Assembly: GCA_016278265.1 (NCBI GenBank)
Contig: JADQCE010000002.1
Span: 806,001 to 870,000, forward strand
Direction of reading: 5' to 3'
Length of the DNA: 64,000 bases
DNA from: Halothiobacillus sp.
Lineage (GTDB): Bacteria; Pseudomonadota; Gammaproteobacteria; Halothiobacillales; Halothiobacillaceae
Shown here: positions 1 to 64,000 of the stretch, piece by piece
How the letters are laid out: each line of letters opens with the position of its first letter
How positions within the stretch are numbered: the first letter of the stretch is position 1
Made by a program: the position numbers and the translations under genes
The notes under the pieces: model-generated
The model's database searches: none
What the model saw: only the letters and a program-made list of their open reading frames with translations
What the model was told of the DNA's origin: nothing

Positions 1-67
1 TTGGCGACACTACCTCTAAGCAGTTTGTTAGCGATTGAGCCGAAGGCGGGCGTCACCCCTCGGCACC

Positions 68-93
68 AATGCCCGGCCACAGGCCGGGCATTT
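68..93 (+). terminator. Rho-independent terminator before moeB
   Basis: A perfect 11-bp stem (AATGCCCGGCC / GGCCGGGCATT) with a 3-base loop is followed by a short T-rich run. It probably ends the transcript of the gene to the left of the window. In one frame bases 2-19 read as five codons and a stop, which may be the tail of that gene, but this is too short to identify. The hairpin ends 33 bp before the moeB start. Confidence 0.6.
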
Positions 94-126
94 GCGTTAC
101 CGGCATTTTCCGAAGACTAGGGCACC

Positions 127-900
127 ATGAAAGACGAACAACTGCTGCGCTACGGGCGCCACATCATGCTTGACGGACTGGATTACGACGGTCAGCAGCG
201 CCTGCTGGATGCCCGGGTGCTGATCGTCGGGCTGGGTGGCCTCGGCTCCCCGGTCGCGTTGTACCTTGCCGCAAGCGGGGTGGGCGAGCTGCATCTCGCC
301 GACTTCGATCACGTCGATCTGTCCAATCTCCAACGCCAGATCATCCATGACCAGGCGCGGGTGGGGCAGAGCAAGGTGGCCTCGGCCAGCGCACGCCTTG
401 GCGAGATCAATCCCGACGTCCGGTTGCTCCCGATCGAGGCCCGGCTGGAGGGCCAGCAGCTGCAGGAGGCGGTAGCGAAGGTCGACCTGGTGGTCGACTG
501 CTCGGACAACTTCGACTTGCGCTTTGCCCTGAATGCCGCCTGTGCCGAGCGCCGCGTGCCGCTGGTATCCGGTGCGGCGATCCAGTGGGCGGGGCAGGTG
601 ACGGTGTTCGACCATCGCGAGGTGGAAACGCCCTGTTACCGCTGCCTGTACCGCGAGGAAGGCCAGGACGAATTGCGCTGCGCGGAGACCGGCGTGCTCT
701 CGCCACTGGTGGGCATGATCGGCAGCCTGCAGGCCGCCGAGGCGATCAAGGTGCTCGCCGGATCTGGACGCCCGCTGATCGGGCGGCTGGCATTGTTCGA
801 TTTGCGGGATGCCGAGTGGCGCACCGTGAAATATCGCCAAGACCCCGACTGCCCCGTCTGCGCCTCCCGCCGTGCGGCAGGCAACGTCAATGACGAGTGA
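127..900 (+). CDS. moeB: MoeB/ThiF-family sulfur-carrier adenylyltransferase
   Basis: This E1-like enzyme adenylates the C-terminal glycine of a small sulfur carrier such as MoaD or ThiS, for molybdopterin or thiamine synthesis in the cytoplasm. The 257-aa length is typical of MoeB without a C-terminal rhodanese domain. The nucleotide-binding motif VGLGGLGSP lies near residue 35, an RQ-containing arginine segment follows at LSNLQRQIIHD, and DLVVDCSDNFDLR is the usual mid-domain signature. Two zinc-binding pairs are visible, CYRC near residue 170 and CPVC near the C-terminus. The ATG at 127 gives the normal family N-terminus (MKDEQLLRYGRHI). It stands alone between a terminator and the convergent debranching-enzyme gene. 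MoeB and ThiF cannot be separated by sequence alone. Confidence 0.9.
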   Translation: MKDEQLLRYGRHIMLDGLDYDGQQRLLDARVLIVGLGGLGSPVALYLAASGVGELHLADFDHVDLSNLQRQIIHDQARVGQSKVASASARLGEINPDVRLLPIEARLEGQQLQEAVAKVDLVVDCSDNFDLRFALNAACAERRVPLVSGAAIQWAGQVTVFDHREVETPCYRCLYREEGQDELRCAETGVLSPLVGMIGSLQAAEAIKVLAGSGRPLIGRLALFDLRDAEWRTVKYRQDPDCPVCASRRAAGNVNDE

Positions 901-944
901 ATCCCGCCTTGGCGGTGTGTTCCCCCCTCGAGCCGCGGGCGCCC

Positions 945-3104
945 TCACACCGTCACGTTCAGTTCGATCGGGCCTTTTCGCCGCTCGATATTGACCGCGA
1001 TGTCGTTGCCATGCCGACGAATGATCAAATCGAGTTCTCCCCCCCGGTGCCGAATACGCCTTATGCGCAGCCAGTTGATGTAATCGGGTAAACGCGGGTG
1101 ATCCAGTGAAACGCGGGCCGCGTCCGGATCAAAGCGCAAACCGAGTATCGCTTCCAGGAGCATGAACACGGAGCCAGCCGCCCAGGCCTGCGGTGAGCAG
1201 GCCACCGGGTAATGCGTCGGTGCCTGCCCCGTTATCCGCCCGAATCCGCAGAACAGCTCCGGCAGGCGATGTAGGTCGAAGTGAATGGCGGCGTTGAAGA
1301 GCCCCTCGAGCAGTACGAGGGCCTCGTCCTTGTGACCGTAGGAGGCCATGCCCGCTGCCGCCAGGGCCGTGTCGTGCGGCCAGACCGAACCGTTGTGATA
1401 GGACATCGGGTTGTAGCGGCACTCCTTTTCGAAGATGGTGCGCACGCCCCAGCCGTTGAACGCGGCCGGTGAAATCAGCCCGGCACTTACCCGGGCCGCC
1501 CGGTCGCGAGAGACGATGCCGGAATAGAGGAGATGCCCGGGGTTGGAGCTGCGCACCGTGCAGGGTCGGTCGTCACCGTCGATCGCCAGGGCGTAGGTGT
1601 CGATCTCCTCAAGCCAGAAGCGCTGCTCGAAATGCGCCTGCAGATCATCAGCCTTTCGGCGCCAGTCGCTCGCCTGGGAATCGTGGCTGAGGACTTCGGC
1701 CAGTTCGGCGCCCCGGCGCAGGGCATCGAAGGCATACCCCTGTACCTCGCACACGGCGACCGGTGGACGGGGTGGTTGTCCGTCGGCGTGAAAGACGGCG
1801 TCGTCCGAATCCTTCCAGCCCTGCTGGACCAGGCCCTGACCTTCATGACGCGCGTAGACGAGAAAGCCGTGTTGTGCCAACTGTCCCGTGACCCATGCCA
1901 GGGCTCGCGTGATGTTGGGCCAGATCTGCGTGATGAATTCGCGATCGCCGGTGCGACGGTAGTAGCGATACGCCAACATCACGAACAGGGGCGTGGCGTC
2001 CACCGAGCCGTAGTAGCGCTGGAAGGGGACTTCACCGAGTGCCGCCATCTCGCCATCGCGCATTTCGTGAATGATCTTGCCCGGTTCGGCCTCGTTGGCC
2101 GGATCCTCGCTGTCGGCCTGGGTCTCGGCCAGGAAGGCCAGCACGCCGCGTCCGATCTCCGGTTGGGTCCAGAGCGTCTGCAGGGCGGTAATGATGCCGT
2201 CGCGGCCGAAGGGGGTCGAGAACCACGGCACGCCGGCATAGGGGTAGAGGCCGAGCGCTGTTCGGGTGGTCAGCATGTGCAGATCGGCCACGGATCGGTT
2301 GATCCAGTCATTGAATTGCTCGTTGTCGGTGGTCACCTCGATACGGGAATCGCGATCCAACACCACGTCGTCCTCGATCGCCTTCATGCTCTGATCGTGG
2401 CTGGGCAGGTGGAAGGCGGTCTCGCCCTTCGTGCTGGATATCGTGGTCTCGATACGAAATGTCTCGCCGGGCTCGAGCTCAATGTCGTAACTAACCGTGT
2501 CGGACTCGATCCTCGCCGGCTTCGGGGTGAAACCCACCCGCGTGTGTCGGGCGAGTCCATCCAGGCCCTCGTATCCGAGGATCACGGCGCTTTCCTGCAC
2601 CTCCGGCTTTAGCTCATCGCCTCGACGAGCCCGGGTGTTGCCCCGTACCTCGAAGATATCGCGGAAGTCCGCGCCGATCTGGTAGGTCAGGTTGAAGGCC
2701 CGCCGCTGCTGGTGGTAGTTCGTGACCGTCAGCTGCTCGGTCAGGACGCAATTGGCGACTCCGATCTCGCGACGCATGTGCAGGTTTCCCTTGGGCAGCC
2801 AGAGCGTGTCGTCGGAAAACAGGTCGGGCGTGGTCTGGTCGATCACCAAGCGGCTGTTGTCCAGATGGACCATGGAATTGAGCAGTACCGGTTCGCGGCC
2901 GGCGAGCAGTAGATGCCAGTAGGACAGATGGCGTGTGCCCAGGTAATAGAACCCCTGATCACCGAAACCGGCCCGCCCCATCTCGCCGTGACGGCTGAAC
3001 ACCACGAAACCGTCCCCCGATTTGAGCACGCGGTTGCGGTCGTCGGCTCGGGCCGACATGGCCGGGATATACCAGCGGTTGTCGATCTGAATCGCGTCGT
3101 CCAT
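945..3104 (-). CDS. Amylo-alpha-1,6-glucosidase (glycogen debranching enzyme family)
   Basis: The 719-aa protein matches the bacterial two-domain glycogen-debranching family: an N-terminal beta-sandwich (GDE_N type, about residues 20-220, with GFGDQGFYYLGTRHLSYW) and a C-terminal (alpha/alpha)6 glucosidase barrel. Barrel signatures include AGVPWFSTPFGRDGIITALQ near residue 290 and YHNGSVWPHDTALAAAG near residue 575, which hold the usual acidic catalytic region. The expected role is hydrolysis of alpha-1,6 branches in glycogen-like glucan or turnover of a related alpha-glucan. It lies 41 bp downstream of a GT4 glycosyltransferase on the same strand, a pairing seen widely in bacteria, so the two are probably one operon. 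The exact substrate cannot be read from the sequence. Confidence 0.85.
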   Translation of the reverse strand: MDDAIQIDNRWYIPAMSARADDRNRVLKSGDGFVVFSRHGEMGRAGFGDQGFYYLGTRHLSYWHLLLAGREPVLLNSMVHLDNSRLVIDQTTPDLFSDDTLWLPKGNLHMRREIGVANCVLTEQLTVTNYHQQRRAFNLTYQIGADFRDIFEVRGNTRARRGDELKPEVQESAVILGYEGLDGLARHTRVGFTPKPARIESDTVSYDIELEPGETFRIETTISSTKGETAFHLPSHDQSMKAIEDDVVLDRDSRIEVTTDNEQFNDWINRSVADLHMLTTRTALGLYPYAGVPWFSTPFGRDGIITALQTLWTQPEIGRGVLAFLAETQADSEDPANEAEPGKIIHEMRDGEMAALGEVPFQRYYGSVDATPLFVMLAYRYYRRTGDREFITQIWPNITRALAWVTGQLAQHGFLVYARHEGQGLVQQGWKDSDDAVFHADGQPPRPPVAVCEVQGYAFDALRRGAELAEVLSHDSQASDWRRKADDLQAHFEQRFWLEEIDTYALAIDGDDRPCTVRSSNPGHLLYSGIVSRDRAARVSAGLISPAAFNGWGVRTIFEKECRYNPMSYHNGSVWPHDTALAAAGMASYGHKDEALVLLEGLFNAAIHFDLHRLPELFCGFGRITGQAPTHYPVACSPQAWAAGSVFMLLEAILGLRFDPDAARVSLDHPRLPDYINWLRIRRIRHRGGELDLIIRRHGNDIAVNIERRKGPIELNVTV

Positions 3105-3145
3105 CGGTCACCCCTCGCTCAGTCGGTCCGAAAGAAACATTGCGC

Positions 3146-4182
3146 TCACGTGGGGGCGGCAAGTTGCCGGTAAAGGTCTAGGTACCCATGAAGCATATGT
3201 TCTGCCGTGAAGCGCTGCTCGAAATAGGCACGACAGCCGGCGCGATCGATCCGCTCGATCCGATCGAGGGCGTCCACCGCCTCGTCGACCGACGCGACCA
3301 CGTAGCCGCTTACGCCTTCGCTCATGACCTCGGGTACGGCGCCTTGGCTGTAGGCGATCACCGGGGTGCCGCAGGCCATGGCCTCGATCATCGCCAGGCC
3401 GAATGGCTCCGGCCAGTCGATCGGGAACAGCAGGGCCAGCGCCCCGCCCAAGAATTCGTTCTTGCCGTGCTCGTCGACCTCGCCCACGTATTCGATCAGG
3501 GGATGCTCCAGGCGGTGCTGGATGCGGGTATCGAAATAGTCCCGGTCGAACGGGTCGACTTTGGCGGCCATCTTCAGTGGGATACCCGCACGAATCGCGA
3601 TGTCGATGGCCGCCTCAGGGCCCTTCTCCGGCGACATCCGTCCGAGAAACGCCAAGTAGCTTCCGCGCTCGCCACGGAACGTGTAGGAATCGGCCGGGAT
3701 GCCGTTGTAGACGGTTCCCGCCCATCGGGCCACATCCCGTAGCGGGCCGCGTTGGCTGTCGGAGATGGAGGCCACGTGAATGTCGCTGAATTCCTCGTAG
3801 AGGGGGCAGAGATCCGGCAGGTTGAGGCGCCCATGGAGCGTGGTCAGTTGGGGGACCGACATCCGGCGCCAGAGCGGGTAGTGCAGGAAGTCGGTATGGA
3901 AATGGACCAGATCGTAATCCGCCGCTTCCCGGGCCACCCTGGCGAGTTGCAGGACGTGCCACGCCAGGGGGTCACGCCGTGTCGTCGAGAACCTTAGGGC
4001 TTCGGCCACTCCGGGGCGCAATCGCGCGCTGGTCCGTGAATCGCCACTGGCGTAGAGGGTCACCTCGTGGCCTTCTCGGACCAGCGCTTCGGTGAGGTAG
4101 TGCACGATACGCTCGGTTCCCCCATAGGTCCGGGGCGGAACGGAACGCTTTCATGCAACGGGGCAACCTGGGCGATTCTCAC
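3146..4182 (-). pseudogene. GT4-family glycosyltransferase, frameshifted near its start
   Basis: The open frame from 4105 to 3146 (319 codons) encodes a GT-B glycosyltransferase with the nucleotide-sugar binding region EPFGLAMIEAMACGTPVIAY near residue 235 and an FLGRMSPEKGPE segment near residue 150. It begins in mid-domain. The missing N-terminus lies upstream in another frame: a GTG at 4182, with GGAGGT 8 bases before it, encodes VRIAQVAPLHESVP, the usual start of this family. The frames are split by a tandem 5-base duplication (GTTCC twice on the minus strand, plus-strand 4137-4146). Removing one copy restores HESVPPRTYGGTERIVHYL. The rest of the gene is intact. A GTG at 4105 could at best give an N-truncated protein. 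It heads the operon with the debranching enzyme. Confidence 0.75.
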
Positions 4183-4300
4183 GACACCACCTCCACCATC
4201 GACCGTATCTCGACAGGCCTTCCGGTGGCAGACGGTGGCAAATCTCCGTCTCGTCGAACCGAATTCCCGGCTATTTTGGCCGTCTTGGCCGTGCCGAGAA

Positions 4301-4340
4301 CTCAGCTGAAGGCGGCCGGAAGCCGGCGCCTTCAGCTGAG
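4301..4340. other. Long inverted repeat downstream of pyrD
   Basis: A near-perfect hairpin with arms CTCAGCTGAAGGCG (4301-4314) and CGCCTTCAGCTGAG (4327-4340) and a 12-base loop. It lies 68 bp beyond the pyrD stop and about 120 bp upstream of the GT4 start. No T run follows on either strand, so it may be a terminator of weak type, an RNA-processing site or a protein-binding site. Confidence 0.45.
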
Positions 4341-4407
4341 TATAGTCAGGAGAGAAAAGTATTCCGGAAAATGCAGGAAGAAAGGCCGGATTGGCCCGCG
4401 ACGAGGC

Positions 4408-5460
4408 TTAACCCGCCGCTTGCTCAGATGTTGCGAGGGCCTGATTCACGAGGGCCTGGGCTATTTCACCCACCAGGGCGGGGCCGCGGTAAATCAGGCC
4501 GGTGTAGACCTGAACCAGGTCGGCCCCGGCGCGAATCTTTTCCAGTGCCGTTTCACCCGAGTCGATACCCCCGACACCGATGATGGGGAAGTCCTCGGGC
4601 AGGTGCTCGCGCAGGGCGGCGATTACCTCGGTCGAACGCTCGCGCACGGGACGGCCACTCAACCCACCGGCTTCGTCCGCGTTCGGCAGGCCCGAGACCA
4701 GCGGGCGACCGATGGTGGTGTTGGTCGCGATCACCGCGTCGATCCCATGGGCGACCAGGGCGTCTACCAGCGCTGGGACTTCCTCGTCTTCAAGGTCCGG
4801 GGCGATCTTGATCGCCAGCGGCACGTGCCGACCACTGTCTTGACGCAGTCGCTCGCGCTCCTCGGCCAGGCCGGCGAGCAGGGCGGTGAAGGCCTCACCC
4901 CCCTGCAGGTTGCGCAGGTTGGCGGTGTTTGGCGAGGAGATGTTGATCGTGACGTAGTCGGCCGTGTGGTAGACGGCGGCGAGGCCGGCGCGATAATCGT
5001 CCAGCGCGCTCTCGATCGGCGTATCGAAGTTCTTGCCCAGGTTGATTCCGAGCGGCACGGTGCGCGGCGCGTCCGCGATGTTCGCCAGGGCGGACTCGAT
5101 GCCGTCGTTGTTGAAGCCCATGCGGTTGATCAGGGCCTCGGCATCGGCCAACCGGAACAGCCGCGGCGCGGGATTGCCCGGCTGGGCGCGCGGGGTAAGC
5201 GTGCCCACCTCGAGAAAGCCGAAGCCCAGGCAGGAGAGCCCGGCGACGTGCGCGGCGTTCTTGTCCAGGCCGGCCGCCAGGCCGACGCGGTTGGGAAACT
5301 CCAGTCCCATGACGGTGGTCGGATCGTCCGGCACACCGCGGCGTTGCATCCCGCACCACGGCGTGCGGGCGGCCAGGTCGAGCAGACCGAGAGTGGCTCG
5401 ATGAGCGGTCTCCGGGTCGAGTCGGAATAGCAGCGGTCGAAGCAGGGGATAGAGGTCCAT
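4408..5460 (-). CDS. pyrD: Dihydroorotate dehydrogenase (quinone), class 2
   Basis: It oxidises dihydroorotate to orotate with FMN and passes electrons to the quinone pool at the inner membrane (pyrimidine synthesis, step 4). The 350-aa protein starts at the ATG at 5460 ([20 protein letters not shown]), the normal class 2 N-terminal membrane-associating helix; an upstream in-frame ATG would add 17 unrelated residues. Family signatures are [10 protein letters not shown] near residue 60, [18 protein letters not shown] near 170, and the FMN-phosphate region [19 protein letters not shown] near 290. The other pyrimidine gene here, pyrC, lies 2.5 kb away on the other strand, so the two are not one operon. 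Confidence 0.95.
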
Positions 5461-5649
5461 GGCACACGCAATTTGATGGCAATCGGATGGAAAACGCCAT
5501 TGTAACGGCATTCATGCCATGGGCGACGCCGGCGCCTGGGCGGGAGCCTGGGCCGGGGGGTGGCCCGAGCCTTGGCCGCGGTTGATATACTCCGCCCCCG
5601 CGCTCCCCGGCCTTGCCGGGGCAAATCGCCTGTCACGAGATAGTTGCCC

Positions 5650-7215
5650 ATGCTCGACTCCCGCCGTTTTCACCTGATCGTCCTCGCTCTGGCCGTGGCG
5701 ATCGGCTACGTCTGGGGTATTGCCAGCCTGCCGCTGTTCGATCTCGATGAAGGCGCGTTTACCGGCGCGACCTGGGCGATGTTCGAGCGCGGCGACTTCC
5801 TCACCCCCTATCTCAACGAGGAGCCGCGCTTCGCCAAGCCGATACTGATCTACTGGTTGCAGGCCGCCTCCGTGGGGCTGTTCGGGTTTACCGAGTGGGC
5901 CTTCCGCCTGCCATCGGTCCTCGCCTCGGCGGCGTGGGTCGGGTTGATCTACGTCTTTGCCGATCGTTATCTCGGCGCGCGGCCGGCCTTCTTTGCCGGG
6001 TTGATCGCGGCCACCTCGCTGATGACCACCGTGGTCGGCAAGGCGGCGATTTCCGATGCCGTCCTGCTGCTCTTTCTGACCGGCGCTGTATTTGCCACCT
6101 TCAATCACTGGGCGAGCGGGGAGCGGCGCTGGGTGCGCTGGGCCTATCTCGCGATGGCACTGGGCTTTCTCACCAAGGGGCCGGTGGCGGTGGTGATCCC
6201 GGCGGCGGCCAGCTTCGCGTTCTACCTGGTCACGGCGCGCGGGCGAGACTGGTGGCGCGCGGTGCTCGACTGGAGGGGGATCGTCATCTTCCTGGCCGTG
6301 GCGCTGCCCTGGTACGTGGCCGTCTGGATCGAACACGGCCAGCATTTCATCGACGAGTTCTTCCTCAAGAACAATGTCAGCCGTTTCGACGAGCCGATGG
6401 AGGGGCATTCCGGTGGGTTGTGGTACTACCCGCTGGTCACCCTGATCGCCTTGCTGCCGTTCACCGGCGCGGTACTCACCGCGTTGCGCTACCTGCCCAG
6501 CGACTGGCAGGGGGCCTACGGCAGGCCGGCCTCGTTGCCGCTGGCGTTGCGGCGGTTTGGCTGGATCTGGTTTGGCCTGACGCTTTTGCTGTTCTCGTTT
6601 TCCGGCACCAAGCTGCCGCATTATCTCAACTACGGTCTGGTGGGGTTGATGCTGGTGATGGCATCCCACCTGCCGCACATCCGTAATCGCTGGCTGCATC
6701 TGGTGCCACCGGCGCTGTTCCTGCTGTTCGTGCTGCTGTTGCCCTGGCTGGTCGAGATCAATTTCGACCAGATCAAGCCGTCCTACGCGCAGGACATGCT
6801 GGCCGAGCGTGATCGGTTCTTCGGGATGTCGTGGTACCTGATCGTCGGCGGCGCGTTGCTGCTGGTGATGGCCGCCGGTGTCGTGCGTTCATGGTCGCTG
6901 CCCAAGGTGATGATCCCGGTGGCCCTGTCCTGTTCACTGGTCGTCAATGCGCTGGTACTCAACGCCGTCGGCCAGATGCAGCAGGGGCCGGTACGCGAGG
7001 CGGGGGTGATGGCGCGTGACCTGCCGGGGCCGCTGGTCATGCGGGACATCAACGTGCCGAGCTTCGGTGTCTACGCCCAGCAGGTGGTCGAACGGCGCGA
7101 GGTGCGCGAAGGAGATCTGTTATTGACCCGTGCCGAGCGCGCCGAGCGCACGCCGGGGGAGGTGCTGTACGCGAAAGGCGGCTACGTCCTGATGCGGGTC
7201 GGAGCCAGCGACTGA
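5650..7215 (+). CDS. ArnT-like integral-membrane glycosyltransferase (PMT/GT83 family)
   Basis: A 521-aa polytopic membrane protein with about a dozen predicted hydrophobic helices. The first periplasmic loop carries the family acidic motif FDLDEGAFTGATWAMFERGD and the segment PRFAKPILIYWLQ, both typical of lipid A aminoarabinose transferase-type enzymes, which move a sugar from undecaprenyl phosphate to a lipid or protein acceptor in the periplasm. The ATG at 5650 is preferred over a TTG two codons upstream. ArnT proper is usually somewhat longer, and no other arn genes are visible, so the acceptor and sugar are unknown. ugd, also in the window, makes UDP-glucuronate, a precursor for aminoarabinose, but the link is only circumstantial. 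Confidence 0.8.
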   Translation: MLDSRRFHLIVLALAVAIGYVWGIASLPLFDLDEGAFTGATWAMFERGDFLTPYLNEEPRFAKPILIYWLQAASVGLFGFTEWAFRLPSVLASAAWVGLIYVFADRYLGARPAFFAGLIAATSLMTTVVGKAAISDAVLLLFLTGAVFATFNHWASGERRWVRWAYLAMALGFLTKGPVAVVIPAAASFAFYLVTARGRDWWRAVLDWRGIVIFLAVALPWYVAVWIEHGQHFIDEFFLKNNVSRFDEPMEGHSGGLWYYPLVTLIALLPFTGAVLTALRYLPSDWQGAYGRPASLPLALRRFGWIWFGLTLLLFSFSGTKLPHYLNYGLVGLMLVMASHLPHIRNRWLHLVPPALFLLFVLLLPWLVEINFDQIKPSYAQDMLAERDRFFGMSWYLIVGGALLLVMAAGVVRSWSLPKVMIPVALSCSLVVNALVLNAVGQMQQGPVREAGVMARDLPGPLVMRDINVPSFGVYAQQVVERREVREGDLLLTRAERAERTPGEVLYAKGGYVLMRVGASD

Positions 7216-7377
7216 CGCCGTGCGTCCGCGCCCATGCGCGGCGCCCGACGGCCAATCGTTAATGCGCTACCATGACGTAAGGTGAAGGCCATGGAAGCGC
7301 AATTGACGGATCGTTCAGACCCACGATGACAGGCTTGGCGGCACTCGACGCGGCCTGTTGGTTAGAGAGGTAGAGGT

Positions 7378-7872
7378 ATGCAGGATTTTCTCAAGAATCG
7401 CCGCCGTTTCATGACCGCCATGGCCGGTGCCGGGGCCGCATTCGGCCTGGGCCGGGCTCACGCCCAGGATGGCGGCGGGGAGCAGGAATTGTTCTTCCCC
7501 GGTGACGAGCCCGCGCACAAGGTCATCTACCAGCTCAATCACGGCGACGTGGAGTACCAGACCCACGTGCTCAACTCGTTGACCGCCATGATCGGCAAGT
7601 ACGGCGGCAACGTGAAGATCGCCGTGGCCTGCTTCGCCAAGGGCATTCACATTCTCGCCAAGGAGCCCATGCGCGAGGTCGACGAGGAGATCTACGCCCG
7701 CGTCGAGGGGTTCGCCACGAACTATGACGTTGAGTGGATCGCCTGTGGCAACACCATGGATACCGTCGGCTACAGCGCGGATGACATCCGGGATTTCGCC
7801 CGCATCGAGCAGGTCGGTGCCGCGGCCCTGATGGAATACCAGGAAGACGGTTACGCCTACATCTCCTGGTGA
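7378..7872 (+). CDS. Exported DsrE-family protein with Tat-type signal
   Basis: A 164-aa protein starting with a twin-arginine-like export signal (NRRRFMTAMAGAGAAFGLGRAHA, quoted in parts: RRRF core, hydrophobic stretch, AHA cleavage site). The mature part is a single DsrE/DsrF-like domain with VIYQLNHGD, VACFAKGIHIL and WIACGNTMDTVGY. The cysteine in the last motif aligns with the conserved cysteine position of DsrE-like proteins involved in sulfur transfer. DsrE proteins are normally cytoplasmic; exported versions are common in sulfur-oxidising bacteria but their partner is unknown. It is monocistronic, with pyrC following after 60 bp. Confidence 0.8.
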   Translation: MQDFLKNRRRFMTAMAGAGAAFGLGRAHAQDGGGEQELFFPGDEPAHKVIYQLNHGDVEYQTHVLNSLTAMIGKYGGNVKIAVACFAKGIHILAKEPMREVDEEIYARVEGFATNYDVEWIACGNTMDTVGYSADDIRDFARIEQVGAAALMEYQEDGYAYISW

Positions 7873-7932
7873 CAATCTCATGCGACACTTGAACAACCTA
7901 TTTAAACCTATTGATCCCATTAAGGATTGTCT

Positions 7933-8976
7933 GTGGATGAACTGATTATTCGCCAGCCGGACGACTGGCACCTGCACCTGCGCGACGGTGCGATGCTTGA
8001 GGCGGTAGCCAGCTTGTCGGCCCGACAGTGCGCTCGGGCGATCATCATGCCTAACCTGGTGCCGCCGGTGACCAGCGTGGCCGAGGCCCGGGCCTACCGG
8101 GACCGCATCCTCGCCGCCGTGGGGCCGGATTCCGATTTCGAGCCGCTGATGACGCTCTACCTCACCGACCGCACTACGGCCAGCGAGATCGAGCAGGCGG
8201 CGGCCGAGCCGCATATCCACGCGGTCAAGCTCTATCCGGCCGGGGCGACCACCAATTCCGAGAACGGGGTCACCGATCCGCTGGCAATCGAGTCGGTGCT
8301 TGCCGCCCTGGAGCGCACCGGTTTGCCGCTGTGCGTCCACGGCGAGGTGGTCGACCCGGCGGTGGACATCTTCGATCGCGAGGCGGTATTCATCGAGCGG
8401 GTGCTCGCGCCGATGCTCGAGCGCTACCCGAACCTGCGGGTGGTGATGGAGCACATCACCACCGCCCAGGCGGTCGCCTTCGTGCGCTCCCAGGGCGAAC
8501 GCCTCGGCGCGACCATCACGGCGCATCATCTGATGTTCAACCGCAACGCCATGCTGGCCGGCGGGATTCGCCCGCACTACTACTGCCTGCCGATCCTCAA
8601 GCGCGAGAAGCACCGCGAGGCACTGCTGGAAGCGGCGGTGGACCCGTCGGGCAAGTTCTTCATGGGCACCGACAGCGCCCCGCACCCCAAAGGCGCCAAG
8701 GAATCCGCCTGCGGTTGCGCCGGGGCGTTCACCGCGCCGGTGGCCACCGAGCTCTACGCCCAGGTGTTCGACCAGCTGGGCGTGCTCGATCGCCTCGAGG
8801 CGTTCACCAGCCTCAACGGCCCGCGCTTCTACGGATTGCCGGCCAACGAGCGGCGCCTGCGACTGGAGCGAAAGGCCCAGGTCGTGCCGGCGCCGTTCGA
8901 CTGCGGCGGTGACGTGGTGGTGCCGTTCTTGAGTGGCGAGACGATCGAGTGGACGGCCTCCTTGCTCGATGAGTGA
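7933..8976 (+). CDS. pyrC: Dihydroorotase, class II (short form)
   Basis: A zinc amidohydrolase that cyclises carbamoyl aspartate to dihydroorotate. The metal ligands are visible: DWHLHLRDG near residue 10, the carboxylated-lysine region HAVKLYPAGATTNSENG near 100, HGEVVD near 135, MEHITT near 175, and GTDSAPHPKGAKES near 245 with the catalytic aspartate. The 347-aa length is typical of the E. coli-type enzyme. A GTG at 7933 is chosen because AAGGA lies 6 bases before it; a TTG at 7927 abuts that site directly. It overlaps truD by 8 bases, so the two are translationally coupled. Confidence 0.93.
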   Translation: MDELIIRQPDDWHLHLRDGAMLEAVASLSARQCARAIIMPNLVPPVTSVAEARAYRDRILAAVGPDSDFEPLMTLYLTDRTTASEIEQAAAEPHIHAVKLYPAGATTNSENGVTDPLAIESVLAALERTGLPLCVHGEVVDPAVDIFDREAVFIERVLAPMLERYPNLRVVMEHITTAQAVAFVRSQGERLGATITAHHLMFNRNAMLAGGIRPHYYCLPILKREKHREALLEAAVDPSGKFFMGTDSAPHPKGAKESACGCAGAFTAPVATELYAQVFDQLGVLDRLEAFTSLNGPRFYGLPANERRLRLERKAQVVPAPFDCGGDVVVPFLSGETIEWTASLLDE

Positions 8977-10108
8977 TGCCGACGAACGCCCTGCGATGAC
9001 TTGTCAGCCACCCCTCGACTGGTCGGGCGCGCCGGGCTCGGCACGCCCACGTTTGTCGGGGCCGCCGTTGTGGCAGGCGGCGATCAAACAGACGCCCGAA
9101 TCGTTCCGGGTCGACGAGGACCTGGGGTTTGCGCCCAGCGGTGCCGGCAATCACTGGCTATTGCGACTGGAAAAGCGCGAGATGACCACCGGCGCGCTGG
9201 TCGACTGGATGGCTAAGGTGACGGGCACACGGGCCCGCGACATAGGCTTTTCCGGCCTCAAGGACCGTCAGGCGATCACCACCCAGTGGCTGAGCATTCC
9301 GCACGAGTCCTTCGACCCCGAGGCATTCGAGCGCGCCTGCCAGGGTGCGGGTGTCGGCCTGCTCGAGATCGATCGTCACGACCGCAAGCTGCGTCGCGGC
9401 ACCCATCGTGGCAACCGCTTTCGATTGCAGCTCGACCAAGTCGAGCGCCTCGACGCGGAGACGGACGGCGATCTGTCGGCCTATCTCGCGCGACGCGCCC
9501 CGGGACTGGCCTCGCATGGCATGGCCAACTACTTTGGCGAACAGCGTTACGGCCGCCAGTTCGGCAACCTGCGCGGGTTGGTCGAGTGGGGGCAGGGCAT
9601 CCGGACCGGGCGTCCCAAGCGCCAGGCCCGCAACTGGCTGCTTTCCACCCTGCGCTCGTCGATCTTCGATCACGTGCTCGCCGAGCGCCTCGCGGCCGGC
9701 ACGGTCGGTCGCGTCGAGCCCGGTGATTTGTTGCAACTGGCCGGATCGCGCAGTCGGTTTGTGGCGGAGCAAGACGAGCTTGATACCCTGCAGGCACGCC
9801 TCGAACAAGGTGACGTCACCCCCACCGGCCCGCTGTGGGGCGAGGAGCCGTCCCAGGCGGACGGGATGGTCGCCGAGCGAGAGACGGCCCTGGCCGACGA
9901 GATGCTGGCGCGCTTCGGTGAGGAGACCTGGCGACGCTGGCTCGCCGACTGGCGGGTCGCCGCCGACCGCCGCCCCCTGGTGGTTCGGGTGCCCGATCTC
10001 GACTATCGGGTCGAGGGCGATCAGGTCGACCTGGCCTTTTCCCTGCCGCCCGGCAGCTACGCCACCGAGCTGGTGGCCGAACTGTTTGCCGCCAAGGTGA
10101 TCAGTTAA
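8969..10108 (+). CDS. truD: tRNA pseudouridine(13) synthase TruD
   Basis: It converts uridine 13 of tRNA-Glu to pseudouridine. The family signature GFSGLKDRQAITTQWLSI (about residues 90-107) holds the catalytic aspartate of GLKDR. NYFGEQRYGRQFGN near residue 185 is the second conserved block, and the C-terminus ends in the usual GSYATELVAELF. The ATG at 8969 lies inside the pyrC stop region and gives 379 aa; an ATG at 8996 is a possible alternative. Genes of unrelated function are often paired this way in compact proteobacterial operons. Confidence 0.93.
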   Translation: MSDADERPAMTCQPPLDWSGAPGSARPRLSGPPLWQAAIKQTPESFRVDEDLGFAPSGAGNHWLLRLEKREMTTGALVDWMAKVTGTRARDIGFSGLKDRQAITTQWLSIPHESFDPEAFERACQGAGVGLLEIDRHDRKLRRGTHRGNRFRLQLDQVERLDAETDGDLSAYLARRAPGLASHGMANYFGEQRYGRQFGNLRGLVEWGQGIRTGRPKRQARNWLLSTLRSSIFDHVLAERLAAGTVGRVEPGDLLQLAGSRSRFVAEQDELDTLQARLEQGDVTPTGPLWGEEPSQADGMVAERETALADEMLARFGEETWRRWLADWRVAADRRPLVVRVPDLDYRVEGDQVDLAFSLPPGSYATELVAELFAAKVIS

Positions 10109-10191
10109 CGGGGCGGCGTGGCGCTGCCGGCAGCAGCTCGCTGCCCGCCCGACTAGGCTCTCTCCAGCCCGACACGTGAGGAGAGTTTCCG

Positions 10192-10680
10192 ATGGTTGAA
10201 TCGATTGCGGTCCTGATGGGATCAATCGTGCTGGTGGCGCTGACGGCCCTGACCGGCGGCATCTTTCGTCCCGATGGCTGGTATCGAGCCCTGGCCAAGC
10301 CCGCCTGGACCCCGCCGGACAAGGTCTTTCCCATCGCCTGGGCGATCCTCTATCTGCTGATGGCCATCGCCGCCTGGCGCGTGTTCATGGCCGACGAATC
10401 GACCGCCCGCAGCGCCGGCCTGATCCTCTATGGGCTGCAACTCGTGTTCAATGCCGCCTGGTCGTGGTTGTTCTTCGGTCGCCGGCGCATCGTGGCCGGG
10501 TTGGTGGACATCCTGCTGTTATGGATGGTGCTCAGTCTCACCGTCGTGCTGTTCGCCCAGGTCAGCAGCCTTGCCGCCGCACTCCTGATCCCCTACTGGT
10601 TCTGGGTGGCCTTCGCCGCCATGCTCAATGCGCGGATATGGAAGCTCAATCCGTTCGAGTCATCACCGCGTAACGGCTGA
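10192..10680 (+). CDS. tspO: TspO/MBR-family tryptophan-rich membrane protein
   Basis: A 162-aa protein with five hydrophobic helices and the conserved family sequence RALAKPAWTPPDKVFPIAW (about residues 32-50). Further helices carry LQLVFNAAWSWLFFGRRR and the aromatic-rich end PYWFWVAFAAMLN. TspO proteins sit in the membrane, bind porphyrins and influence tetrapyrrole or stress metabolism. AGGAGAG precedes the ATG by 6 bases. It stands alone between truD and darP. Confidence 0.9.
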   Translation: MVESIAVLMGSIVLVALTALTGGIFRPDGWYRALAKPAWTPPDKVFPIAWAILYLLMAIAAWRVFMADESTARSAGLILYGLQLVFNAAWSWLFFGRRRIVAGLVDILLLWMVLSLTVVLFAQVSSLAAALLIPYWFWVAFAAMLNARIWKLNPFESSPRNG

Positions 10681-10696
10681 CCGTCAGCCTGTGCGT

Positions 10697-10734
10697 TGGT
10701 CGTGATTGGTCGTGATTGGTCGTGATTGGTCGTC
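10697..10734. repeat. 10-bp tandem repeat
   Basis: The unit TGGTCGTGAT occurs three times in perfect tandem, followed by a partial fourth copy. A 10-bp period is close to one helical turn. It lies 17 bp after tspO and about 85 bp before the darP start, so it could be a protein-binding array in the darP-ugd promoter region, or a simple slippage product. Confidence 0.7.
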
Positions 10735-10818
10735 TCGCGACGCCCGACAGGCAGAATTGGGTAGAATCCCGGCTTTGACGTCCACAGTGGCACCCATCGG
10801 CCACAGCCGGGAGCGACC

Positions 10819-11382
10819 ATGTCCGAGCACAACCTGCCGCCCGATTCGTCGGAGGCGCACGACGAGGAAGACTTCGGCCCGAGCAAGTCCCAGGTCAAGC
10901 GCGAGGCGCATGCCGCCCAGAACCTGGGCGTCAGCCTGGCTGAACTGGATACCGACGCCCTGGACCGCTTGCCGATCACCGACCGGCTGCGCGATGGCAT
11001 CGAGAAGCTCAAGGCGACCCGTTCGCGCGGGGCCGCCAAGCGCCAGCGCCAGTACATCGGTCGCCTGATGCGCGAAGAGGACGTCGAGGCCATCGAGGCG
11101 GCGCTCAACCGGCTCGATCCCCACTCGCCGGAAAACCAGCGTCGCCAGATGCAGGCCGAGGCCTGGCGGGACGCGCTGATCGAGGATCTCGAGGCGATCA
11201 CGCGCTTCGTGGATAGCTATCCGGCCGTGGACGTACAACACCTGCGCCAATTGCAACGCGGCGCCCGGGCGGAATCCGCCCGCGAGGAATACGGCAAGGC
11301 CAGCCGGGCGCTGTTCCTCGAGGTGCGTGCCGTGATCGAGGCCGCCGGCGAAATGAACGAAGAAGGAACGAACGACGAATGA
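10819..11382 (+). CDS. darP: DarP/YjgA-family ribosome-associated protein (DUF615)
   Basis: A 187-aa soluble, charged, largely helical protein matching YjgA, renamed DarP, a late large-subunit ribosome assembly factor. Recognised segments are [19 protein letters not shown] near residue 22, [11 protein letters not shown] near 55, and [14 protein letters not shown] near 77. The ATG at 10819 follows GGAGCGACC. Its last four bases overlap the ugd start (ATGA), so darP and ugd are co-translated; the pairing of a ribosome factor with a sugar dehydrogenase looks incidental. Confidence 0.88.
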
Positions 11383-12737
11383 AGGTCACGATTTTCGGTA
11401 CCGGCTACGTCGGCCTGGTCACGGGCGCCTGCCTTGCCGAGGTGGGCCACGAGGTCACCTGCGTGGACGTCGACCCCGACAAGATCGCGCGCCTGAACGA
11501 CGGTGTCATCCCGATCTACGAGCCGGGCCTCGAGCCGATCGTCCGCGAGAACCACGAACAGGGCCGGCTGCACTTCACCACCGACGCCGCCCGGGGCGTG
11601 GCCTTCGGCGAGTTGCAGTTCATTGCCGTCGGTACGCCGCCGGACGAGGACGGGTCGGCCGACCTGCAGTACGTGCGCGCCGTGGCGGCGACCATCGCCG
11701 AGCACATGGACGCGCCCAAGATCATCATCGACAAGTCGACCGTGCCGGTGGGTACCGGCGACCAGGTGCGCGAGGTGGTCACCGAGACGCTCGCCCGGCG
11801 CGGTCTCGACCTGGCCTTCGACGTGGTCTCCAACCCGGAATTCCTCAAGGAAGGCGCGGCGGTCAACGACTTCATGAAGCCCGATCGCATCATCGTCGGC
11901 ACCTCGGATCCGCACAGCGAGGCGGTGATGCGCGAGCTCTACGCGCCGTTCAACCGCAACCACGACCGCGTGATCGTGATGGACCTGCGCTCGGCCGAGC
12001 TGACCAAGTACGCGGCCAATGCCATGCTGGCGACCAAGATCAGCTTCATGAACGAGCTGGCCAACCTCGCCGAACGGCTCGGGGCCGACATCGAGAACGT
12101 GCGTTTGGGCATCGGATCGGACCCGCGCATCGGTTATCACTTCATCTACCCGGGCTGCGGCTACGGCGGCTCGTGCTTTCCCAAGGACGTCCAGGCACTC
12201 TCGCGGATCGCCCATTCGGTCGACCACGAGCCGCTGCTGCTGGATGCCGTCGAGGCGGTCAATCGGCGCCAGAAGCAGCGACCGTTCGAGATGCTGGTCT
12301 CGCACTACGGCAGCGTCGAGGCGCTGGCCGGCAAGACCTTCGCCCTGTGGGGGCTGGCCTTCAAGCCCAACACCGACGACATGCGCGAGGCGCCGTCGCG
12401 CACCCTGATGGAATCGTTGTGGGCGGCCGGGGCGAAGGTCCAGGCCTTCGACCCCGAGGCCATGGAGGAAACCCAGCGCATCTACGGCCACCGGGACGAC
12501 CTCGCCCTGGTGGGCACGCGCGATGCCGCGCTCAAGGGCGCGGACGCCCTGGTGATCTGCACCGAGTGGAAGGCCTTCCGCGCGCCGGATTTCGATCTGA
12601 TGCGCGAATCGCTGGCCGAACCGCTGATCATCGATGGGCGTAATCTCTACGACCCCGAACGGCTCAAGGCAGCCGGTTGGCATTACTACGGCATCGGTCG
12701 CGGCGAGACGGTGCGCTGCAATCCGCAATCGGCATGA
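11379..12737 (+). CDS. ugd: UDP-glucose 6-dehydrogenase
   Basis: It oxidises UDP-glucose to UDP-glucuronate with two NAD+. The 452-aa protein has the N-terminal Rossmann motif [20 protein letters not shown], the substrate loop [20 protein letters not shown] near residue 152, and the catalytic cysteine in YGGSCFPKD near residue 265. The C-terminal domain carries [17 protein letters not shown] near residue 325. UDP-glucuronate feeds capsule, exopolysaccharide or aminoarabinose synthesis. A UDP-glucuronate 4-epimerase-like gene lies at 54.6 kb, so the organism may make UDP-galacturonate. Confidence 0.95.
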
Positions 12738-12809
12738 ACCCGCCTGCAGGGATGACGAACGCGGCCTAGACTCCCGTTGGATTCAAACAAGAACCAAGGG
12801 AGGCGTGTC

Positions 12810-13463
12810 ATGAAACACTCAGCCTGGATGATCGGGGCGACCTTGCTCGCTGCCTCGGGCGTGGTGGGCGCCGAGGAAATGAAGGTCAAGGTCACGCCGG
12901 ACCTCGGATCCGTCACCGTGATGCACGAAGGCGAAAAGGTCGAGATCAAGCGGAACCAGGATCCCGACAACCGCATCGCCGAGGACTACCAACAGACCAG
13001 TCGGGAATGTCCCCCGTTCTGCGTGCAGCCAATCCAGCTGCTCCCGGGGGTGCACACGATTGGCGAGATCGAGCTGCTCAACATGCTCGCCGATCGGGCC
13101 ATGGAGAAAGACGAGTTCCTGCTGATCGATTCACGCACCCCGGACTGGTTCGACAAGGGCACCATCCCTAGCGCGGTCAATATCCCCTGGACCAAGCTCT
13201 ACCCGGGTTCATCCTCCTATGACCCGTTCGTCGCCGAGACGCTGTTGCTCGATCGGTTCAACGTGAAGAAGGAGGATGGGCTGTTTGATTTCCGCCAGGC
13301 GAAGAAGCTGGTGCTGTTCTGCAATGGCCCCTGGTGCGGTCAGTCGCCCACCAATATCAAGGCGCTGGTAGCGCTGGGCTACCCGGCCGACAAGATCTAC
13401 TGGTACCGGGGTGGCATGCAGTTGTGGCACACCTTGGGCCTGACGACGGTGGATCCTTCCTGA
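12810..13463 (+). CDS. Periplasmic rhodanese-like protein
   Basis: A 217-aa protein with a cleavable signal peptide (residues 1-20, ending VVGA-EE) and one rhodanese domain. The domain shows EFLLIDSRTPDWFDKGTIP near residue 110 and a catalytic-loop cysteine in VLFCNGPWCGQSP near residue 170, in a longer loop than the classic six-residue one. An N-terminal segment (residues 25-80) with a CPPFC pair precedes it. Export suggests handling of sulfane sulfur or thiosulfate-derived sulfur, or a redox role, in the periplasm. AAGGGAGG lies 6 bases before the ATG at 12810; an upstream ATG would spoil the signal peptide. A strong terminator follows. Confidence 0.82.
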   Translation: MKHSAWMIGATLLAASGVVGAEEMKVKVTPDLGSVTVMHEGEKVEIKRNQDPDNRIAEDYQQTSRECPPFCVQPIQLLPGVHTIGEIELLNMLADRAMEKDEFLLIDSRTPDWFDKGTIPSAVNIPWTKLYPGSSSYDPFVAETLLLDRFNVKKEDGLFDFRQAKKLVLFCNGPWCGQSPTNIKALVALGYPADKIYWYRGGMQLWHTLGLTTVDPS

Positions 13464-13493
13464 CCCGTTGTCTCCATCCTCTTCCACCATGTG

Positions 13494-13520
13494 ACGACCG
13501 GCCAAGTGCCGGTCGTTTTT
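13494..13520 (+). terminator. Rho-independent terminator after the rhodanese gene
   Basis: A perfect 9-bp stem (ACGACCGGC / GCCGGTCGT) with a 5-base loop, followed by a run of five T residues, 31 bp after the stop codon. Confidence 0.85.
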
Positions 13521-13731
13521 CGTCTTGTATGGTCGGTTGATAGCCAACGATGAAAAACATACGGGTAGGAAGATAAAAAACCGGCGCTGAGGTGGCCTTT
13601 TGCCTCGATTTTGGATAGCTTGTCCTCAACGGCCATGACAAGCGACGCCGCCGAGAAAATGCGGCGTGCTTGACGGTGGGAAAGGCGGGATCGAGTCGCC
13701 ACAACGGAATGACCAGCACACGACGCAGCCC

Positions 13732-14691
13732 ATGCAACGACGCCGCTTTCTGATGTTCGCCCCGCTGGCCGGCGCCGCGCTCGCGGGTGGGTGCTTCGCC
13801 TCTCACCAGTCCCTCCGCGTTGCCTACCATCCCTGGATTGGCTACGAGACGCTGATGCTCGCCTCGCAGTTCGACTGGCTGCCGCCAACGGCCTCGCTGA
13901 CCCGGCTGGGGTCGGCGAGCCTGTCGCTCGAGGCCCTGCGGCGGGCCGAGGTGGACGCCGCCACGCTGACTCTGGACGAGGTGATCCGCGCCCGACGAGA
14001 GGGACTGGATCTTGTCGTGGTGCTGGTATTCGACGTGTCCTCGGGGGGCGATGTTTTGCTGGTGGGCGAGGGCATTGATGCGCTCGCCGACCTGGCCGGC
14101 AAGCGCATCGGGGTCGAGCTTGATGGGGTCGGCGAGACGTTACTGGACCGCGTGCTCGCCCGGGCCGGACTCGACTGGGGTGACGTCACCATTGTCGATC
14201 GCCCCGCGACCCAGCACCTGAACGCCTGGCGGGGTGGCGAAGTGGAGGCGGTGGTGACCTACGAGCCGACCGCCTCGCAGTTGCAGACCGCGGGCGCCAA
14301 ACGGTTGATCGACAGCCGTGATTTTCCCGACCTGATCTTCGACGTGCTCGCCGTCCGTCGCGACCGGATTGGCCAGGTGGACCAGGTGCTGAGCGAGCTG
14401 ATTCGTGCGCATTTCCGCGGGCTGCATCACCTGCGCACGAATCGTCAGGATGCCGTCTACCGCATTGCGGACGCCCAGCAAATCGACGAGCGAACCGTGA
14501 CCTGGTCGATCGCCGGCGTGCTTCTGCCGGACCTCGAGGCCAATCGCAGTTATCTGTCGCGAAACTCGCGGCTGTTCGATGCCATCCGCTTCCTTTATTC
14601 GCGCTTCTCCAACGGCGAGCCACCGCCTTCAATGGCGGCCATCGATCATTGGGTGACGGCCGATTACCTGCCGCGTGAGGAGAGTCCGTGA
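13732..14691 (+). CDS. Solute-binding lipoprotein, NMT1/SsuA type
   Basis: A 319-aa periplasmic binding protein with a lipoprotein signal: MQRRRFLMFAPLAGAALAGG then Cys-21. The mature protein begins LRVAYHPWIGYETLMLA, the usual start of nitrate/sulfonate/taurine-type ligand binders, and continues with LSLEALRRAEVDAATLTLDE and LAGKRIGVELDG. No ABC permease or ATPase is nearby. Instead it overlaps, by four bases (GTGA), a membrane diguanylate cyclase with its own periplasmic binding domain. A role as sensory ligand-capturing partner rather than transport protein is likely but inferred. The ATG at 13732 is chosen because it gives a proper signal peptide. Confidence 0.8.
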   Translation: MQRRRFLMFAPLAGAALAGGCFASHQSLRVAYHPWIGYETLMLASQFDWLPPTASLTRLGSASLSLEALRRAEVDAATLTLDEVIRARREGLDLVVVLVFDVSSGGDVLLVGEGIDALADLAGKRIGVELDGVGETLLDRVLARAGLDWGDVTIVDRPATQHLNAWRGGEVEAVVTYEPTASQLQTAGAKRLIDSRDFPDLIFDVLAVRRDRIGQVDQVLSELIRAHFRGLHHLRTNRQDAVYRIADAQQIDERTVTWSIAGVLLPDLEANRSYLSRNSRLFDAIRFLYSRFSNGEPPPSMAAIDHWVTADYLPREESP

Positions 14692-17345
14692 TCCGGCGCA
14701 TGCCAATTGCCTCGACGCTGCTTGCCCTGCTCCTCTGGACCGGTGGGGCACAGGCGCTGATGTCCGAGGACGAGGTGCTGGTGGGCGTGTTCGGCATGCG
14801 TCCGGCACCCATCATGGAGCAGCGTTTCCAGCCCCTGGTCGACTACCTCAACGACAACATCACGGGCGTGACCTTCCGCCTCAAGGTGCTGCCGCCCGAT
14901 CAGCTCGACCACGCCATCCGGCGCAATCAGGTCGACCTGCTGCTGACCAACCCGACCCATTACGTGATGGTTCGGTCGGAGAACACGCTCTCCGGTGTGC
15001 TTGCCACCCTGGTCGCACGGTACCAGGGCGAGACCACCCGCAGCCTCGGGGGGGTGATCATCACGCGCAAGGGCCAGAAAAGGGTCTTGGAACTCAAGGA
15101 CCTTGCGGGAAAGACGATCGCCGCCCCCGGCACCGAATTCCTGGGGGGATACCGTGCCCCCCTGTATGAGGTATTCGATGCCGGCGTGGACCTGCGCGAG
15201 ACGTCAAGCTTTCGCTTCGTCGGCACCCACGACGCGGTCATCGAGGCGGTGTTGACCGGCAAGGTCGACGTCGGCTTTATCCGGACTGGCGTGCTCGAGA
15301 ACCTGCGCAGCCTGGGGGCGACGCATATCGACGAACTGCGGGTGGTCAACCCGCAGTCGGTGGGCAGCTATCCGTTCGTGGTCTCCACCCGCCTGTACCC
15401 CGAGTGGCCGATGGTGACCATGCAGCACATGGGCGCCGACCTCGAACGCCGGATCGGGGCGGCGCTGTTCTCGCTCGATACCAGTGATCCGGCCTCGATG
15501 CTGGCGGGGATCGCCGGTTTTGTCCCACCGGGCGACTACGCACCGGTCGAGGAACTTAGCCGCCGCCTTGGCCTGCCGCCCTTCGACACCCCGCCGAAGA
15601 TCACGCTGGCCGACATCTGGATGCAGCACCGCGTGCTCATCATGGTGCTGGGCGTGTCGGTCCTCCTGATCGCCGGGTTGTCGCTTGCGCTGCTGCTGCG
15701 CCACTTGGCCGTGCGGCGAAGCGAGGAGCGGTTTCGGCGTTTCTTTGAAGACAATGCGTCGGTACTCCTGTTGCTCGACTTCGAGAAGGGCGAGATTCTG
15801 GACGCCAATGCCGCCGCGGCGGCATTTTATGGCTGGTCACGCGAGGAGTTGATCGGTCAGCCGGTCGATCGGCTCTGGGCGCATCGTTGTCAGCAGTTCG
15901 ACGAGTTCAGTAACGGCGGCGTGGCCGGCGGCCAATGTCACCTGCACACCCATCGCCTGCGTTCCGGTGAGGAGCGTCGAGTCGAGGTGCACGTCACGCC
16001 CATGAACGATCATCCGCAGGGCGGGCGCATGTTCGTGATCGTCCACGACATCACCGAGCGCGAACGGGCCGAGCGGGCCCTCAATCGGGAACGTGAGCGG
16101 TTACGCAACGTGATCGAGGGGACCAATGCCGGCACCTGGGAATGGAACATCCAGACCGGCGAGACCGTCTTCAACTCCCGATGGGCGGACATGGTCGGAT
16201 ACGAGTTGCATGAACTCGAACCGACCACCATCGATACCTGGAAGCGCTTTGTCCACCCCGATGACCTGCCGCATTCAGAGCGTTCGCTGGAGGCATGCTT
16301 CAATCGGGAAAGGGATTATTACGAGGTCGAGGTGCGCATGCAGCACCGCGACGGCCACTGGATATGGGTGCTCGACCGCGGCCGTATCCTCGAGTGGACC
16401 GCCGACGGGAAACCGTTGCGCATGTGGGGCACGCACCAGGACATCACGGCCCGCAAGCAGATGGAACAGGACCTCCAGCTGGCTGCCTCGGTGTTCGTCC
16501 ATGCCCGCGAAGCCATCCTGATCACCGATCTCGACGCGCGCATCATCGACGTCAATGCCGCCTTCACCGAGATGACCGGCTGGCGGCGAGATGAGGTGGT
16601 CGGTCACACGCCGAAATTCCTGCAGTCGGGGTTTCATGATCGCCAGTTGTATCGTGACATGCGGGAGCGCCTGCGCTCGGCCGGCTACTGGAACGGCGAG
16701 CTCTGGAACCGGCACAAGAACGGTGAGCTGTTCGCCGAACGGCTCACCATCAGCCTGGTCCATGATGCCGACGGGCACCCCGCCAACTACATCGCGTTGG
16801 CCTCGGACATTACCGACATCAAGAACTACCAGCGCGAGCTTGAGCATCGCGCCAACCACGATGCCCTGACCGGTCTGCCCAACCGCGTACTGATGGCCGA
16901 CCGGCTGCGCCAGGCGATGGCCGCCGCTCGCCGCAAGCACGGCAAACTGGCGCTGGCCTTCCTCGATCTCGACGGCTTCAAGGCGGTCAACGACGAGCAT
17001 GGCCACGACATGGGCGACAGGCTCCTGGTCGACGTGGCGCAAGATCTCGGTGCCCAGCTGCGCGAGACCGACACCCTCGCCCGGATCAGTGGGGACGAAT
17101 TCGTGATCATCCTGGGGGGGCTGGATCAGGAACCCGACGCCGAAGCAATCATCAATCGACTTGTTCAGGCAGCGGCTCGCGAGCGCCATATCGACGGTGT
17201 CACTTTGCAGGTCACCGCGAGCATCGGCTACACCTTCTATCCGCAAGATCGGGAAATCGACGACGAGGTGCTGCTCAAGCAGGCCGATACCGCCATGTAC
17301 TGGGCGAAGGAAAACGGGCGCAACCGAGCCTGCCGTTACCAGTAG
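14688..17345 (+). CDS. PhnD-like periplasmic sensor with three PAS domains and a GGDEF domain
   Basis: An 885-aa membrane diguanylate cyclase. Residues 1-24 are a signal sequence. Residues about 28-290 form a phosphonate-binding (PhnD-like) domain, with VGVFGMRPAPIMEQRF and VDLLLTNPTHYVMV. A membrane helix lies at about 314-337. Three PAS/PAC units follow at roughly 345-460, 465-590 and 595-710. The GGDEF domain starts with DALTGLPNR (about 724) and has SGDEF (about 801) at the active site, a variant that is normally active. It would make c-di-GMP in response to a periplasmic ligand. The GTG at 14688 overlaps the stop of the lipoprotein gene; an ATG four codons later is possible. Confidence 0.85.
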   Translation: MIRRMPIASTLLALLLWTGGAQALMSEDEVLVGVFGMRPAPIMEQRFQPLVDYLNDNITGVTFRLKVLPPDQLDHAIRRNQVDLLLTNPTHYVMVRSENTLSGVLATLVARYQGETTRSLGGVIITRKGQKRVLELKDLAGKTIAAPGTEFLGGYRAPLYEVFDAGVDLRETSSFRFVGTHDAVIEAVLTGKVDVGFIRTGVLENLRSLGATHIDELRVVNPQSVGSYPFVVSTRLYPEWPMVTMQHMGADLERRIGAALFSLDTSDPASMLAGIAGFVPPGDYAPVEELSRRLGLPPFDTPPKITLADIWMQHRVLIMVLGVSVLLIAGLSLALLLRHLAVRRSEERFRRFFEDNASVLLLLDFEKGEILDANAAAAAFYGWSREELIGQPVDRLWAHRCQQFDEFSNGGVAGGQCHLHTHRLRSGEERRVEVHVTPMNDHPQGGRMFVIVHDITERERAERALNRERERLRNVIEGTNAGTWEWNIQTGETVFNSRWADMVGYELHELEPTTIDTWKRFVHPDDLPHSERSLEACFNRERDYYEVEVRMQHRDGHWIWVLDRGRILEWTADGKPLRMWGTHQDITARKQMEQDLQLAASVFVHAREAILITDLDARIIDVNAAFTEMTGWRRDEVVGHTPKFLQSGFHDRQLYRDMRERLRSAGYWNGELWNRHKNGELFAERLTISLVHDADGHPANYIALASDITDIKNYQRELEHRANHDALTGLPNRVLMADRLRQAMAAARRKHGKLALAFLDLDGFKAVNDEHGHDMGDRLLVDVAQDLGAQLRETDTLARISGDEFVIILGGLDQEPDAEAIINRLVQAAARERHIDGVTLQVTASIGYTFYPQDREIDDEVLLKQADTAMYWAKENGRNRACRYQ

Positions 17346-17787
17346 GCCAACTGTCGGCCCACCGCTGCGGCGAGCCGAGCCGAGCCGGGGTGGCGTCTTC
17401 GCGCGTCGGTTCAGGAGGCTATACTCTAGGAACCTTCCGCTCGGAGGGTTGGCCGTAACAAAGACCATTCACGAGCAAGCGCACGCCAACAAGACGTTGG
17501 CTCGGCTCAGGAAAGGGTCTCGGAATCAGTAGCAAGGATCGCTATCTCATCAGCATCTTCACCGCCGGGCACGCGGCACGCGTGTCCAAGACAATTGCCC
17601 CATTCCGGCAGGCACTCGACGAGGCAGGACCTCGCCGGCAGGGGTTGGGTGCCGCCGAGGGCATCGTTCAGCCGGAACGTGTTGCCGTCGACCATCCGGC
17701 CCGACCCCACGGGGCCAGAGATTGGTCGGGCCATCAGCCAAGCCGCGCGGGGCATCTTGGCTCCCGCCGCTTGCTAGGAGGCTAGGC
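17346..17787. other. Intergenic region without a convincing gene
   Basis: These 442 bp separate two c-di-GMP genes. Short open frames exist on both strands (for example minus 17755-17507), but none has a recognisable domain or a good ribosome-binding site. A TATACT hexamer near 17432 could be part of a promoter for the downstream gene. I saw no riboswitch of the GEMM type. The GAGCC/CGAGC run near 17370 is a short simple repeat. Confidence 0.4.
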
Positions 17788-20700
17788 ATGTCGGAGATCA
17801 GACGCCTGATTCGATGGGGGATGGTCCTGACGATTCTGACGCTGGTCGCGATCGTGATCGGCGCTTTCCTGCTCTACCAGGAGGCCTTCCAGGCCGAGCG
17901 CCAAGCCCTCAAGGACACCCTTGCCACCCAGGCGGCGCTGATCGAGGCGGTCGCAGCCTTCGACCGGGTGACCAACCCGGACTGGGATGGCGACGCCCCG
18001 GGAACCTTCGTCCACGGGGCCGATGCGGCCACCCTGAGCCAGATCGAGTCGGCCTTCGCTGCCTCGCCCGGACTGGGCGAAACCGGCGAATTGGTCGTGG
18101 GCCGGGAGGAGGACGGCGCGATCGTCATCTTTCTCCACCAGCGCGCCGCGACGCACGTCCACCCGCGCACCGAAAGGGGTGCCCCCGAGGTCGGTGCCTT
18201 GCCGGACGAGTTCGAGCGACGGGAACACGCTCACGACATCAACGAAAGCACCACCGCCGCTGAACCCATGCGCCGGGCACTCGCCGGGCAGTCCGGCACG
18301 GTGATCGGCGAAGATTATCTCCACAAGACCGTGCTGGCTGCCTACCAGCCGCTGGAGAGTCTCGGCTGGGGATTGGTGGCCAAGAAGGACCTCGCCGAGA
18401 TTCGTGCCCCGTTCATTCGCAGTGCCACGATCGCCGCGCTGATCGGCGGGGTGATGGTCCTGGTTGGCGGGTTGCTGTTTCGACGGGCGACCGACCCCCT
18501 GATCAACCGGCTGCGCCGCAGCGAGGCTCGATATGCCCAGCTGCTCGAACAGGCGGCCGAGGGGGTGGTGGTGCTCGACGCCGACGATCGTGTCGTGATC
18601 GTCAACACCAGGGCGGCCGAAATCTTCGGTGTCTCCCCGCAGGCGGCGATCGGTCGGAGCGTCCATGATTTCATTCCCGCGGATTTGGATCGGCGCATCG
18701 AGCTGGCCAAGGGGGCCCGGGAGTCGGGGCAGGCCGAGCGATACGAGTACACCCTGCACCGGGACGACGAGGACTTGCGGCTGCGAATCTCCGCCTCACC
18801 GTTGATCGGCCCACGGGGCGAATACGAGGGCCGGATGGCCGTGGCGGCCGACATCACCCCGGAGTACCGGGAGCGCCAGGCGCATGAGCGTGAAAGGCGG
18901 TTGCTCGCCAGTATCCTCGAACATCTGCCCGTCGGCGTGGGGGTGATGGACGGCGAGGGACGTTGGAAGCGGACCAACCCGGAGCTCGAGCGTATCTGGG
19001 AGCTGGACAAGAGAGAGTTTCCGGCTCCGCGCGGGGGGATGCGTCAGCTGGACTCGGGAGAGGACGAGGCCCCTGCCGAGTCGCTGGTCGACCAGGTCCT
19101 CGATCGCAACGAGCCCCTGCTGGAACGGCGGCTCGACATCGTGGGATCAACGGGCGACAAACGGGCACTGCTCGAATCGCTGATCCCGTTGTCCTGGGAG
19201 AGTGACGAGACCGCCGACATACTCGTGGTCGACCAGGACATCACCCAGCGGGAGTCGATGCAACGCCTGCTGGAACGCAACGAGGCGCTGTTGTCGCTGG
19301 TGCTCGAGAACCTGCCGGCCGGCGTGGCCGTGGCCGATGAACACGGCCAGATCATCCTTGGCAACCCGGCGGATGCCGGTATCTGGGGCATCTCGCGGCT
19401 GGGCGAGAAGGCCCGCGACTACCGTCGCTGGGCGCGCTGGACCGATTCGGGCAAGCCGGTGGTCGAGGCGGGGGAATGGCCGATGAATCGTGCCCTGACG
19501 CCCCCCTACGAGACCGCCATCGATCAGGTCTTCGAGATCGAGGATGCCCAGGGCAAGGCGCACACCCTCAAGATCTCCGCGGCTCCGATCATCAATGCCG
19601 GCGAATGCTGGGGGGCAGTGGAGCTGAGCCAGGACATCACGGCCGAGCGGACCATGCAGAAAAGCATGCATCGCCTCTCCCAGGCCGTCGAGGCGGCAGG
19701 GGAGGTGGTGCTGGTGCTGGATGTGGCCGAACGGATCGAGTACGCCAACCCCGCCTTCGTCGATATCACCGGCTACGCCGTGGAAGAGGCACGCGGGGAA
19801 ACCATCGAAAGCCTGCTCGATGCCGGTCGGCAGCCGGAAACCTTTTACCGCGATCTCTGGGCAAGGTTGCGCCGGGGCGAGAAGGTCCGCAGCGTCGTCG
19901 TCAATCGTCGGCGTGACGGCGAGCTGTTCCATTGGGACATGACGCTGAGTCCCCTGATGGACGGCTTCGGCGAGCTGTTCAACGTGGTGGTCACCGCGCG
20001 CGACATCACCGAGAAGCACGATGCCGAAGCGGCACTCTACCGGGCCACGCGGGAGGATCTGCTGACGGGGATCGCTAATGACCTCGCCTTCCGTGAGGCG
20101 CTGGCCGATCGCCTCAAGCGGATCGACCGAGGCGGGCGAAGCATGGCGCTTGCCCTGGTGGATCTGCGGGGATTCTCCCATCTCAATCGGGCCCTGGGCT
20201 GGAAGCTGGGGGACGCCATCCTCAAGGAACAGGCGGAACGTCTTCGCCGCGTCGGGCGCGAAGGCGACCTGATCGCGCGCCTGGGGGCCGATACCTTCGC
20301 CATCCTGTTTGCGGACCTGGGCCGGGAAGAAGACCTGCCCTGGGTGATCGAAAAACTGGAACGGGCCCTGGAGCCCGCGTACTCCCCGGGAGAGGGCGCC
20401 TCGGTGGTCGTGCCCAGTTACATCGGTGTCGCCCGGGCCCCGATGGATGCGCACGACGCCGATCAACTCCTGACCTGTGCCCATGCGGCGCTGGATGCCG
20501 CCAAGGGCGACCCGTTGAGCAACCTGCGTTACTACGCCCCGGACTACGGCCACCGGGCCATGCGGCAGATCTCGCTTGAAGGGGCCCTGCGCAAGGCGTT
20601 GGCCCAGGATGGCCTCGAGCTGTATTTCCAGCCACAGATCGATCTGGCTACCGGGCGTCTGCGGAGCATGGAAACCCTGCTGCGCTGGAACGACCCGGAA

Positions 20701-21357
20701 CTCGGGTCGATATCGCCGGAGGAATTCATTCCCGTGGCCGAACGGGCCGGCCTCATTGGCGCGATTGACGACTGGGTACTCGAACACGCCGTGACCACCC
20801 AGGCCGAATGGCGCCGCACGCATCGGTTCGCCTGGCGACTGGCGCTGAATCTTTCCGGCGCGCGCATCGCCGATCCGGATCTGCCGAGGAAGGTCGCCAC
20901 GGTGCTGGAACGGGCCGGGAGCGCCCCGGACGACCTGGAGATCGAGGTGACGGAGACGGCGGCGATGCAGGGCTCCGAGGTCGAGCAGAGCAATCTCGCC
21001 GCGCTGCGTGACATGGGCGTGAGCGTGGCGATCGACGACTTCGGTACCGGCTATTCCTCCATGGCGCAACTCGCCCGGCTGCCCGTGGACGTGCTCAAGA
21101 TCGACCAGTCGTTCGTCAATGACCTGGGGCGTGACAAGACGGCCGCCAGTGTCGTGAGAACCATCCTCTCCCTGGCCCACTCGATGGAGCTCGCGGTGAT
21201 CGCCGAGGGCATCGAGACGCGCGAACAACTGGCCTTTCTTACCCGGGAGGGTTGTGAGTTCGGCCAGGGGTTCCTACTGGCCCGCCCCATGTCGGCAAGC
21301 GACATGCTGAACAGCCTGGGGCGCGAGAGTTGGCTGTCCGACGATTCGGCCCAGTGA
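17788..21357 (+). CDS. Membrane sensor with multiple PAS domains, degenerate GGDEF and EAL domain
   Basis: A 1189-aa protein. Two membrane helices (about residues 10-30 and 211-231) flank a periplasmic sensor segment with several histidines. About four PAS units lie between residues 245 and 745. The GGDEF domain (about 750-915) has GADTF in place of GGDEF and is probably catalytically dead. The EAL domain (about 925-1180) keeps key residues: METLLRW (ETL for EAL), LNLSG, EVTETA, IDDFGTGYSSMAQL, KIDQSFV and AEGIET. It is therefore probably a c-di-GMP phosphodiesterase, possibly allosterically controlled by its GGDEF-like domain. AGGAGG lies 8 bases before the ATG at 17788, which rules out the longer frame. 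Confidence 0.87.
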   Translation: MSEIRRLIRWGMVLTILTLVAIVIGAFLLYQEAFQAERQALKDTLATQAALIEAVAAFDRVTNPDWDGDAPGTFVHGADAATLSQIESAFAASPGLGETGELVVGREEDGAIVIFLHQRAATHVHPRTERGAPEVGALPDEFERREHAHDINESTTAAEPMRRALAGQSGTVIGEDYLHKTVLAAYQPLESLGWGLVAKKDLAEIRAPFIRSATIAALIGGVMVLVGGLLFRRATDPLINRLRRSEARYAQLLEQAAEGVVVLDADDRVVIVNTRAAEIFGVSPQAAIGRSVHDFIPADLDRRIELAKGARESGQAERYEYTLHRDDEDLRLRISASPLIGPRGEYEGRMAVAADITPEYRERQAHERERRLLASILEHLPVGVGVMDGEGRWKRTNPELERIWELDKREFPAPRGGMRQLDSGEDEAPAESLVDQVLDRNEPLLERRLDIVGSTGDKRALLESLIPLSWESDETADILVVDQDITQRESMQRLLERNEALLSLVLENLPAGVAVADEHGQIILGNPADAGIWGISRLGEKARDYRRWARWTDSGKPVVEAGEWPMNRALTPPYETAIDQVFEIEDAQGKAHTLKISAAPIINAGECWGAVELSQDITAERTMQKSMHRLSQAVEAAGEVVLVLDVAERIEYANPAFVDITGYAVEEARGETIESLLDAGRQPETFYRDLWARLRRGEKVRSVVVNRRRDGELFHWDMTLSPLMDGFGELFNVVVTARDITEKHDAEAALYRATREDLLTGIANDLAFREALADRLKRIDRGGRSMALALVDLRGFSHLNRALGWKLGDAILKEQAERLRRVGREGDLIARLGADTFAILFADLGREEDLPWVIEKLERALEPAYSPGEGASVVVPSYIGVARAPMDAHDADQLLTCAHAALDAAKGDPLSNLRYYAPDYGHRAMRQISLEGALRKALAQDGLELYFQPQIDLATGRLRSMETLLRWNDPELGSISPEEFIPVAERAGLIGAIDDWVLEHAVTTQAEWRRTHRFAWRLALNLSGARIADPDLPRKVATVLERAGSAPDDLEIEVTETAAMQGSEVEQSNLAALRDMGVSVAIDDFGTGYSSMAQLARLPVDVLKIDQSFVNDLGRDKTAASVVRTILSLAHSMELAVIAEGIETREQLAFLTREGCEFGQGFLLARPMSASDMLNSLGRESWLSDDSAQ

Positions 21358-21461
21358 ACGGCTGCAGAAGCGGCCCGTTGGGGCGGGGTGTTCCAGACGC
21401 CTTGGAATGAGAAAGCGGCCCATCGACCGCTGGTGTCCTGCCCGGTCGGTAAATCGCTGCG

Positions 21462-23189
21462 TTATCCGTCGGCTTTCTGCGTCGGTGGCGTTTGCGAATC
21501 GGGTGCCTCGGTATGCTCGCCAAGCCCGGTACGAGGTGGTTCCTCGGGGCCGAGCACCGTGTCCGGCGCGGAGGGGTGGACCTCCTCGGCGGCAGCGCGC
21601 TCGGCCTCGCGTTCGGATTCGCGCAGCAGCAGGTTCTCGACCCGCTGGCGAATCAGACGCTCCTTCTCCTCGCGTTGCCAGAATTCCTGGGTCAGGTCGC
21701 GGTGCAGGGCGAAGGCCATCAGTACCATCAGCAGCATGAAGGGGAAGGCGGCGACGATCGAGACCGTGCGCAGGCCCTCGAGCCCGCCGGAGAGCAGCAG
21801 GACCACCGCCATCGACAGCTGCAGCATGCCCCAGAGCACGCGCACAAAGCGCGTCGGGTTGAGCACACCCTTGGAGGTGAACATGCCCAACACGAAGGTG
21901 GCCGAATCCGCCGAGGTGATCACGAACACGCTCACCAGGGTGATGGCCAGCAGCCCCGCGTAGGTGCCCCAGGGCAGTTGTTCGAGCGTGGTGTAGAGCC
22001 CGGCGGGAACCTCGCGGGCCACGGCATCGGCGATGCCGGCGGCCTCGTAGAGCTCCATGTAGATCGCGCTGCCACCGAAGGCGGCGAACCACAGCATGCT
22101 CAGCCCCACCGGCACGACCATCACGCCCAGCACGAACTCGCGGATGGTCCGCCCGCGCGAGATCCGCGCAATGAACGAGCCGACGAACGGCGCCCACGAC
22201 AGCCCCCAGGCCCAGTAGAACATCGTCCACTGCTCGACCCAGTGCTCGCTGGAGTAGGGCGTGGTCACCAGGCTCATCTGCACGATATTGCCCAGGTACT
22301 CGCCCATCGTCTGGGTGAACTCCTGGAAGATGAACGCCGTCGGCCCGAACAGGATCACGTAGGCGAACAGGCCGACCGCCAGGAGCATGTTGAGATTCGA
22401 TAGATAGCGGATGCCGTACTTGAGCGGCGTCATCGCCGAGAGCGTGAACAGCACGCCTAGCCCGGCGATGATCATCATCTGCGTCGAGGTGCCGTATTCC
22501 ACGCCCTCGAAGCGCGCGATACCGCTGTTGATCTGCAGGGCACCCAGGCCCAGCGTGGTGGCGACCCCGAAGATGGTCGAGACCACCGCGAGCGTGTCGA
22601 TGGCCACGCCCCAGCCGCTGTCGACCCGCCTGCCCAGGATGGGACGGAAGGTCTCGCTGATCAGGCCGCGCGCGTTGTGGCGAAAGCGGATGTAGGCAAT
22701 CGCCAGCCCCACCAGCGCGAAGTTCGCCCACTGGTGCAAGCCCCAGTGGAAAAAGGCGTAGCGCATCCCCGTCTGTGCGGCCTCCACCGAGCGCGGCTCG
22801 GCGATCCCCAGCGGCGGCTCGTTGAAGTGCATCATCGGCTCGGCCACGCCCCAGAAGACCAGGCCCACGCCCATGCCGCCGGAGAAGATCATGGCAAGCC
22901 AGCTCTTGTAGCTGAACTCCGGTGGCTCATCGTCCGGTCCCAGCCGGATATTGCCGAACTTAGAGAACCCCAGGAACAGGATGAAGACCACGAAGCCGCT
23001 GGTCGCCAGCAGGTACATCCAGCCCATTCGGTTGGCGGTGTAATCCAGCACCTGGTTCGCGACCCGCTCGACGTCGTCCGGGAAGAGCGCGGCGACGGTC
23101 ACGAATGCGGCGATGATCATCACCGAGAGATAGAAGACCGTGCCGACGTCGCCGAGCAAGCGACCGTAGAGGAGCTGGAATTTGTTCAT
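21462..23189 (-). CDS. BCCT-family betaine/choline/carnitine transporter
   Basis: A 575-aa secondary transporter of 12 hydrophobic helices. Family signatures are GGMGVGLVFWGVAEPMMHF near residue 105, and WAWGLSWAPFVGSFIARISR near residue 325, which includes the substrate-binding tryptophans. The C-terminal ~65 residues form a charged cytoplasmic tail (REEKERLIRQRVENLL) that in osmoregulated members senses potassium or ionic strength. The expected job is sodium- or proton-coupled uptake of glycine betaine or a related compatible solute, in keeping with a halotolerant lifestyle. It stands alone and converges on the EAL gene. Confidence 0.93.
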   Translation of the reverse strand: MNKFQLLYGRLLGDVGTVFYLSVMIIAAFVTVAALFPDDVERVANQVLDYTANRMGWMYLLATSGFVVFILFLGFSKFGNIRLGPDDEPPEFSYKSWLAMIFSGGMGVGLVFWGVAEPMMHFNEPPLGIAEPRSVEAAQTGMRYAFFHWGLHQWANFALVGLAIAYIRFRHNARGLISETFRPILGRRVDSGWGVAIDTLAVVSTIFGVATTLGLGALQINSGIARFEGVEYGTSTQMMIIAGLGVLFTLSAMTPLKYGIRYLSNLNMLLAVGLFAYVILFGPTAFIFQEFTQTMGEYLGNIVQMSLVTTPYSSEHWVEQWTMFYWAWGLSWAPFVGSFIARISRGRTIREFVLGVMVVPVGLSMLWFAAFGGSAIYMELYEAAGIADAVAREVPAGLYTTLEQLPWGTYAGLLAITLVSVFVITSADSATFVLGMFTSKGVLNPTRFVRVLWGMLQLSMAVVLLLSGGLEGLRTVSIVAAFPFMLLMVLMAFALHRDLTQEFWQREEKERLIRQRVENLLLRESEREAERAAAEEVHPSAPDTVLGPEEPPRTGLGEHTEAPDSQTPPTQKADG

Positions 23190-23655
23190 GGAGTCTGTCC
23201 GTGACGGCTGATGGTTTCTTCGAAACTGCCCGTCACCTTAGCGGATTGGGGCGGTTGGGAAGAGCGGCTTCGCCAATCGACACACCGAAACGCCGCGGTG
23301 AAGTCCGATGGTCGCAGCCGTTGAAAACCAAGCGCAGGGGCGTCTTCAGGCCGAGAAACGCAGGCCGTTCTACACGCCCACCCGGCGCCATCGTGGGGGG
23401 CTGCCGCTGCAAGCGAATCACGCCCTCGGCGCGAGTACCGGACTTTGGCAGGTTGATAGCCCGCGGGCAGGGCACCTTGGCGTGCCCAAATTCGGATGGT
23501 GTGGTGGTGAGATGGCTCGTCGGCTGGCTGGAACCGCCACAAACCAACTTAAGCCCGCGGGCCTTGGGCCGCGCAGGAGCGGACGAACGAATGCGAGGGG
23601 GCTCCGGCAGATCGCTTCTGTCCGGTTGCCCCTGAATCGAACTACATCGGCATCG
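23190..23655. other. Intergenic region upstream of the BCCT gene, no gene seen
   Basis: These 466 bp hold only overlapping open frames of GC-rich DNA without family resemblance. Part of it (around 23395-23420, CTGCAAGCGAATC) resembles the outer part of the mosaic repeats at 23.97 and 27.5 kb, so it may be a decayed repeat copy. Confidence 0.4.
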
Positions 23656-23802
23656 TCATAATCGTCGGCCTTGAATGAGACGGATGATGATCACGATGAC
23701 CGCGATGACCAACAGGATGTGGATGAACCCGCCCATGGTGTAGGAGGTTAAAAACCCCAGCAGCCAGAGGACAACCAGAATGATGGCAATGGTTTCAAGC
23801 AT
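23656..23802 (-). CDS. Small lmo0937/DUF5670-type membrane protein
   Basis: A 48-aa protein, MLETIAIILVVLWLLGFLTS then YTMGGFIHILLVIAVIVIII and a short basic end (RLIQGRRL). It has two hydrophobic helices with the conserved LLGFLTSYTMGGFIHILLVIA core of the small lmo0937-type proteins found in many bacteria, often in general stress or envelope contexts. AAGGAG lies 7 bases before the ATG. Function is unknown. It stands alone, divergent from the repeat-rich region. Confidence 0.85.
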   Translation of the reverse strand: MLETIAIILVVLWLLGFLTSYTMGGFIHILLVIAVIVIIIRLIQGRRL

Positions 23803-23964
23803 GGTGCTTCTCCTTTAATTGAAACCTTGCAAAAAAGCAGATCAGCGACCTGCCGCCATCAAAAGTGTAGGCCGCTTGTCGAAATTTTCTCGGTTATCTG
23901 ATGGTTGGCTCGAGGCGGTATGGGCTGGGCGCTTTCCTGAGGCGCGCCGAACCGATTTGCGCCC

Positions 23965-24660
23965 AGCGCTCCGGTGGAAGCCTTTCTTGCAAGCGAAACG
24001 CGCGACTGGCGCCTGTTCTGGTTGTTACGTGGTGATGGGGGCGGGAAATGTTGTGGCGGAGGTGGGTCGGTTTCGGGCGCTTGTTTCGGTTTGCGCTTTT
24101 GACCGAACCGCGTTGCCAACACCCGAGGTGCGTTCTATTGCTTGTCCAATAGAAAGTACCGGAAGATCAGGACACCCCGGCGCCGTGGCGCTTTGGGGCT
24201 TCCCTCATCATCGCTGGGTGGCGGAGGGGTCGGGTCGTGTCCCGCGAACCTCTGGGCGGCGTCCATGCCGCCCATGCCCTCACACCCACCAGATCCTCCT
24301 AGGTTGGACTTCAGTCCAACATCGCCCGGTAGGGCGACTGGTAGACACCCGCGTATCGGCGCGGGCTGGTTGGGGTAAAGCCCAACGTACAGCGATGTAA
24401 CAACGCGTCATCAGTCACTAGGGTCCCCTTAGCCCTCGCCGAGCGGCGGGGTGCCGAACAAGGACATCGAGCCGATCGGCCCACGGTACCCCGGCCGGGA
24501 GGGAATCCGGCGGTGCCAAGGCGAGGGAGCCGCTCTCTTTGGGTGCTTTCCATTGGGCAAGCAAGAGAAAGCACCCTGCGCCTGGCTCGCTGGGGAGGTT
24601 GGTGACCACTCGCCTTGGGTGTGTGCAAAAACACAAATGCGTCTTAAATGAATCTTCCCC
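23965..24660. repeat. Mosaic intergenic repeat, copy 1
   Basis: A composite non-coding unit: a plus-oriented module (about 23965-24290) with the hairpin CTATTG-CTTGTC-CAATAG; a REP-type palindrome pair (24300-24386); a minus-oriented relative of the first module (about 24428-24600) with TTGGGCAAGCAAGAGAAAG; and a tail (about 24640-24660). The same order recurs at about 30180-30980, and the first module alone at about 27510-27870. Open frames here are by-products and have no domain. Confidence 0.7.
24300..24386. repeat. REP-type palindrome pair
   Basis: Two palindromes with a third hairpin between: TAGGTTGGACTTCAGTCCAAC at 24300-24320 (split here as TAGGTTGGAC + TTCAGTCCAAC), a CGCCC/GGGCG stem near 24323-24338, and GTTGGGGTAAAGCCCAAC at 24369-24386. 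The same arrangement recurs at 30579-30653, and a related one beside the RAYT gene at 58.8 kb. Confidence 0.75.
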
Positions 24661-24926
24661 CGTTTCTGATCGCAAGGGGGTGACGCGGTGACCGCTAAGT
24701 AACAAAAGTTAAGTATTTTCAAACGCCACTAACGGTTTTATCTGTTTTCCCTATATCCAGGGCTTGAGTGCGAGTTGGCCGACGGAATAAATGCCTCGGA
24801 CGCCATCGACCAATTAAGTAATTATCCCAAGTGGATCCAAGGTTGAAAACCAATCTGGTTTTTCAAAAAGCGGCGATCGGGATTGCTTGTTACGTAACGG
24901 TAGGGGTTGAGAATATGGGTTTACAA

Positions 24927-24955
24927 TTGCGCGGCGGTCAAGCAGAAAATATATT
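24927..24955 (+). promoter_or_regulatory. Possible sigma70 promoter of the metallopeptidase gene
   Basis: TTGCGC (24927-24932), a 17-base spacer and TATATT (24950-24955) in an AT-rich stretch unlike its surroundings, about 90 bp before the start codon. A second candidate -10, TATACT, lies near 24962. Confidence 0.4.
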
Positions 24956-25043
24956 ATATGCTATACTTGAACAGAAATTGCTATTTAATTGGTATTGCAG
25001 TCATTAATTGCATCCAATATCGAGTCAGGAGCTAGTACTACGC

Positions 25044-26009
25044 ATGAAGGCCTTTACCAATCCGGTTGGTCCCGGCACCTTGTGGTTTCACAATCTGACG
25101 ACTGCAGACGGCACGCCCGTGGCCTACGACCCCCAGGCACGGGCCTTTTTACCGATGCCTCCATTCTGTGCAAATCGCGACATTATTGGTTGCAACTGGA
25201 TTGCGCCCGAGCAGGGAGCCTTCTGCCGGTCCTGTGCGATGACTGCGCTGGCTCCGGATCCAGAACTTCCCAACGCGATCCCCAACTGGGCAGAAACGGA
25301 GGCCGCCAAACGTTGGGTGCTTGATAATCTGGGCCGTTGGCACTGGTTCAGACCGGAAGATCCCGGCACAAGGCCCACGTTCCACATGCTCGCGGACGGC
25401 CATCAGTTGGCTGCCATGGGGCATGGCGGTGGCATTGTCACGATCAGCGTCTCCGAGGCCGACCCCGTGGTGCGGGAAACCCGTAGAGAGGCCCTGAGCG
25501 AACCTTACCGCACCATGATCGGGCACATGCGCCATGAGATTGCGCATATGCTCTGGTGGCGGCTCAGCTTGCGTGAGGATTTTTTGCTTGCCTTTCGTGA
25601 AATGTTCGGAGATGAGCGAGCCGACTACACGGCGGCTCTCAGGCAGCATTACGAGCAGGGTCCCTCCCAGGACTGGGAGCTGTTTCACCTGACGTCATAC
25701 GCCTCGTCGCACCCCCACGAAGACTGGGCCGAAACAGCGGCCCATCTACTGCACTTGGTGGATATCACCGATAGCTTCGTGGCAGCGGGCATGACCTCGC
25801 CGGAAATGCCTAGGTACAACTGGGACCCCTACTCGGAGCCAGATACCCATGCGCTGCTTCATGTCGCTGCCACACTCGCAACGCGCATCAACCACGTGAA
25901 CCGCTCGATGGGACTGCCGGACCTCTATCCCTTCGTCCTTTCGGAGGCGACCCGTCGCAAGCTTGTCTTCGTACACGGGTGGTTGCGCCGAGGGGCCCAA
26001 GGGCTTTGA
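25044..26009 (+). CDS. Putative zinc-binding metallopeptidase (Peptidase_Mx type)
   Basis: A 321-aa soluble protein. An N-terminal zinc-ribbon-like part has cysteines in PPFCAN, IIGCNW and FCRSCAM (about residues 40-70). The centre carries HMRHEIAHMLWW (about 170), an HExxH zinc-protease motif, followed by an EMFGDERADY segment with a possible third ligand and by HEDWAETAAHLLH. This matches the putative zinc-binding metallopeptidase family, often found near ATP-grasp or transglutaminase-like genes. The ATG at 25044 (MKAFTNPVGPGTLWFHN) is preferred to a TTG at 25008; AGGAG lies 12 bases upstream. An ATP-grasp gene follows after 63 bp, so the two probably act together. Substrate unknown. Confidence 0.78.
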   Translation: MKAFTNPVGPGTLWFHNLTTADGTPVAYDPQARAFLPMPPFCANRDIIGCNWIAPEQGAFCRSCAMTALAPDPELPNAIPNWAETEAAKRWVLDNLGRWHWFRPEDPGTRPTFHMLADGHQLAAMGHGGGIVTISVSEADPVVRETRREALSEPYRTMIGHMRHEIAHMLWWRLSLREDFLLAFREMFGDERADYTAALRQHYEQGPSQDWELFHLTSYASSHPHEDWAETAAHLLHLVDITDSFVAAGMTSPEMPRYNWDPYSEPDTHALLHVAATLATRINHVNRSMGLPDLYPFVLSEATRRKLVFVHGWLRRGAQGL

Positions 26010-26072
26010 TTTGAATGTTTTTACCAAACCCCGTGAGGGTTTTTCTGCACGAATACTAAAGGAGAGTACTTA

Positions 26073-27380
26073 ATGTCAGTTACTCAAAAATCCAAAATGT
26101 CTCAAGAAGTATTGGCTTGGCGCGATCCGGAAATGGACTCGGTCAAGGGGACCGAAACCCCCAAGGATCCGAACAAGGGTTACATCGCCTTGTTGGGATG
26201 GAGTGTCAACGCGATCAAGGCGGCGCAAAAGTTCGATCGCCGTTATGTCGTTGTTGCCCCGGAATGGGCCGAGGATTTCTGTACCGCAAACAATATCCCC
26301 TATATCCCGTGGGATTTTATTCGGTTAAATGACCGCTCGATGGAAATTGCCGAAAAGCTGAAAGCGGAAGGCGTCGATGTCGCCATTCCTCTATTCGAGG
26401 AAACCGTCGAGTGGTCCGGTGCCATTAACTCGGTTCTGCTCAACAACCCTCGCATGTTCGGGCAGTCGATCCTGTTCCGCGACAAGGCGCTGATGAAGCG
26501 CCGTGCCCAGCTGGGCGGTATCCGTGTCGGTATCTTCGAGGAAGCGCACGAGAAAGAGGATGTCGTGCGCTTCATGAAGCGCGTTAACCAGACGCTGCTC
26601 AAGCTTGATGGTGACCCGGACGACCCGATTCACGTCAAGGCATTCGACAAGGCCGGTTGCCTGGGCCATCGGATGATCCGTTCGCTGGACGAAATTGACA
26701 ATATCCCGGCCGAAGAATATCCCCTGCTGATGGAGAGCCACCTGGACGGCTGGGAGTTTGCGGTCGAGGCCTGGATCCACGATGGCAAGATTCAGTTTCT
26801 CAACATCTCCGAGTACGTGACGTTGGGTTACTCGGTATTCGTGCCGGCTACCAAGGAACTCGAGAGCTGGCGCGCCGCGATCACCAAACAGATCGAGAAG
26901 CTGATCAAGACCTTCGATATCCAGTTTGGCTTGATTCATCCCGAGTACTTCGTCACGGCGGACGGTGAAATGTACTTCGGCGAGGTCGCTTATCGCCCAC
27001 CCGGTTTCAAGGCGTTCGAGTTGATCGAGATGGCCTACGGGTTCAACGCCTACCAGGCATCCATGCTGGTGTTTGATCCCAAGAGCACCAAAGAGGAAGT
27101 GGAAGCTTTCTTCCCCCGCGAAGTGGAGGATGCGAAAGGTTACGCGGGTTGTTTCGGTGTCTATCCGCGTCGCCGGGTGGTCAGCAAGCTGGAAATGCCC
27201 AAGGAATGCGTCGAGCACCCGTATTTCGTGTCGCACGAACTGGTCGCGCCAGCAGAAGAGACGGTCCCGGACCGGTCGGCCTTTGGCACGCACTGGGGCC
27301 TGGTCTTCTTCTTCGGTGACGATCCCATCGTGATGCGGGATCTGCTGAAGGCCCAGGAAGACCTGGACTTCTACGTCTAG
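26073..27380 (+). CDS. ATP-grasp superfamily ligase of unknown substrate
   Basis: A 435-aa protein with an ATP-grasp fold. The N-terminal part (residues 35-110) is a Rossmann-like pre-ATP-grasp domain starting GYIALLGWSVNAIKAAQKFD. The central and C-terminal ATP-binding region includes FRDKALMKRRAQLGGI, LLKLDGDPDDPIHVKAFDKA, MESHLDGWEFAVEAW and the metal-site segment MYFGEVAYRPPGF. Such enzymes couple a carboxylate to an amine or thiol through an acyl phosphate. AAAGGAG lies 8 bases before the ATG. It is the second gene after a metallopeptidase and ends at a strong terminator, so it forms a closed two-gene unit. Base composition is lower in GC than the core genes. Confidence 0.75.
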   Translation: MSVTQKSKMSQEVLAWRDPEMDSVKGTETPKDPNKGYIALLGWSVNAIKAAQKFDRRYVVVAPEWAEDFCTANNIPYIPWDFIRLNDRSMEIAEKLKAEGVDVAIPLFEETVEWSGAINSVLLNNPRMFGQSILFRDKALMKRRAQLGGIRVGIFEEAHEKEDVVRFMKRVNQTLLKLDGDPDDPIHVKAFDKAGCLGHRMIRSLDEIDNIPAEEYPLLMESHLDGWEFAVEAWIHDGKIQFLNISEYVTLGYSVFVPATKELESWRAAITKQIEKLIKTFDIQFGLIHPEYFVTADGEMYFGEVAYRPPGFKAFELIEMAYGFNAYQASMLVFDPKSTKEEVEAFFPREVEDAKGYAGCFGVYPRRRVVSKLEMPKECVEHPYFVSHELVAPAEETVPDRSAFGTHWGLVFFFGDDPIVMRDLLKAQEDLDFYV

Positions 27381-27420
27381 AGGCAAGCTCAGAGCGGGTG
27401 TTACCCGCCAATGAGTGATG

Positions 27421-27446
27421 AAAACGGGCCGATAAGGCCCGTTTTT
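27421..27446 (+). terminator. Strong Rho-independent terminator
   Basis: Stem AAAACGGGCC / GGCCCGTTTT with loop GATAA, then a run of T residues, 40 bp after the ATP-grasp stop. Confidence 0.92.
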
Positions 27447-27652
27447 TTTGCTTGGGTAACCGGTTCGGGTTGCCCGCGTCGTCGTTACCTAGCTGTGCGC
27501 TGGCGATCACCGTGGGAGCTTGCCGTGCAAGCGAATCGCTCCAGAGGCGCGTGTGCTGGTTGTTCCGTGGTGATGGGGTGGGGCGGGGAATCTTGGAGTT
27601 GAGGTGGAACGGTTTCGGGCGTTTGTTGGGTTTGGCGGATCTGGCCGGACCG

Positions 27653-27870
27653 CGTTGCCAACGCCCGAGGTACTTTCTATTGCTTGTCCAATAGAAAGTA
27701 CCCAAAGACAAGGACACCCCGGCGCCTTGGCCCTTCGGGCTTCCCTCGTCACCGCCGGGTTGCGGACGGGTCGGCTCGACGCGACATCGTGTCGCGCAGA
27801 ACCTCTGGGCGGCGTCCATGCCGCCCAGACCCTGCAACCCAGCGGCGACGAGGCAAGGCGCAGGGGCCCC
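27653..27870. repeat. Intergenic repeat, 218-bp identical copy B
   Basis: As read by eye, this stretch is identical to 30247-30464 over 218 bp, starting CGTTGCCAACGCCCGAGG and ending CGCAGGGGCCCC. It contains the hairpin TACTTTCTATTG...CAATAGAAAGTA and a GGGCGGC...GCCGCCC stem. A less conserved flank (about 27510-27652) matches the start of the mosaic copy at 23.97 kb. The rest of the interval 27447-27983 holds no gene that I can support. Confidence 0.85.
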
Positions 27871-27983
27871 CGGGTGTGCCAGATTCGAACGGTGCGGAAT
27901 GCCGCCGACCCCGTTGGCCGGTTTGAGGTGCCTTGCCTTGTCGTGGTGGTAGAGGGGGCGTTTGTTAGGTTTGGCGACCTTGT

Positions 27984-28853
27984 CTAAGACGGGATGCTGA
28001 CGCCCGGATCGAGCGGTGTCGCAGCGTGGATCTGCGAGATGACCTCCCGAGTTATTGCGTACTCGAGCGCTTCGGCGAGATGGGTGGGGCAGAAGAGAGT
28101 GATGGTGACGCGTGCCTTGCCGATGTCGGTCGTGGAGAAGCGTATGCCGATTTCGGAGTTGGGGATGTCCACACCGCTACGCCGTACGATCTGGGCGTTG
28201 GCACGGGCGGCCTCTTCCCTGTGCGGGCCGTAGTGGCGTTGGATGATGGCGATGATCTCGCCTTCCAGGCTCGGCAGGTTGATGTTGGGCTCCGTCGTGA
28301 TCGCGAAGCTGTGAAAGGTGTAGTTCCGAACCACCGTCAGGTTGCGGATGGGCGAGGTGAAGAAGACGCTGTTCGGCAGGAGAGCCGTGTTGCCGGTGTA
28401 CTGGAATGAATTCGGTTGGAACTCCTGGAGCGTAGTGGCCAGCAAGGTATGGTCCAGGACCTCCCCCCGCACCCCCGAGACCTCGATCCAGTCGCCTACC
28501 GCGAAGGCTCGGGTTGAGGCCCGCATGAGCGAACCCGAGACACAAAGGATCATCTCTTTCGTCGCCACCACGATGGCAATGGCGACGGCGGTGAGTGACA
28601 GAGCAAAGGTCCGAAGCTGCGGCGCCCAGATAAAAACGAGCCCGAGAAGCATTAGGAACAGAAAGACATTCCGGCTGGTGGAGATCCATCGGCGATGGAC
28701 GTGCGCCGGCAGATTGCTCCGAGCCCGGATGAGCTTCACCGTGATCGTCCGAGTGACCCAAAGGATAAAGAGGAGAAAGGCGGAGGCGCCGAGATTGGGC
28801 GATACGGCACCGAGTGCGGCCGGTAGGGCCCAGGTGCTTGGATCAAAGGTCAT
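27984..28853 (-). CDS. MscS-family mechanosensitive channel
   Basis: A 289-aa small-conductance mechanosensitive channel-like protein. Hydrophobic helices lie near residues 20-38, 65-85 and 88-115, and the pore-proximal part is followed by the beta-domain motif FAVGDWIEVSGVRGEV (about 117-132). TALLPNSVFFTSPIRNLT (about 157) matches the conserved PN segment of MscS. The C-terminal domain is alpha/beta. It lies 24 bp after a Na/Ca exchanger gene on the same strand, suggesting a shared ion- or osmotic-stress operon. Confidence 0.85.
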   Translation of the reverse strand: MTFDPSTWALPAALGAVSPNLGASAFLLFILWVTRTITVKLIRARSNLPAHVHRRWISTSRNVFLFLMLLGLVFIWAPQLRTFALSLTAVAIAIVVATKEMILCVSGSLMRASTRAFAVGDWIEVSGVRGEVLDHTLLATTLQEFQPNSFQYTGNTALLPNSVFFTSPIRNLTVVRNYTFHSFAITTEPNINLPSLEGEIIAIIQRHYGPHREEAARANAQIVRRSGVDIPNSEIGIRFSTTDIGKARVTITLFCPTHLAEALEYAITREVISQIHAATPLDPGVSIPS

Positions 28854-28877
28854 CGTCGTGGGTGTTCTCGTGGTGTG

Positions 28878-29861
28878 TCAGGGCCAGATCAGGATAACGT
28901 AGGCCGCGTAACCCACAAGGAGGGCAAAGCCTTCCCACCGCGCAATCCGCAACCCGGTCCAGGCCATGAGAAGTAGAGCCGCCGAGACGCCAACCATGAC
29001 GAGATTATCGAATGAGACGATCTCGGCCGGTACCGCACCGGGCGCAGCAAGTGCCGTAAAGCCCCCGATCCCGAGGATGTTGTAGATATTGGAGCCGATG
29101 ATGTTGCCGAAGGCGAGGTCACCTTGACGCTTGAGCGCCGCGACGATCGAAGTCACGAGCTCAGGCATGGAGGTGCCAATGGCGACAATTGTCAGTCCGA
29201 TCACGGTCTCTGAGATGTTGAAGCCGCGTGCGAGGGACACCGCGCCCTCGACGAGGAATCGTCCGCCAAGGACGACGAGGATGAGCCCGGCTACCGCGAT
29301 CAAGAGCGAGGCGAGGAGCGGTGGACCCACTTTCTTGGTGGGCGCTAGGTCCGGATCCGCCTCCTGGAGCGCGAGGCTCTTGTCGTAGACGGCGCCGTGC
29401 TCGACGCCCGTGGCCACGCGTTCTTGGCGGAAGGCAAGCCAGACGTAGAGGCCAAGCGCGGCAATGAAGATCGTGCCCACAATACGGCCGAGCGGCATGA
29501 CGGTGGCGATTGCCGCAAACACCACGGCGACCGAAAGCATGACCACGCCGTCTCGCCTGAGCGCTTTAGACGCGACGGCCATGGGGGCGAGCATGGCAGC
29601 AATCCCGACAATCAACAGGATGTTGGCGATGTTGGAGCCCACGATGTTGCCGTAAGCGATCCCCGGCGCCCCCGCGAGGGCGGCCTGTACCGACGTGACG
29701 AGTTCCGGCGTCGAGGTGCCGAAGCCCACGAGGGTGAGCCCGATTACGAGCGGCGAGACCCCGAGCCGGCTCGCTACGTTTACCGCGCCCCGCACCAGCA
29801 GCTCGCCGCCTGCGATGAGGAGTACGAGGCCTCCAAGAAGTGGCAGCCAGACATCCGTCAT
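28878..29861 (-). CDS. Calcium/sodium antiporter, CaxA/YrbG type
   Basis: A 327-aa membrane exchanger with the two inverted alpha-repeats of the CaCA superfamily: GFGTSTPELVTSVQAAL with GNIVGSNIANILLIVG in the first half, and AIGTSMPELVTSIVAAL with GNIIGSNIYNILGIGG in the second. The acidic residues of the two PEL motifs bind cation. It expels calcium in exchange for sodium across the inner membrane. First gene of a two-gene unit with the MscS-like channel. Confidence 0.92.
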   Translation of the reverse strand: MTDVWLPLLGGLVLLIAGGELLVRGAVNVASRLGVSPLVIGLTLVGFGTSTPELVTSVQAALAGAPGIAYGNIVGSNIANILLIVGIAAMLAPMAVASKALRRDGVVMLSVAVVFAAIATVMPLGRIVGTIFIAALGLYVWLAFRQERVATGVEHGAVYDKSLALQEADPDLAPTKKVGPPLLASLLIAVAGLILVVLGGRFLVEGAVSLARGFNISETVIGLTIVAIGTSMPELVTSIVAALKRQGDLAFGNIIGSNIYNILGIGGFTALAAPGAVPAEIVSFDNLVMVGVSAALLLMAWTGLRIARWEGFALLVGYAAYVILIWP

Positions 29862-30246
29862 TACTATTCCTTTCCTTCTCTCATTCTTCCGTCATTCGTC
29901 TTCGTGTCGGGCGGGGGCATCGCCCCGTTTCTGCACGGCCCTCTGGTTATCCCGACATCGGCAGCGCCGAGGCCTTTTCCGGGCACCCGAAGAGACTGGT
30001 AGCGAGTGTCTTAGCCAACGCCGGTGCCGCAAAGGTGCTGTGTTGAGTCTCGTCTACTCAGCCCCGGTTTGCGCGTGGTAAAGGAACGGGTCTTGATGGG
30101 CGGGGCCCAAAAGTTAGCAGCTCATGGATAACAAGCTGGCCCGTGCTTTCTGATCCCGGCTTGGCGAAGAAGCGGAGCAAGGCGCTTTTCGTGGAGGTGG
30201 TATCGGTTTCGGGCGTTTTCGAAGTTTGGCGACTCCGCTTCAATCA

Positions 30247-30464
30247 CGTTGCCAACGCCCGAGGTACTTTCTATTGCTTGTCCAATAGAAAGTACCCAAA
30301 GACAAGGACACCCCGGCGCCTTGGCCCTTCGGGCTTCCCTCGTCACCGCCGGGTTGCGGACGGGTCGGCTCGACGCGACATCGTGTCGCGCAGAACCTCT
30401 GGGCGGCGTCCATGCCGCCCAGACCCTGCAACCCAGCGGCGACGAGGCAAGGCGCAGGGGCCCC
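30247..30464. repeat. Intergenic repeat, 218-bp identical copy C
   Basis: Identical by eye to 27653-27870; the sequences diverge at both borders. Identity of non-coding DNA 2.6 kb apart points to recent copying or gene conversion. Confidence 0.85.
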
Positions 30465-30578
30465 TGGGAGTGTCAGCCGCGCATCCCTATGGTGTGCATT
30501 AACCGTTTTTCCGGCTTGAACGCAGGACAGCCGCACAACGGCTTTCGCGGCCAAGGGCCGCTCCCACAGAGCCCCATG

Positions 30579-30653
30579 TAGGTTGGACTTCAGTCCAACG
30601 TCGCCCGATAGGGCGACTGTTCATCCTTACGGATTGTTGGGCTAAAGCCCAAC
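30579..30653. repeat. REP-type palindrome pair
   Basis: TAGGTTGGAC TTCAGTCCAAC (30579-30599) and GTTGGGCTAAAGCCCAAC (30636-30653) with a CGCCC/GGGCG hairpin between, as at 24300-24386. Confidence 0.75.
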
Positions 30654-30984
30654 CCACAACGGATGGGAAGCGATTCCTCAGGCTGGGATCTCCCCTTCGC
30701 CCTTGCCGAGCGGCCGGGGTGCCGCAGGGTCGGGGCGGCATGGACGCCGCCCCGAGGTTCGCCGCGACAGGACGTCGCGTCGAACCGACCCGTCCGCGGC
30801 ATCCCGGACGGGAGGGAAGCCCGCAGGGCCAAGGCGAGGGGTGCCGTTCTCTTTGGGGACTTTCTCTTGGGCAAGCAAGAGAAAGTGCCTCGCGCGCCTG
30901 GCAATGCGGTTTGGTATTCAGTACTTGCGTTTGAAGGTGTGCGAAATCACAGAAGCATCTTAAATGCTCCTGACCCCTTTTTCC

Positions 30985-31066
30985 GTGTCGCGCAGAACCT
31001 CTGGGCGGCGTCCATGCTGCCCAGACCCTGCAACCCAGCGGCGACGAGGCAAGGCGCAGGGGCCCC
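30985..31066. repeat. Partial copy of the intergenic repeat
   Basis: The last ~80 bp of the 218-bp block appear again with one visible mismatch (GCTGCCC for GCCGCCC). It directly follows the second mosaic copy. The remaining ~250 bp to 31322 hold nothing I recognise. Confidence 0.75.
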
Positions 31067-31322
31067 GGGGATTGCCATCCGAGGCTCGATAAGCACGTGA
31101 TTGCTTTAGTAGCTTACTGAAATCTAGGCGGCGATCTACCGTCTTTCTTCGTTAAGGGATTCTGGTGTCAGCGTTTCAGCTGAATGACGCCCCTAGGCAA
31201 GATACTGATGTGCTGGGACTCCAACTGGAATGAGTGCCTTCGGTGCTCGCGCGATTCGCAAGGAGGTTTAAGTTCGCGTTTCTTACTGTTAAGACAAATG
31301 TCTTGTCATTTTTTTGCCGATT

Positions 31323-32030
31323 CTACTGTTTTTGTATGTATTTCGGTGGCGGTACCAAACCGAACCCGCCATTCCCAACATCTTTTAAAACCATATTATG
31401 AGCCTTGTCTTCCAGCTCGCCGGCTTTTTGTTTCAACTCGGCTCGGTCTTTTACGTCTGATGCGTGATCAGCCCTGTTCCTAAATTCGGCAGCAACTTCC
31501 ATTAATTCCCTATATTTGTTTTTGCTGTCCGTCTTGGGCTGGTAGTTAAGGCGTTCTTCGGTTTCTTTTCTGAGCTTGTCAATTTCTTCCTGTAGCTTTA
31601 TCCTCGTCTCATCATTTTCGATTTTTTCGATTTCTTCATCTCGCTTTGCTTGTTCTATAAGTTCATTTTCCGCAACCTTCATTAGTTCCGATCGGGCTTT
31701 TTCTAACTCCTGCTTTTGGATGAGGTAGTGGTGCTCTGATCGCGCTTGTAGGGTGTTTTTTAGTCTTGTGGGAGCAGACGTTAGTTTTAAGAAACCATAG
31801 TTTATCCATGGATATGTGGCCGCAATCGCGGCTGCTAATGCAGCTGGCCATAGTAATGTACTGAAGATGTCAGTGTGGGTATCAAAGTAAGTAAATCGGC
31901 CGGTGACAGAGCCAGTTTGCATGAATAGGTAAAGCAGTGGTTTCCAGTTGAATATTATAAAAGCGGCTGAATAGTACCCGAGGACGGGGCTTTTTACCCG
32001 GGCGCCGATTGCGTCAAGCAATTCTTTCAT
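31323..32030 (-). CDS. Unknown membrane-anchored coiled-coil protein
   Basis: I do not recognise this 235-aa protein. Two hydrophobic stretches (about residues 17-37 and 55-80) are followed by a long charged helical region (about 90-205, rich in E, K, Q and R), which looks like a cytoplasmic coiled coil, and a glycine-containing tail. The ATG at 32030 (MKELLDAIGARVKSPVLGYY) is preferred; an upstream ATG at 32045 is possible. Either start overlaps the end of the gene before it, so the two are translationally coupled. GC is far below that of the core genes and AT-rich codons are frequent, which indicates horizontal acquisition. Confidence 0.65.
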   Translation of the reverse strand: MKELLDAIGARVKSPVLGYYSAAFIIFNWKPLLYLFMQTGSVTGRFTYFDTHTDIFSTLLWPAALAAAIAATYPWINYGFLKLTSAPTRLKNTLQARSEHHYLIQKQELEKARSELMKVAENELIEQAKRDEEIEKIENDETRIKLQEEIDKLRKETEERLNYQPKTDSKNKYRELMEVAAEFRNRADHASDVKDRAELKQKAGELEDKAHNMVLKDVGNGGFGLVPPPKYIQKQ

Positions 32031-32676
32031 GGCTGTTCTGGTCATCCTTTGTTGTGTGTTTATGGGTGAGTTTTTTTAAATATTTTGCATTATGGTAAGA
32101 ATTATTTTGTCTGAAGAAAACGATTGACATCGAGAGTATAGCTATAGATAGAGCAGCTAGTATGGTGGCTTGCTTCGCTTCGTATTGCTCTGGTTGTGTT
32201 ATCACGCTACCAAGGATGAGCAAAGAATATGCAAGCATAAGTGAAGCGGTGATTGAAATGTACCACCTGTTGATTATGTCTCTGGTGGTTATATAGACAT
32301 GGATTGACTTGTCTCGGGTTCGGAGGTGGCTCTTTGCACTTCGAATCTGCTTCCACGTGATGTCGGTTTGATTTTTTATGTAGAAATCAAATATTGCGGA
32401 TCGAAATTTTGGGGAGGCTTCTATTCCATAGTTCCTTTTGAACGTCTCGCTTTCAATGTACTCCTGTTGTGTCGCTCGATGAGTTTGGCTTAAGTGTTCT
32501 GAATCGAACTCTTTATGCGCCTGCGAAAGTGCATTGTCTCTTCGTTCGACTAGGTGGAGTATGTGTTTGAACGGGTCATGCCTTACAATGTAGAACACAA
32601 TTAGGACTGCGAATAAGGTTAGGCTCGACTTTATGCTTGGTAAGAAATCAAGTAGATACTGCAGGTCTGTTGCCAT
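32014..32676 (-). CDS. Unknown membrane protein, first gene of a low-GC pair
   Basis: A 220-aa protein without a family I can name. A hydrophobic helix lies at about residues 14-30, a charged soluble middle section (about 35-130) follows, and two more helices lie at about 140-160 and 167-187. The C-terminus is basic and histidine-containing. It overlaps the next gene by 17 bases and shares its low GC. The pair lies between the repeat region and the left end of the transposon, just downstream of the probable nrdB terminator. The architecture (small membrane protein plus membrane coiled-coil partner) would fit a phage-defence or stress module, but nothing in the sequence proves it. Confidence 0.65.
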   Translation of the reverse strand: MATDLQYLLDFLPSIKSSLTLFAVLIVFYIVRHDPFKHILHLVERRDNALSQAHKEFDSEHLSQTHRATQQEYIESETFKRNYGIEASPKFRSAIFDFYIKNQTDITWKQIRSAKSHLRTRDKSIHVYITTRDIINRWYISITASLMLAYSLLILGSVITQPEQYEAKQATILAALSIAILSMSIVFFRQNNSYHNAKYLKKLTHKHTTKDDQNSHERIA

Positions 32677-32700
32677 GGTGTAATTTTTTTTTGTTATAAC

Positions 32701-32725
32701 AAAAAACCCGCCGTTTGGCGGGTTT
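32701..32725 (-). terminator. Rho-independent terminator, probably that of nrdB
   Basis: On the minus strand the stem AAACCCGCC / GGCGGGTTT with a 4-base loop is followed by a T run. No minus-strand gene lies directly to its right inside the transposon end. Joining the two transposon flanks would place it about 16 bp after the nrdB stop codon, a normal distance for that gene's own terminator. Confidence 0.85.
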
Positions 32726-32728
32726 GGT

Positions 32729-32864
32729 TGTGAATTGACACATAAAGTGAAAGCATGGGAGCCGCAAGATCAACGGTTTGTGCTGTTGTGTTGCCTCAGT
32801 GACAGTTTTCGGCGGTCGGATAAAGTGAAAAAATGGCATCTGCAGAACCTATAAGATGAAAAAA
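32729..32864. repeat. Left end of the Tn7-like element with three TnsB-type sites
   Basis: Terminal TGTGAA, then TTGACACATAAAGTGAAAGC (32735-32754), GGTCGGATAAAGTGAAAAAA (32814-32833) and GAACCTATAAGATGAAAAAA (32845-32864). The sites are spread out (79 and 31 bp apart), like the spaced TnsB sites of the Tn7 left end. Confidence 0.8.
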
Positions 32865-32885
32865 GTGACTAGCCTGGAGGTAATC

Positions 32886-32963
32886 ATGATCATGATCAAA
32901 CGCAGAGCAGAAACATTGCCCCCCGTCTTGTGTGATCTACGATCGGCTCGAGTTCATGATTGA
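32886..32963 (+). CDS. Possible 25-codon leader ORF
   Basis: ATG at 32886 with GGAGG 6 bases before it; encodes MIMIKRRAETLPPVLCDLRS plus five residues. It lies between the left-end sites and the czc block. It could be a leader peptide, but there is no similarity to rely on. Confidence 0.25.
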   Translation: MIMIKRRAETLPPVLCDLRSARVHD

Positions 32964-32991
32964 AGTTGGATGGCTGAGGCTATTCCTCAGC

Positions 32992-33005
32992 GGTTGACGT
33001 CAACC
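32992..33005. promoter_or_regulatory. 14-bp perfect palindrome before the czc block
   Basis: GGTTGACGTCAACC lies 25 bp before the first cargo gene and includes a TTGACG that could serve as a -35 element. A second, smaller hairpin (CTGAGG / CCTCAG) precedes it. It may be an operator. No regulator gene is seen in the cargo. Confidence 0.4.
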
Positions 33006-33029
33006 TTCTAGAACGATTAGTGTTTGGCC

Positions 33030-33350
33030 GTGCGCGAATTCATCGTCAAATCGCTGGTACTGCTGGTCTTCTCAGCGAACCTCACCTGGGCCGCGGAGCA
33101 GGGCGTCGAGGTATTCGGTGCCTGCGCGTCGGTCGATGTGGTCTCCGCGGCCGGCAGCGATGGCGAGAGCGACCAGCATGCTCCCGGTACGACCTCCCAC
33201 CATTGCTCTCACGCCAGTGTCCACTTCACCGGGCTTCCCGACACGTCGGTGTCGATCCCGCATGGTTCGTCGTCCGCCGCCCCCCTGGCTGAGCTGACGG
33301 ACTGGCAGTCCCGAGACGTCGAGCCGCGCCTGCGCCCTCCCAGGGTCTGA
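33030..33350 (+). CDS. CzcI-like small periplasmic protein
   Basis: A 106-aa protein with a signal peptide (VREFIVKSLVLLVFSANLTW, cleavage after AA) and a mature part holding two cysteines and a histidine cluster (SHHCSHASVHF). Size, export and position directly before czcC fit CzcI, a small periplasmic protein of czc operons thought to modulate metal response. Similarity is by layout rather than strong sequence identity. GTG at 33030 or TTG at 33024 could be the start. Confidence 0.55.
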   Translation: MREFIVKSLVLLVFSANLTWAAEQGVEVFGACASVDVVSAAGSDGESDQHAPGTTSHHCSHASVHFTGLPDTSVSIPHGSSSAAPLAELTDWQSRDVEPRLRPPRV

Positions 33351-33437
33351 GCATCTTCTGATCGAAGCACCCCATCGGCCGCCGATCCTGCGGTCGAGTG
33401 GGATTTCTGTGTCTTATCTCCCGATCCGAGGTTGCTC

Positions 33438-34793
33438 ATGTCCTCCACGACGATTCCCGTCCGCCGCCGGCGGATGGCTGCCGCGCGTGCCCCGTATGGC
33501 ACCGCGCTGGCATCGCGGATTTTTTCCACGCCGATCGCCGGCGGTTGCCTGTTGATCGCCAGCGCCCTGATTGCGCCCCCGGCGTTGAGCGAGTCCCCCG
33601 ATGCCCCGCTGACCCTTCAGGGGGCGGTCGAGGCGGCTCTGTCCAACAATTTTGCCGTGCAGCAGGCCGCCTCGGCGGTCCGCATGCGTGAGGGCGAGGC
33701 CGTCCACGCCGGTCGACTCGTCCCATCGAACCCGGTGCTCTCGGCGCGTACCGCCCGTCGGGATGGCCCGGATGGCCAGTCCACCGACTTCGGTATCGCC
33801 ATCACCCAGTCGCTGTTCACCGCGGGAAAGGGTGAGCTGGCGGAACAGGCCGCCCGCAACCGCCAGGGCGAGGCCGAGCAGCGGCTGGATTACCTGCGAA
33901 CGACCGTTGCGGCCCAAACGCGATCCGCCTTCCTCCAGGTGTTGAGCGCCCAGGAGCGCCTCGACACCGCACAGCGCCTGATCACGCTCAACCGTGAGGT
34001 CCGTGATTTTGCTCAGCGGCGCCTGCAGGCCGGCGAGGGGACGCGGCTTGAGGTCAACGCCGCCGCCATCGGTGTGGGCCGAGCCGAAGCCGAACTGGCC
34101 AAGGCTCGTCAGAAGTTGAGCGCGGCTCGACTTGCCCTCACCGAGCAATTGGCGCTGGACCCGGCGGCGTCCGTGGAAATCCGTGGCCAGCTTGAACCGG
34201 CGCCTCTGGAGATCGACGACACGGACGCCTTGTTGCGCCAGGCGATGCAACGGCGGTCTGACCTCGTAGCGGCAGCCCGCTCGGTTGCCGCGGCTCGCGA
34301 CGAGCTGCGCCTGTCGAAACGCCAGTTGATGCCGAACCTGACCGTTGGCGCCTTCTACGACAAGGAGGAGTCCAACGATGTCGCCGGCGTTTCCCTCTCC
34401 GCTCCAATCCCGGTGTTCCACCAGTTCGAGGGCGAGCAGCGCTCGGCTCAGGCGCGGCTTGACCGGGCGCAGATCGAAGAGGATGCCCTGCGCCAGCAGG
34501 TCCGCCGCGAGGTGCTCATGGCGGTGGCCGATTACCGCTCGGCCCGCGAGCGGGTGGACGTGTTCGGCAGCCAGATGCTCGCGAACGCGGAAGAGAACCT
34601 CGCGTTGACCCGTCGCGCGGTCAAGGCCGGTCAACTGGGTGCGCCGGCCATTACCACCGCGCAGAACAACCTGATGGAAGTGCGCGGCCAGTATCTCGCC
34701 GCGCTCGATGACTTGATCGCGGCCGGCGCCGCACTGGAACGCAGCACCGGCGGACTGCTCCGCCTCGCGCCGACTTCCTCCACCGAATCCTGA
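33438..34793 (+). CDS. czcC: CzcC-type outer-membrane efflux channel
   Basis: A 451-aa TolC-like outer-membrane factor for metal export. A signal sequence precedes LTLQGAVEAALSNNFAVQQA (about residue 58), and the two coiled-coil repeats of the family follow, with LGVSLSAPIPVFHQFEGE-like beta segments (seen as VAGVSLSAPIPVFHQFEGEQ). It links to CzcB and CzcA to form a channel across the envelope. The ATG at 33438 is preferred over a TTG two codons earlier. Second gene of the cargo operon, 12 bp before czcB. Confidence 0.88.
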   Translation: MSSTTIPVRRRRMAAARAPYGTALASRIFSTPIAGGCLLIASALIAPPALSESPDAPLTLQGAVEAALSNNFAVQQAASAVRMREGEAVHAGRLVPSNPVLSARTARRDGPDGQSTDFGIAITQSLFTAGKGELAEQAARNRQGEAEQRLDYLRTTVAAQTRSAFLQVLSAQERLDTAQRLITLNREVRDFAQRRLQAGEGTRLEVNAAAIGVGRAEAELAKARQKLSAARLALTEQLALDPAASVEIRGQLEPAPLEIDDTDALLRQAMQRRSDLVAAARSVAAARDELRLSKRQLMPNLTVGAFYDKEESNDVAGVSLSAPIPVFHQFEGEQRSAQARLDRAQIEEDALRQQVRREVLMAVADYRSARERVDVFGSQMLANAEENLALTRRAVKAGQLGAPAITTAQNNLMEVRGQYLAALDDLIAAGAALERSTGGLLRLAPTSSTES

Positions 34794-34804
34794 GAGACCA
34801 CGTC

Positions 34805-36127
34805 ATGAACCGAACAAATCACACCTACCGTCGCTTGTCCTATTCGATTGCCCTCGCGCTGATGGTCGGCCTCGCCGGTCCCGCGGCAGCCGAGACCGGC
34901 GGGAAGCATGCCGACCACGAGGAGCCCAAGGCCGGTCACGAAGAGAAGGAGGCCGGCCATGAAGACCATCAGGGCCATGAAGAGGAGGAGACTGGCCACG
35001 AAGACCATGAGGGCCAAGGCAAAAAAGACAGTCATCAAGGCCACGAAGAGGTGGGGGCCGATGCCGTCCATCTCACTGACGAGCAACTTGCGCCGCTGAC
35101 GATCCGTACCGCGCCTGCCGAACCGGGCAGCGCCGAATCCCTGCTCAGCCTGCCGGCTACCGTGACCTTCAACGCCGACCGGGTCGCGATGATCGGCCCC
35201 CGAGTGCGAGCCAAGCTGGTTCGGATGAGCAAGGGGCTGGGCGATTCGGTCAGCGCCGGCGAGGTGATTGCAGAGATGGACAGTGTCGCCCTCGGGCAAG
35301 CCAAGGCGGCCTACCTCAAGGCCCGGGCCCGCTTCGAGACCGCGCTCTCGCATTTCGAGCGGCAGAAGGCACTTAACGCCGAGCAGATCGCAAGCGATGC
35401 CACGCTGGTCGAGGCGCGCGGGCGCTACCGCGAGGCCCGGGCCGACCGGGACGCCGCGGTCGAGACGCTGCGTCTCTACGGCCTGTCGCGCGAGGCGATC
35501 AAGGCAATCGATGCCAACAGCGAACAGCCTCTGTCCCGCTATTCGCTGACCAGCCCGATCGACGGCGTACTCCAGCGTCGCGACGTCAGCCCCGGGCAGA
35601 CGGTCGGCCCCGAAAGCACGCCGATCCATGTGGTCGATACCGACACCGTCTGGCTCGAGATGGATGCCTTCGAGAAGCAGATTGCGGACCTGGCCGTTGG
35701 TCAGACCGTACGACTGAGCCTGCCGGCGCTCCCGGAGCAAGGGTTTCAGGGTCGGGTCGACTGGATCTCCCGCGAACTGGCCGCCGGATCCCGAACGTTG
35801 ACCGTCCGCGCCGTGATCGACAACCCGGACGACCTTCTTCGGGCGGGCATGTTCGGCACGGCCACGGTCCAGACTGACGGCCACGCCGGCGCCCTTCTGG
35901 TCCCCGTTGGCGCGGTACAGCGACTCGAGGACAAGCCGCACGTCTTTGTTCTGGGCGACGAGCCGGGGGCGTTCCGCGCCAAGCCGGTCAACGTCGGGCA
36001 TGAATCGAACGGCATGGTCGAGGTGAGCTCCGGTATCGAGGCGGGACAGCCGGTGGTGGTCGAAGGCGCGTTCGACCTGATGTCCATTCTCACAGCCGGT
36101 GGCCGCAGCGCTGCCCACAGCCACTAA
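34805..36127 (+). CDS. czcB: CzcB-type periplasmic adaptor with His/Glu-rich N-terminus
   Basis: A 440-aa membrane-fusion protein of a heavy-metal RND pump. After a signal peptide (residues 1-29), residues about 34-80 form a low-complexity stretch with repeated GHE and HED units, likely to bind divalent metal before transfer to the pump. The barrel and lipoyl segments follow, for example PRVRAKLVRMSKGLGDSVSA near 135 and SPIDGVLQRRDVSPGQTVGP near 255. It ends 10 bp before czcA. Confidence 0.9.
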   Translation: MNRTNHTYRRLSYSIALALMVGLAGPAAAETGGKHADHEEPKAGHEEKEAGHEDHQGHEEEETGHEDHEGQGKKDSHQGHEEVGADAVHLTDEQLAPLTIRTAPAEPGSAESLLSLPATVTFNADRVAMIGPRVRAKLVRMSKGLGDSVSAGEVIAEMDSVALGQAKAAYLKARARFETALSHFERQKALNAEQIASDATLVEARGRYREARADRDAAVETLRLYGLSREAIKAIDANSEQPLSRYSLTSPIDGVLQRRDVSPGQTVGPESTPIHVVDTDTVWLEMDAFEKQIADLAVGQTVRLSLPALPEQGFQGRVDWISRELAAGSRTLTVRAVIDNPDDLLRAGMFGTATVQTDGHAGALLVPVGAVQRLEDKPHVFVLGDEPGAFRAKPVNVGHESNGMVEVSSGIEAGQPVVVEGAFDLMSILTAGGRSAAHSH

Positions 36128-36137
36128 GGGAGGCGGC

Positions 36138-39100
36138 ATGATCAATCGACTGATTTCAATGGCGCTCGCCAACCGGCTGCTGACACTGGTGCTGGTGCTC
36201 GCCTTGGCGGGCGGTGGCGTCTATTCCGTCCTGAAGGTGCCGATCGATTCCTTCCCGGATGTCACGCCCTCGATGGTGCAGATATATACCAGCAGCCCCG
36301 GCCTGTCGCCGGTGGACGTGGAAACCCAGGTCAGTTACCCGATCGAGATATCGATGTACGGGCTGCCCGGACTGGATCGGGTGCAGAGCACCTCGATCTT
36401 CGGATTGTCCCGGGTGAGCGTGTACTTCGAGGACGGTACCGACATCTACTTCGCTCGTCGCTTGGTGATGGAACGTCTCGCGGCGGCTCGCGAAGAGATT
36501 CCCGATGGGCTGGGCGATCCGCAGCTCGGTCCTATCACGTCGGGGCTTGGCCAGGTTTTCCTGTACGAAATCCGCAACAAGGAGGGGGCTGACCATTCCT
36601 TGATGGAGCGGCGGACCGCGCAGGACTGGATCGCCAAGCCGATGTTGCGCACGGTGCCCGGCGTGACCGGCGTGCTGTCGATCGGTGGGCAGCAGAAGCA
36701 GTACCAGGTGCGGCTGGACCAGAATGCGATGGTCGCGCGCGACATCACCGTTGCGGACGTCCGTAGCGCCATTGTGGCCAACAACCGCAACGTCGGCGCG
36801 TCGTTCATCAATCGCGGCGGCGAGGAGTACGTGGTCCGCGGTTACGGTTGGATCGATCCGGGCAAGCAGGGCCTGCAGGACATCCGCCGGATCCAGGTCA
36901 AGCGTGGCGCCAACGGTGAGCCGGTCTACCTCGATGACATCGCCGAGGTCGGATATGGTCCATCGATTCGCCGCGGCACGCTGGTGGCCAACGGCGAAGA
37001 GAGCGTCGGCGGGTATGTGCTCAAGCTGATCGGCAGCAACACCCAGGAGGTGCTCGCGGCGATCGAGGAACGGGTCAAGTCCATCCAGACCGCCTTGCCC
37101 GACGGCATGACCCTGGAACCCTTTTATTCACAGGGGCAACTGATCGAAAAGGCCGTCGGGACGGTGGAGAAGGCACTGCTCGAGGGCATGGTTCTCGTGT
37201 TGGTGCTGTTGTACTTCTTCCTCGGCAACTTGCGTTCGACGCTCATCGTGATCGCGACCCTGCCGCTGGCCGTGCTGGTTGCCTTCATCGCCATGAAGGT
37301 GACCGGCATGTCGGCCAACTTGATGAGTCTGGGTGGCCTTGCCATCGGCATCGGCATGATGGTCGACGGCGCCGTGGTGATGATGGAGAACATCTTTCGC
37401 CACATGGAGGAGAGGCGCGAAGAGCGCGTGCCACTGACGAGGCTGGTCGGCGAGGCCGCCCGCGAGGTGGCCCGCCCGATCGTGTTCGCCATCAGCATCA
37501 TCATCATCGTCTTCCTGCCGCTGTTCACGTTGCAGGGGGTCGAGGGCAAAATGTTCGCGCCAATGGCCTACACGATCTCGTTTGCCCTGGTCGGCGCGCT
37601 GGTCATGGCGCTGACCCTGGTGCCCGTGCTTTCCACACTGGTGTTCTCGAGTGACTCGGCACCCGCGGAGCCGCGGCTGGTCCGTTGGCTGCGGGCCGGG
37701 TACGTGCCGCTGCTCAAGCGTGCCATTGGGAAACCCAAGATCGTCTTCCTGATCGCGGTGGCCCTGTTCGGTTCGAGCCTGGCGCTGTTTCCGAAACTCG
37801 GCACGGAGTTCTCGCCGACGCTGCGTGAAGGCACGCTCATGGTCCGCTCGACCCTGCCGCCGGGGGCGAATCTCCCGACGTCGATCGATTACGCCGAGCG
37901 GATCGGAAAGGTGTTTTCCGAGTTCCCGGAGGTGACCGGCAGTTACGCCCGCGTCGGGCGAGCCGAGGTCGGCGGGGACCCTGAGCCGGTCAACGTGGTG
38001 GCCACGATCATCAACCTCAAGCCACTGGATGAATGGAGCAGCGGGCGTGACTACGAGGGGCTGCAGGCCGCCATGTCAGAGCGGGTCGACGAGATGTTGC
38101 CGGGCCTGGCGAACAACTTCTCGCAGCCCTTGCAGTTGCGTACCGACGAGCTGCTGTCCGGCGTGTTGGCCGAAGTCGTGATCAGCCTGTACGGCGAGGA
38201 TCTCGACCAGCTCGCCCGTTACGGCAAGGAGATCGAGGCGATCGCCAAGAATGTCGACGGGGCGGTTGACGTCCGCATGCAGCAGCAGGGCGGCAAGCCG
38301 CAGGTCGTGGTCCGGCCGGACCGTGAGCAACTGGCCCGCTACGGCATCCCGCTGGACACCGTGCTAAAGACGCTGGAAACCGGCGTGGGCGGTGCCACCG
38401 CCGGGCAGGTGTTCGAAGGCGTCCGCCGTTTCGACATCTTCATGCGCTTGAAGGAGCAGAGTCGTGACCAGGTGGATCAAATTGCCAATATGCAGTTGCG
38501 CACCGACGACGGCGCGCTGATCCCGCTCTCGCGGGTGGCGGATGTCGAAACCATCGTCGGGCCGAAGAAAGTGTCACGCTCGAATGCCAGTCGTCGTGTC
38601 TACGTGCAGCTCAACGTGCGCGGCCGTGATATGGGCGGTGTGGTTCAGGACATCCAGCAGCGCGTCGCCGACGAGGTGGACTTGCCGGCCGGCTACTACG
38701 TCGAGTACGGCGGCCAGTTCGAGAACCAGCAGCGAGCGATGAAGACGCTTTACGTGGTGGTGCCGATCACCCTGGCGCTGATCTTCCTGATGCTGTTCTC
38801 GGCGTTCGGTAGCTTGCGTTACGCCACGTTGATCTTCCTCAACGTGCCGTTTGCCGTCACTGGCGGGATATTCGCCCTGTGGATTTCCGGGTTGTACCTG
38901 TCGGTGCCCGGTGCCGTGGGCTTTATCGCCGTGTTCGGCGTGGCGGTGCTCAACGGCGTAGTGATGGTGTCCTACATCAACCAACTGCGTGAACGGGGCA
39001 TGGAGATTGCCGACGCGGTGCGCACTGGGGCCGAGCACAGGCTGCGTCCGGTCCTGATGACCGCCTCGGTGGCCATTCTGGGTCTGATTCCATTGCTTCT

Positions 39101-39245
39101 GGCCAATGGCATCGGCTCGAACGTCCAGCGCCCGCTTGCCGCGGTGGTGATTGGCGGCCTGGTGACCTCGACACTGCTGACGTTGCTTGTCCTGCCAAGC
39201 GTGTATCGCTGGTTCGCCGTGCCGCGGCGTGACGTCGACGTCTAA
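36138..39245 (+). CDS. czcA: CzcA-type heavy-metal efflux RND transporter
   Basis: A 1035-aa inner-membrane proton/cation antiporter (HME-RND), with 12 hydrophobic helices and two large periplasmic loops. The N-terminus SVLKVPIDSFPDVTP and the helix-4 motif GMMVDGAVVMMENIF (about residue 410, with the proton-relay aspartate) are typical of Co/Zn/Cd exporters rather than the Cu/Ag branch. GGGAGGCGGC precedes the ATG at 36138; an upstream ATG would overlap czcB and add an unrelated leader. It exports metal from periplasm or cytoplasm through CzcBC. Confidence 0.93.
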   Translation: MINRLISMALANRLLTLVLVLALAGGGVYSVLKVPIDSFPDVTPSMVQIYTSSPGLSPVDVETQVSYPIEISMYGLPGLDRVQSTSIFGLSRVSVYFEDGTDIYFARRLVMERLAAAREEIPDGLGDPQLGPITSGLGQVFLYEIRNKEGADHSLMERRTAQDWIAKPMLRTVPGVTGVLSIGGQQKQYQVRLDQNAMVARDITVADVRSAIVANNRNVGASFINRGGEEYVVRGYGWIDPGKQGLQDIRRIQVKRGANGEPVYLDDIAEVGYGPSIRRGTLVANGEESVGGYVLKLIGSNTQEVLAAIEERVKSIQTALPDGMTLEPFYSQGQLIEKAVGTVEKALLEGMVLVLVLLYFFLGNLRSTLIVIATLPLAVLVAFIAMKVTGMSANLMSLGGLAIGIGMMVDGAVVMMENIFRHMEERREERVPLTRLVGEAAREVARPIVFAISIIIIVFLPLFTLQGVEGKMFAPMAYTISFALVGALVMALTLVPVLSTLVFSSDSAPAEPRLVRWLRAGYVPLLKRAIGKPKIVFLIAVALFGSSLALFPKLGTEFSPTLREGTLMVRSTLPPGANLPTSIDYAERIGKVFSEFPEVTGSYARVGRAEVGGDPEPVNVVATIINLKPLDEWSSGRDYEGLQAAMSERVDEMLPGLANNFSQPLQLRTDELLSGVLAEVVISLYGEDLDQLARYGKEIEAIAKNVDGAVDVRMQQQGGKPQVVVRPDREQLARYGIPLDTVLKTLETGVGGATAGQVFEGVRRFDIFMRLKEQSRDQVDQIANMQLRTDDGALIPLSRVADVETIVGPKKVSRSNASRRVYVQLNVRGRDMGGVVQDIQQRVADEVDLPAGYYVEYGGQFENQQRAMKTLYVVVPITLALIFLMLFSAFGSLRYATLIFLNVPFAVTGGIFALWISGLYLSVPGAVGFIAVFGVAVLNGVVMVSYINQLRERGMEIADAVRTGAEHRLRPVLMTASVAILGLIPLLLANGIGSNVQRPLAAVVIGGLVTSTLLTLLVLPSVYRWFAVPRRDVDV

Positions 39246-39261
39246 CCATAGGAGACCCACC

Positions 39262-39585
39262 ATGAAGGAAATCAAGGCGTACATTCGCCAACCCATGACC
39301 GATGCGGTCGTGGATGCCTTGGAGGCCATGCCGGGGATTCCCGGCGTGGCTGTCACGCCCACCTACGGATTTGGCCACGTCGTCGATGATGGTCAGACGG
39401 CACGCGTGGAGATGACAAGACTGGAGATCGAGGTGCCCGATGCGATCGCCGACTCGGTGGTGGATTGCGTGCGCGAACACGCCCGCACCGGGGCGGGGCA
39501 CGTCGGTGATGGCCGGATTTACGTCACCGAGCTCGCGCACGCCGTTCGCATCGCGGACGGCGCCGAAGGAGAGGCGGCGTTCTAA
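39262..39585 (+). CDS. P-II-like protein of a metal-efflux operon
   Basis: A 107-aa protein starting MKEIKAYIRQPMTDAVVDAL, which follows the GlnB/GlnK fold, and ending with the P-II-like GAGHVGDGRIYVTELAHAVR. The T-loop region (about residues 36-52) is short and lacks the uridylylated tyrosine context of true GlnB. Such P-II-like proteins next to czcA genes are known as a group, but their role is poorly defined; nucleotide or metal sensing is likely. It follows czcA by 16 bp with AGGAG 9 bases before the ATG, so it is in the operon. Confidence 0.75.
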   Translation: MKEIKAYIRQPMTDAVVDALEAMPGIPGVAVTPTYGFGHVVDDGQTARVEMTRLEIEVPDAIADSVVDCVREHARTGAGHVGDGRIYVTELAHAVRIADGAEGEAAF

Positions 39586-39767
39586 GGAATAGATTCCCAG
39601 ACGTGGTAACTGGTTACTGATCTCTCGTTCGCGGGGGGCGAGCCGGCATGACAGCGGATTACCGGCCGCCCATCAGTCGGCTGGGTGTAATCAGTGAACA
39701 ACCTGATGGCTTTACACATCTAGGGGCCCTGAAAGGTGGGCCATCGTCCTTACGTGGGGTACTTTGA

Positions 39768-40664
39768 ATGAACAAATCTTGTGACAGCGCTTGTGGCAGC
39801 GATGCAGAGGTTTCGGAGGATACGAGTGCGCAGGCCGCCTCCAAAGCTTCAGGGGCGTGGATCAGCAGGTATGACGTGCCGAAGATGGATTGTCCATCAG
39901 AAGAGCGAATGATTCGCTTGGCCTTGAGCGGTTTTAACGAGATTCGAACATTGTCGTTCGATTTGTCGAACCGCCGGTTGGAGGTCGTTCACGATGGCGA
40001 GCCTGCCCCGATCACGTCAAAGCTGGTGACCTTGGGGCTGGGCGCTTCGCTTCAAGGTACCACTGTTGCCGACACAGCGACAATCAAGGCCGTGGAGTCC
40101 TCTGCGCCGTCTGCAACACAAGAATCCGGCACTTTGCGTTGGTTGCTCGGGATCAACGCGGTTTTGTTTGTGGTGGAGCTGACAGCCGGCCTGATCGCTC
40201 AGTCCACTGGCCTGATTGGCGAATCACTCGACAATTTTGCTGATGCGGCGGTCTATGGGCTTGCTCTTTATGCGGTTGGACATAGCGTAAAAATGCAGGT
40301 GCGTGCCGCCCACCTCGCCGGCATCTTGCAATTTATTCTGGCTATTGGCGTACTCGCGGAGGTGTTTAGGCGCTTTGTGTTCGGCAGTGAACCTGAATCA
40401 CTGGTGATGATTGTTATTGCGTTCGTCGCATTGATTGCCAACACAACGGCTCTGTTACTGATATCGAAACACCGAAATGGCGGGGCTCATATGAAGGCGA
40501 GCTGGATATTTTCGGCGAATGACGTAGTGATCAACGTGGGCGTCATTACCGCCGGAGCCCTGGTCGCTTGGACTGGGTCGAATTATCCGGACCTGATTAT
40601 CGGCACCATTGCGGGGATAGTTGTGCTTAACGGTGCAAGACGTATTCTGGCGCTCAAGGCTTGA
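39768..40664 (+). CDS. Cation transporter with HMA-like N-terminal domain (CDF-related)
   Basis: A 298-aa protein. The N-terminal third (residues 28-95) resembles a heavy-metal-associated fold with RYDVPKMDCPSEERMIR, in which the usual CxxC is reduced to one cysteine, and carries an extra cysteine pair at the start (CDSAC). The rest has about six helices of the CDF type, with GLIGESLDNFADAAVYGLAL and FSANDVVINVGVITAGALVA, whose aspartates are the probable metal site. These proteins accompany czc clusters and move zinc, cobalt or cadmium. Start at the ATG at 39768. The 182 bp before it hold no further gene. Confidence 0.8.
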   Translation: MNKSCDSACGSDAEVSEDTSAQAASKASGAWISRYDVPKMDCPSEERMIRLALSGFNEIRTLSFDLSNRRLEVVHDGEPAPITSKLVTLGLGASLQGTTVADTATIKAVESSAPSATQESGTLRWLLGINAVLFVVELTAGLIAQSTGLIGESLDNFADAAVYGLALYAVGHSVKMQVRAAHLAGILQFILAIGVLAEVFRRFVFGSEPESLVMIVIAFVALIANTTALLLISKHRNGGAHMKASWIFSANDVVINVGVITAGALVAWTGSNYPDLIIGTIAGIVVLNGARRILALKA

Positions 40665-40895
40665 CTACGGTGCTTTGCATCTATTGCGTTTGGCGGGGAC
40701 TTTCTCGTTCCTCAACCTCCCCACGTTCAACGAGTCTTCAATGCCCTCCAGTCATTGGGGTGCGATTCAAAGATGGCGGCCATCCACAATGGCGGCGAGG
40801 TGAGTGCAAGGGGGCGCATGCGCCGACAGACCGGGTTTTCTGATTCAACGGGGTCAATAGTGTTGGGTCATTAGATGAGAGCAAAAGGAGGACAC

Positions 40896-41810
40896 ATGGG
40901 ACATCATCACGATCATCCCCACCTTGACCCCAGTTCTGGCGATCGTCGAGTGAGCATCGCCATCTGGGCCAACGGCATACTCACCGTTGCCCAGATAGTC
41001 GGGGGCATTCTCGCGGGGAGCCTCGCGCTGATCGCGGATGCTCTGCATAATTTCTCCGACATGGCAGCGCTTGTCATTGCCTACGCTGCCCGCAAGATCG
41101 CGCGACGCCCGCCAGACGCGACGATGACGTTTGGCTACGCCCGAATCGAGATCGTCGCCGCCCTGATCAACTACACCACCCTGATTCTGGTTGGCGCCTA
41201 TCTGATTTACGAAGGCACGATGCGTCTGATCGACCCGCCCGAGATTCAGGGCTGGATCATCGTGATCATCGGCATGGTCGCTCTTCTCGTCGATGCGCTA
41301 ACGGCCTTGCTCACCTGGTCGATGCAGAAACATAGCGTCAACATTCGCGCGCTTTTCCTGCATAACCTCTCCGATGCGCTTGCATCCATTGCCGTGATCG
41401 TCGGCGGGGCACTGATCCTGCTGTACGACATGCGCTGGGTAGACCCCGCGATCACGATCGGTATCGCGCTCTATATTCTTTATCTCGCCTTCAGCGAGAT
41501 CGGGGGACCGATCCGGACGCTGATGCTGGGTTCGCCGCCCGATATCGACGGTCAGTCAGTCATTGAAACCCTGCGTGGCGTCGACGGTGTCCATGATGTC
41601 CACCACGTTCACTTGTGGCAGATGCAGGAAAACGCCGCCGCGCTCGACTGCCATGTGGTTGTCAAGGAAGCCGATTGGTCGCGACTCGAGGCAATCAAGG
41701 CGGATATCAAGGATCGGTTGAAGACACGCTTCGACATCGGCCATTCCAGCCTGGAATTCGAGCACATCGATCACGCCCACCAGGGTGCCAACCTTTATGG
41801 GCATGAGTGA
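40896..41810 (+). CDS. czcD: CDF-family metal exporter, CzcD type
   Basis: A 304-aa cation diffusion facilitator that exports zinc, cobalt or cadmium in exchange for protons. The N-terminus is metal-binding (MGHHHDHPHLD), six helices follow, and the metal site is visible as ALIADALHNFSDMAAL (about 45) and LFLHNLSDALASIAV (about 155). The C-terminal cytoplasmic domain has VHDVHHVHLWQM. AAGGAGG lies 5 bases before the ATG at 40896, seven codons inside the longest frame. Confidence 0.9.
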   Translation: MGHHHDHPHLDPSSGDRRVSIAIWANGILTVAQIVGGILAGSLALIADALHNFSDMAALVIAYAARKIARRPPDATMTFGYARIEIVAALINYTTLILVGAYLIYEGTMRLIDPPEIQGWIIVIIGMVALLVDALTALLTWSMQKHSVNIRALFLHNLSDALASIAVIVGGALILLYDMRWVDPAITIGIALYILYLAFSEIGGPIRTLMLGSPPDIDGQSVIETLRGVDGVHDVHHVHLWQMQENAAALDCHVVVKEADWSRLEAIKADIKDRLKTRFDIGHSSLEFEHIDHAHQGANLYGHE

Positions 41811-41846
41811 CCGGCCCATGAGCGCTCGAGTCGCCGGAATCGTCCC

Positions 41847-41883
41847 GGGGGCTCATCCATTCCGGGGGCGGATGGGCCCGGGG
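41847..41883. other. Hairpin between convergent cargo genes
   Basis: GGGGCTCATCC and GGATGGGCCCG form a stem with one G-U pair. It lies 36 bp after czcD and 100 bp before the end of the convergent arsenic-type gene. There is no T run, so it is at best a weak terminator. Confidence 0.35.
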
Positions 41884-41982
41884 TAATGCGCTGTCGTTAC
41901 CCCGAATTCCGCAGGAAATCGTGTTCGAAACGGTCGACCGGGCGGCCGGGCAAGGTTCGGTGGTGAGCCGTCTTGCTTTCTA

Positions 41983-42972
41983 TTAATCGGTTGCGTCGGG
42001 GATCAGGCGGTTGGGAATCCAGTGCAGGTAGGCGGCCATGCCGAACAGCTCGATAAGCGACTGGAAAACGATCACCACGATCGCTGCTTGCCAGGCCTCG
42101 GGCAAGGCCAGGGCGATCGGCAGCATGACGAACGAGTTTCGTGTGCCGAAGCTGAAGGCCAACGTCCGGGTGGACCGGTCGCGAAGACCGAAGAGCCGGC
42201 CGAGGCCTTTGCCCAGAAAGGCGGCGGCGACCAGGTAGACGATGAAAATGAGGGCCACCTGGAAAAGCACCCCGGTGAGATCAGAGACCGTCGCGACCTG
42301 TGAGGCGGCAATGACGAAGACGACCATTGCCAGCAGCGGCACGGGCAGCAGGCCCAGCCCATCGACCAACGTCTTGGCCCTGGGGCGACGCTCGGCCAAT
42401 TGCTCGGTGATCCAGGCGAGAACCAGGGGGGTAAGTATCAACCCGGCGAACGCGGTCAGCAGGTGGGTGCTGAGTGCCGCCTCGACCAGGTCGCTGCCGA
42501 GAAACAGCCACAGGTAGATCGGAAGCGCCAGCAACTGCATCAGCAGCAAGACCGGCGTGGAGGCGATCGCCCGGGCGGTGTCACCCCGACCGAGGTGGGT
42601 GAAGCTGATGAACCAGTCGGTGCAGGGAACGAGGAGTACCAGCATCACGCCGAGCTGGACGGCCGGCGACAGCGGCAAGGTAGACACCAATCCGCCGACC
42701 AGCAACGGGATTACCACGAAATTGCCGACCAGCAGGGCTCCCAGAAAGCGCAAGTCGGCCAGCCCCTGACCGACGTGAACCAGAGGCACTTGCGTGAACG
42801 TGGCATACAAGAGGGCGCCGAGTAGCGGCCAGAGCAGCGGGTCGAGCCGGGCGGCGGTCTCGGGTTGGCCAAGGCCCAGCCCCAGGCCCGCCGAGATGGC
42901 GATGAGGTAGACCCATACCTGGTGGCGTTCCATCCAGTCGCGCATTGCAATCGATCGTCCAAATAGCGGCAT
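41983..42972 (-). CDS. Arsenic resistance-type transporter (ACR3/BASS superfamily)
   Basis: A 329-aa membrane protein with ten hydrophobic helices of the bile acid:sodium symporter superfamily. The segment MLVLLVPCTDWFISFTHLGR (about residue 125) holds the cysteine and aspartate context seen in arsenite exporters and their relatives. The half-repeat GTRNSFVMLPIALALPE lies near residue 280. The ATG at 42972 (MPLFGRSIAM), with AGGGA 4 bases upstream, is chosen; ATG 42945 is an alternative. No arsR or arsC is nearby, so the true substrate is uncertain. It is the only minus-strand cargo gene. Confidence 0.7.
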   Translation of the reverse strand: MPLFGRSIAMRDWMERHQVWVYLIAISAGLGLGLGQPETAARLDPLLWPLLGALLYATFTQVPLVHVGQGLADLRFLGALLVGNFVVIPLLVGGLVSTLPLSPAVQLGVMLVLLVPCTDWFISFTHLGRGDTARAIASTPVLLLMQLLALPIYLWLFLGSDLVEAALSTHLLTAFAGLILTPLVLAWITEQLAERRPRAKTLVDGLGLLPVPLLAMVVFVIAASQVATVSDLTGVLFQVALIFIVYLVAAAFLGKGLGRLFGLRDRSTRTLAFSFGTRNSFVMLPIALALPEAWQAAIVVIVFQSLIELFGMAAYLHWIPNRLIPDATD

Positions 42973-43075
42973 GATATCCCTGTGAAAGACATCGAGGCCG
43001 GTGTTTTCGTATGGGGCGCCGGTTACCCGTCGTTCGGGTGGTGTCGGCCACGGCAAACCGTAATATCCTCCGGGC

Positions 43076-43165
43076 ATGAGTGATGCCGATCTTCCCCTGG
43101 TGATTGCCGGCCCAATGCTGCGCCGGCTTGGCCGGCGACAGTTGATCCTGACACTGGTGATCTCC
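43076..43165 (+). pseudogene. Possible 5' remnant of a PhoD-like phosphatase gene
   Basis: The first ~20 codons (MSDADLPLVIAGPMLRRLGR) resemble the start of alkaline phosphatase D-like proteins (a DLPL.LAGP.LRR pattern); similarity then stops and no phosphatase body follows. It probably marks a junction where cargo was cut and joined. The rest of the 42973-43428 interval has no gene I recognise. Confidence 0.35.
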
Positions 43166-43428
43166 GTCCTTGCAAACTTCCGGGGATGCGGTGTTCTGTC
43201 CAGAGCGATGCTCCTGGCTGATTGTCCCAGTAGTTCGGCTGATGCTTCCTGCGAGTGCCAGTCTGTTGGTACGGTCGCTCGTGCGGAGGTATTGGTAATG
43301 CCTACCTGTCGACTCATTCAGACAGGCGTGGGCGGCCTGTTTTGCACTGACAGGTTGAGTGAGTATGGCAAGTTTGGGAGTTGGCGTCTGGATCCTTAAT
43401 TCCACAGATTTTGGAAATAACGAGTAGC

Positions 43429-45915
43429 CTAGTCATTTTGTGGAAGGATCGCCTGAACTCCAATCTCGTGGTCGAACATGTAATTGCTGAATTCATCCAC
43501 CCCCGGGCCGGAAATTGGAGAAAGCTTGCCAAGACGTATGGCGTTGCCGATATCTTGCCGCGTCTTCCCAGTCAGGTTTGCTAATTCCTGTGTGCTGACT
43601 GCAAAACCCCGTAACGCTTTGATGCGTTCCAGATCTCCTCGCTTGGCATAGCGACCACCGAGACCATCGTCAACAAGTACAAGGCGTTTGGGCTTGAGCC
43701 AGTCGATTTCAAGGCGACGCTTGGCAATCCCTAGCCACTTCGTCACATGCTCTAGTCCGACGAGTTCTTTGTTATCCTGGTACGCTTCTAGATAGGCTGT
43801 TACTGTTTCTCGAGAGAAGAAACGCTTATTGCCGAGCGCGCCGCCATGCTCCAACGGTTTTAGGAATCCGCCCTTCACAAGGCGGGCGACTTTCTGGACG
43901 CTTATATTGCCCAACAACTTAGCCACATCTTCGGAATCCATATAACGGGTCTCAGCTTCAGCACGAAGACTTCGCTCACCTTTTTTTGGCCGGCCTGCGC
44001 GAGTTCTATATATCGTATTGCGCTTGATTTCGGACATGTCTAGTTGGTCAACCTGGCGCCGGGGGAATACATAGATTAGGCCACTGTCTATTCCAGGGCC
44101 AGATACTGGCGTCGCACCCGCATTCATGAGGCGTTCAGCTAAGTTTGTGACATTAAAGCCATGTTTTGTGGCAATCTCCCGGGCCAAAACATACTGCTTT
44201 CGGAAGTGAATTAATTCCAATTTTGTGATGTAGCGCTGGGGGGTTCGATGATTGATCTTACGCCTCTGGAATTGGATCAATCCGTTCGCCATGAGTTGGT
44301 AAACAGCACTCTTGTAGAGGTTGAGTTTTCTGGTTAAGTCATCCACCGTGAGCAAATTATCCCGATCAGGATCATTTATCCCGATAAAACGTAGTAGGGA
44401 GGCCTTGTCGAGATATATCCCTAAGAGACCTAGCTCCTTGTCGAATCCGACAACATTTATAATTCCGTCTAATGTTGCTTGAATTATTTGTGAAAATTTC
44501 TTGGTGGACGAGTTCTTGTGCGTTTTAAGGTACTCAGAAACTGCTACACTGCCTCGACGATCCTCGTTGCTTAATAGGACGTTTCGTTCGTCAATCTTGG
44601 CCAACATCTGGTTGAGGGTCATAGCATCGATTAGAATGTCTCGGTAGCCGTCGATCTGAGGTCCGCGAAAAGCTTTGATGACTTCGGCACTAAGCAGGAG
44701 TTTGGCATTATGAGGCGAAATGCCAAGGATGTGCGCGGCTTCCTTTAGGGTAACGAGTTGATCTAAAGTGTTCTTTAAACCTATGACGTCTTTGAAAAAG
44801 TAACAACCATCCTCTTGGGGGTCTGGCAAATGGTGCTTAGCAAGTGATGCAAAACTCGGAGCTGTTACATCGAGTAGCCCGATTGTTGATTTCGACCCTA
44901 TCAGACCGAGAGTTTCAGGTTTTCTAGGTGGGTCGAGGGGGGAGATTGCTCGGGCCTCATCCGAGGCAATAAAATCGTGGAACTTGTCCATTATTGTGTT
45001 ATAGACCGCCGGTTGCTCATCTTTATAGGGGAAGCGGTCTAGGGTCATGCTCACACGGTGCATGAGTGCAGAAGTGCTAAAAAAAGGGAATTTGGCGCGC
45101 TCAACTTTAATGACGTCTCTCAAGAATATTTCGAAGCTTAGAGGCCATTGAGAGAAGGGCGCGAAGGCTGTAGCCACATCGTTACGGCGCTCCTCGACCG
45201 GACAGTCCCTAATGCCAAGCGTGGCGCCTGACCAAGGCCGTTTCTTGGTGAGCATGTAACCTATATGGAGTAGCGCTCCAAGTGAGGCCATGTCTCTGAC
45301 AAGGGGGTGATCAGTTATCGTCCCCGTTTCAATGCACTCGGCCACCATGCGCGATACGAGGAGCTTCTCCTCATCTGCACTGACGGGCTTGACAGCCGTG
45401 AGATCCGCGTTGCACCGGCACTTGGACACACTTGGTCTCGCCCAGTTGATATACTCTCCGCATGCCGTGCATAAACTGGTCAGCTCAATCCCATGCGCGT
45501 GACAGGCGGTATAGGGTGCGAGGTCCCATAGTTGCCGGTGATATTCACTCTCTGTAAGGCACTTAACGCAAACAGCGGGTTTTCGGAATGAGAGCAGGTT
45601 GCTTGGGACCTGGGCTAGGCCGACTCTCAGCCGAAGTTCGGAGTCTGTTGAAACTGGTTGATAGCTCAGTCCCTCAAGGCTTTCACTCGTCTTGTCGACG
45701 ATCGCGGCCAAGGGTTTGAGGTTAGCCTGGCCTTTGGCGATGGGTGGGATGCGTGAAAGCCAGCTATTGCTATTAGCCAAACCGGTCAGCCCAAGGATCA
45801 CACTGGGCGAGTCATACGCATTGGCTTCAGTTAGGCGTACTAGGTAACCCGGCAGACTTTCGTCCGACATCGGGGCTGGTCGGATTAGCAGTTTTCGTCT
45901 GGCCGTCTGCGTCAT
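43429..45915 (-). CDS. tniQ: TniQ/TnsD-family target-selection protein, long form
   Basis: An 828-aa protein, last of the tns genes. The N-terminal part is a TniQ domain starting RPAPMSDESLPGYLVRLTEA, with a zinc finger formed by CVKC (about 115), CHAHG (about 138), CTACGEY (about 148) and CRC (about 165). The C-terminal half is a string of helix-turn-helix modules near residues 387, 535, 600, 675, 735 and 790. Two of them carry the same PxSGPGxD element (about 605 and 803), and a third has GPQIDGY. Such proteins read a fixed attachment site and recruit the ATPase. The unusually long DNA-reading part suggests an extended target, presumably the 3' end of nrdB. It starts 19 bp after tnsC ends. 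Confidence 0.85.
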   Translation of the reverse strand: MTQTARRKLLIRPAPMSDESLPGYLVRLTEANAYDSPSVILGLTGLANSNSWLSRIPPIAKGQANLKPLAAIVDKTSESLEGLSYQPVSTDSELRLRVGLAQVPSNLLSFRKPAVCVKCLTESEYHRQLWDLAPYTACHAHGIELTSLCTACGEYINWARPSVSKCRCNADLTAVKPVSADEEKLLVSRMVAECIETGTITDHPLVRDMASLGALLHIGYMLTKKRPWSGATLGIRDCPVEERRNDVATAFAPFSQWPLSFEIFLRDVIKVERAKFPFFSTSALMHRVSMTLDRFPYKDEQPAVYNTIMDKFHDFIASDEARAISPLDPPRKPETLGLIGSKSTIGLLDVTAPSFASLAKHHLPDPQEDGCYFFKDVIGLKNTLDQLVTLKEAAHILGISPHNAKLLLSAEVIKAFRGPQIDGYRDILIDAMTLNQMLAKIDERNVLLSNEDRRGSVAVSEYLKTHKNSSTKKFSQIIQATLDGIINVVGFDKELGLLGIYLDKASLLRFIGINDPDRDNLLTVDDLTRKLNLYKSAVYQLMANGLIQFQRRKINHRTPQRYITKLELIHFRKQYVLAREIATKHGFNVTNLAERLMNAGATPVSGPGIDSGLIYVFPRRQVDQLDMSEIKRNTIYRTRAGRPKKGERSLRAEAETRYMDSEDVAKLLGNISVQKVARLVKGGFLKPLEHGGALGNKRFFSRETVTAYLEAYQDNKELVGLEHVTKWLGIAKRRLEIDWLKPKRLVLVDDGLGGRYAKRGDLERIKALRGFAVSTQELANLTGKTRQDIGNAIRLGKLSPISGPGVDEFSNYMFDHEIGVQAILPQND

Positions 45916-45934
45916 TGTGTATACCCCATGGCAA

Positions 45935-46951
45935 TCAACTGCGATTTAGCACCTCGGAGGCAGTCAGTTTTTTCTGTTTGGGGCGAATCCTGTTGCTGGT
46001 ACCAAGCGGATTTTCGAACTCTTTCTGTACCATCGGCCACGTTTTGATGGCTTCCAGGTCCACTTGAAACGGGTTCTGAGGGAACTCGTCGCCTTGGATG
46101 CTTCTCCGCTCGTACGCCCGGGCAAAATGACCAGCATCCCATTTGTGATCACCATCCTGAATGGCGAATCGGGCCGCCTGCTTGATCAAGGTCATGACAT
46201 TGGCCGCTGTGCCATGACTGGCGATGTAGAGAGGAAACGCGAGATCTATTTCAGCCAAGTGAGATGCAGCTTGCAAAGGAAGCTTCTTTTCGACCTCGGC
46301 TAGGAATTTTCGGAATTCAACCTGTCCCTGATCTGTTTTCCATGAAAACGGGGCGAGGCGTCTTCGCACCATGAAACGGCGTTTAAGTTGAGGACTCGTT
46401 TCAAGGATAGCCTCTGACTCTGGCATCCCGATCAATATCATCGGCACCTTCGTGCTATTGATCAATGACTTAATCCAGTCAGAAACGTCCTGAACAACAC
46501 GTTGGGTCTTGTTGTCGATCAAGTGCTGGAACTCGTCCAGCAGAATGAGTTCAACGCCGCAATGTTCGATCAGATGGGCTAGGCGCTGACCTTGGGTGAC
46601 AGTGGTTCCGCGATCAGGAGCTGGGTCACCAAGAGAGTCCAGTAGGGCCGTGGCGACACCCTTGATAGTTGCTTTGGCAGGGATCTCTGCGTGAAATACA
46701 GGTACATGGGTTCGATCCGTCTCATCGATGGGCGGGTACTGTTCCAGGTATTGCTGTATCAAACTGGTCTTTCCGACACCAGAACTACCGGTTAGGAACA
46801 TACATTGGGGTTCTGCCGTGATTTTCGAGGCCTCGTGGCACTCCCCAATGAGTTCTACCAGTTCCCTGATGCGCGGGTACATGACATAAATCTGTTCGAT
46901 CCAGCGAATGCGATCGAGCTCATCGTTCGCAAGCTCTCCAAATTTACTCAC
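45935..46951 (-). CDS. tnsC: TnsC/TniB-family AAA+ ATPase
   Basis: A 338-aa AAA+ protein that links target selection to the transposase. Walker A is FLTGSSGVGKTSLIQ (about residues 50-64) and Walker B is LILLDEFQHLI (about 136-146). The size is that of TniB-type ATPases, shorter than the 555-aa TnsC of Tn7, lacking the extra N- and C-terminal parts. It overlaps tnsB by 8 bases, so it is translationally coupled. Confidence 0.9.
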   Translation of the reverse strand: MSKFGELANDELDRIRWIEQIYVMYPRIRELVELIGECHEASKITAEPQCMFLTGSSGVGKTSLIQQYLEQYPPIDETDRTHVPVFHAEIPAKATIKGVATALLDSLGDPAPDRGTTVTQGQRLAHLIEHCGVELILLDEFQHLIDNKTQRVVQDVSDWIKSLINSTKVPMILIGMPESEAILETSPQLKRRFMVRRRLAPFSWKTDQGQVEFRKFLAEVEKKLPLQAASHLAEIDLAFPLYIASHGTAANVMTLIKQAARFAIQDGDHKWDAGHFARAYERRSIQGDEFPQNPFQVDLEAIKTWPMVQKEFENPLGTSNRIRPKQKKLTASEVLNRS

Positions 46952-49013
46952 CCCTCTCCTCCTCTCCTTTGCGTTTCAGCGTATATCCTGCCTCCCAGCC
47001 ATCGGTGTCTTCGTACAACGACGCAAGGAGTTCATCCTCGCTGGGCTTGGCGCTTTGTGGTGTCGCATCAGCAACAGTTTCTTCCTGATTAGTTTCATTC
47101 TCTTGAATGAGGTCATCTCTTGAGATGCTTTCCTCTGAAATCGGTCCCGTGCGCGAATCTTTGGTCTTCTGGGAAACATTGTTGAATCGTGCCAGCTTCT
47201 GGGTTCCCTTGCGTTTTTTAATTAGGCCGCGGTCGTTTTCGATGACCTTCTGGATTCGCTCTTGGGCTTCGAATAAGGCCGCCATATTGACGGTGGACTG
47301 GGCGTGTTCGCGTGCGTTGTTTTTAATGACTTGGTGTTGGAACAGCGTCTTGCCTGCGGTGTACTCCTGATTCACGGCCGGAATCCGGATGTATTCCTGT
47401 TTGATCGGGTCCAGAACATAGATATGCGAGATATCCGAGGGATCGATTTTGATGTCGACCACAGGTTTGTCCACCAAGCGGCGACGTAGGTGAGCGAGGC
47501 TGGGTGAGTTATAGCGCAGTCCTTCGAACTGGACGCCAGTGGGTTGAATCTTTCGCGTCTCTTGCAAGCCGAGCACTACTTCAAGTTCGCTCTTGCTTCT
47601 GGGGAGGATCGGGGGGAATTTTTCAACCGCCTTGCGCCATTTGGCAGACGGGGTGTCTTCGATGCGTTCATTGAACGTCTGCTGATAAATATCGACAACC
47701 CACATATGCATGATCTCCACCAAAGACGAGAACATGATGACCGCGTCCTTGGCTGGATTGTACTCAGCCAACTGAACCAGCTCCTTCATGCTTTTGCCGG
47801 GATTGCTGTCGATCAACTTCCTGTTTACGGTACCGAAGTAGCGTTCGATCGATGATTTGTACCAAGGTTGCCGGGGCGGTGAATACTGGATGTTTATACC
47901 TAGTTGAAGGCAAGCCTCCTCAAATGCTGTGCTGTAAAATTCCTTGCCATTGTCGACTACAAGTGTCTCGAATACGCCGTAAACATCCCAAGTATTCCTT
48001 ATCTTGGGGTAACTCGCGTGTAGCGCCACCTTCGGCAAAATGGCATGTTTCAAGCATTCCATGACGCTAATCGCACTGGGCGGCGTGAAGCTGATGTAAA
48101 AGCCTACGACCGATCGCGTGAAGTGATCCAAGGCAACGGTCAGATAAGGCCGCCCTAGGGGCAGGTGGCTCTCATCATCAATTACGAACATGTCTAGTTG
48201 GGTGTGGTCTATCTCCACACGCTCCAAGGGGCGCGTTGTGACCACGCCTTGGCCATAGGCACGAAACTCGCGTTCGGCCGCACGCTTGCCCCTACGCTTT
48301 TCCGTGATCAGCATAGGGTCAAGCTTGCGCACCTGTCTGAGCACTGTTCGATAGGAAGGAGCTACCAAGGCATCATCTGGGTTGCGCATCCGATTCTCTT
48401 TGTGAATACGCAACAGAATGTCCTCGTAGACCGACGCAACACTCGGAGCGCTCAGACGGAAGAAAACCGAGTCAATCGACTGCTTAATGATTGACGTCAC
48501 TCCTTGACTAAGACGGTTGCGACGATTGCCTTTGCTCGCATTGTCGTCCAAGAGGGCTCGGATATCTGATCCAGCCTGCTTGTGGGCACGGATCCATCGA
48601 TACAATGAAATCCAAGAGGGCGGTTTGGGATCGCCAATCTCTTTAGCCACATTGGCAATGACGGGCGTCAAGGTTTTTTCCGTGAAGGATTCCAAATTAA
48701 GTTCATTGACCGCTTGAACGTATTTAAGGCGTCGCAATCCTTTTTTCTTTTGCTCTGCAGGTTTGGAGGCAAAGTCTGCCAAGACCCAATGGCTCACATT
48801 CGGAGTGGTTGTCGTTGCCTCTTCGTAGCTGACAAATTCGATTGCCTCTCGAACCAACAGTTCAACAGCTTCCTTCATGGGCATAGAGATGACTTGGCCA
48901 TCACTTAGCCTGCGAAGCCTCAATACTTGAGTATTAGGGTCTGAGCTGTCGATGTGCCAGATGCCGCCGCGGTAGGCGATGTGGTGGCCAGGAGTAAACT
49001 GGTAACGGCTCAT
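46944..49013 (-). CDS. tnsB: TnsB/TniA-family DDE transposase
   Basis: A 689-aa retroviral-integrase-type transposase. The catalytic triad is visible: Asp in RVEIDHTQLDMF (about 268), Asp in LVVDNGKEFYS (about 351) and Glu in WYKSSIERYFG (about 388). The N-terminal HTH region binds the end repeats, and the C-terminal beta-barrel region and tail contact TnsC. It cleaves the 3' ends and joins them to target DNA; with TnsA making the 5' cuts, transposition should be cut-and-paste. It overlaps tnsA by 4 bases. Confidence 0.93.
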   Translation of the reverse strand: MSRYQFTPGHHIAYRGGIWHIDSSDPNTQVLRLRRLSDGQVISMPMKEAVELLVREAIEFVSYEEATTTTPNVSHWVLADFASKPAEQKKKGLRRLKYVQAVNELNLESFTEKTLTPVIANVAKEIGDPKPPSWISLYRWIRAHKQAGSDIRALLDDNASKGNRRNRLSQGVTSIIKQSIDSVFFRLSAPSVASVYEDILLRIHKENRMRNPDDALVAPSYRTVLRQVRKLDPMLITEKRRGKRAAEREFRAYGQGVVTTRPLERVEIDHTQLDMFVIDDESHLPLGRPYLTVALDHFTRSVVGFYISFTPPSAISVMECLKHAILPKVALHASYPKIRNTWDVYGVFETLVVDNGKEFYSTAFEEACLQLGINIQYSPPRQPWYKSSIERYFGTVNRKLIDSNPGKSMKELVQLAEYNPAKDAVIMFSSLVEIMHMWVVDIYQQTFNERIEDTPSAKWRKAVEKFPPILPRSKSELEVVLGLQETRKIQPTGVQFEGLRYNSPSLAHLRRRLVDKPVVDIKIDPSDISHIYVLDPIKQEYIRIPAVNQEYTAGKTLFQHQVIKNNAREHAQSTVNMAALFEAQERIQKVIENDRGLIKKRKGTQKLARFNNVSQKTKDSRTGPISEESISRDDLIQENETNQEETVADATPQSAKPSEDELLASLYEDTDGWEAGYTLKRKGEEERGE

Positions 49014-49681
49014 GATGATTCCTCCTGAGCAGACCAGGCCGCTTTGACCGACATGTCAGGCCGAATCGGCTTGTCCAGGTCAAACACTATTTGACCTTGG
49101 TACATCAGGGCGTAGCAGACCGACCGGTCGGCACCATAGTCGGCACACTGGGCAATCAACTCTTCCATGGAAAGCTCGGAATGTGTGGGCACGTTGTGGT
49201 GCAGTCCAGCCACCACCAAAGGGTCGAGTGGTGTTTGTGCATAACGGTAGAGCAGCTTGATGTTGTTGAGTCGGTGTCCTTCCCGAATCTGGCTACCGGT
49301 GCGGAGGAGGTATTCGCACCCCCGCGCGTGGAAGAAGGCGCTGCGAGCCTGATGCAGGCGAATGAACTCGTCCTTCATAGCCTTCTCGTCCGGCTTGATC
49401 TCGACGTACTGCGGAAGGTCCAATCCTCGGCGTATGATCTCGAAGTCCGGGGTATGTTTGAGGATCTTGTCCTCGAAGCTGTATGAAATCGTGATTGGCT
49501 GGGATCGGTAGGCGATGACATCCTGGTCATGCTCCAAAATGTAACAGTAGTCCCTTTCCAGTTGGGATTCCCACCAGACTGCTTTCTTCATCTTTACGCT
49601 CATGAACTGGCCAATGACGCGATCGCGTCGGCCTCGGTTCGTGATCTTGCGTGCTCCATGCTTTGCCACTGAAAACCTCAT
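49010..49681 (-). CDS. tnsA: TnsA-family endonuclease
   Basis: A 223-aa restriction-endonuclease-fold protein that cuts the 5' ends of the element. The active-site pattern is visible: Glu in VWWESQLERDYCYI (about 38), Asp in KHTPDFEI (about 75) and Lys in YVEIKPDEKA (about 95). The ATG at 49681 follows a T run without a good ribosome-binding site; a GTG at 49705 lies within a hairpin and is the alternative. The presence of TnsA separates this element from Tn5053-type elements, which lack it. Confidence 0.88.
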   Translation of the reverse strand: MRFSVAKHGARKITNRGRRDRVIGQFMSVKMKKAVWWESQLERDYCYILEHDQDVIAYRSQPITISYSFEDKILKHTPDFEIIRRGLDLPQYVEIKPDEKAMKDEFIRLHQARSAFFHARGCEYLLRTGSQIREGHRLNNIKLLYRYAQTPLDPLVVAGLHHNVPTHSELSMEELIAQCADYGADRSVCYALMYQGQIVFDLDKPIRPDMSVKAAWSAQEESS

Positions 49682-49708
49682 AAAAAAAGGGCGCCCTACG
49701 GACACCCC
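49682..49708 (-). terminator. Terminator-like hairpin between the right end and tnsA
   Basis: On the minus strand GGGTG pairs with CGCCC (one G-U pair), followed by seven T residues that abut the tnsA ATG. GGGCGCCC can also pair with itself. It would stop transcripts entering from nrdB or act as an attenuator of tnsA. Confidence 0.45.
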
Positions 49709-49727
49709 TTTAGGTCAAGCTCTTTCC

Positions 49728-49796
49728 GTTTTCAAGTTATTCGTCACTTTATTTCACTTTATGTGTCTCAGTTTTCACCTTATTCGTCACTTCACA
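49728..49796. repeat. Right end of the Tn7-like element with three adjoining TnsB-type sites
   Basis: Read inward on the minus strand: TGTGAA, then GTGACGAATAAGGTGAAAAC (49790-49771), TGAGACACATAAAGTGAAAT (49770-49751) and GTGACGAATAACTTGAAAAC (49747-49728). The sites are packed head to tail, unlike the spread sites of the left end, matching the asymmetric ends of Tn7. Confidence 0.82.
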
Positions 49797-49809
49797 GTCG
49801 TTTTGGGGT

Positions 49810-50985
49810 TTACCAGGTGAGAGCGCCGCCCGTCTGATAATCGGTCACCCGAGTCTCGAAGAAGTTCTTCTCCTTCTTCAGGTCGACCACCTCACTCATC
49901 CACGGGAACGGGTTGGTCGCGCCCGGGTACAGCTCGGCGAGACCAATCTGGCTGCAGCGGCGGTTGGTGATGAAGTGCATGTACTCCTCGCACATCTCCG
50001 CGTTCAGGCCCAGCAGGCCGTTGGGGATGGTGTCGCGGGCGTAGTCGATTTCGAGTTCGCAGGCCTCGCGCAGCATCTCATGCACTTCGTGCTGGAAGGC
50101 CTCACCCCACAGTTCCGGGTTTTCGATCTTGATCTGGTTGATCAGGTCGATGCCGAAGTTCAGGTGGATGGACTCGTCGCGCATGATGTACTGGTACTGC
50201 TCGGCGATGCCGGTCATCTTGTTGCGACGGCCCAAGCTCAGGATCTGTGCAAACCCGGTGTAGAACCACATGCCCTCGAAGACCACGTAGAAGGCGACCA
50301 GGTCACGCAGGAAGTTCTGGGCGCCTTCCTGTGTGGAGGTGTTGAAGGTGCCTTCGGAGAGGTCCTGGGTGTACTTCAAGGCCCACGAGTCCTTGGCGGT
50401 GATCGACGGCACTTCGCGGTACATGTTGAACAGCTCGCCTTCGGCGAGACCGAGGCTGTCGACGATGTACTGGAAGGTGTGGGTGTGGACCGCTTCCTCG
50501 AAGGCCTGGCGCAGCAGGTACTGGCGGCACTCGGGGTTGGTGACCTGCTCGTAGACGGCCAGCACGATGTTGTTGGCGACCAGGCTCTCCGCGGTGGCGA
50601 AGAAGCCCAGGTTGCGCATCACCATGTTGCGCTCGTCCTGGGTCAGGCCGTCCTTGGACTTCCACAGGGCCAGATCGGCCTGCATGGAGACCTCGGTGGG
50701 CATCCAGTGGTTGTTGCAACCGGCGAGGTACTTCTCCCAGGCCCACTGGTATTTCAGCGGCAGCAGCTGGTTGACGTCGGCGGTGGCGTTGATGATGCGC
50801 TTTTCCGAGACGTCGACGCGCCCGGCGTTGGCCTCGATGCCACCCAGACCGGTCTGGTCGGCGCCCTCGGCGGCCGACGGGTCGAAGTGGTGCTCCTGGC
50901 CGTCATCGTAGGCGGCCGGCATTACGTTGGTGTCGGGGGCCGATTCGTCGTTGCCTTTCTTCAGCGGGTCATTCCAATCGAGCAT
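49810..50985 (-). CDS. nrdB: Class Ia ribonucleotide reductase, beta subunit
   Basis: A 391-aa radical-generating subunit of the aerobic reductase. Iron-ligand regions are [20 protein letters not shown] and [13 protein letters not shown] in the middle and [15 protein letters not shown] later. The C-terminal tail [16 protein letters not shown] includes the conserved tyrosine of the radical path and the tail that docks to NrdA. AAGGAGAG lies 5 bases before the ATG at 50985. The gene is intact although a transposon begins 13 bp after its stop codon and has displaced its likely terminator. It follows nrdA by 85 bp. Confidence 0.95.
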
Positions 50986-51070
50986 GTGTCTCTCCTTCTC
51001 TTTTTCCGGTGGTTGCACCGGGCCGGGCAGGGCGACTGCCCGGCGGTATTCCAATAAATCGGCGGAAGCC

Positions 51071-53938
51071 TTACTGGCAGGCCTCGCACTCGGGATCGTC
51101 GATGGCGCAGGCCTGCGGGCCGGCTGGCTCGGCGGACACGCCGCGGAGCTTGCCGTCGAGCTTGTTCATCGTGGTCTTCTCGATCCGCGTCTTGGAGGCG
51201 GCGCGCAGGTAGTAGGTGGTCTTGAGGCCACGCACCCACGCGAGCTTGTACATGTTGTCGATCTTCGGGCCGGAGGGCTCGGCCATGTACAGGTTGAGCG
51301 ACTGGGCCTGGTCGATCCACTTCTGGCGACGTGAACCGGCCTCGATCAGCCAGCGCGGGTCGATCTCGAAGGCAGTGGCGTACAGCGCCTTGAGTTCGGC
51401 CGGCACGCGGTCGATCGCCTGCACGGAGCCGTCGAAGTACTTGAGGTCGTTGACCATGACCTCGTCCCACAGGCCCAGGTCCTTGAGATCGCGGACCAGG
51501 TAGGGGTTGACCACGGTGAACTCGCCCGAGAGGTTCGACTTGACGAACAGGTTCTCGAAGGTCGGCTCGATCGACTGCGATACGCCGCAGATGTTCGAGA
51601 TGGTCGCCGTCGGTGCGATTGCCATGGTGTTGGAGTTGCGCATGCCTTGCTTCTTGATCTTCTTGCGCAGGGCGTTCCAGTCCAGGGTCTGGTCGCGGTT
51701 CATCTCCAGGTACTCACCGCGCGATTCGGCCAGCAGCTCGATCGAGTCGATCGGCAGGATGCCGCGGCTCCACAGCGAGCCCTCGTAGCTCGCATAGCGG
51801 CCGCGCTCGGCGGCGAGATCGCTGGAGGCGGAGATCGTGTGGTAGCTGACCGTCTCCATGGAGCGGTCGGCGAACTCGATCGCCGCATCCGAGCCGTAGG
51901 CGAGCTTCTGCTTGTAGAGCGCATCCTGGAAACCCATGATCCCCAGGCCCACCGGGCGGTGGCGCAGGTTGGAATTACGCGCCTGGGGCACCGAGTAGTA
52001 GTTGTACTCGATCACGTTGTCGAGCATGCGCATGGCCGTCTTGACGGTCTGGGCCAGCTTTTCCTCGTCGATGCCTTCCTCGGTGGTGTGCTGCGCGAGG
52101 TTGACCGAGCCGAGGTTGCACACGGCGATCTCGGAATCGTTGGTGTGCAGGGTGATCTCGGTGCAGAGATTCGAGCTGTGCACCACGCCGGCGTGCTGGT
52201 TGGTGTAACGCAGGTTGCACGGGTCCTTGAAGGTTATCCACGGGTGGCCGGTCTCGAACAGCATCGAGAGCATCCGGCGCCACAGGTTCACCGCAGGAAT
52301 CTTTCGGAAGTTCTTGATTTCACCGCGTTCTGCCTTGGCCTCGTAGGCCTCGTAGGCCTTCTCGAAGGCGGTGCCGGACAGGTCGTGCAGGTCCGGGGTC
52401 TCCGCCGGGGAGAACAGCGTCCACTCGGCTTCCTGGGCGACGCGCTTCATGAACAGGTCCGGCACCCAGTTGGCGGTGTTCATGTCGTGGGTGCGGCGGC
52501 GATCGTCACCGGTGTTCTTGCGCAGATCGAGGAATTCCTCGATGTCCATGTGCCAGGTCTCGAGGTACGCACAGACCGCACCCTTGCGCTTGCCGCCCTG
52601 GTTGACCGCCACGGCGGTGTCGTTGGCCACCTTGAGGAACGGCACGACGCCCTGCGACTTGCCGTTGGTGCCCTTGATGTGGCTGCCCAGCGCGCGAACG
52701 CGGGTCCAGTCGTTGCCCAGCCCGCCGGCGAACTTGGACAGCAGCGCGTTGTCGCGGATCGAGCCGTAGATGCCGTCGAGGTGGTCCGGCACGGTGGTGA
52801 GATAGCAGCTCGACAGCTGCGGGCGCAGGGTGCCGGAGTTGAACAGCGTCGGGGTGCTGCTCATGAAGTCGAAGGACGACAGCAGGCGGTAGAACTCGAT
52901 CGCACGCTCTTCGCGGTCGATCTCGTTGATCGCCAGGCCCATGGCCACGCGCATGAAGAAGACCTGCGGCAGCTCGAAGCGCACGTCGTCCTGGTGCAGG
53001 AAGTAGCGGTCGTAGAGGGTCTGCAGGCCGAGATAGGTGAACTGCAGGTCACGCTCGTGGTCGATGGCCTGGCCCAGGCGGTCGAGGTCGTACTGCTGCA
53101 GGGTCGGGTCGAGCAGCTCGTGCTCGATGCCCGCCTTGATGTATTCCTTGAAGTAGTCCGGGTAGATGTTGGCCATCTCCGCCTGGGTGCAGGCGGTCAC
53201 CGGGTTGTGCACGAAACGCAGCGCCTCGGTGCGCATGGAGTCGAGCAGCAGGCGGGCGGCCACCTGGGAGTAGGCCGGATCGATCTCGATCAGGGTGCGT
53301 GCGCTCATCACCAGCGCGGTGCCCACCTCGTGGTCGGCCACGCCGTCGTAGAGGTTGCGGACGGTCTCGTCGTAGACGCGCTGGTTGTCGACGCCCTTGA
53401 GCTCGCTGCAGGCCTCGTCGACCAGCCGCTTGAGGCGGATGGTGTCCAGCGGGGCGCGCGTGCCGTCGAAATGGGTGACGTGGATCGTCGCGGTCTGCGG
53501 TGCCTCTTCCTGCTCTTCCGCGATTTCGGCGGCGCGTTTCTGCGCCTGCTGGTCACGGTAGAGGACGTAAGAACGGGCGACCTTGTGGTGGCCCTCGCGC
53601 ATCAGCGCCAGCTCGACCTGGTCCTGGATGTCCTCGATGTGGACCGTGCCGCCGCCCGGCAGGCGACGCTGCAGGGCCTGGTCGATCAGCGCGACCAGCG
53701 TCTCGACCGTCTCGTGGACACGCGCGGAGGCCGCGGCGCCACCACCCTCGACGGCCAGGAAGGCCTTGGTCATGGCGACCTTGATCTTGGACGGGTCGTA
53801 GGCGGTCAGCTTGCCGTTACGGCGGATGACGCGTACTTGGCCCGGGGCGGCCGCGGCACTCTCGATGCCGCTGGCCCCACTGCCGGTGTTCTCGTGGTAG
53901 GCCTGGGTCGGGGTTTCTGTTGTCTGACTGGTGCTCAT
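51071..53938 (-). CDS. nrdA: Class Ia ribonucleotide reductase, alpha subunit with two ATP-cones
   Basis: A 955-aa catalytic subunit that reduces ribonucleoside diphosphates. Residues about 34-145 form a first ATP-cone ([20 protein letters not shown]), and residues about 150-235 look like a second ([20 protein letters not shown]), as in Pseudomonas-type enzymes. The body has [21 protein letters not shown] and the C-terminal redox pair ECEAC. The ATP-cones give overall activity control by dATP. First gene of the nrdAB operon; sites resembling NrdR and DnaA boxes lie upstream. Confidence 0.95.
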
Positions 53939-54229
53939 GCCGCTGATCCGTCCTCTGTGTTCTGGTTCGAAGGCCCGCTGTGGGCGGGGCGCCGATTCCT
54001 TGTGTCGATGGTGGTCCTTCCCGCGCCCCGGAAAACCCGAACGCGGCGGGCCGTGCTGCTATGCCCGGCCCTTGTCTGGTCGACCGGCTGACCGATAGGC
54101 CGTTGCCGGTGCGCATCCGGGGGTGGCGACCGGGTTGGTCGATGCCCCCTCGAAGGCCTTGATTGTGGTCTCTGGTCGAGCAAAGTCAACTGGGAAAATC
54201 GCAAATACTGTGCTCTGATGGAGTCAACA

Positions 54230-54245
54230 CCACTATATGCTGTGT
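54230..54245 (-). promoter_or_regulatory. Possible NrdR box upstream of nrdA
   Basis: CCACTATATGCTGTGT resembles the 16-bp NrdR consensus palindrome (ACACwATATATwGTGT). On the minus strand a TTGACT follows it at once and could be a -35 element of the nrdAB promoter. The second NrdR box usually found about three turns away is not clear. Confidence 0.45.
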
Positions 54246-54296
54246 ATTAGTTGGTGGGCAGTCTGGGGGAAGGTTCTGGGCAAGCCGTGTATAGCC

Positions 54297-54305
54297 TGTG
54301 GATAA
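54297..54305 (-). promoter_or_regulatory. Consensus DnaA box upstream of nrdAB
   Basis: TTATCCACA on the minus strand is a perfect DnaA box. E. coli nrdAB is also controlled by DnaA boxes. The rest of the 53939-54588 interval holds no gene; it serves both nrdAB and the divergent epimerase gene. Confidence 0.55.
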
Positions 54306-54588
54306 ACCCGGTGGAAAAACCGGTAAGCCCGCGTTCCCGCACGGCTGTTTATTGAGTGGCTTACCGCGTCATCAATGAAACCGTCGGGTCCGAAAAATTT
54401 TTTTGTCTTCCAGCCTTGGGGGTGGTCCCAAACCGGGGGCATACCGGAGGTATTTCGCGTCAGCCGACCGATCGACGCAGGCCCACCCCCTGGCCCCGGT
54501 TGGAGGGGGTGACCGCCGCAGGCATAATCACTGCGACAAGCGAGCTCGCGCCCGGCGCGGGCCGCTCCATCAGTTCAAGGGAGAAGGC

Positions 54589-55596
54589 ATGCGGATTCTT
54601 GTCACCGGTGCGGCCGGTTTCATCGGCTCGACGCTGTCGGCACGGTTGCTCGAACGTGGCGACGAGGTCGTCGGTCTTGACAACCTCAACGACTATTACG
54701 ACGTGAGCCTCAAGGAGGCGCGCCTGGCCCGGCTGACCGAACAGCCGGGGTTTTCCTTCGAGAAGCTGGACGTGGCCGACCGGGCCGGCATGGCCGCGCT
54801 GTTCGAGCGCATCCAGCCCGAGCGCGTGGTGCATCTCGCCGCCCAGGCCGGGGTGCGCTACTCGATCGAGAATCCGCATGCCTACATCGATTCCAACCTG
54901 GTGGGCTTTACCAACATCCTCGAGGGCTGCCGCCACAACAACGTCAAGCACTTGGTCTACGCCTCGTCGAGTTCGGTCTACGGTGCGAACAGCGAGATGC
55001 CGTTCTCGGTGCATCACAACGTCGATCACCCGCTGTCGCTGTATGCCGCGACCAAGAAGGCCAATGAGCTGATGGCACACACCTACGCCTCGCTCTATGA
55101 CCTGCCGACCACCGGTCTGCGGTTCTTCACCGTCTACGGGCCGTGGGGCCGGCCGGACATGGCGCTGTTCAAGTTCACCAAGAACATCCTCGAGGGCAAG
55201 CCGATCGACGTGTACAACCACGGCCACCATCGGCGCGACTTCACCTACGTCGACGACATCGTCGAGGGCGTGATCCGCACGCTCGACCATGTGGCCACGT
55301 CCAACCCCGACTGGAGCGCCGCGAACCCCGATTCCGGCACCTCGTTCGCCCCCTGGCGGGTCTATAACATCGGCAGCCACCGCCCGGTCGAACTGCTGCG
55401 CTACATCGAGCTGATCGAAGAGGCCACCGGCAAGAAGGCCGAGCTCAACCTGCTGCCGATGCAGCCGGGCGACGTGCCGGATACCTACGCGGATGTCGAC
55501 GATCTGAAGGCCGATGTCGGCTACGCGCCGAGTACGCCGGTCGAGGAGGGCGTGGCCCGATTCGTCGAGTGGTATCGCGGCTATTATGGCGTTTGA
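54589..55596 (+). CDS. NAD-dependent epimerase, UDP-glucuronate 4-epimerase type
   Basis: A 335-aa short-chain dehydrogenase/epimerase. NAD-binding motif [12 protein letters not shown] at the start, catalytic SSSSVYG (about 120) and YAATKKANE (about 150). The sequence [17 protein letters not shown] near residue 36 and the long match to CapI/LspL-type proteins point to UDP-glucuronate to UDP-galacturonate conversion, using the product of the ugd gene. AAGGGAG lies 6 bases before the ATG at 54589, so the longer frame is not used. It stands alone. Confidence 0.85.
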
Positions 55597-55691
55597 TGGA
55601 GCCTGCTGATCGGACACACTGACGCCCCGATCCGGGGGCGTGCTCAACCCGGGGCCGGCTGAAAGGCGGGCCCTGCCGGCAAGGAGGCGAG

Positions 55692-57578
55692 ATGGCCGCG
55701 GAACTCTGGGAAATACGCGATTTCATTGCCGAGGTGCCGGCCTTCGCCGAGCTGCCCGCGGCGGTGCTCGATGCCTTGCCGCGTCGGCTGACGGTGCGCT
55801 ACCTGCGCCGCGGTCGTCCCTTCCCGCCCCCCGATGCCGAGCCCGGTCTGTGGATCGTGCGCAGTGGCGCACTGGCCGTACGTGAGCCCGATGGCCGGCT
55901 GCGTGAGAAACTCGGCGAGACCGACCTGTATCTTCATGCCCCTGATGCGGCCGAACCCGATACCCGCGCGGACGACGATGTCGGCACCGCTGCCGTGGCC
56001 GTAATCGAGGACAGCCTGCTTTACCAGTTGCCGTTGCCGGCGTTCGAGGCACTGGTCGAGGCCCACCCGGCATTCGCGTGGCGCTTCGAGCGCACGCGTC
56101 GCCAGCGCCTCGAACGCGCCCTGAGCGAGCTGGGCCAAGGTGGTCGTCCGGAAGCGCTGATGGCCGCGTCGGTGCAATCGCTGCTGCGACGTGAACCGAT
56201 CACCGCCACGCCGGACACCGCCATTCGCCGCGGCGCTGCGATCATGACCGAGGCACAGGTCTCGGCACTGTTGTTGCTCGAGGGCGGGCAACTGGTGGGG
56301 CTGGTCACCGACCGCGACCTGCGTCGGCGCTGCCTTGCCGCGGGCGTCTCGGTCGAGGCGCCACTGCGCGAGATCATGACCGACACCCTGATCACGGTCG
56401 CGCCGACGGGCTCGGCCTTCGAGGCCTCGCTGCTGTTCTCGCGGCACAATATCCATCACCTGCCGGTCGTCGCCGAAGACGGCGCGTTGGTGGGCATCCT
56501 GTCGACCTCCGACCTGTTGCGTCACCAGGGCACGCACTCGATCCACTTAGTGCGTGACGCGATGGCGGCCCCGGACGTCGAGGCGATCGCGCGGGTGGGG
56601 TCGCGCCTGCCGGATCTGGAGGCGCAGCTGGTCGCCATCGGTGCGGAGGCCGAGCCGCTGGGCGAGGCGATGGTCACGGTCACCGATGCCATGACGCGTC
56701 GGCTCACCGAGCTGGCCGAGCAGGCGTTGGGGCCGGCGCCGATTGCCTGGGCCTGGGCGGCGCTGGGCAGCCAGGGTCGGCGGGAGCAGACGGCATTCAC
56801 CGACCAGGACAACGCCCTGATCCTTGATGATGCCTTCGAGCCGGAGCAGCACGGCGAGTGGTTCGAGCGCTTTGCCCGTTTTGTCACTGATGCTCTGGCC
56901 GCGGCCGGGCTGGAGCCCTGTCCGGGCGGCACCATGGCGACCACGCCCGACTGGCGCCAGCCCCTGGGCGGTTGGCAGGCGCAGTTTCGCGACTGGATCG
57001 AGCAGCCCGAGCCGCACTCGGTGATGCTGGCGACCAATTTCTTCGACATGCGGGTGGTCGCCGGCCGCGAGTCGCTGCTCGACGCGCTTTGGGACAAGGT
57101 GCGTCCGGCGGCGCGCGAGAACACCATCTTCCAGCGGTGCCTGGCCAACAACGCGCTGGCCATCCGCATGCCGCTGGGCTTTTTCCGCCGGTTGGTGGTG
57201 GTGAACGACGAGCAACACGACGATCGGCTCGACCTCAAGCGCTATGGCTTGATGCCGATCGCCGATCTCGCCCGCCTGCACGCGGTCAGCCTGGGGTTAC
57301 CGGAACTGCATACCGTCCGTCGCCTAGAGGCGGCGGCGCGTGCCGGTGGGCTATCGAGTCAGGCCGCGGCCGGGCTGGCGGATGCCTGGCGGCTGTTCTA
57401 CGTGCTGCGTGCCCGCCACCAGGCGCGTCAGGTGCGCCGGGGTGAGCCACTCGACAACCGGCTCGACCCGGAACAGCTCTCCGGGCTGGAGCGCGATCAC
57501 CTGCGCGACGCCTTCCGGGTGGTCGACGATCACCAGCGCTGGGTGCGCGCCCACTTCGACGTCAGCGGCACCCGCTGA
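55692..57578 (+). CDS. cNMP-type/CBS/DUF294 nucleotidyltransferase-like protein
   Basis: A 628-aa cytoplasmic protein. Residues about 10-140 resemble a cyclic-nucleotide-binding fold (FAELPAAVLDALPRRLTVRY), about 165-285 are two CBS domains (IMTEAQVSALLLLEGGQLVG and IMTDTLITVAPTGSAFEASL), and about 320-460 are a DUF294 nucleotidyltransferase domain with GSQGRREQTAFTDQDNALIL, whose GS and D-x-D residues fit a polymerase-beta fold. A DUF294_C helical part ends it. AGGAGG precedes the ATG. Function unproven; nucleotide-controlled adenylylation of a partner is a reasonable guess. One base separates it from the exonuclease gene. Confidence 0.82.
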   Translation: MAAELWEIRDFIAEVPAFAELPAAVLDALPRRLTVRYLRRGRPFPPPDAEPGLWIVRSGALAVREPDGRLREKLGETDLYLHAPDAAEPDTRADDDVGTAAVAVIEDSLLYQLPLPAFEALVEAHPAFAWRFERTRRQRLERALSELGQGGRPEALMAASVQSLLRREPITATPDTAIRRGAAIMTEAQVSALLLLEGGQLVGLVTDRDLRRRCLAAGVSVEAPLREIMTDTLITVAPTGSAFEASLLFSRHNIHHLPVVAEDGALVGILSTSDLLRHQGTHSIHLVRDAMAAPDVEAIARVGSRLPDLEAQLVAIGAEAEPLGEAMVTVTDAMTRRLTELAEQALGPAPIAWAWAALGSQGRREQTAFTDQDNALILDDAFEPEQHGEWFERFARFVTDALAAAGLEPCPGGTMATTPDWRQPLGGWQAQFRDWIEQPEPHSVMLATNFFDMRVVAGRESLLDALWDKVRPAARENTIFQRCLANNALAIRMPLGFFRRLVVVNDEQHDDRLDLKRYGLMPIADLARLHAVSLGLPELHTVRRLEAAARAGGLSSQAAAGLADAWRLFYVLRARHQARQVRRGEPLDNRLDPEQLSGLERDHLRDAFRVVDDHQRWVRAHFDVSGTR

Positions 57579-57579
57579 G

Positions 57580-58299
57580 ATGGCGCGGCTCCGGCTGTCC
57601 TGGTTTCCGCACGGCACCTGGCTCGCGATGCGCCGGCGCTATCACCGTCGGCGCGTGGCCGACGGATCGCCCTTGGCGGACTTTCTCGACAGCCCCGTGG
57701 CGGACCTGGATGCCGACTGGCGTGAAGGCCAGTTCCTGGTGCTCGACTTCGAGACCACCGGGCTCGATCCGGGGCAGGATCGCCTGCTGAGCGTGGGATG
57801 GGTGGTGATGCACGGCCCGACCATCGATCTGGCCACGGCCGAGCACGAGCTGATCAACCCGATGATCGGTATCCCCGAGCAGAGCGCGGTGATCCATTGC
57901 ATTACCGACGATGCCGCCGCCGAAGGCTTGCCGGAGCGCGAGGCGCTGGGTCTGGTACTCAAGGCACTGACCGGGCGTGTCCTGGTGGCGCATAACGCCC
58001 GTTTCGAGATCGCGTTTCTCAATGCCGCCTGTCGGCGACATTTCGGGGCGGGATTGGCCATTCCGGTGATCGACACCCTGCAGCTTGCCCGACAGGGCTT
58101 CGAACGCCGCCACCTGCATCACGGCCCGGGCGAACTGCGCCTGGACGCCCTGCGTGGCCGCTACCACCTGCCGCGCTACCACGCCCACCACGCCCTGATC
58201 GACGCGTTGGCGACCGCCGAGCTGCACTCGGCGCTGTGCCAGGACCGGGTCTCGCCCAAGGGGCGATTGCCGGTGCGGCGGTTGTTGTCGGTGCTGTGA
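57580..58299 (+). CDS. DnaQ-like DEDDh 3'-5' exonuclease
   Basis: A 239-aa exonuclease of the DNA polymerase III epsilon family. Exo I is VLDFETTGLDPG (about 50), Exo II is LVAHNARFEIAFLNA (about 132) and Exo III is HALIDALATAEL (about 203), giving D-E-D-D with histidine. The N-terminal ~40 residues are basic. It starts one base after the DUF294 gene, an arrangement common in proteobacteria. It is too divergent from DnaQ to be the replicative proofreader. Confidence 0.87.
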   Translation: MARLRLSWFPHGTWLAMRRRYHRRRVADGSPLADFLDSPVADLDADWREGQFLVLDFETTGLDPGQDRLLSVGWVVMHGPTIDLATAEHELINPMIGIPEQSAVIHCITDDAAAEGLPEREALGLVLKALTGRVLVAHNARFEIAFLNAACRRHFGAGLAIPVIDTLQLARQGFERRHLHHGPGELRLDALRGRYHLPRYHAHHALIDALATAELHSALCQDRVSPKGRLPVRRLLSVL

Positions 58300-58389
58300 C
58301 CCCTTGGCCGGCAGTCGGGCCAAAGCGGTGTGCGTAGAACCACGGTGACCTGTTAGAGGGCGTCTGCATCAACCAAGGAGGGTAGGTTC

Positions 58390-58836
58390 ATGAGTTACAG
58401 CGACTTGCGTCGCGGCCGATGGTCGGAGCCCGGGCGAGAATATCTGGTAACGGCCGTCACCCATGGGCGGCGACCAATCTTCCATGACTGGCAGTTGGCC
58501 CGTTTGCTGACCACCACCTTCCGTGAATGCGACGCGGCTCAATGTGCCGACTGGCTTACCTGGGTAATCATGCCCGATCACTTTCATGCTCTGCTCAGAC
58601 TGCGGCAATCGGGTCTTGCGGAGGTCATGCAACGGGTGCGCGGCGCCAGTGCCCGACGGATCAACAGGCAGATGGTGAGACACGGCCGGCTTTGGCAACC
58701 GAACTACCACGATCATGCCTTGCGTGCGGATCAAGAGCGACGCGAGGTGGCGCGCTACATTGTTGTTAACCCCGTACGCGCGGGCTTGGTAGACAGAATC
58801 GGTGATTACCCTCACTGGGATGCTGTCTGGCTTTGA
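58390..58836 (+). CDS. REP-associated tyrosine transposase (RAYT, IS200-like Y1)
   Basis: A 148-aa single-strand transposase of the Y1 family. The HUH pair is in WVIMPDHFHALLRL (about 61), and the catalytic tyrosine is in REVARYIVVNPVRAGLVDR (about 119). GGAGG lies 7 bases before the ATG. A perfect inverted pair of REP palindromes starts 4 bp after the stop, as is usual for RAYT genes, which mobilise or maintain REP sequences. The gene is full length and looks functional. Confidence 0.9.
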   Translation: MSYSDLRRGRWSEPGREYLVTAVTHGRRPIFHDWQLARLLTTTFRECDAAQCADWLTWVIMPDHFHALLRLRQSGLAEVMQRVRGASARRINRQMVRHGRLWQPNYHDHALRADQERREVARYIVVNPVRAGLVDRIGDYPHWDAVWL

Positions 58837-58839
58837 GGG

Positions 58840-58911
58840 TGTCGGGCTGAAGCCCGACCTACGGTTTCGGTAGACCGCCCCTGCCCCGGTAGGTCGGGCT
58901 TCAGCCCGACA
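58840..58911. repeat. Perfectly inverted REP pair next to RAYT
   Basis: At 58840-58862 TGTCGGGCTGAAGCCCGACC plus TAC, and at 58889-58911 its exact reverse complement, separated by 26 bp. The core TCGGGCTTCAGCCCGA is the TTGGACTTCAGTCCAA core of the 24.3- and 30.6-kb pairs with compensating changes. Confidence 0.88.
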
Positions 58912-58950
58912 GCCCGCGCGCCGGGAAAATCGCGCAATCGCTCACGGGGC

Positions 58951-61900
58951 TCAGGCGGCCGACTGGGCCGGCATCACCCGCTGGTTGATGCTCTCGCGCA
59001 GGGAGAGCAGGGCGGGGATGACGAACAGCACCAGCAGGGTGGAGTAGCCCAGGCCGAAGGCGATCGAGGTGGCCATCGGGATCAGGAATTGGGCCTGCAG
59101 GGAGGTCTCGAACAGCAGCGGGGTGAGCCCGCCGATGGTGGTGAGCGAGGTCAGCATCACCGCGCGCAGACGCTGCACGGCCGCCTGTTCCAGCGCTTCG
59201 TCCACCGACAGCCCGGCGGCGAGCTGGTCGCGGTAGAAGGCGACCAGGATGATGGCGTTGTTGACCACGATCCCCGACAGGCCGAACAGGCCGAACAGCG
59301 ACAGGATGGTCAGCTCGATGCCCATCGCCCAGTGGCCAAAGATCGCCCCGACCAGCCCGAGCGGGATCACCGTGAGCACGATCAGCGGCATCGTCCAGGC
59401 GGAGAACACCCACACCAGCACGACGTACATCAACGCCAGGCCCAGGTAGAGACCGAACGTCATGTCCGCCATGGTCTCGCGCTGGTCGGCCTGGCGTCCC
59501 TCGAAGCTGTACCCGATGCCATGGCGGCTGGCCAGTTCCGGCAGGGTCCCGCGCTCGAGTGAGGCGCGCAGGTTCTCGGCATTGGTCAATTCGCGGTTGA
59601 TCTCGGCGGAGACCTCCACGGCGCGCACCCCTTCGGCATGGCGGATGGCCTCGAAGCCGCGCTGTGAGCCGAGATCGACCACCTGCCGAACCGGCACGAA
59701 GTTGCCGTCGTCGGTGCGGATGCTCAGGTCGTTGAGCGATCCGATCCGGCGGCGTTCGGCGCGTGGCAACAACACGCGCACCTCCACCTCGTCCGGGCCG
59801 GACTGGAAGATCTGGCTGAGCGCGCCGTTGTAGGCCGCGCGCAGCTGGTTGCCGACATCGCTGGTGGTCAGGCCCAGTGCCCGGCCCTGGGCATTGACCG
59901 AAAAGGTGATCTGTTGGCGGCCATAGGGCAGGTCGTCGCTGACGTCGACCACGCCCGGGACCCCCTTGAGGGTCTCGGCCAGCGAGACGGCCGCGGCCTT
60001 GAGATCGTCGGTAGTCCCGCCCTTGAGGCGTACGGTCAGGTCGGCACCGGGTGGTCCGCCCTGGCGTGAGCTGATCGAGAAATTCTCCATGCCCGGCGGC
60101 ACGCGGGTGTTCTCCCGCCAGGTGCGAATGAACTCGGCGTTGCGGGTGCTGCGGGCGTCCGGCTCGACCAGTTCGATCAGCATCGAGCCGAGCTGGTCGC
60201 CCTGGGCGCCGCTTTCGGCCCCGATGGTGCCGCCCAGGCGGGTGATCGCGGCCTGGACCAGCGTCTCGCCCAGTTCCTCTTCGGTCTCGTTGAGGCTGCG
60301 TTCCAGCTCGGCCATGAACCCGGCCATGCGCTCGCGGTCGGTGCCGGCGACGAAGGTGGCGTTGGCGTAGACGATCTGTGACTCGGGGGTCGGGAAGAAG
60401 GTAAAGCCCAGCCGGCCGCCGGCGAGCAGGCCGACGGCCAGGATCACGGTGGCCACGGCGGTCGCCAACGTCACGCCGCGGTTGCCGATCGCGAAGCGCA
60501 CGGCGGGTCGGAAGTGGCGCTGACGGAAGTGGTCGAACCGGCGATCGAACCCGGCGCGGAAACGAGCCATGCGGCCGGGTTGGCGTTGGGCGAGCTGGTC
60601 GTCGCGGTGTCGACCGCTGAACGCGCCGCGCAGGTGGCCGGGCAACACCAGGAAGGCCTCCACCAGCGAGGCGCCGATCACGCAGATCATCACCACCGGG
60701 ATGTCGCGCAGGATCTGGCCGATGGTGCCGCCGACCACCAGCAACGGCATGAACGCGGCGATGGTGGTCAGCGATGAGGCCATGACCGGCCAGAACATCC
60801 GCCGGGCGGCCCCCTGCGAGGCGAGCAGGGGCGCCTCGCCGTGGCGGAAGTGCGCATCGGCGTCTTCGCCGACCACGATGGCATCGTCGACGATGACGCC
60901 CAGGGCCATGATCAGGGCGAACAGCGAGATCATGTTGATCGACCCGCCGATCAGCCACAGGATCGCCAGCGCGGCAAGAAATGCCGCCGGGATGCCGGCC
61001 GCCACCCAGAAGGCCACCCGCCCGGGCAGGAACAGGTACAAGAGCACCAAGACCAGGATCAGGCCACCCGCCCCGTTGGTGACCAGCAGGTTGATCCGGT
61101 CGCGGATCAGCTGCCAGGACTGGTCATAGGCCTTGAGGTGCAAGCCGGGCGGCAGGGTCGGGCGGGTCTCGTCGACCCATTGCTGCAGGGCGCGCGCCGA
61201 CTCGAGGCTGTCACCGTGTTCGGCGCGCTGCAGCACCAGTTCGGCCGCCGACATGCCATCAAAGCGCATCAGCAGTGAATCCCGGCGCGGCTCCTGCAGG
61301 ATGTGGGCGATCTGGTCGAGGTCGAGCCGGGCCTGCGGACTGCTGATCACCGACAGGTTGCCGAATTCCAGTGGGCGGCGGCGTTGCTCGACGGCGCGCA
61401 GTTCACGACCGCCATCGGCGCTGCCGAACTCGCCCGCCGGCACGTCGCGCGACAGGGCATTGATGGTTTCGGACAGTTGCGGCAGCGATTGCCCCAACGC
61501 CACCAGCGAGGCCGAGGGCACCTCGATGGCAATCTGTTGTTCGGGGATGCCGTTGACGGTGACGCGGTCGATGCCCCGGTCGATCAGCTCGCGTTCGAAG
61601 CGATCGACCCACTGGCGCAGCGCACTAGGGTCGACGTCGCCGTAGACCAGCAGGCGCGCGACCGGATCGAATTTGGGTGCCCGGCTGATCTGCGGATTCT
61701 CCGCGTCGGCCGGGAAGTTGCGGAAGGTGTCGACCTGCTCGCGCACATCGTTGAGCGCGAGTACCGGGTCGGTCCCCTGCAGGAATTCCAGCGTGATGGT
61801 GGAGATGCCCTGCGCCGAGGTGGAGGTCATGGTGTCCACGTCCGGCACGGCGCGCAGGCGCTCCTCGAGCGGGTTGGTGATGCCGCGCTCGACGTCCTCG

Positions 61901-62085
61901 GCCGAGGCACCGGTCCAGACCACCGAAACGTTCACGATGTCGACCGCGAAGTTGGGGAAGAACTGGATGTTCATCCGCGAGATGGCGAACAGCCCGCCGA
62001 GGATCATCAGCAGCATCACCAGGTGCGCGGCCACCCGGTGACGGGCAAAGCGCTCCAGGATGCCCTGCGGTTGCCCGTCGGTCAT
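58951..62085 (-). CDS. RND-family efflux transporter (AcrB-like)
   Basis: A 1044-aa inner-membrane pump with 12 helices and two large periplasmic domains. N-terminus RHRVAAHLVMLLMILGGLFA, then INIQFFPNF-type start of the porter domain (seen as RMNIQFFPNFAVDIVNVSV). Helix 4 carries GVIVDDAIVVGED (about residue 410) with paired aspartates of the proton relay. Sequence is nearer to the broad hydrophobe exporter group than to metal exporters. Adaptor gene overlaps its start by 4 bases (TGATG-type junction). No outer-membrane partner is seen. Confidence 0.9.
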   Translation of the reverse strand: MTDGQPQGILERFARHRVAAHLVMLLMILGGLFAISRMNIQFFPNFAVDIVNVSVVWTGASAEDVERGITNPLEERLRAVPDVDTMTSTSAQGISTITLEFLQGTDPVLALNDVREQVDTFRNFPADAENPQISRAPKFDPVARLLVYGDVDPSALRQWVDRFERELIDRGIDRVTVNGIPEQQIAIEVPSASLVALGQSLPQLSETINALSRDVPAGEFGSADGGRELRAVEQRRRPLEFGNLSVISSPQARLDLDQIAHILQEPRRDSLLMRFDGMSAAELVLQRAEHGDSLESARALQQWVDETRPTLPPGLHLKAYDQSWQLIRDRINLLVTNGAGGLILVLVLLYLFLPGRVAFWVAAGIPAAFLAALAILWLIGGSINMISLFALIMALGVIVDDAIVVGEDADAHFRHGEAPLLASQGAARRMFWPVMASSLTTIAAFMPLLVVGGTIGQILRDIPVVMICVIGASLVEAFLVLPGHLRGAFSGRHRDDQLAQRQPGRMARFRAGFDRRFDHFRQRHFRPAVRFAIGNRGVTLATAVATVILAVGLLAGGRLGFTFFPTPESQIVYANATFVAGTDRERMAGFMAELERSLNETEEELGETLVQAAITRLGGTIGAESGAQGDQLGSMLIELVEPDARSTRNAEFIRTWRENTRVPPGMENFSISSRQGGPPGADLTVRLKGGTTDDLKAAAVSLAETLKGVPGVVDVSDDLPYGRQQITFSVNAQGRALGLTTSDVGNQLRAAYNGALSQIFQSGPDEVEVRVLLPRAERRRIGSLNDLSIRTDDGNFVPVRQVVDLGSQRGFEAIRHAEGVRAVEVSAEINRELTNAENLRASLERGTLPELASRHGIGYSFEGRQADQRETMADMTFGLYLGLALMYVVLVWVFSAWTMPLIVLTVIPLGLVGAIFGHWAMGIELTILSLFGLFGLSGIVVNNAIILVAFYRDQLAAGLSVDEALEQAAVQRLRAVMLTSLTTIGGLTPLLFETSLQAQFLIPMATSIAFGLGYSTLLVLFVIPALLSLRESINQRVMPAQSAA

Positions 62086-63401
62086 TCCGTGGCCTCGGTG
62101 CTGCCGGTGTCATTCGATTCGGATTCATCGGCCTCCCAGCGCACCTTCAGGCCGTCGACGGCGTTGGGCAGCTGCGTGGTGGCCAGGCGGTCGCCCAGCG
62201 ACAGCGACGGGGCGCGCACGAGCAGGGTGCCGTGGTCGCCGGTGGTGTCATCGCCGCGGTATTCGCCCAGCCGCTCGACCTGCACGCGTTGCAGTCGCTC
62301 CTCGTGAATGCGGTAGACGTGATCGTTGCCGTAGAGCGCGCTGTGGGGGATCGCGACGGCCTCATCGATGGCGGGCATCTCGAGTTCGATGGTGTGCACC
62401 TGGCCGGTGCGCAGTGAATCGTTGGGGTCGACGAAGCGGAACAGCCCGGTGGCCCCCTGACCGCTCGCCTCGGCGGCGATGCGTTCGAGTTCAAGTGCTG
62501 CGTCGGTGTCGACTGTCCGGGCCTGGGGCGGATTGCCGGCGCGCAGGGCCTCGAGCATGGCCGCGACCCGCGTGGAGGGAATCAGGGCGCGCAACTCGAA
62601 GCCGCTCCACGGGTAGAAGCTCAACAAGGTGGCATTGGCGCCGACCTGGGCCCCCGGCGTGACCTCGACGTTGCCGACCAGGCCGTCGGCGGGGGCCTCG
62701 ACGCGGGCGCGCTCCAGGTCTCGTTCGGCCGCCAACACGTCCGCCTCGGCGGCGTCACGTCGGGCCTCGAGCCCGGCGATACGGGCATCGAATGTCGACA
62801 AGCGCTCGCGCCGGGTATTTAGTGCCAGTCGGGCCTGGCTGAGGGTGTCTCGGGCGGTGTCGACGTCGGCTTGCGAGGTAAGGTTGCGACCCTGGAGGTT
62901 GCGAGTCCGCGACAGGGCGGTCTCGGCGTTCTCGACGATTTGCTGTTCGAGGGCCAGCGCCTGTCGATCGGATTCGTGTTGCGCGCGCACCTCGCGGATC
63001 TGCGCCTCAAGATCGGCGAGATTGGCCTTGGCGCGTGACAGGGCCGGCTCGAAATCCCGGCGATCGAGTTCGACCAAACGGGTGCCTTCGGTGACCGACT
63101 GGCCATCCTCGACCGGTACGGCGGCGACGCGCGCGGATAGGGGGGCATTGATCGATAAGCGATCGGGGTTGGCGACCTCGCCGTATAGGGTCAGCACGGG
63201 GTGTCGTGTGGCCGGCTCGACCTGCATGGTCTCGACCAGCCACGCGCGCTCCTCTGGCGTGGGCTGGGGCGCGTCGGGGCGACTGGCCTTGAGGGCGAGA
63301 AAGGCCGCGATGGCGATGGCGAGGATCAGCAGGGGAAGCAGGAAACGAAACAGCCAGTGCCGCTGTCGGGGGGAGCGTGTCGGGGTATCGGATGGCTGCA
63401 T
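62082..63401 (-). CDS. RND periplasmic adaptor (membrane-fusion protein)
   Basis: A 439-aa HlyD/AcrA-like adaptor. One N-terminal membrane anchor (about residues 18-40, LFRFLLPLLILAIAIAAFLA), a coiled-coil hairpin (about 110-225, ARAQ/EQQ heptads), flanking lipoyl halves (RLVELDRRDFEPALSRA and EAPADGLVGNVEVTPGAQVG), and a barrel domain. It connects the pump downstream to an outer-membrane channel. The ATG at 63401 gives the expected short cytoplasmic start; the longer frame adds 26 residues without reason. Confidence 0.87.
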   Translation of the reverse strand: MQPSDTPTRSPRQRHWLFRFLLPLLILAIAIAAFLALKASRPDAPQPTPEERAWLVETMQVEPATRHPVLTLYGEVANPDRLSINAPLSARVAAVPVEDGQSVTEGTRLVELDRRDFEPALSRAKANLADLEAQIREVRAQHESDRQALALEQQIVENAETALSRTRNLQGRNLTSQADVDTARDTLSQARLALNTRRERLSTFDARIAGLEARRDAAEADVLAAERDLERARVEAPADGLVGNVEVTPGAQVGANATLLSFYPWSGFELRALIPSTRVAAMLEALRAGNPPQARTVDTDAALELERIAAEASGQGATGLFRFVDPNDSLRTGQVHTIELEMPAIDEAVAIPHSALYGNDHVYRIHEERLQRVQVERLGEYRGDDTTGDHGTLLVRAPSLSLGDRLATTQLPNAVDGLKVRWEADESESNDTGSTEATE

Positions 63402-63551
63402 GGTGTTCCGCTGGTCCTTCGCGCCGGCAACTGGACGGGGTGATCGGGTGGCAATCACTGAATCGAGCGCCCGAAGCATAGCAAATTGCCTCGGGGTTTG
63501 CGCCGATCGGCTAATGACGGATCAGTAAAACTAATCCGTCATGCAGTGTCC

Positions 63552-64000
63552 TTACGACTTGCCCAGCATGGCACGGATCGCCGTCATCGCCTCGGCGGCG
63601 GTCGCCCGGTTTTCCTCGTCGCTTTTCTGAACGCCAATGCCTTCCCAGCGGAGCAGGTCGGCTTCGACCTCCTCGAGAAAGCGGCTGGGCCGCACGTCGC
63701 GCCATTGCCCGTAACGTCGCCGCCGTCGCGTCAGCGTGAAGGTCAGGCTGCGCTGGGCGCGGGTAATGCCGACGAAGCACAGGCGGCGCTCTTCGGCGAG
63801 GCGCTCCTCTTCCTGGCAGTCGTGGTGGGGCAGAAGGTCTTCCTCCATGCCCGTGAGATAGACATGCGGGAACTCCAGGCCCTTGGCGGCGTGCAGGGTA
63901 AGCAGGCGCACGGCGTTGTCGTCCTGGTCGCGGGTCTTTTGCTCGAGGATGCCCAGCAGGCTCATCTTCTGCACCAGCTCGGATAGCGAAAGCGACTCAC
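63552..64000 (-). CDS. rep: ATP-dependent DNA helicase Rep, C-terminal part
   Basis: The frame enters from the right edge and ends at 63552; about 149 codons are visible. Superfamily 1 helicase motifs V and VI are present: VRLLTLHAAKGLEFPHVYLT and EERRLCFVGITRAQRSL. The end PSRFLEEVEADLLRWEG fits Rep rather than UvrD. Rep moves 3' to 5' on single strands and clears blocks ahead of the replisome. The 150 bp between it and the adaptor gene contain no gene. Confidence 0.85.
   Translation of the reverse strand, partial: ESLSLSELVQKMSLLGILEQKTRDQDDNAVRLLTLHAAKGLEFPHVYLTGMEEDLLPHHDCQEEERLAEERRLCFVGITRAQRSLTFTLTRRRRRYGQWRDVRPSRFLEEVEADLLRWEGIGVQKSDEENRATAAEAMTAIRAMLGKS

Follow-up and report, generated by a model that had tools for sequence, protein, structure and literature searches.

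A Tn7-like transposon inserted behind nrdB in Guyparkeria, with distant relatives behind the same gene

The stretch of DNA analysed here (64,000 bp, referred to as the window) belongs to a Guyparkeria genome and contains, on its minus strand, a complete Tn7-like transposon of 17,068 bp directly behind nrdB. This is very probably a cut-and-paste element with a programmed attachment site at the 3' end of nrdB and a target selector of the TniQ/TnsD type. In our judgement the family is real and Tn7-like, its attachment gene and its selector family being new; nrdB behaves for it like glmS does for Tn7. Copies of the element have inserted at different points behind nrdB in other Guyparkeria genomes, and related elements with other ends and other cargo occupy the same place, in the same orientation, in further genera and in a second order of the class.

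The element in the window

Read from nrdB along the minus strand, the order is right end, tnsA, tnsB, tnsC, tniQ, cargo and left end. Apart from the cargo, which is listed further below, the following features were assigned:

49810..51054, minus strand: nrdB, the attachment gene (NF005550, 1e-199); the real start lies inside this frame
49797..49801, no strand: 5-bp flank on the nrdB side, ACGAC on the minus strand, imperfect target duplication
32729..49796, minus strand: whole Tn7-like transposon, right (tnsA-side) end towards nrdB; tips are the same in genomes G002 and G005
49725..49796, minus strand: right end with tip TGTGAAGTGAC; 25-nt direct repeats at 49725-49749 and 49768-49792, putative TnsB sites
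49682..49712, minus strand (the strand of nrdB): terminator-like hairpin and T run in the right end, just before tnsA; -15.5 kcal/mol, custom scan
49010..49705, minus strand: tnsA, endonuclease (PF08722, TnsA N-terminal, 1.8e-8)
46944..49013, minus strand: tnsB, DDE transposase (PF00665, rve, 1.1e-8; PF09299, Mu C-terminal, 4.3e-12)
45935..46951, minus strand: tnsC, TniB-type AAA+ ATPase (PF05621, 8e-34)
43429..45915, minus strand: tniQ, target selector of the TniQ/TnsD type, 828 aa (PF06527, 6e-17; PF12728, HTH_17, 5e-17)
32729..32864, plus strand: left end with tip TGTGAATTGAC; repeats like ATAAAGTGAAA at 32742, 32820 and 32851, putative TnsB sites
32724..32728, no strand: 5-bp flank beyond the left end, ACCAA on the minus strand, imperfect duplication with 3/5 matches
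32701..32725, minus strand: displaced nrdB terminator hairpin, which lies directly behind nrdB in the empty site of genome G009

The right tip begins at position 49796 on the minus strand, 13 bp from the stop codon of nrdB (TAA, 49810-49812), and the left tip begins at 32729. Both ends carry repeats and TGT..ACA tips, as is usual for Tn7-like elements, and we infer that the repeats are the binding sites of TnsB. The first-pass annotation had described a complete element with two ends, four transposition genes and cargo, whose right end with tnsA lies 13 bp past the nrdB stop; its borders, genes and coordinates proved right. The two 5-bp flanks of the window copy differ (ACGAC versus ACCAA); therefore, its target duplication has probably decayed or been exchanged.

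The transposition genes are those of a Tn7-like element: a TnsA next to a DDE-type TnsB, a TniB-type ATPase and a TniQ selector. The true start of tnsA is probably an ATG eight codons inside the called frame. In the 828-residue TniQ protein, the TniQ domain contains conserved cysteines, and the family profile matches solved TniQ proteins. The C-terminal half comprises one clear HTH_17 domain and two weaker ones; a search with the family profile against solved structures gave none that covers this half. Among the genes between the ends there is no cas effector gene, which would characterize a CRISPR-associated transposon, and no tnsE was seen there; note that a distant tnsE can escape detection. 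The element is also not a Tn7 in the strict sense, which would lie behind glmS under the direction of TnsD.

Two side observations concern these proteins. Plasmids of Acinetobacter baumannii (records H6-H9) carry an annotated "excisionase" gene that aligns with the window TniQ over residues 522-801, i.e. its C-terminal part without the TniQ domain. For the window TnsB, the nearest relatives on plasmids are cyanobacterial (Allocoleopsis, Nostoc, Calothrix; records H13-H16; 35-41%), and they are nearer to it than the TnsB proteins of the other nrdB-linked elements.

Insertions behind nrdB in Guyparkeria and in distant genomes

Three Guyparkeria genomes, namely the window genome (G000), G002 and G005, carry the same element with the same tips behind nrdB. 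The G002 copy (17,106 bp) is 99.2% identical to the window copy from end to end. Nearly all differences are found in the last 3.5 kb, which comprise czcB/czcC and the left end (window 32729-36300), and the other 13.5 kb show near-zero differences, so that the history of the cargo side is a different one. In G002, 12 bp separate the nrdB stop from the right tip, and the element is flanked on both sides by CAAAC, a perfect 5-bp duplication. In G005, the right tip lies 20 bp after the stop, inside the terminator stem, and both flanks read GCCCG, again a perfect duplication; the left end is located on a second contig. Because the insertion points and the perfect duplications both differ, the flanking sequences indicate that these two copies go back to separate transposition events within a span of 8 bp.

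An empty site is found in G009, where the junction between nrdB and its terminator is uninterrupted (GCCAGAACGAGC-AAACCCGCCGAAAGGCGGG). Here, the nrdB stop is followed by 12 bp and then by the hairpin terminator AAACCCGCCGAAAGGCGGGTTTTTTG, which resembles the hairpin beyond the left end in the window. The first-pass annotation had proposed to look for such a junction in related genomes; it had also stated that the nrdB site should be given up if the borders of an empty site did not match or if relatives carried the same ends elsewhere without preferring nrdB. The outcome is favourable, as G009 is empty and the tips are the same in G002 and G005. In every Guyparkeria genome compared, the region 3' of nrdB is variable.

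The search for further elements straight after nrdB, likewise suggested by that annotation, was successful in six distant genomes in addition to G002 and G005. With the TniQ profile, 4 of 369 genomes of a class sample (E<=1e-20), 8 of 85 genomes in the order of G051 (E<=1e-8) and 1 of 398 genomes of a phylum sample (E<=1e-25) were detected. The family is rare, because the search of the 398 phylum genomes gave no further member. It has eleven members: the three Guyparkeria copies and eight long relatives, which are 21-24% identical to the window TniQ. Five of the distant genomes have nrdB and tniQ on one contig (G017, G051, G444, G445, G459); in all of these, both genes are on the same strand, and tniQ follows nrdB at a distance of 10 to 56 kb that is filled with cargo. 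In G400, the contig with nrdB holds the right end, and tniQ is found on a different contig. The elements of these six genomes, which represent further genera and a second order of the class, lie behind nrdB in the same orientation and differ from the window element in their end sequences and cargo. G413 was not counted, as its nrdB contig stops 860 bp behind nrdB. G358 possesses a full-length TniQ relative in an element located elsewhere, and no nrdB was found in that genome; therefore, one cannot read the target from the architecture alone. Still more distant TniQ proteins occur in the class (G133, G249, G153, G165), and none of them is encoded close to nrdB. In the TniQ tree, the branches are too long to tell whether nrdB targeting arose once.

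In order to locate the right ends in G051 and G444, a matrix was built exclusively from the left-end boxes behind tniQ, and everything before tniQ was scanned on the other strand. The best three sites in the 27.9 kb of G051 lie 63-137 bp, and the best two sites in the 58.9 kb of G444 lie 71-100 bp after the nrdB stop. For G445, a matrix pooled from left-end boxes placed the best two sites 101 and 145 bp after the stop; when the matrix was derived solely from the three boxes of G445, the right-end sites ranked within the top eight, which is not decisive. G459 has three direct repeats about 30-75 bp behind the stop; a matching left end is not readable, as the contig ends 1.6 kb after tniQ. For G444, G445, G051 and G459, target duplications could not be fixed.

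G017 and G400 belong to different orders; their right ends are alike (TGTG...CACAGCATTAAGTG) and begin 2 bp (G017) and 1 bp (G400) after the nrdB stop; in the clear cases, the insertion distance thus ranges from 1 to 20 bp. A left end of the G017 element was found neither with the left end of G400 nor by an inverted-repeat search. The far end of the G400 element reads ...GTCACA-TTGAT, and TTGAT is also the pentamer immediately ahead of the right tip, i.e. a perfect duplication across two contigs. This TTGAT is directly followed by another right end, whose four boxes are of the G051 type (positions: about 1490 in L120, reverse strand, after orientation; about 16,889 in contig C490, L119/L132). 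G400 seems to harbour two unlike elements of two subfamilies stacked behind nrdB, if the contigs join as we suppose. We also considered that the shared 13-bp tip of G400 might be native DNA behind nrdB, and rejected this reading: the same tip and following sequence occur in G017, a member of another order, and G400 contains the second box array. As a separate observation, a sequence from downstream of nrdB that is single in related genomes matches three places beyond the element of G444 (contig C1, oriented positions 62,467-73,931, L109-L111), as if an array had been built by repeated insertions or duplications.

Five of the eight right ends (window, both of G400, G444, G445) contain, within about 120 bp of the tip and on the strand of nrdB, a hairpin (-15 to -25 kcal/mol) with T residues behind it. 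In a control, 40 of 400 random 300-bp stretches had a hairpin of -8 or better; the criteria were set after some of the hairpins had been seen, and the window hairpin was not called by a stricter terminator scan. It is a reasonable guess, and no more, that the right-end hairpin may replace the nrdB terminator displaced by the insertion. If so, a terminator in the element end would show how such elements spare the gene they dock behind.

Proposed target recognition and alternative explanations

The only DNA common to all host sites is the coding end of nrdB for YQTGGAL(S/T)W; the downstream sequences and terminators differ. Since only this coding end is shared, since TniQ has helix-turn-helix domains and since its length fits that of direct selectors, we infer that TniQ is the protein reading the nrdB end. 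According to the mechanism we propose, the 828-residue TniQ would bind the conserved codons for YQTGGALxW via its C-terminal helix-turn-helix domains and load TnsC there. TnsA and TnsB would then insert the element at a distance of 12-20 bp from the stop, its tnsA-side end turned towards nrdB and with a 5-bp duplication, such that NrdB stays intact; in further genera and a second order of the class, related elements would target this gene as well. TniQ is linked to nrdB by association, and both the choice of bases that are read and present-day activity of the element are presumed. The imperfect duplication in the window (3/5), the full-length relative in G358 and the variable distance to the stop, which appears looser than for Tn7, do not favour this reading.

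Alternatively, nrdB could be a mere recombination hotspot, at which one old insertion was spread among Guyparkeria by homologous exchange of the nrdB region and not by active targeting. Such a scenario is in agreement with the near identity of the element between strains, the variable region behind nrdB and the imperfect window duplication; however, it is largely refuted by the distances of 12 and 20 bp in G002 and G005 with their different perfect duplications. The dissimilar elements that a different genus and a different order carry behind nrdB also speak against it, and we regard it as exceedingly improbable. That the terminator hairpin or other DNA behind nrdB is the target, and not the coding end, might be concluded from G005, where the element interrupts the terminator stem. 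Yet the sequences behind nrdB in distant genomes are unlike, only the coding end being shared, and the elements of G017 and G400 inserted 1-2 bp after the stop; we consider a downstream target very unlikely. Finally, the site might be chosen by a factor other than TniQ, i.e. a partner protein or a guide RNA. The precedent is TnsF in Tn6022 (PMC10293859), and the C-terminal half of TniQ lacks a solved relative. On the other hand, a TniQ of 828 residues with HTH domains fits the direct selectors (PMC10293859), and everything encoded between the ends can be assigned to tns genes or transport cargo, cas genes being absent, so that we deem another selecting factor highly unlikely. Programmed attachment at nrdB by way of TniQ is the reading we prefer; independent insertions at the same gene end and in the same orientation are what one expects of site-specific attachment.

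A broader proposal is more tentative, and we give it somewhat less than an even chance: nrdB could be a second "glmS", a chromosomal dock shared by four or more Tn7-like subfamilies that differ in their transposase sites. These would stack as islands of metal efflux, CBASS and other accessory genes, and their right ends would bring a replacement terminator for the essential gene that they cut off from its own.

Known systems, cargo and neighbouring sequences

The Tn5053/Tn402 family (TniABQ) shares with the window element a TniB-type AAA+ protein and TniQ. It is not known to carry tnsA and hunts res sites, whereas the window element has tnsA and its site is the chromosomal nrdB. The likeness to Tn7 at attTn7 includes TnsA, TnsB, TnsC, a selector with a TniQ domain, arrays of TnsB sites, TGT..ACA tips, the 5-bp duplication and a position immediately downstream of an essential gene, towards which the tnsA-side end is turned. 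Tn7 inserts downstream of glmS, the conserved coding end of which is bound by TnsD (PMC2918618). In contrast, the target here is nrdB, the 828-aa selector has domains of the HTH_17 type, no tnsE was seen, and the insertion point varies by 8 bp between copies. Like Tn6022 with TnsF at comM, the nrdB elements are heteromeric, Tn7-like and build islands at a single conserved gene; however, Tn6022 interrupts comM and TnsF selects its site (PMC10293859), whereas nrdB is intact and TniQ is the sole candidate selector. Tn7-like elements at parE or tRNA genes likewise have a TniQ of the TnsD type, the C-terminal DNA-binding part of which is lineage-specific (PMC11406308), and differ in the target gene. 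A published survey ties TniQ length to direct target selection (PMC10293859).

In full-text searches, no open paper came up in which Tn7-like elements are connected with nrdB, and the main texts of large Tn7 surveys and of a 2024 review do not name nrdB; an unremarked listing in supplementary tables or closed papers is possible. The remark in the first-pass annotation that nrdB is not a described attachment site holds within open-access main texts and not beyond, and nrdB appears not to have been reported yet as an attachment site of Tn7-like transposons. Known protein-read attachment sites of these elements are few (glmS, parE, tRNA genes, comM and some others). TnsD-type selectors that read the end of nrdB, an essential gene for the supply of DNA precursors, would provide a new, naturally safe and specific insertion address, and a diverged set of selectors would help to learn how the C-terminal half reads DNA.

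The cargo of the window element consists of:

41983..43317, minus strand: SBF/ACR3-like transporter (PF01758, 7e-11; acr3, 1e-6, below cut-off)
40875..41810, plus strand: CDF cation efflux protein (TIGR01297, 3e-72)
39768..40664, plus strand: HMA-CDF cation efflux protein (PF01545, PF00403)
39187..39585, plus strand: P-II-like small protein (match below cut-off)
36099..39245, plus strand: CzcA/CusA RND pump (TIGR00914, above cut-off)
34805..36127, plus strand: CzcB-like adaptor (TIGR01730, above cut-off)
33432..34793, plus strand: CzcC/TolC-like outer membrane protein (TIGR01844, 6.6e-24, below cut-off)

The nrdB-linked element of G017 (L057, L058, contig C7) carries a CBASS operon (phospholipase, cyclase, E1-E2) and an ATPase-nuclease pair resembling PDC-M01/Septu; therefore, nrdB is also a site of defence islands. 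It would be a new place to seek defence and metal-resistance islands in Gammaproteobacteria.

Some further observations concern the surroundings. G005 contains a second, unrelated Tn7-like element away from nrdB (contig C14, L063, about 44-48 kb), whose TnsB is 30% identical. Directly behind the displaced nrdB terminator, the window has two overlapping membrane-type ORFs of no known family (31323-32676), and this spot holds different sequence in other Guyparkeria genomes. A dispersed repeat of about 0.2-0.7 kb is located at window positions 30174-30904, 27598-27882 and 23974-24571; it occurs in several copies and both orientations, and it is also found behind nrdB in other Guyparkeria genomes.
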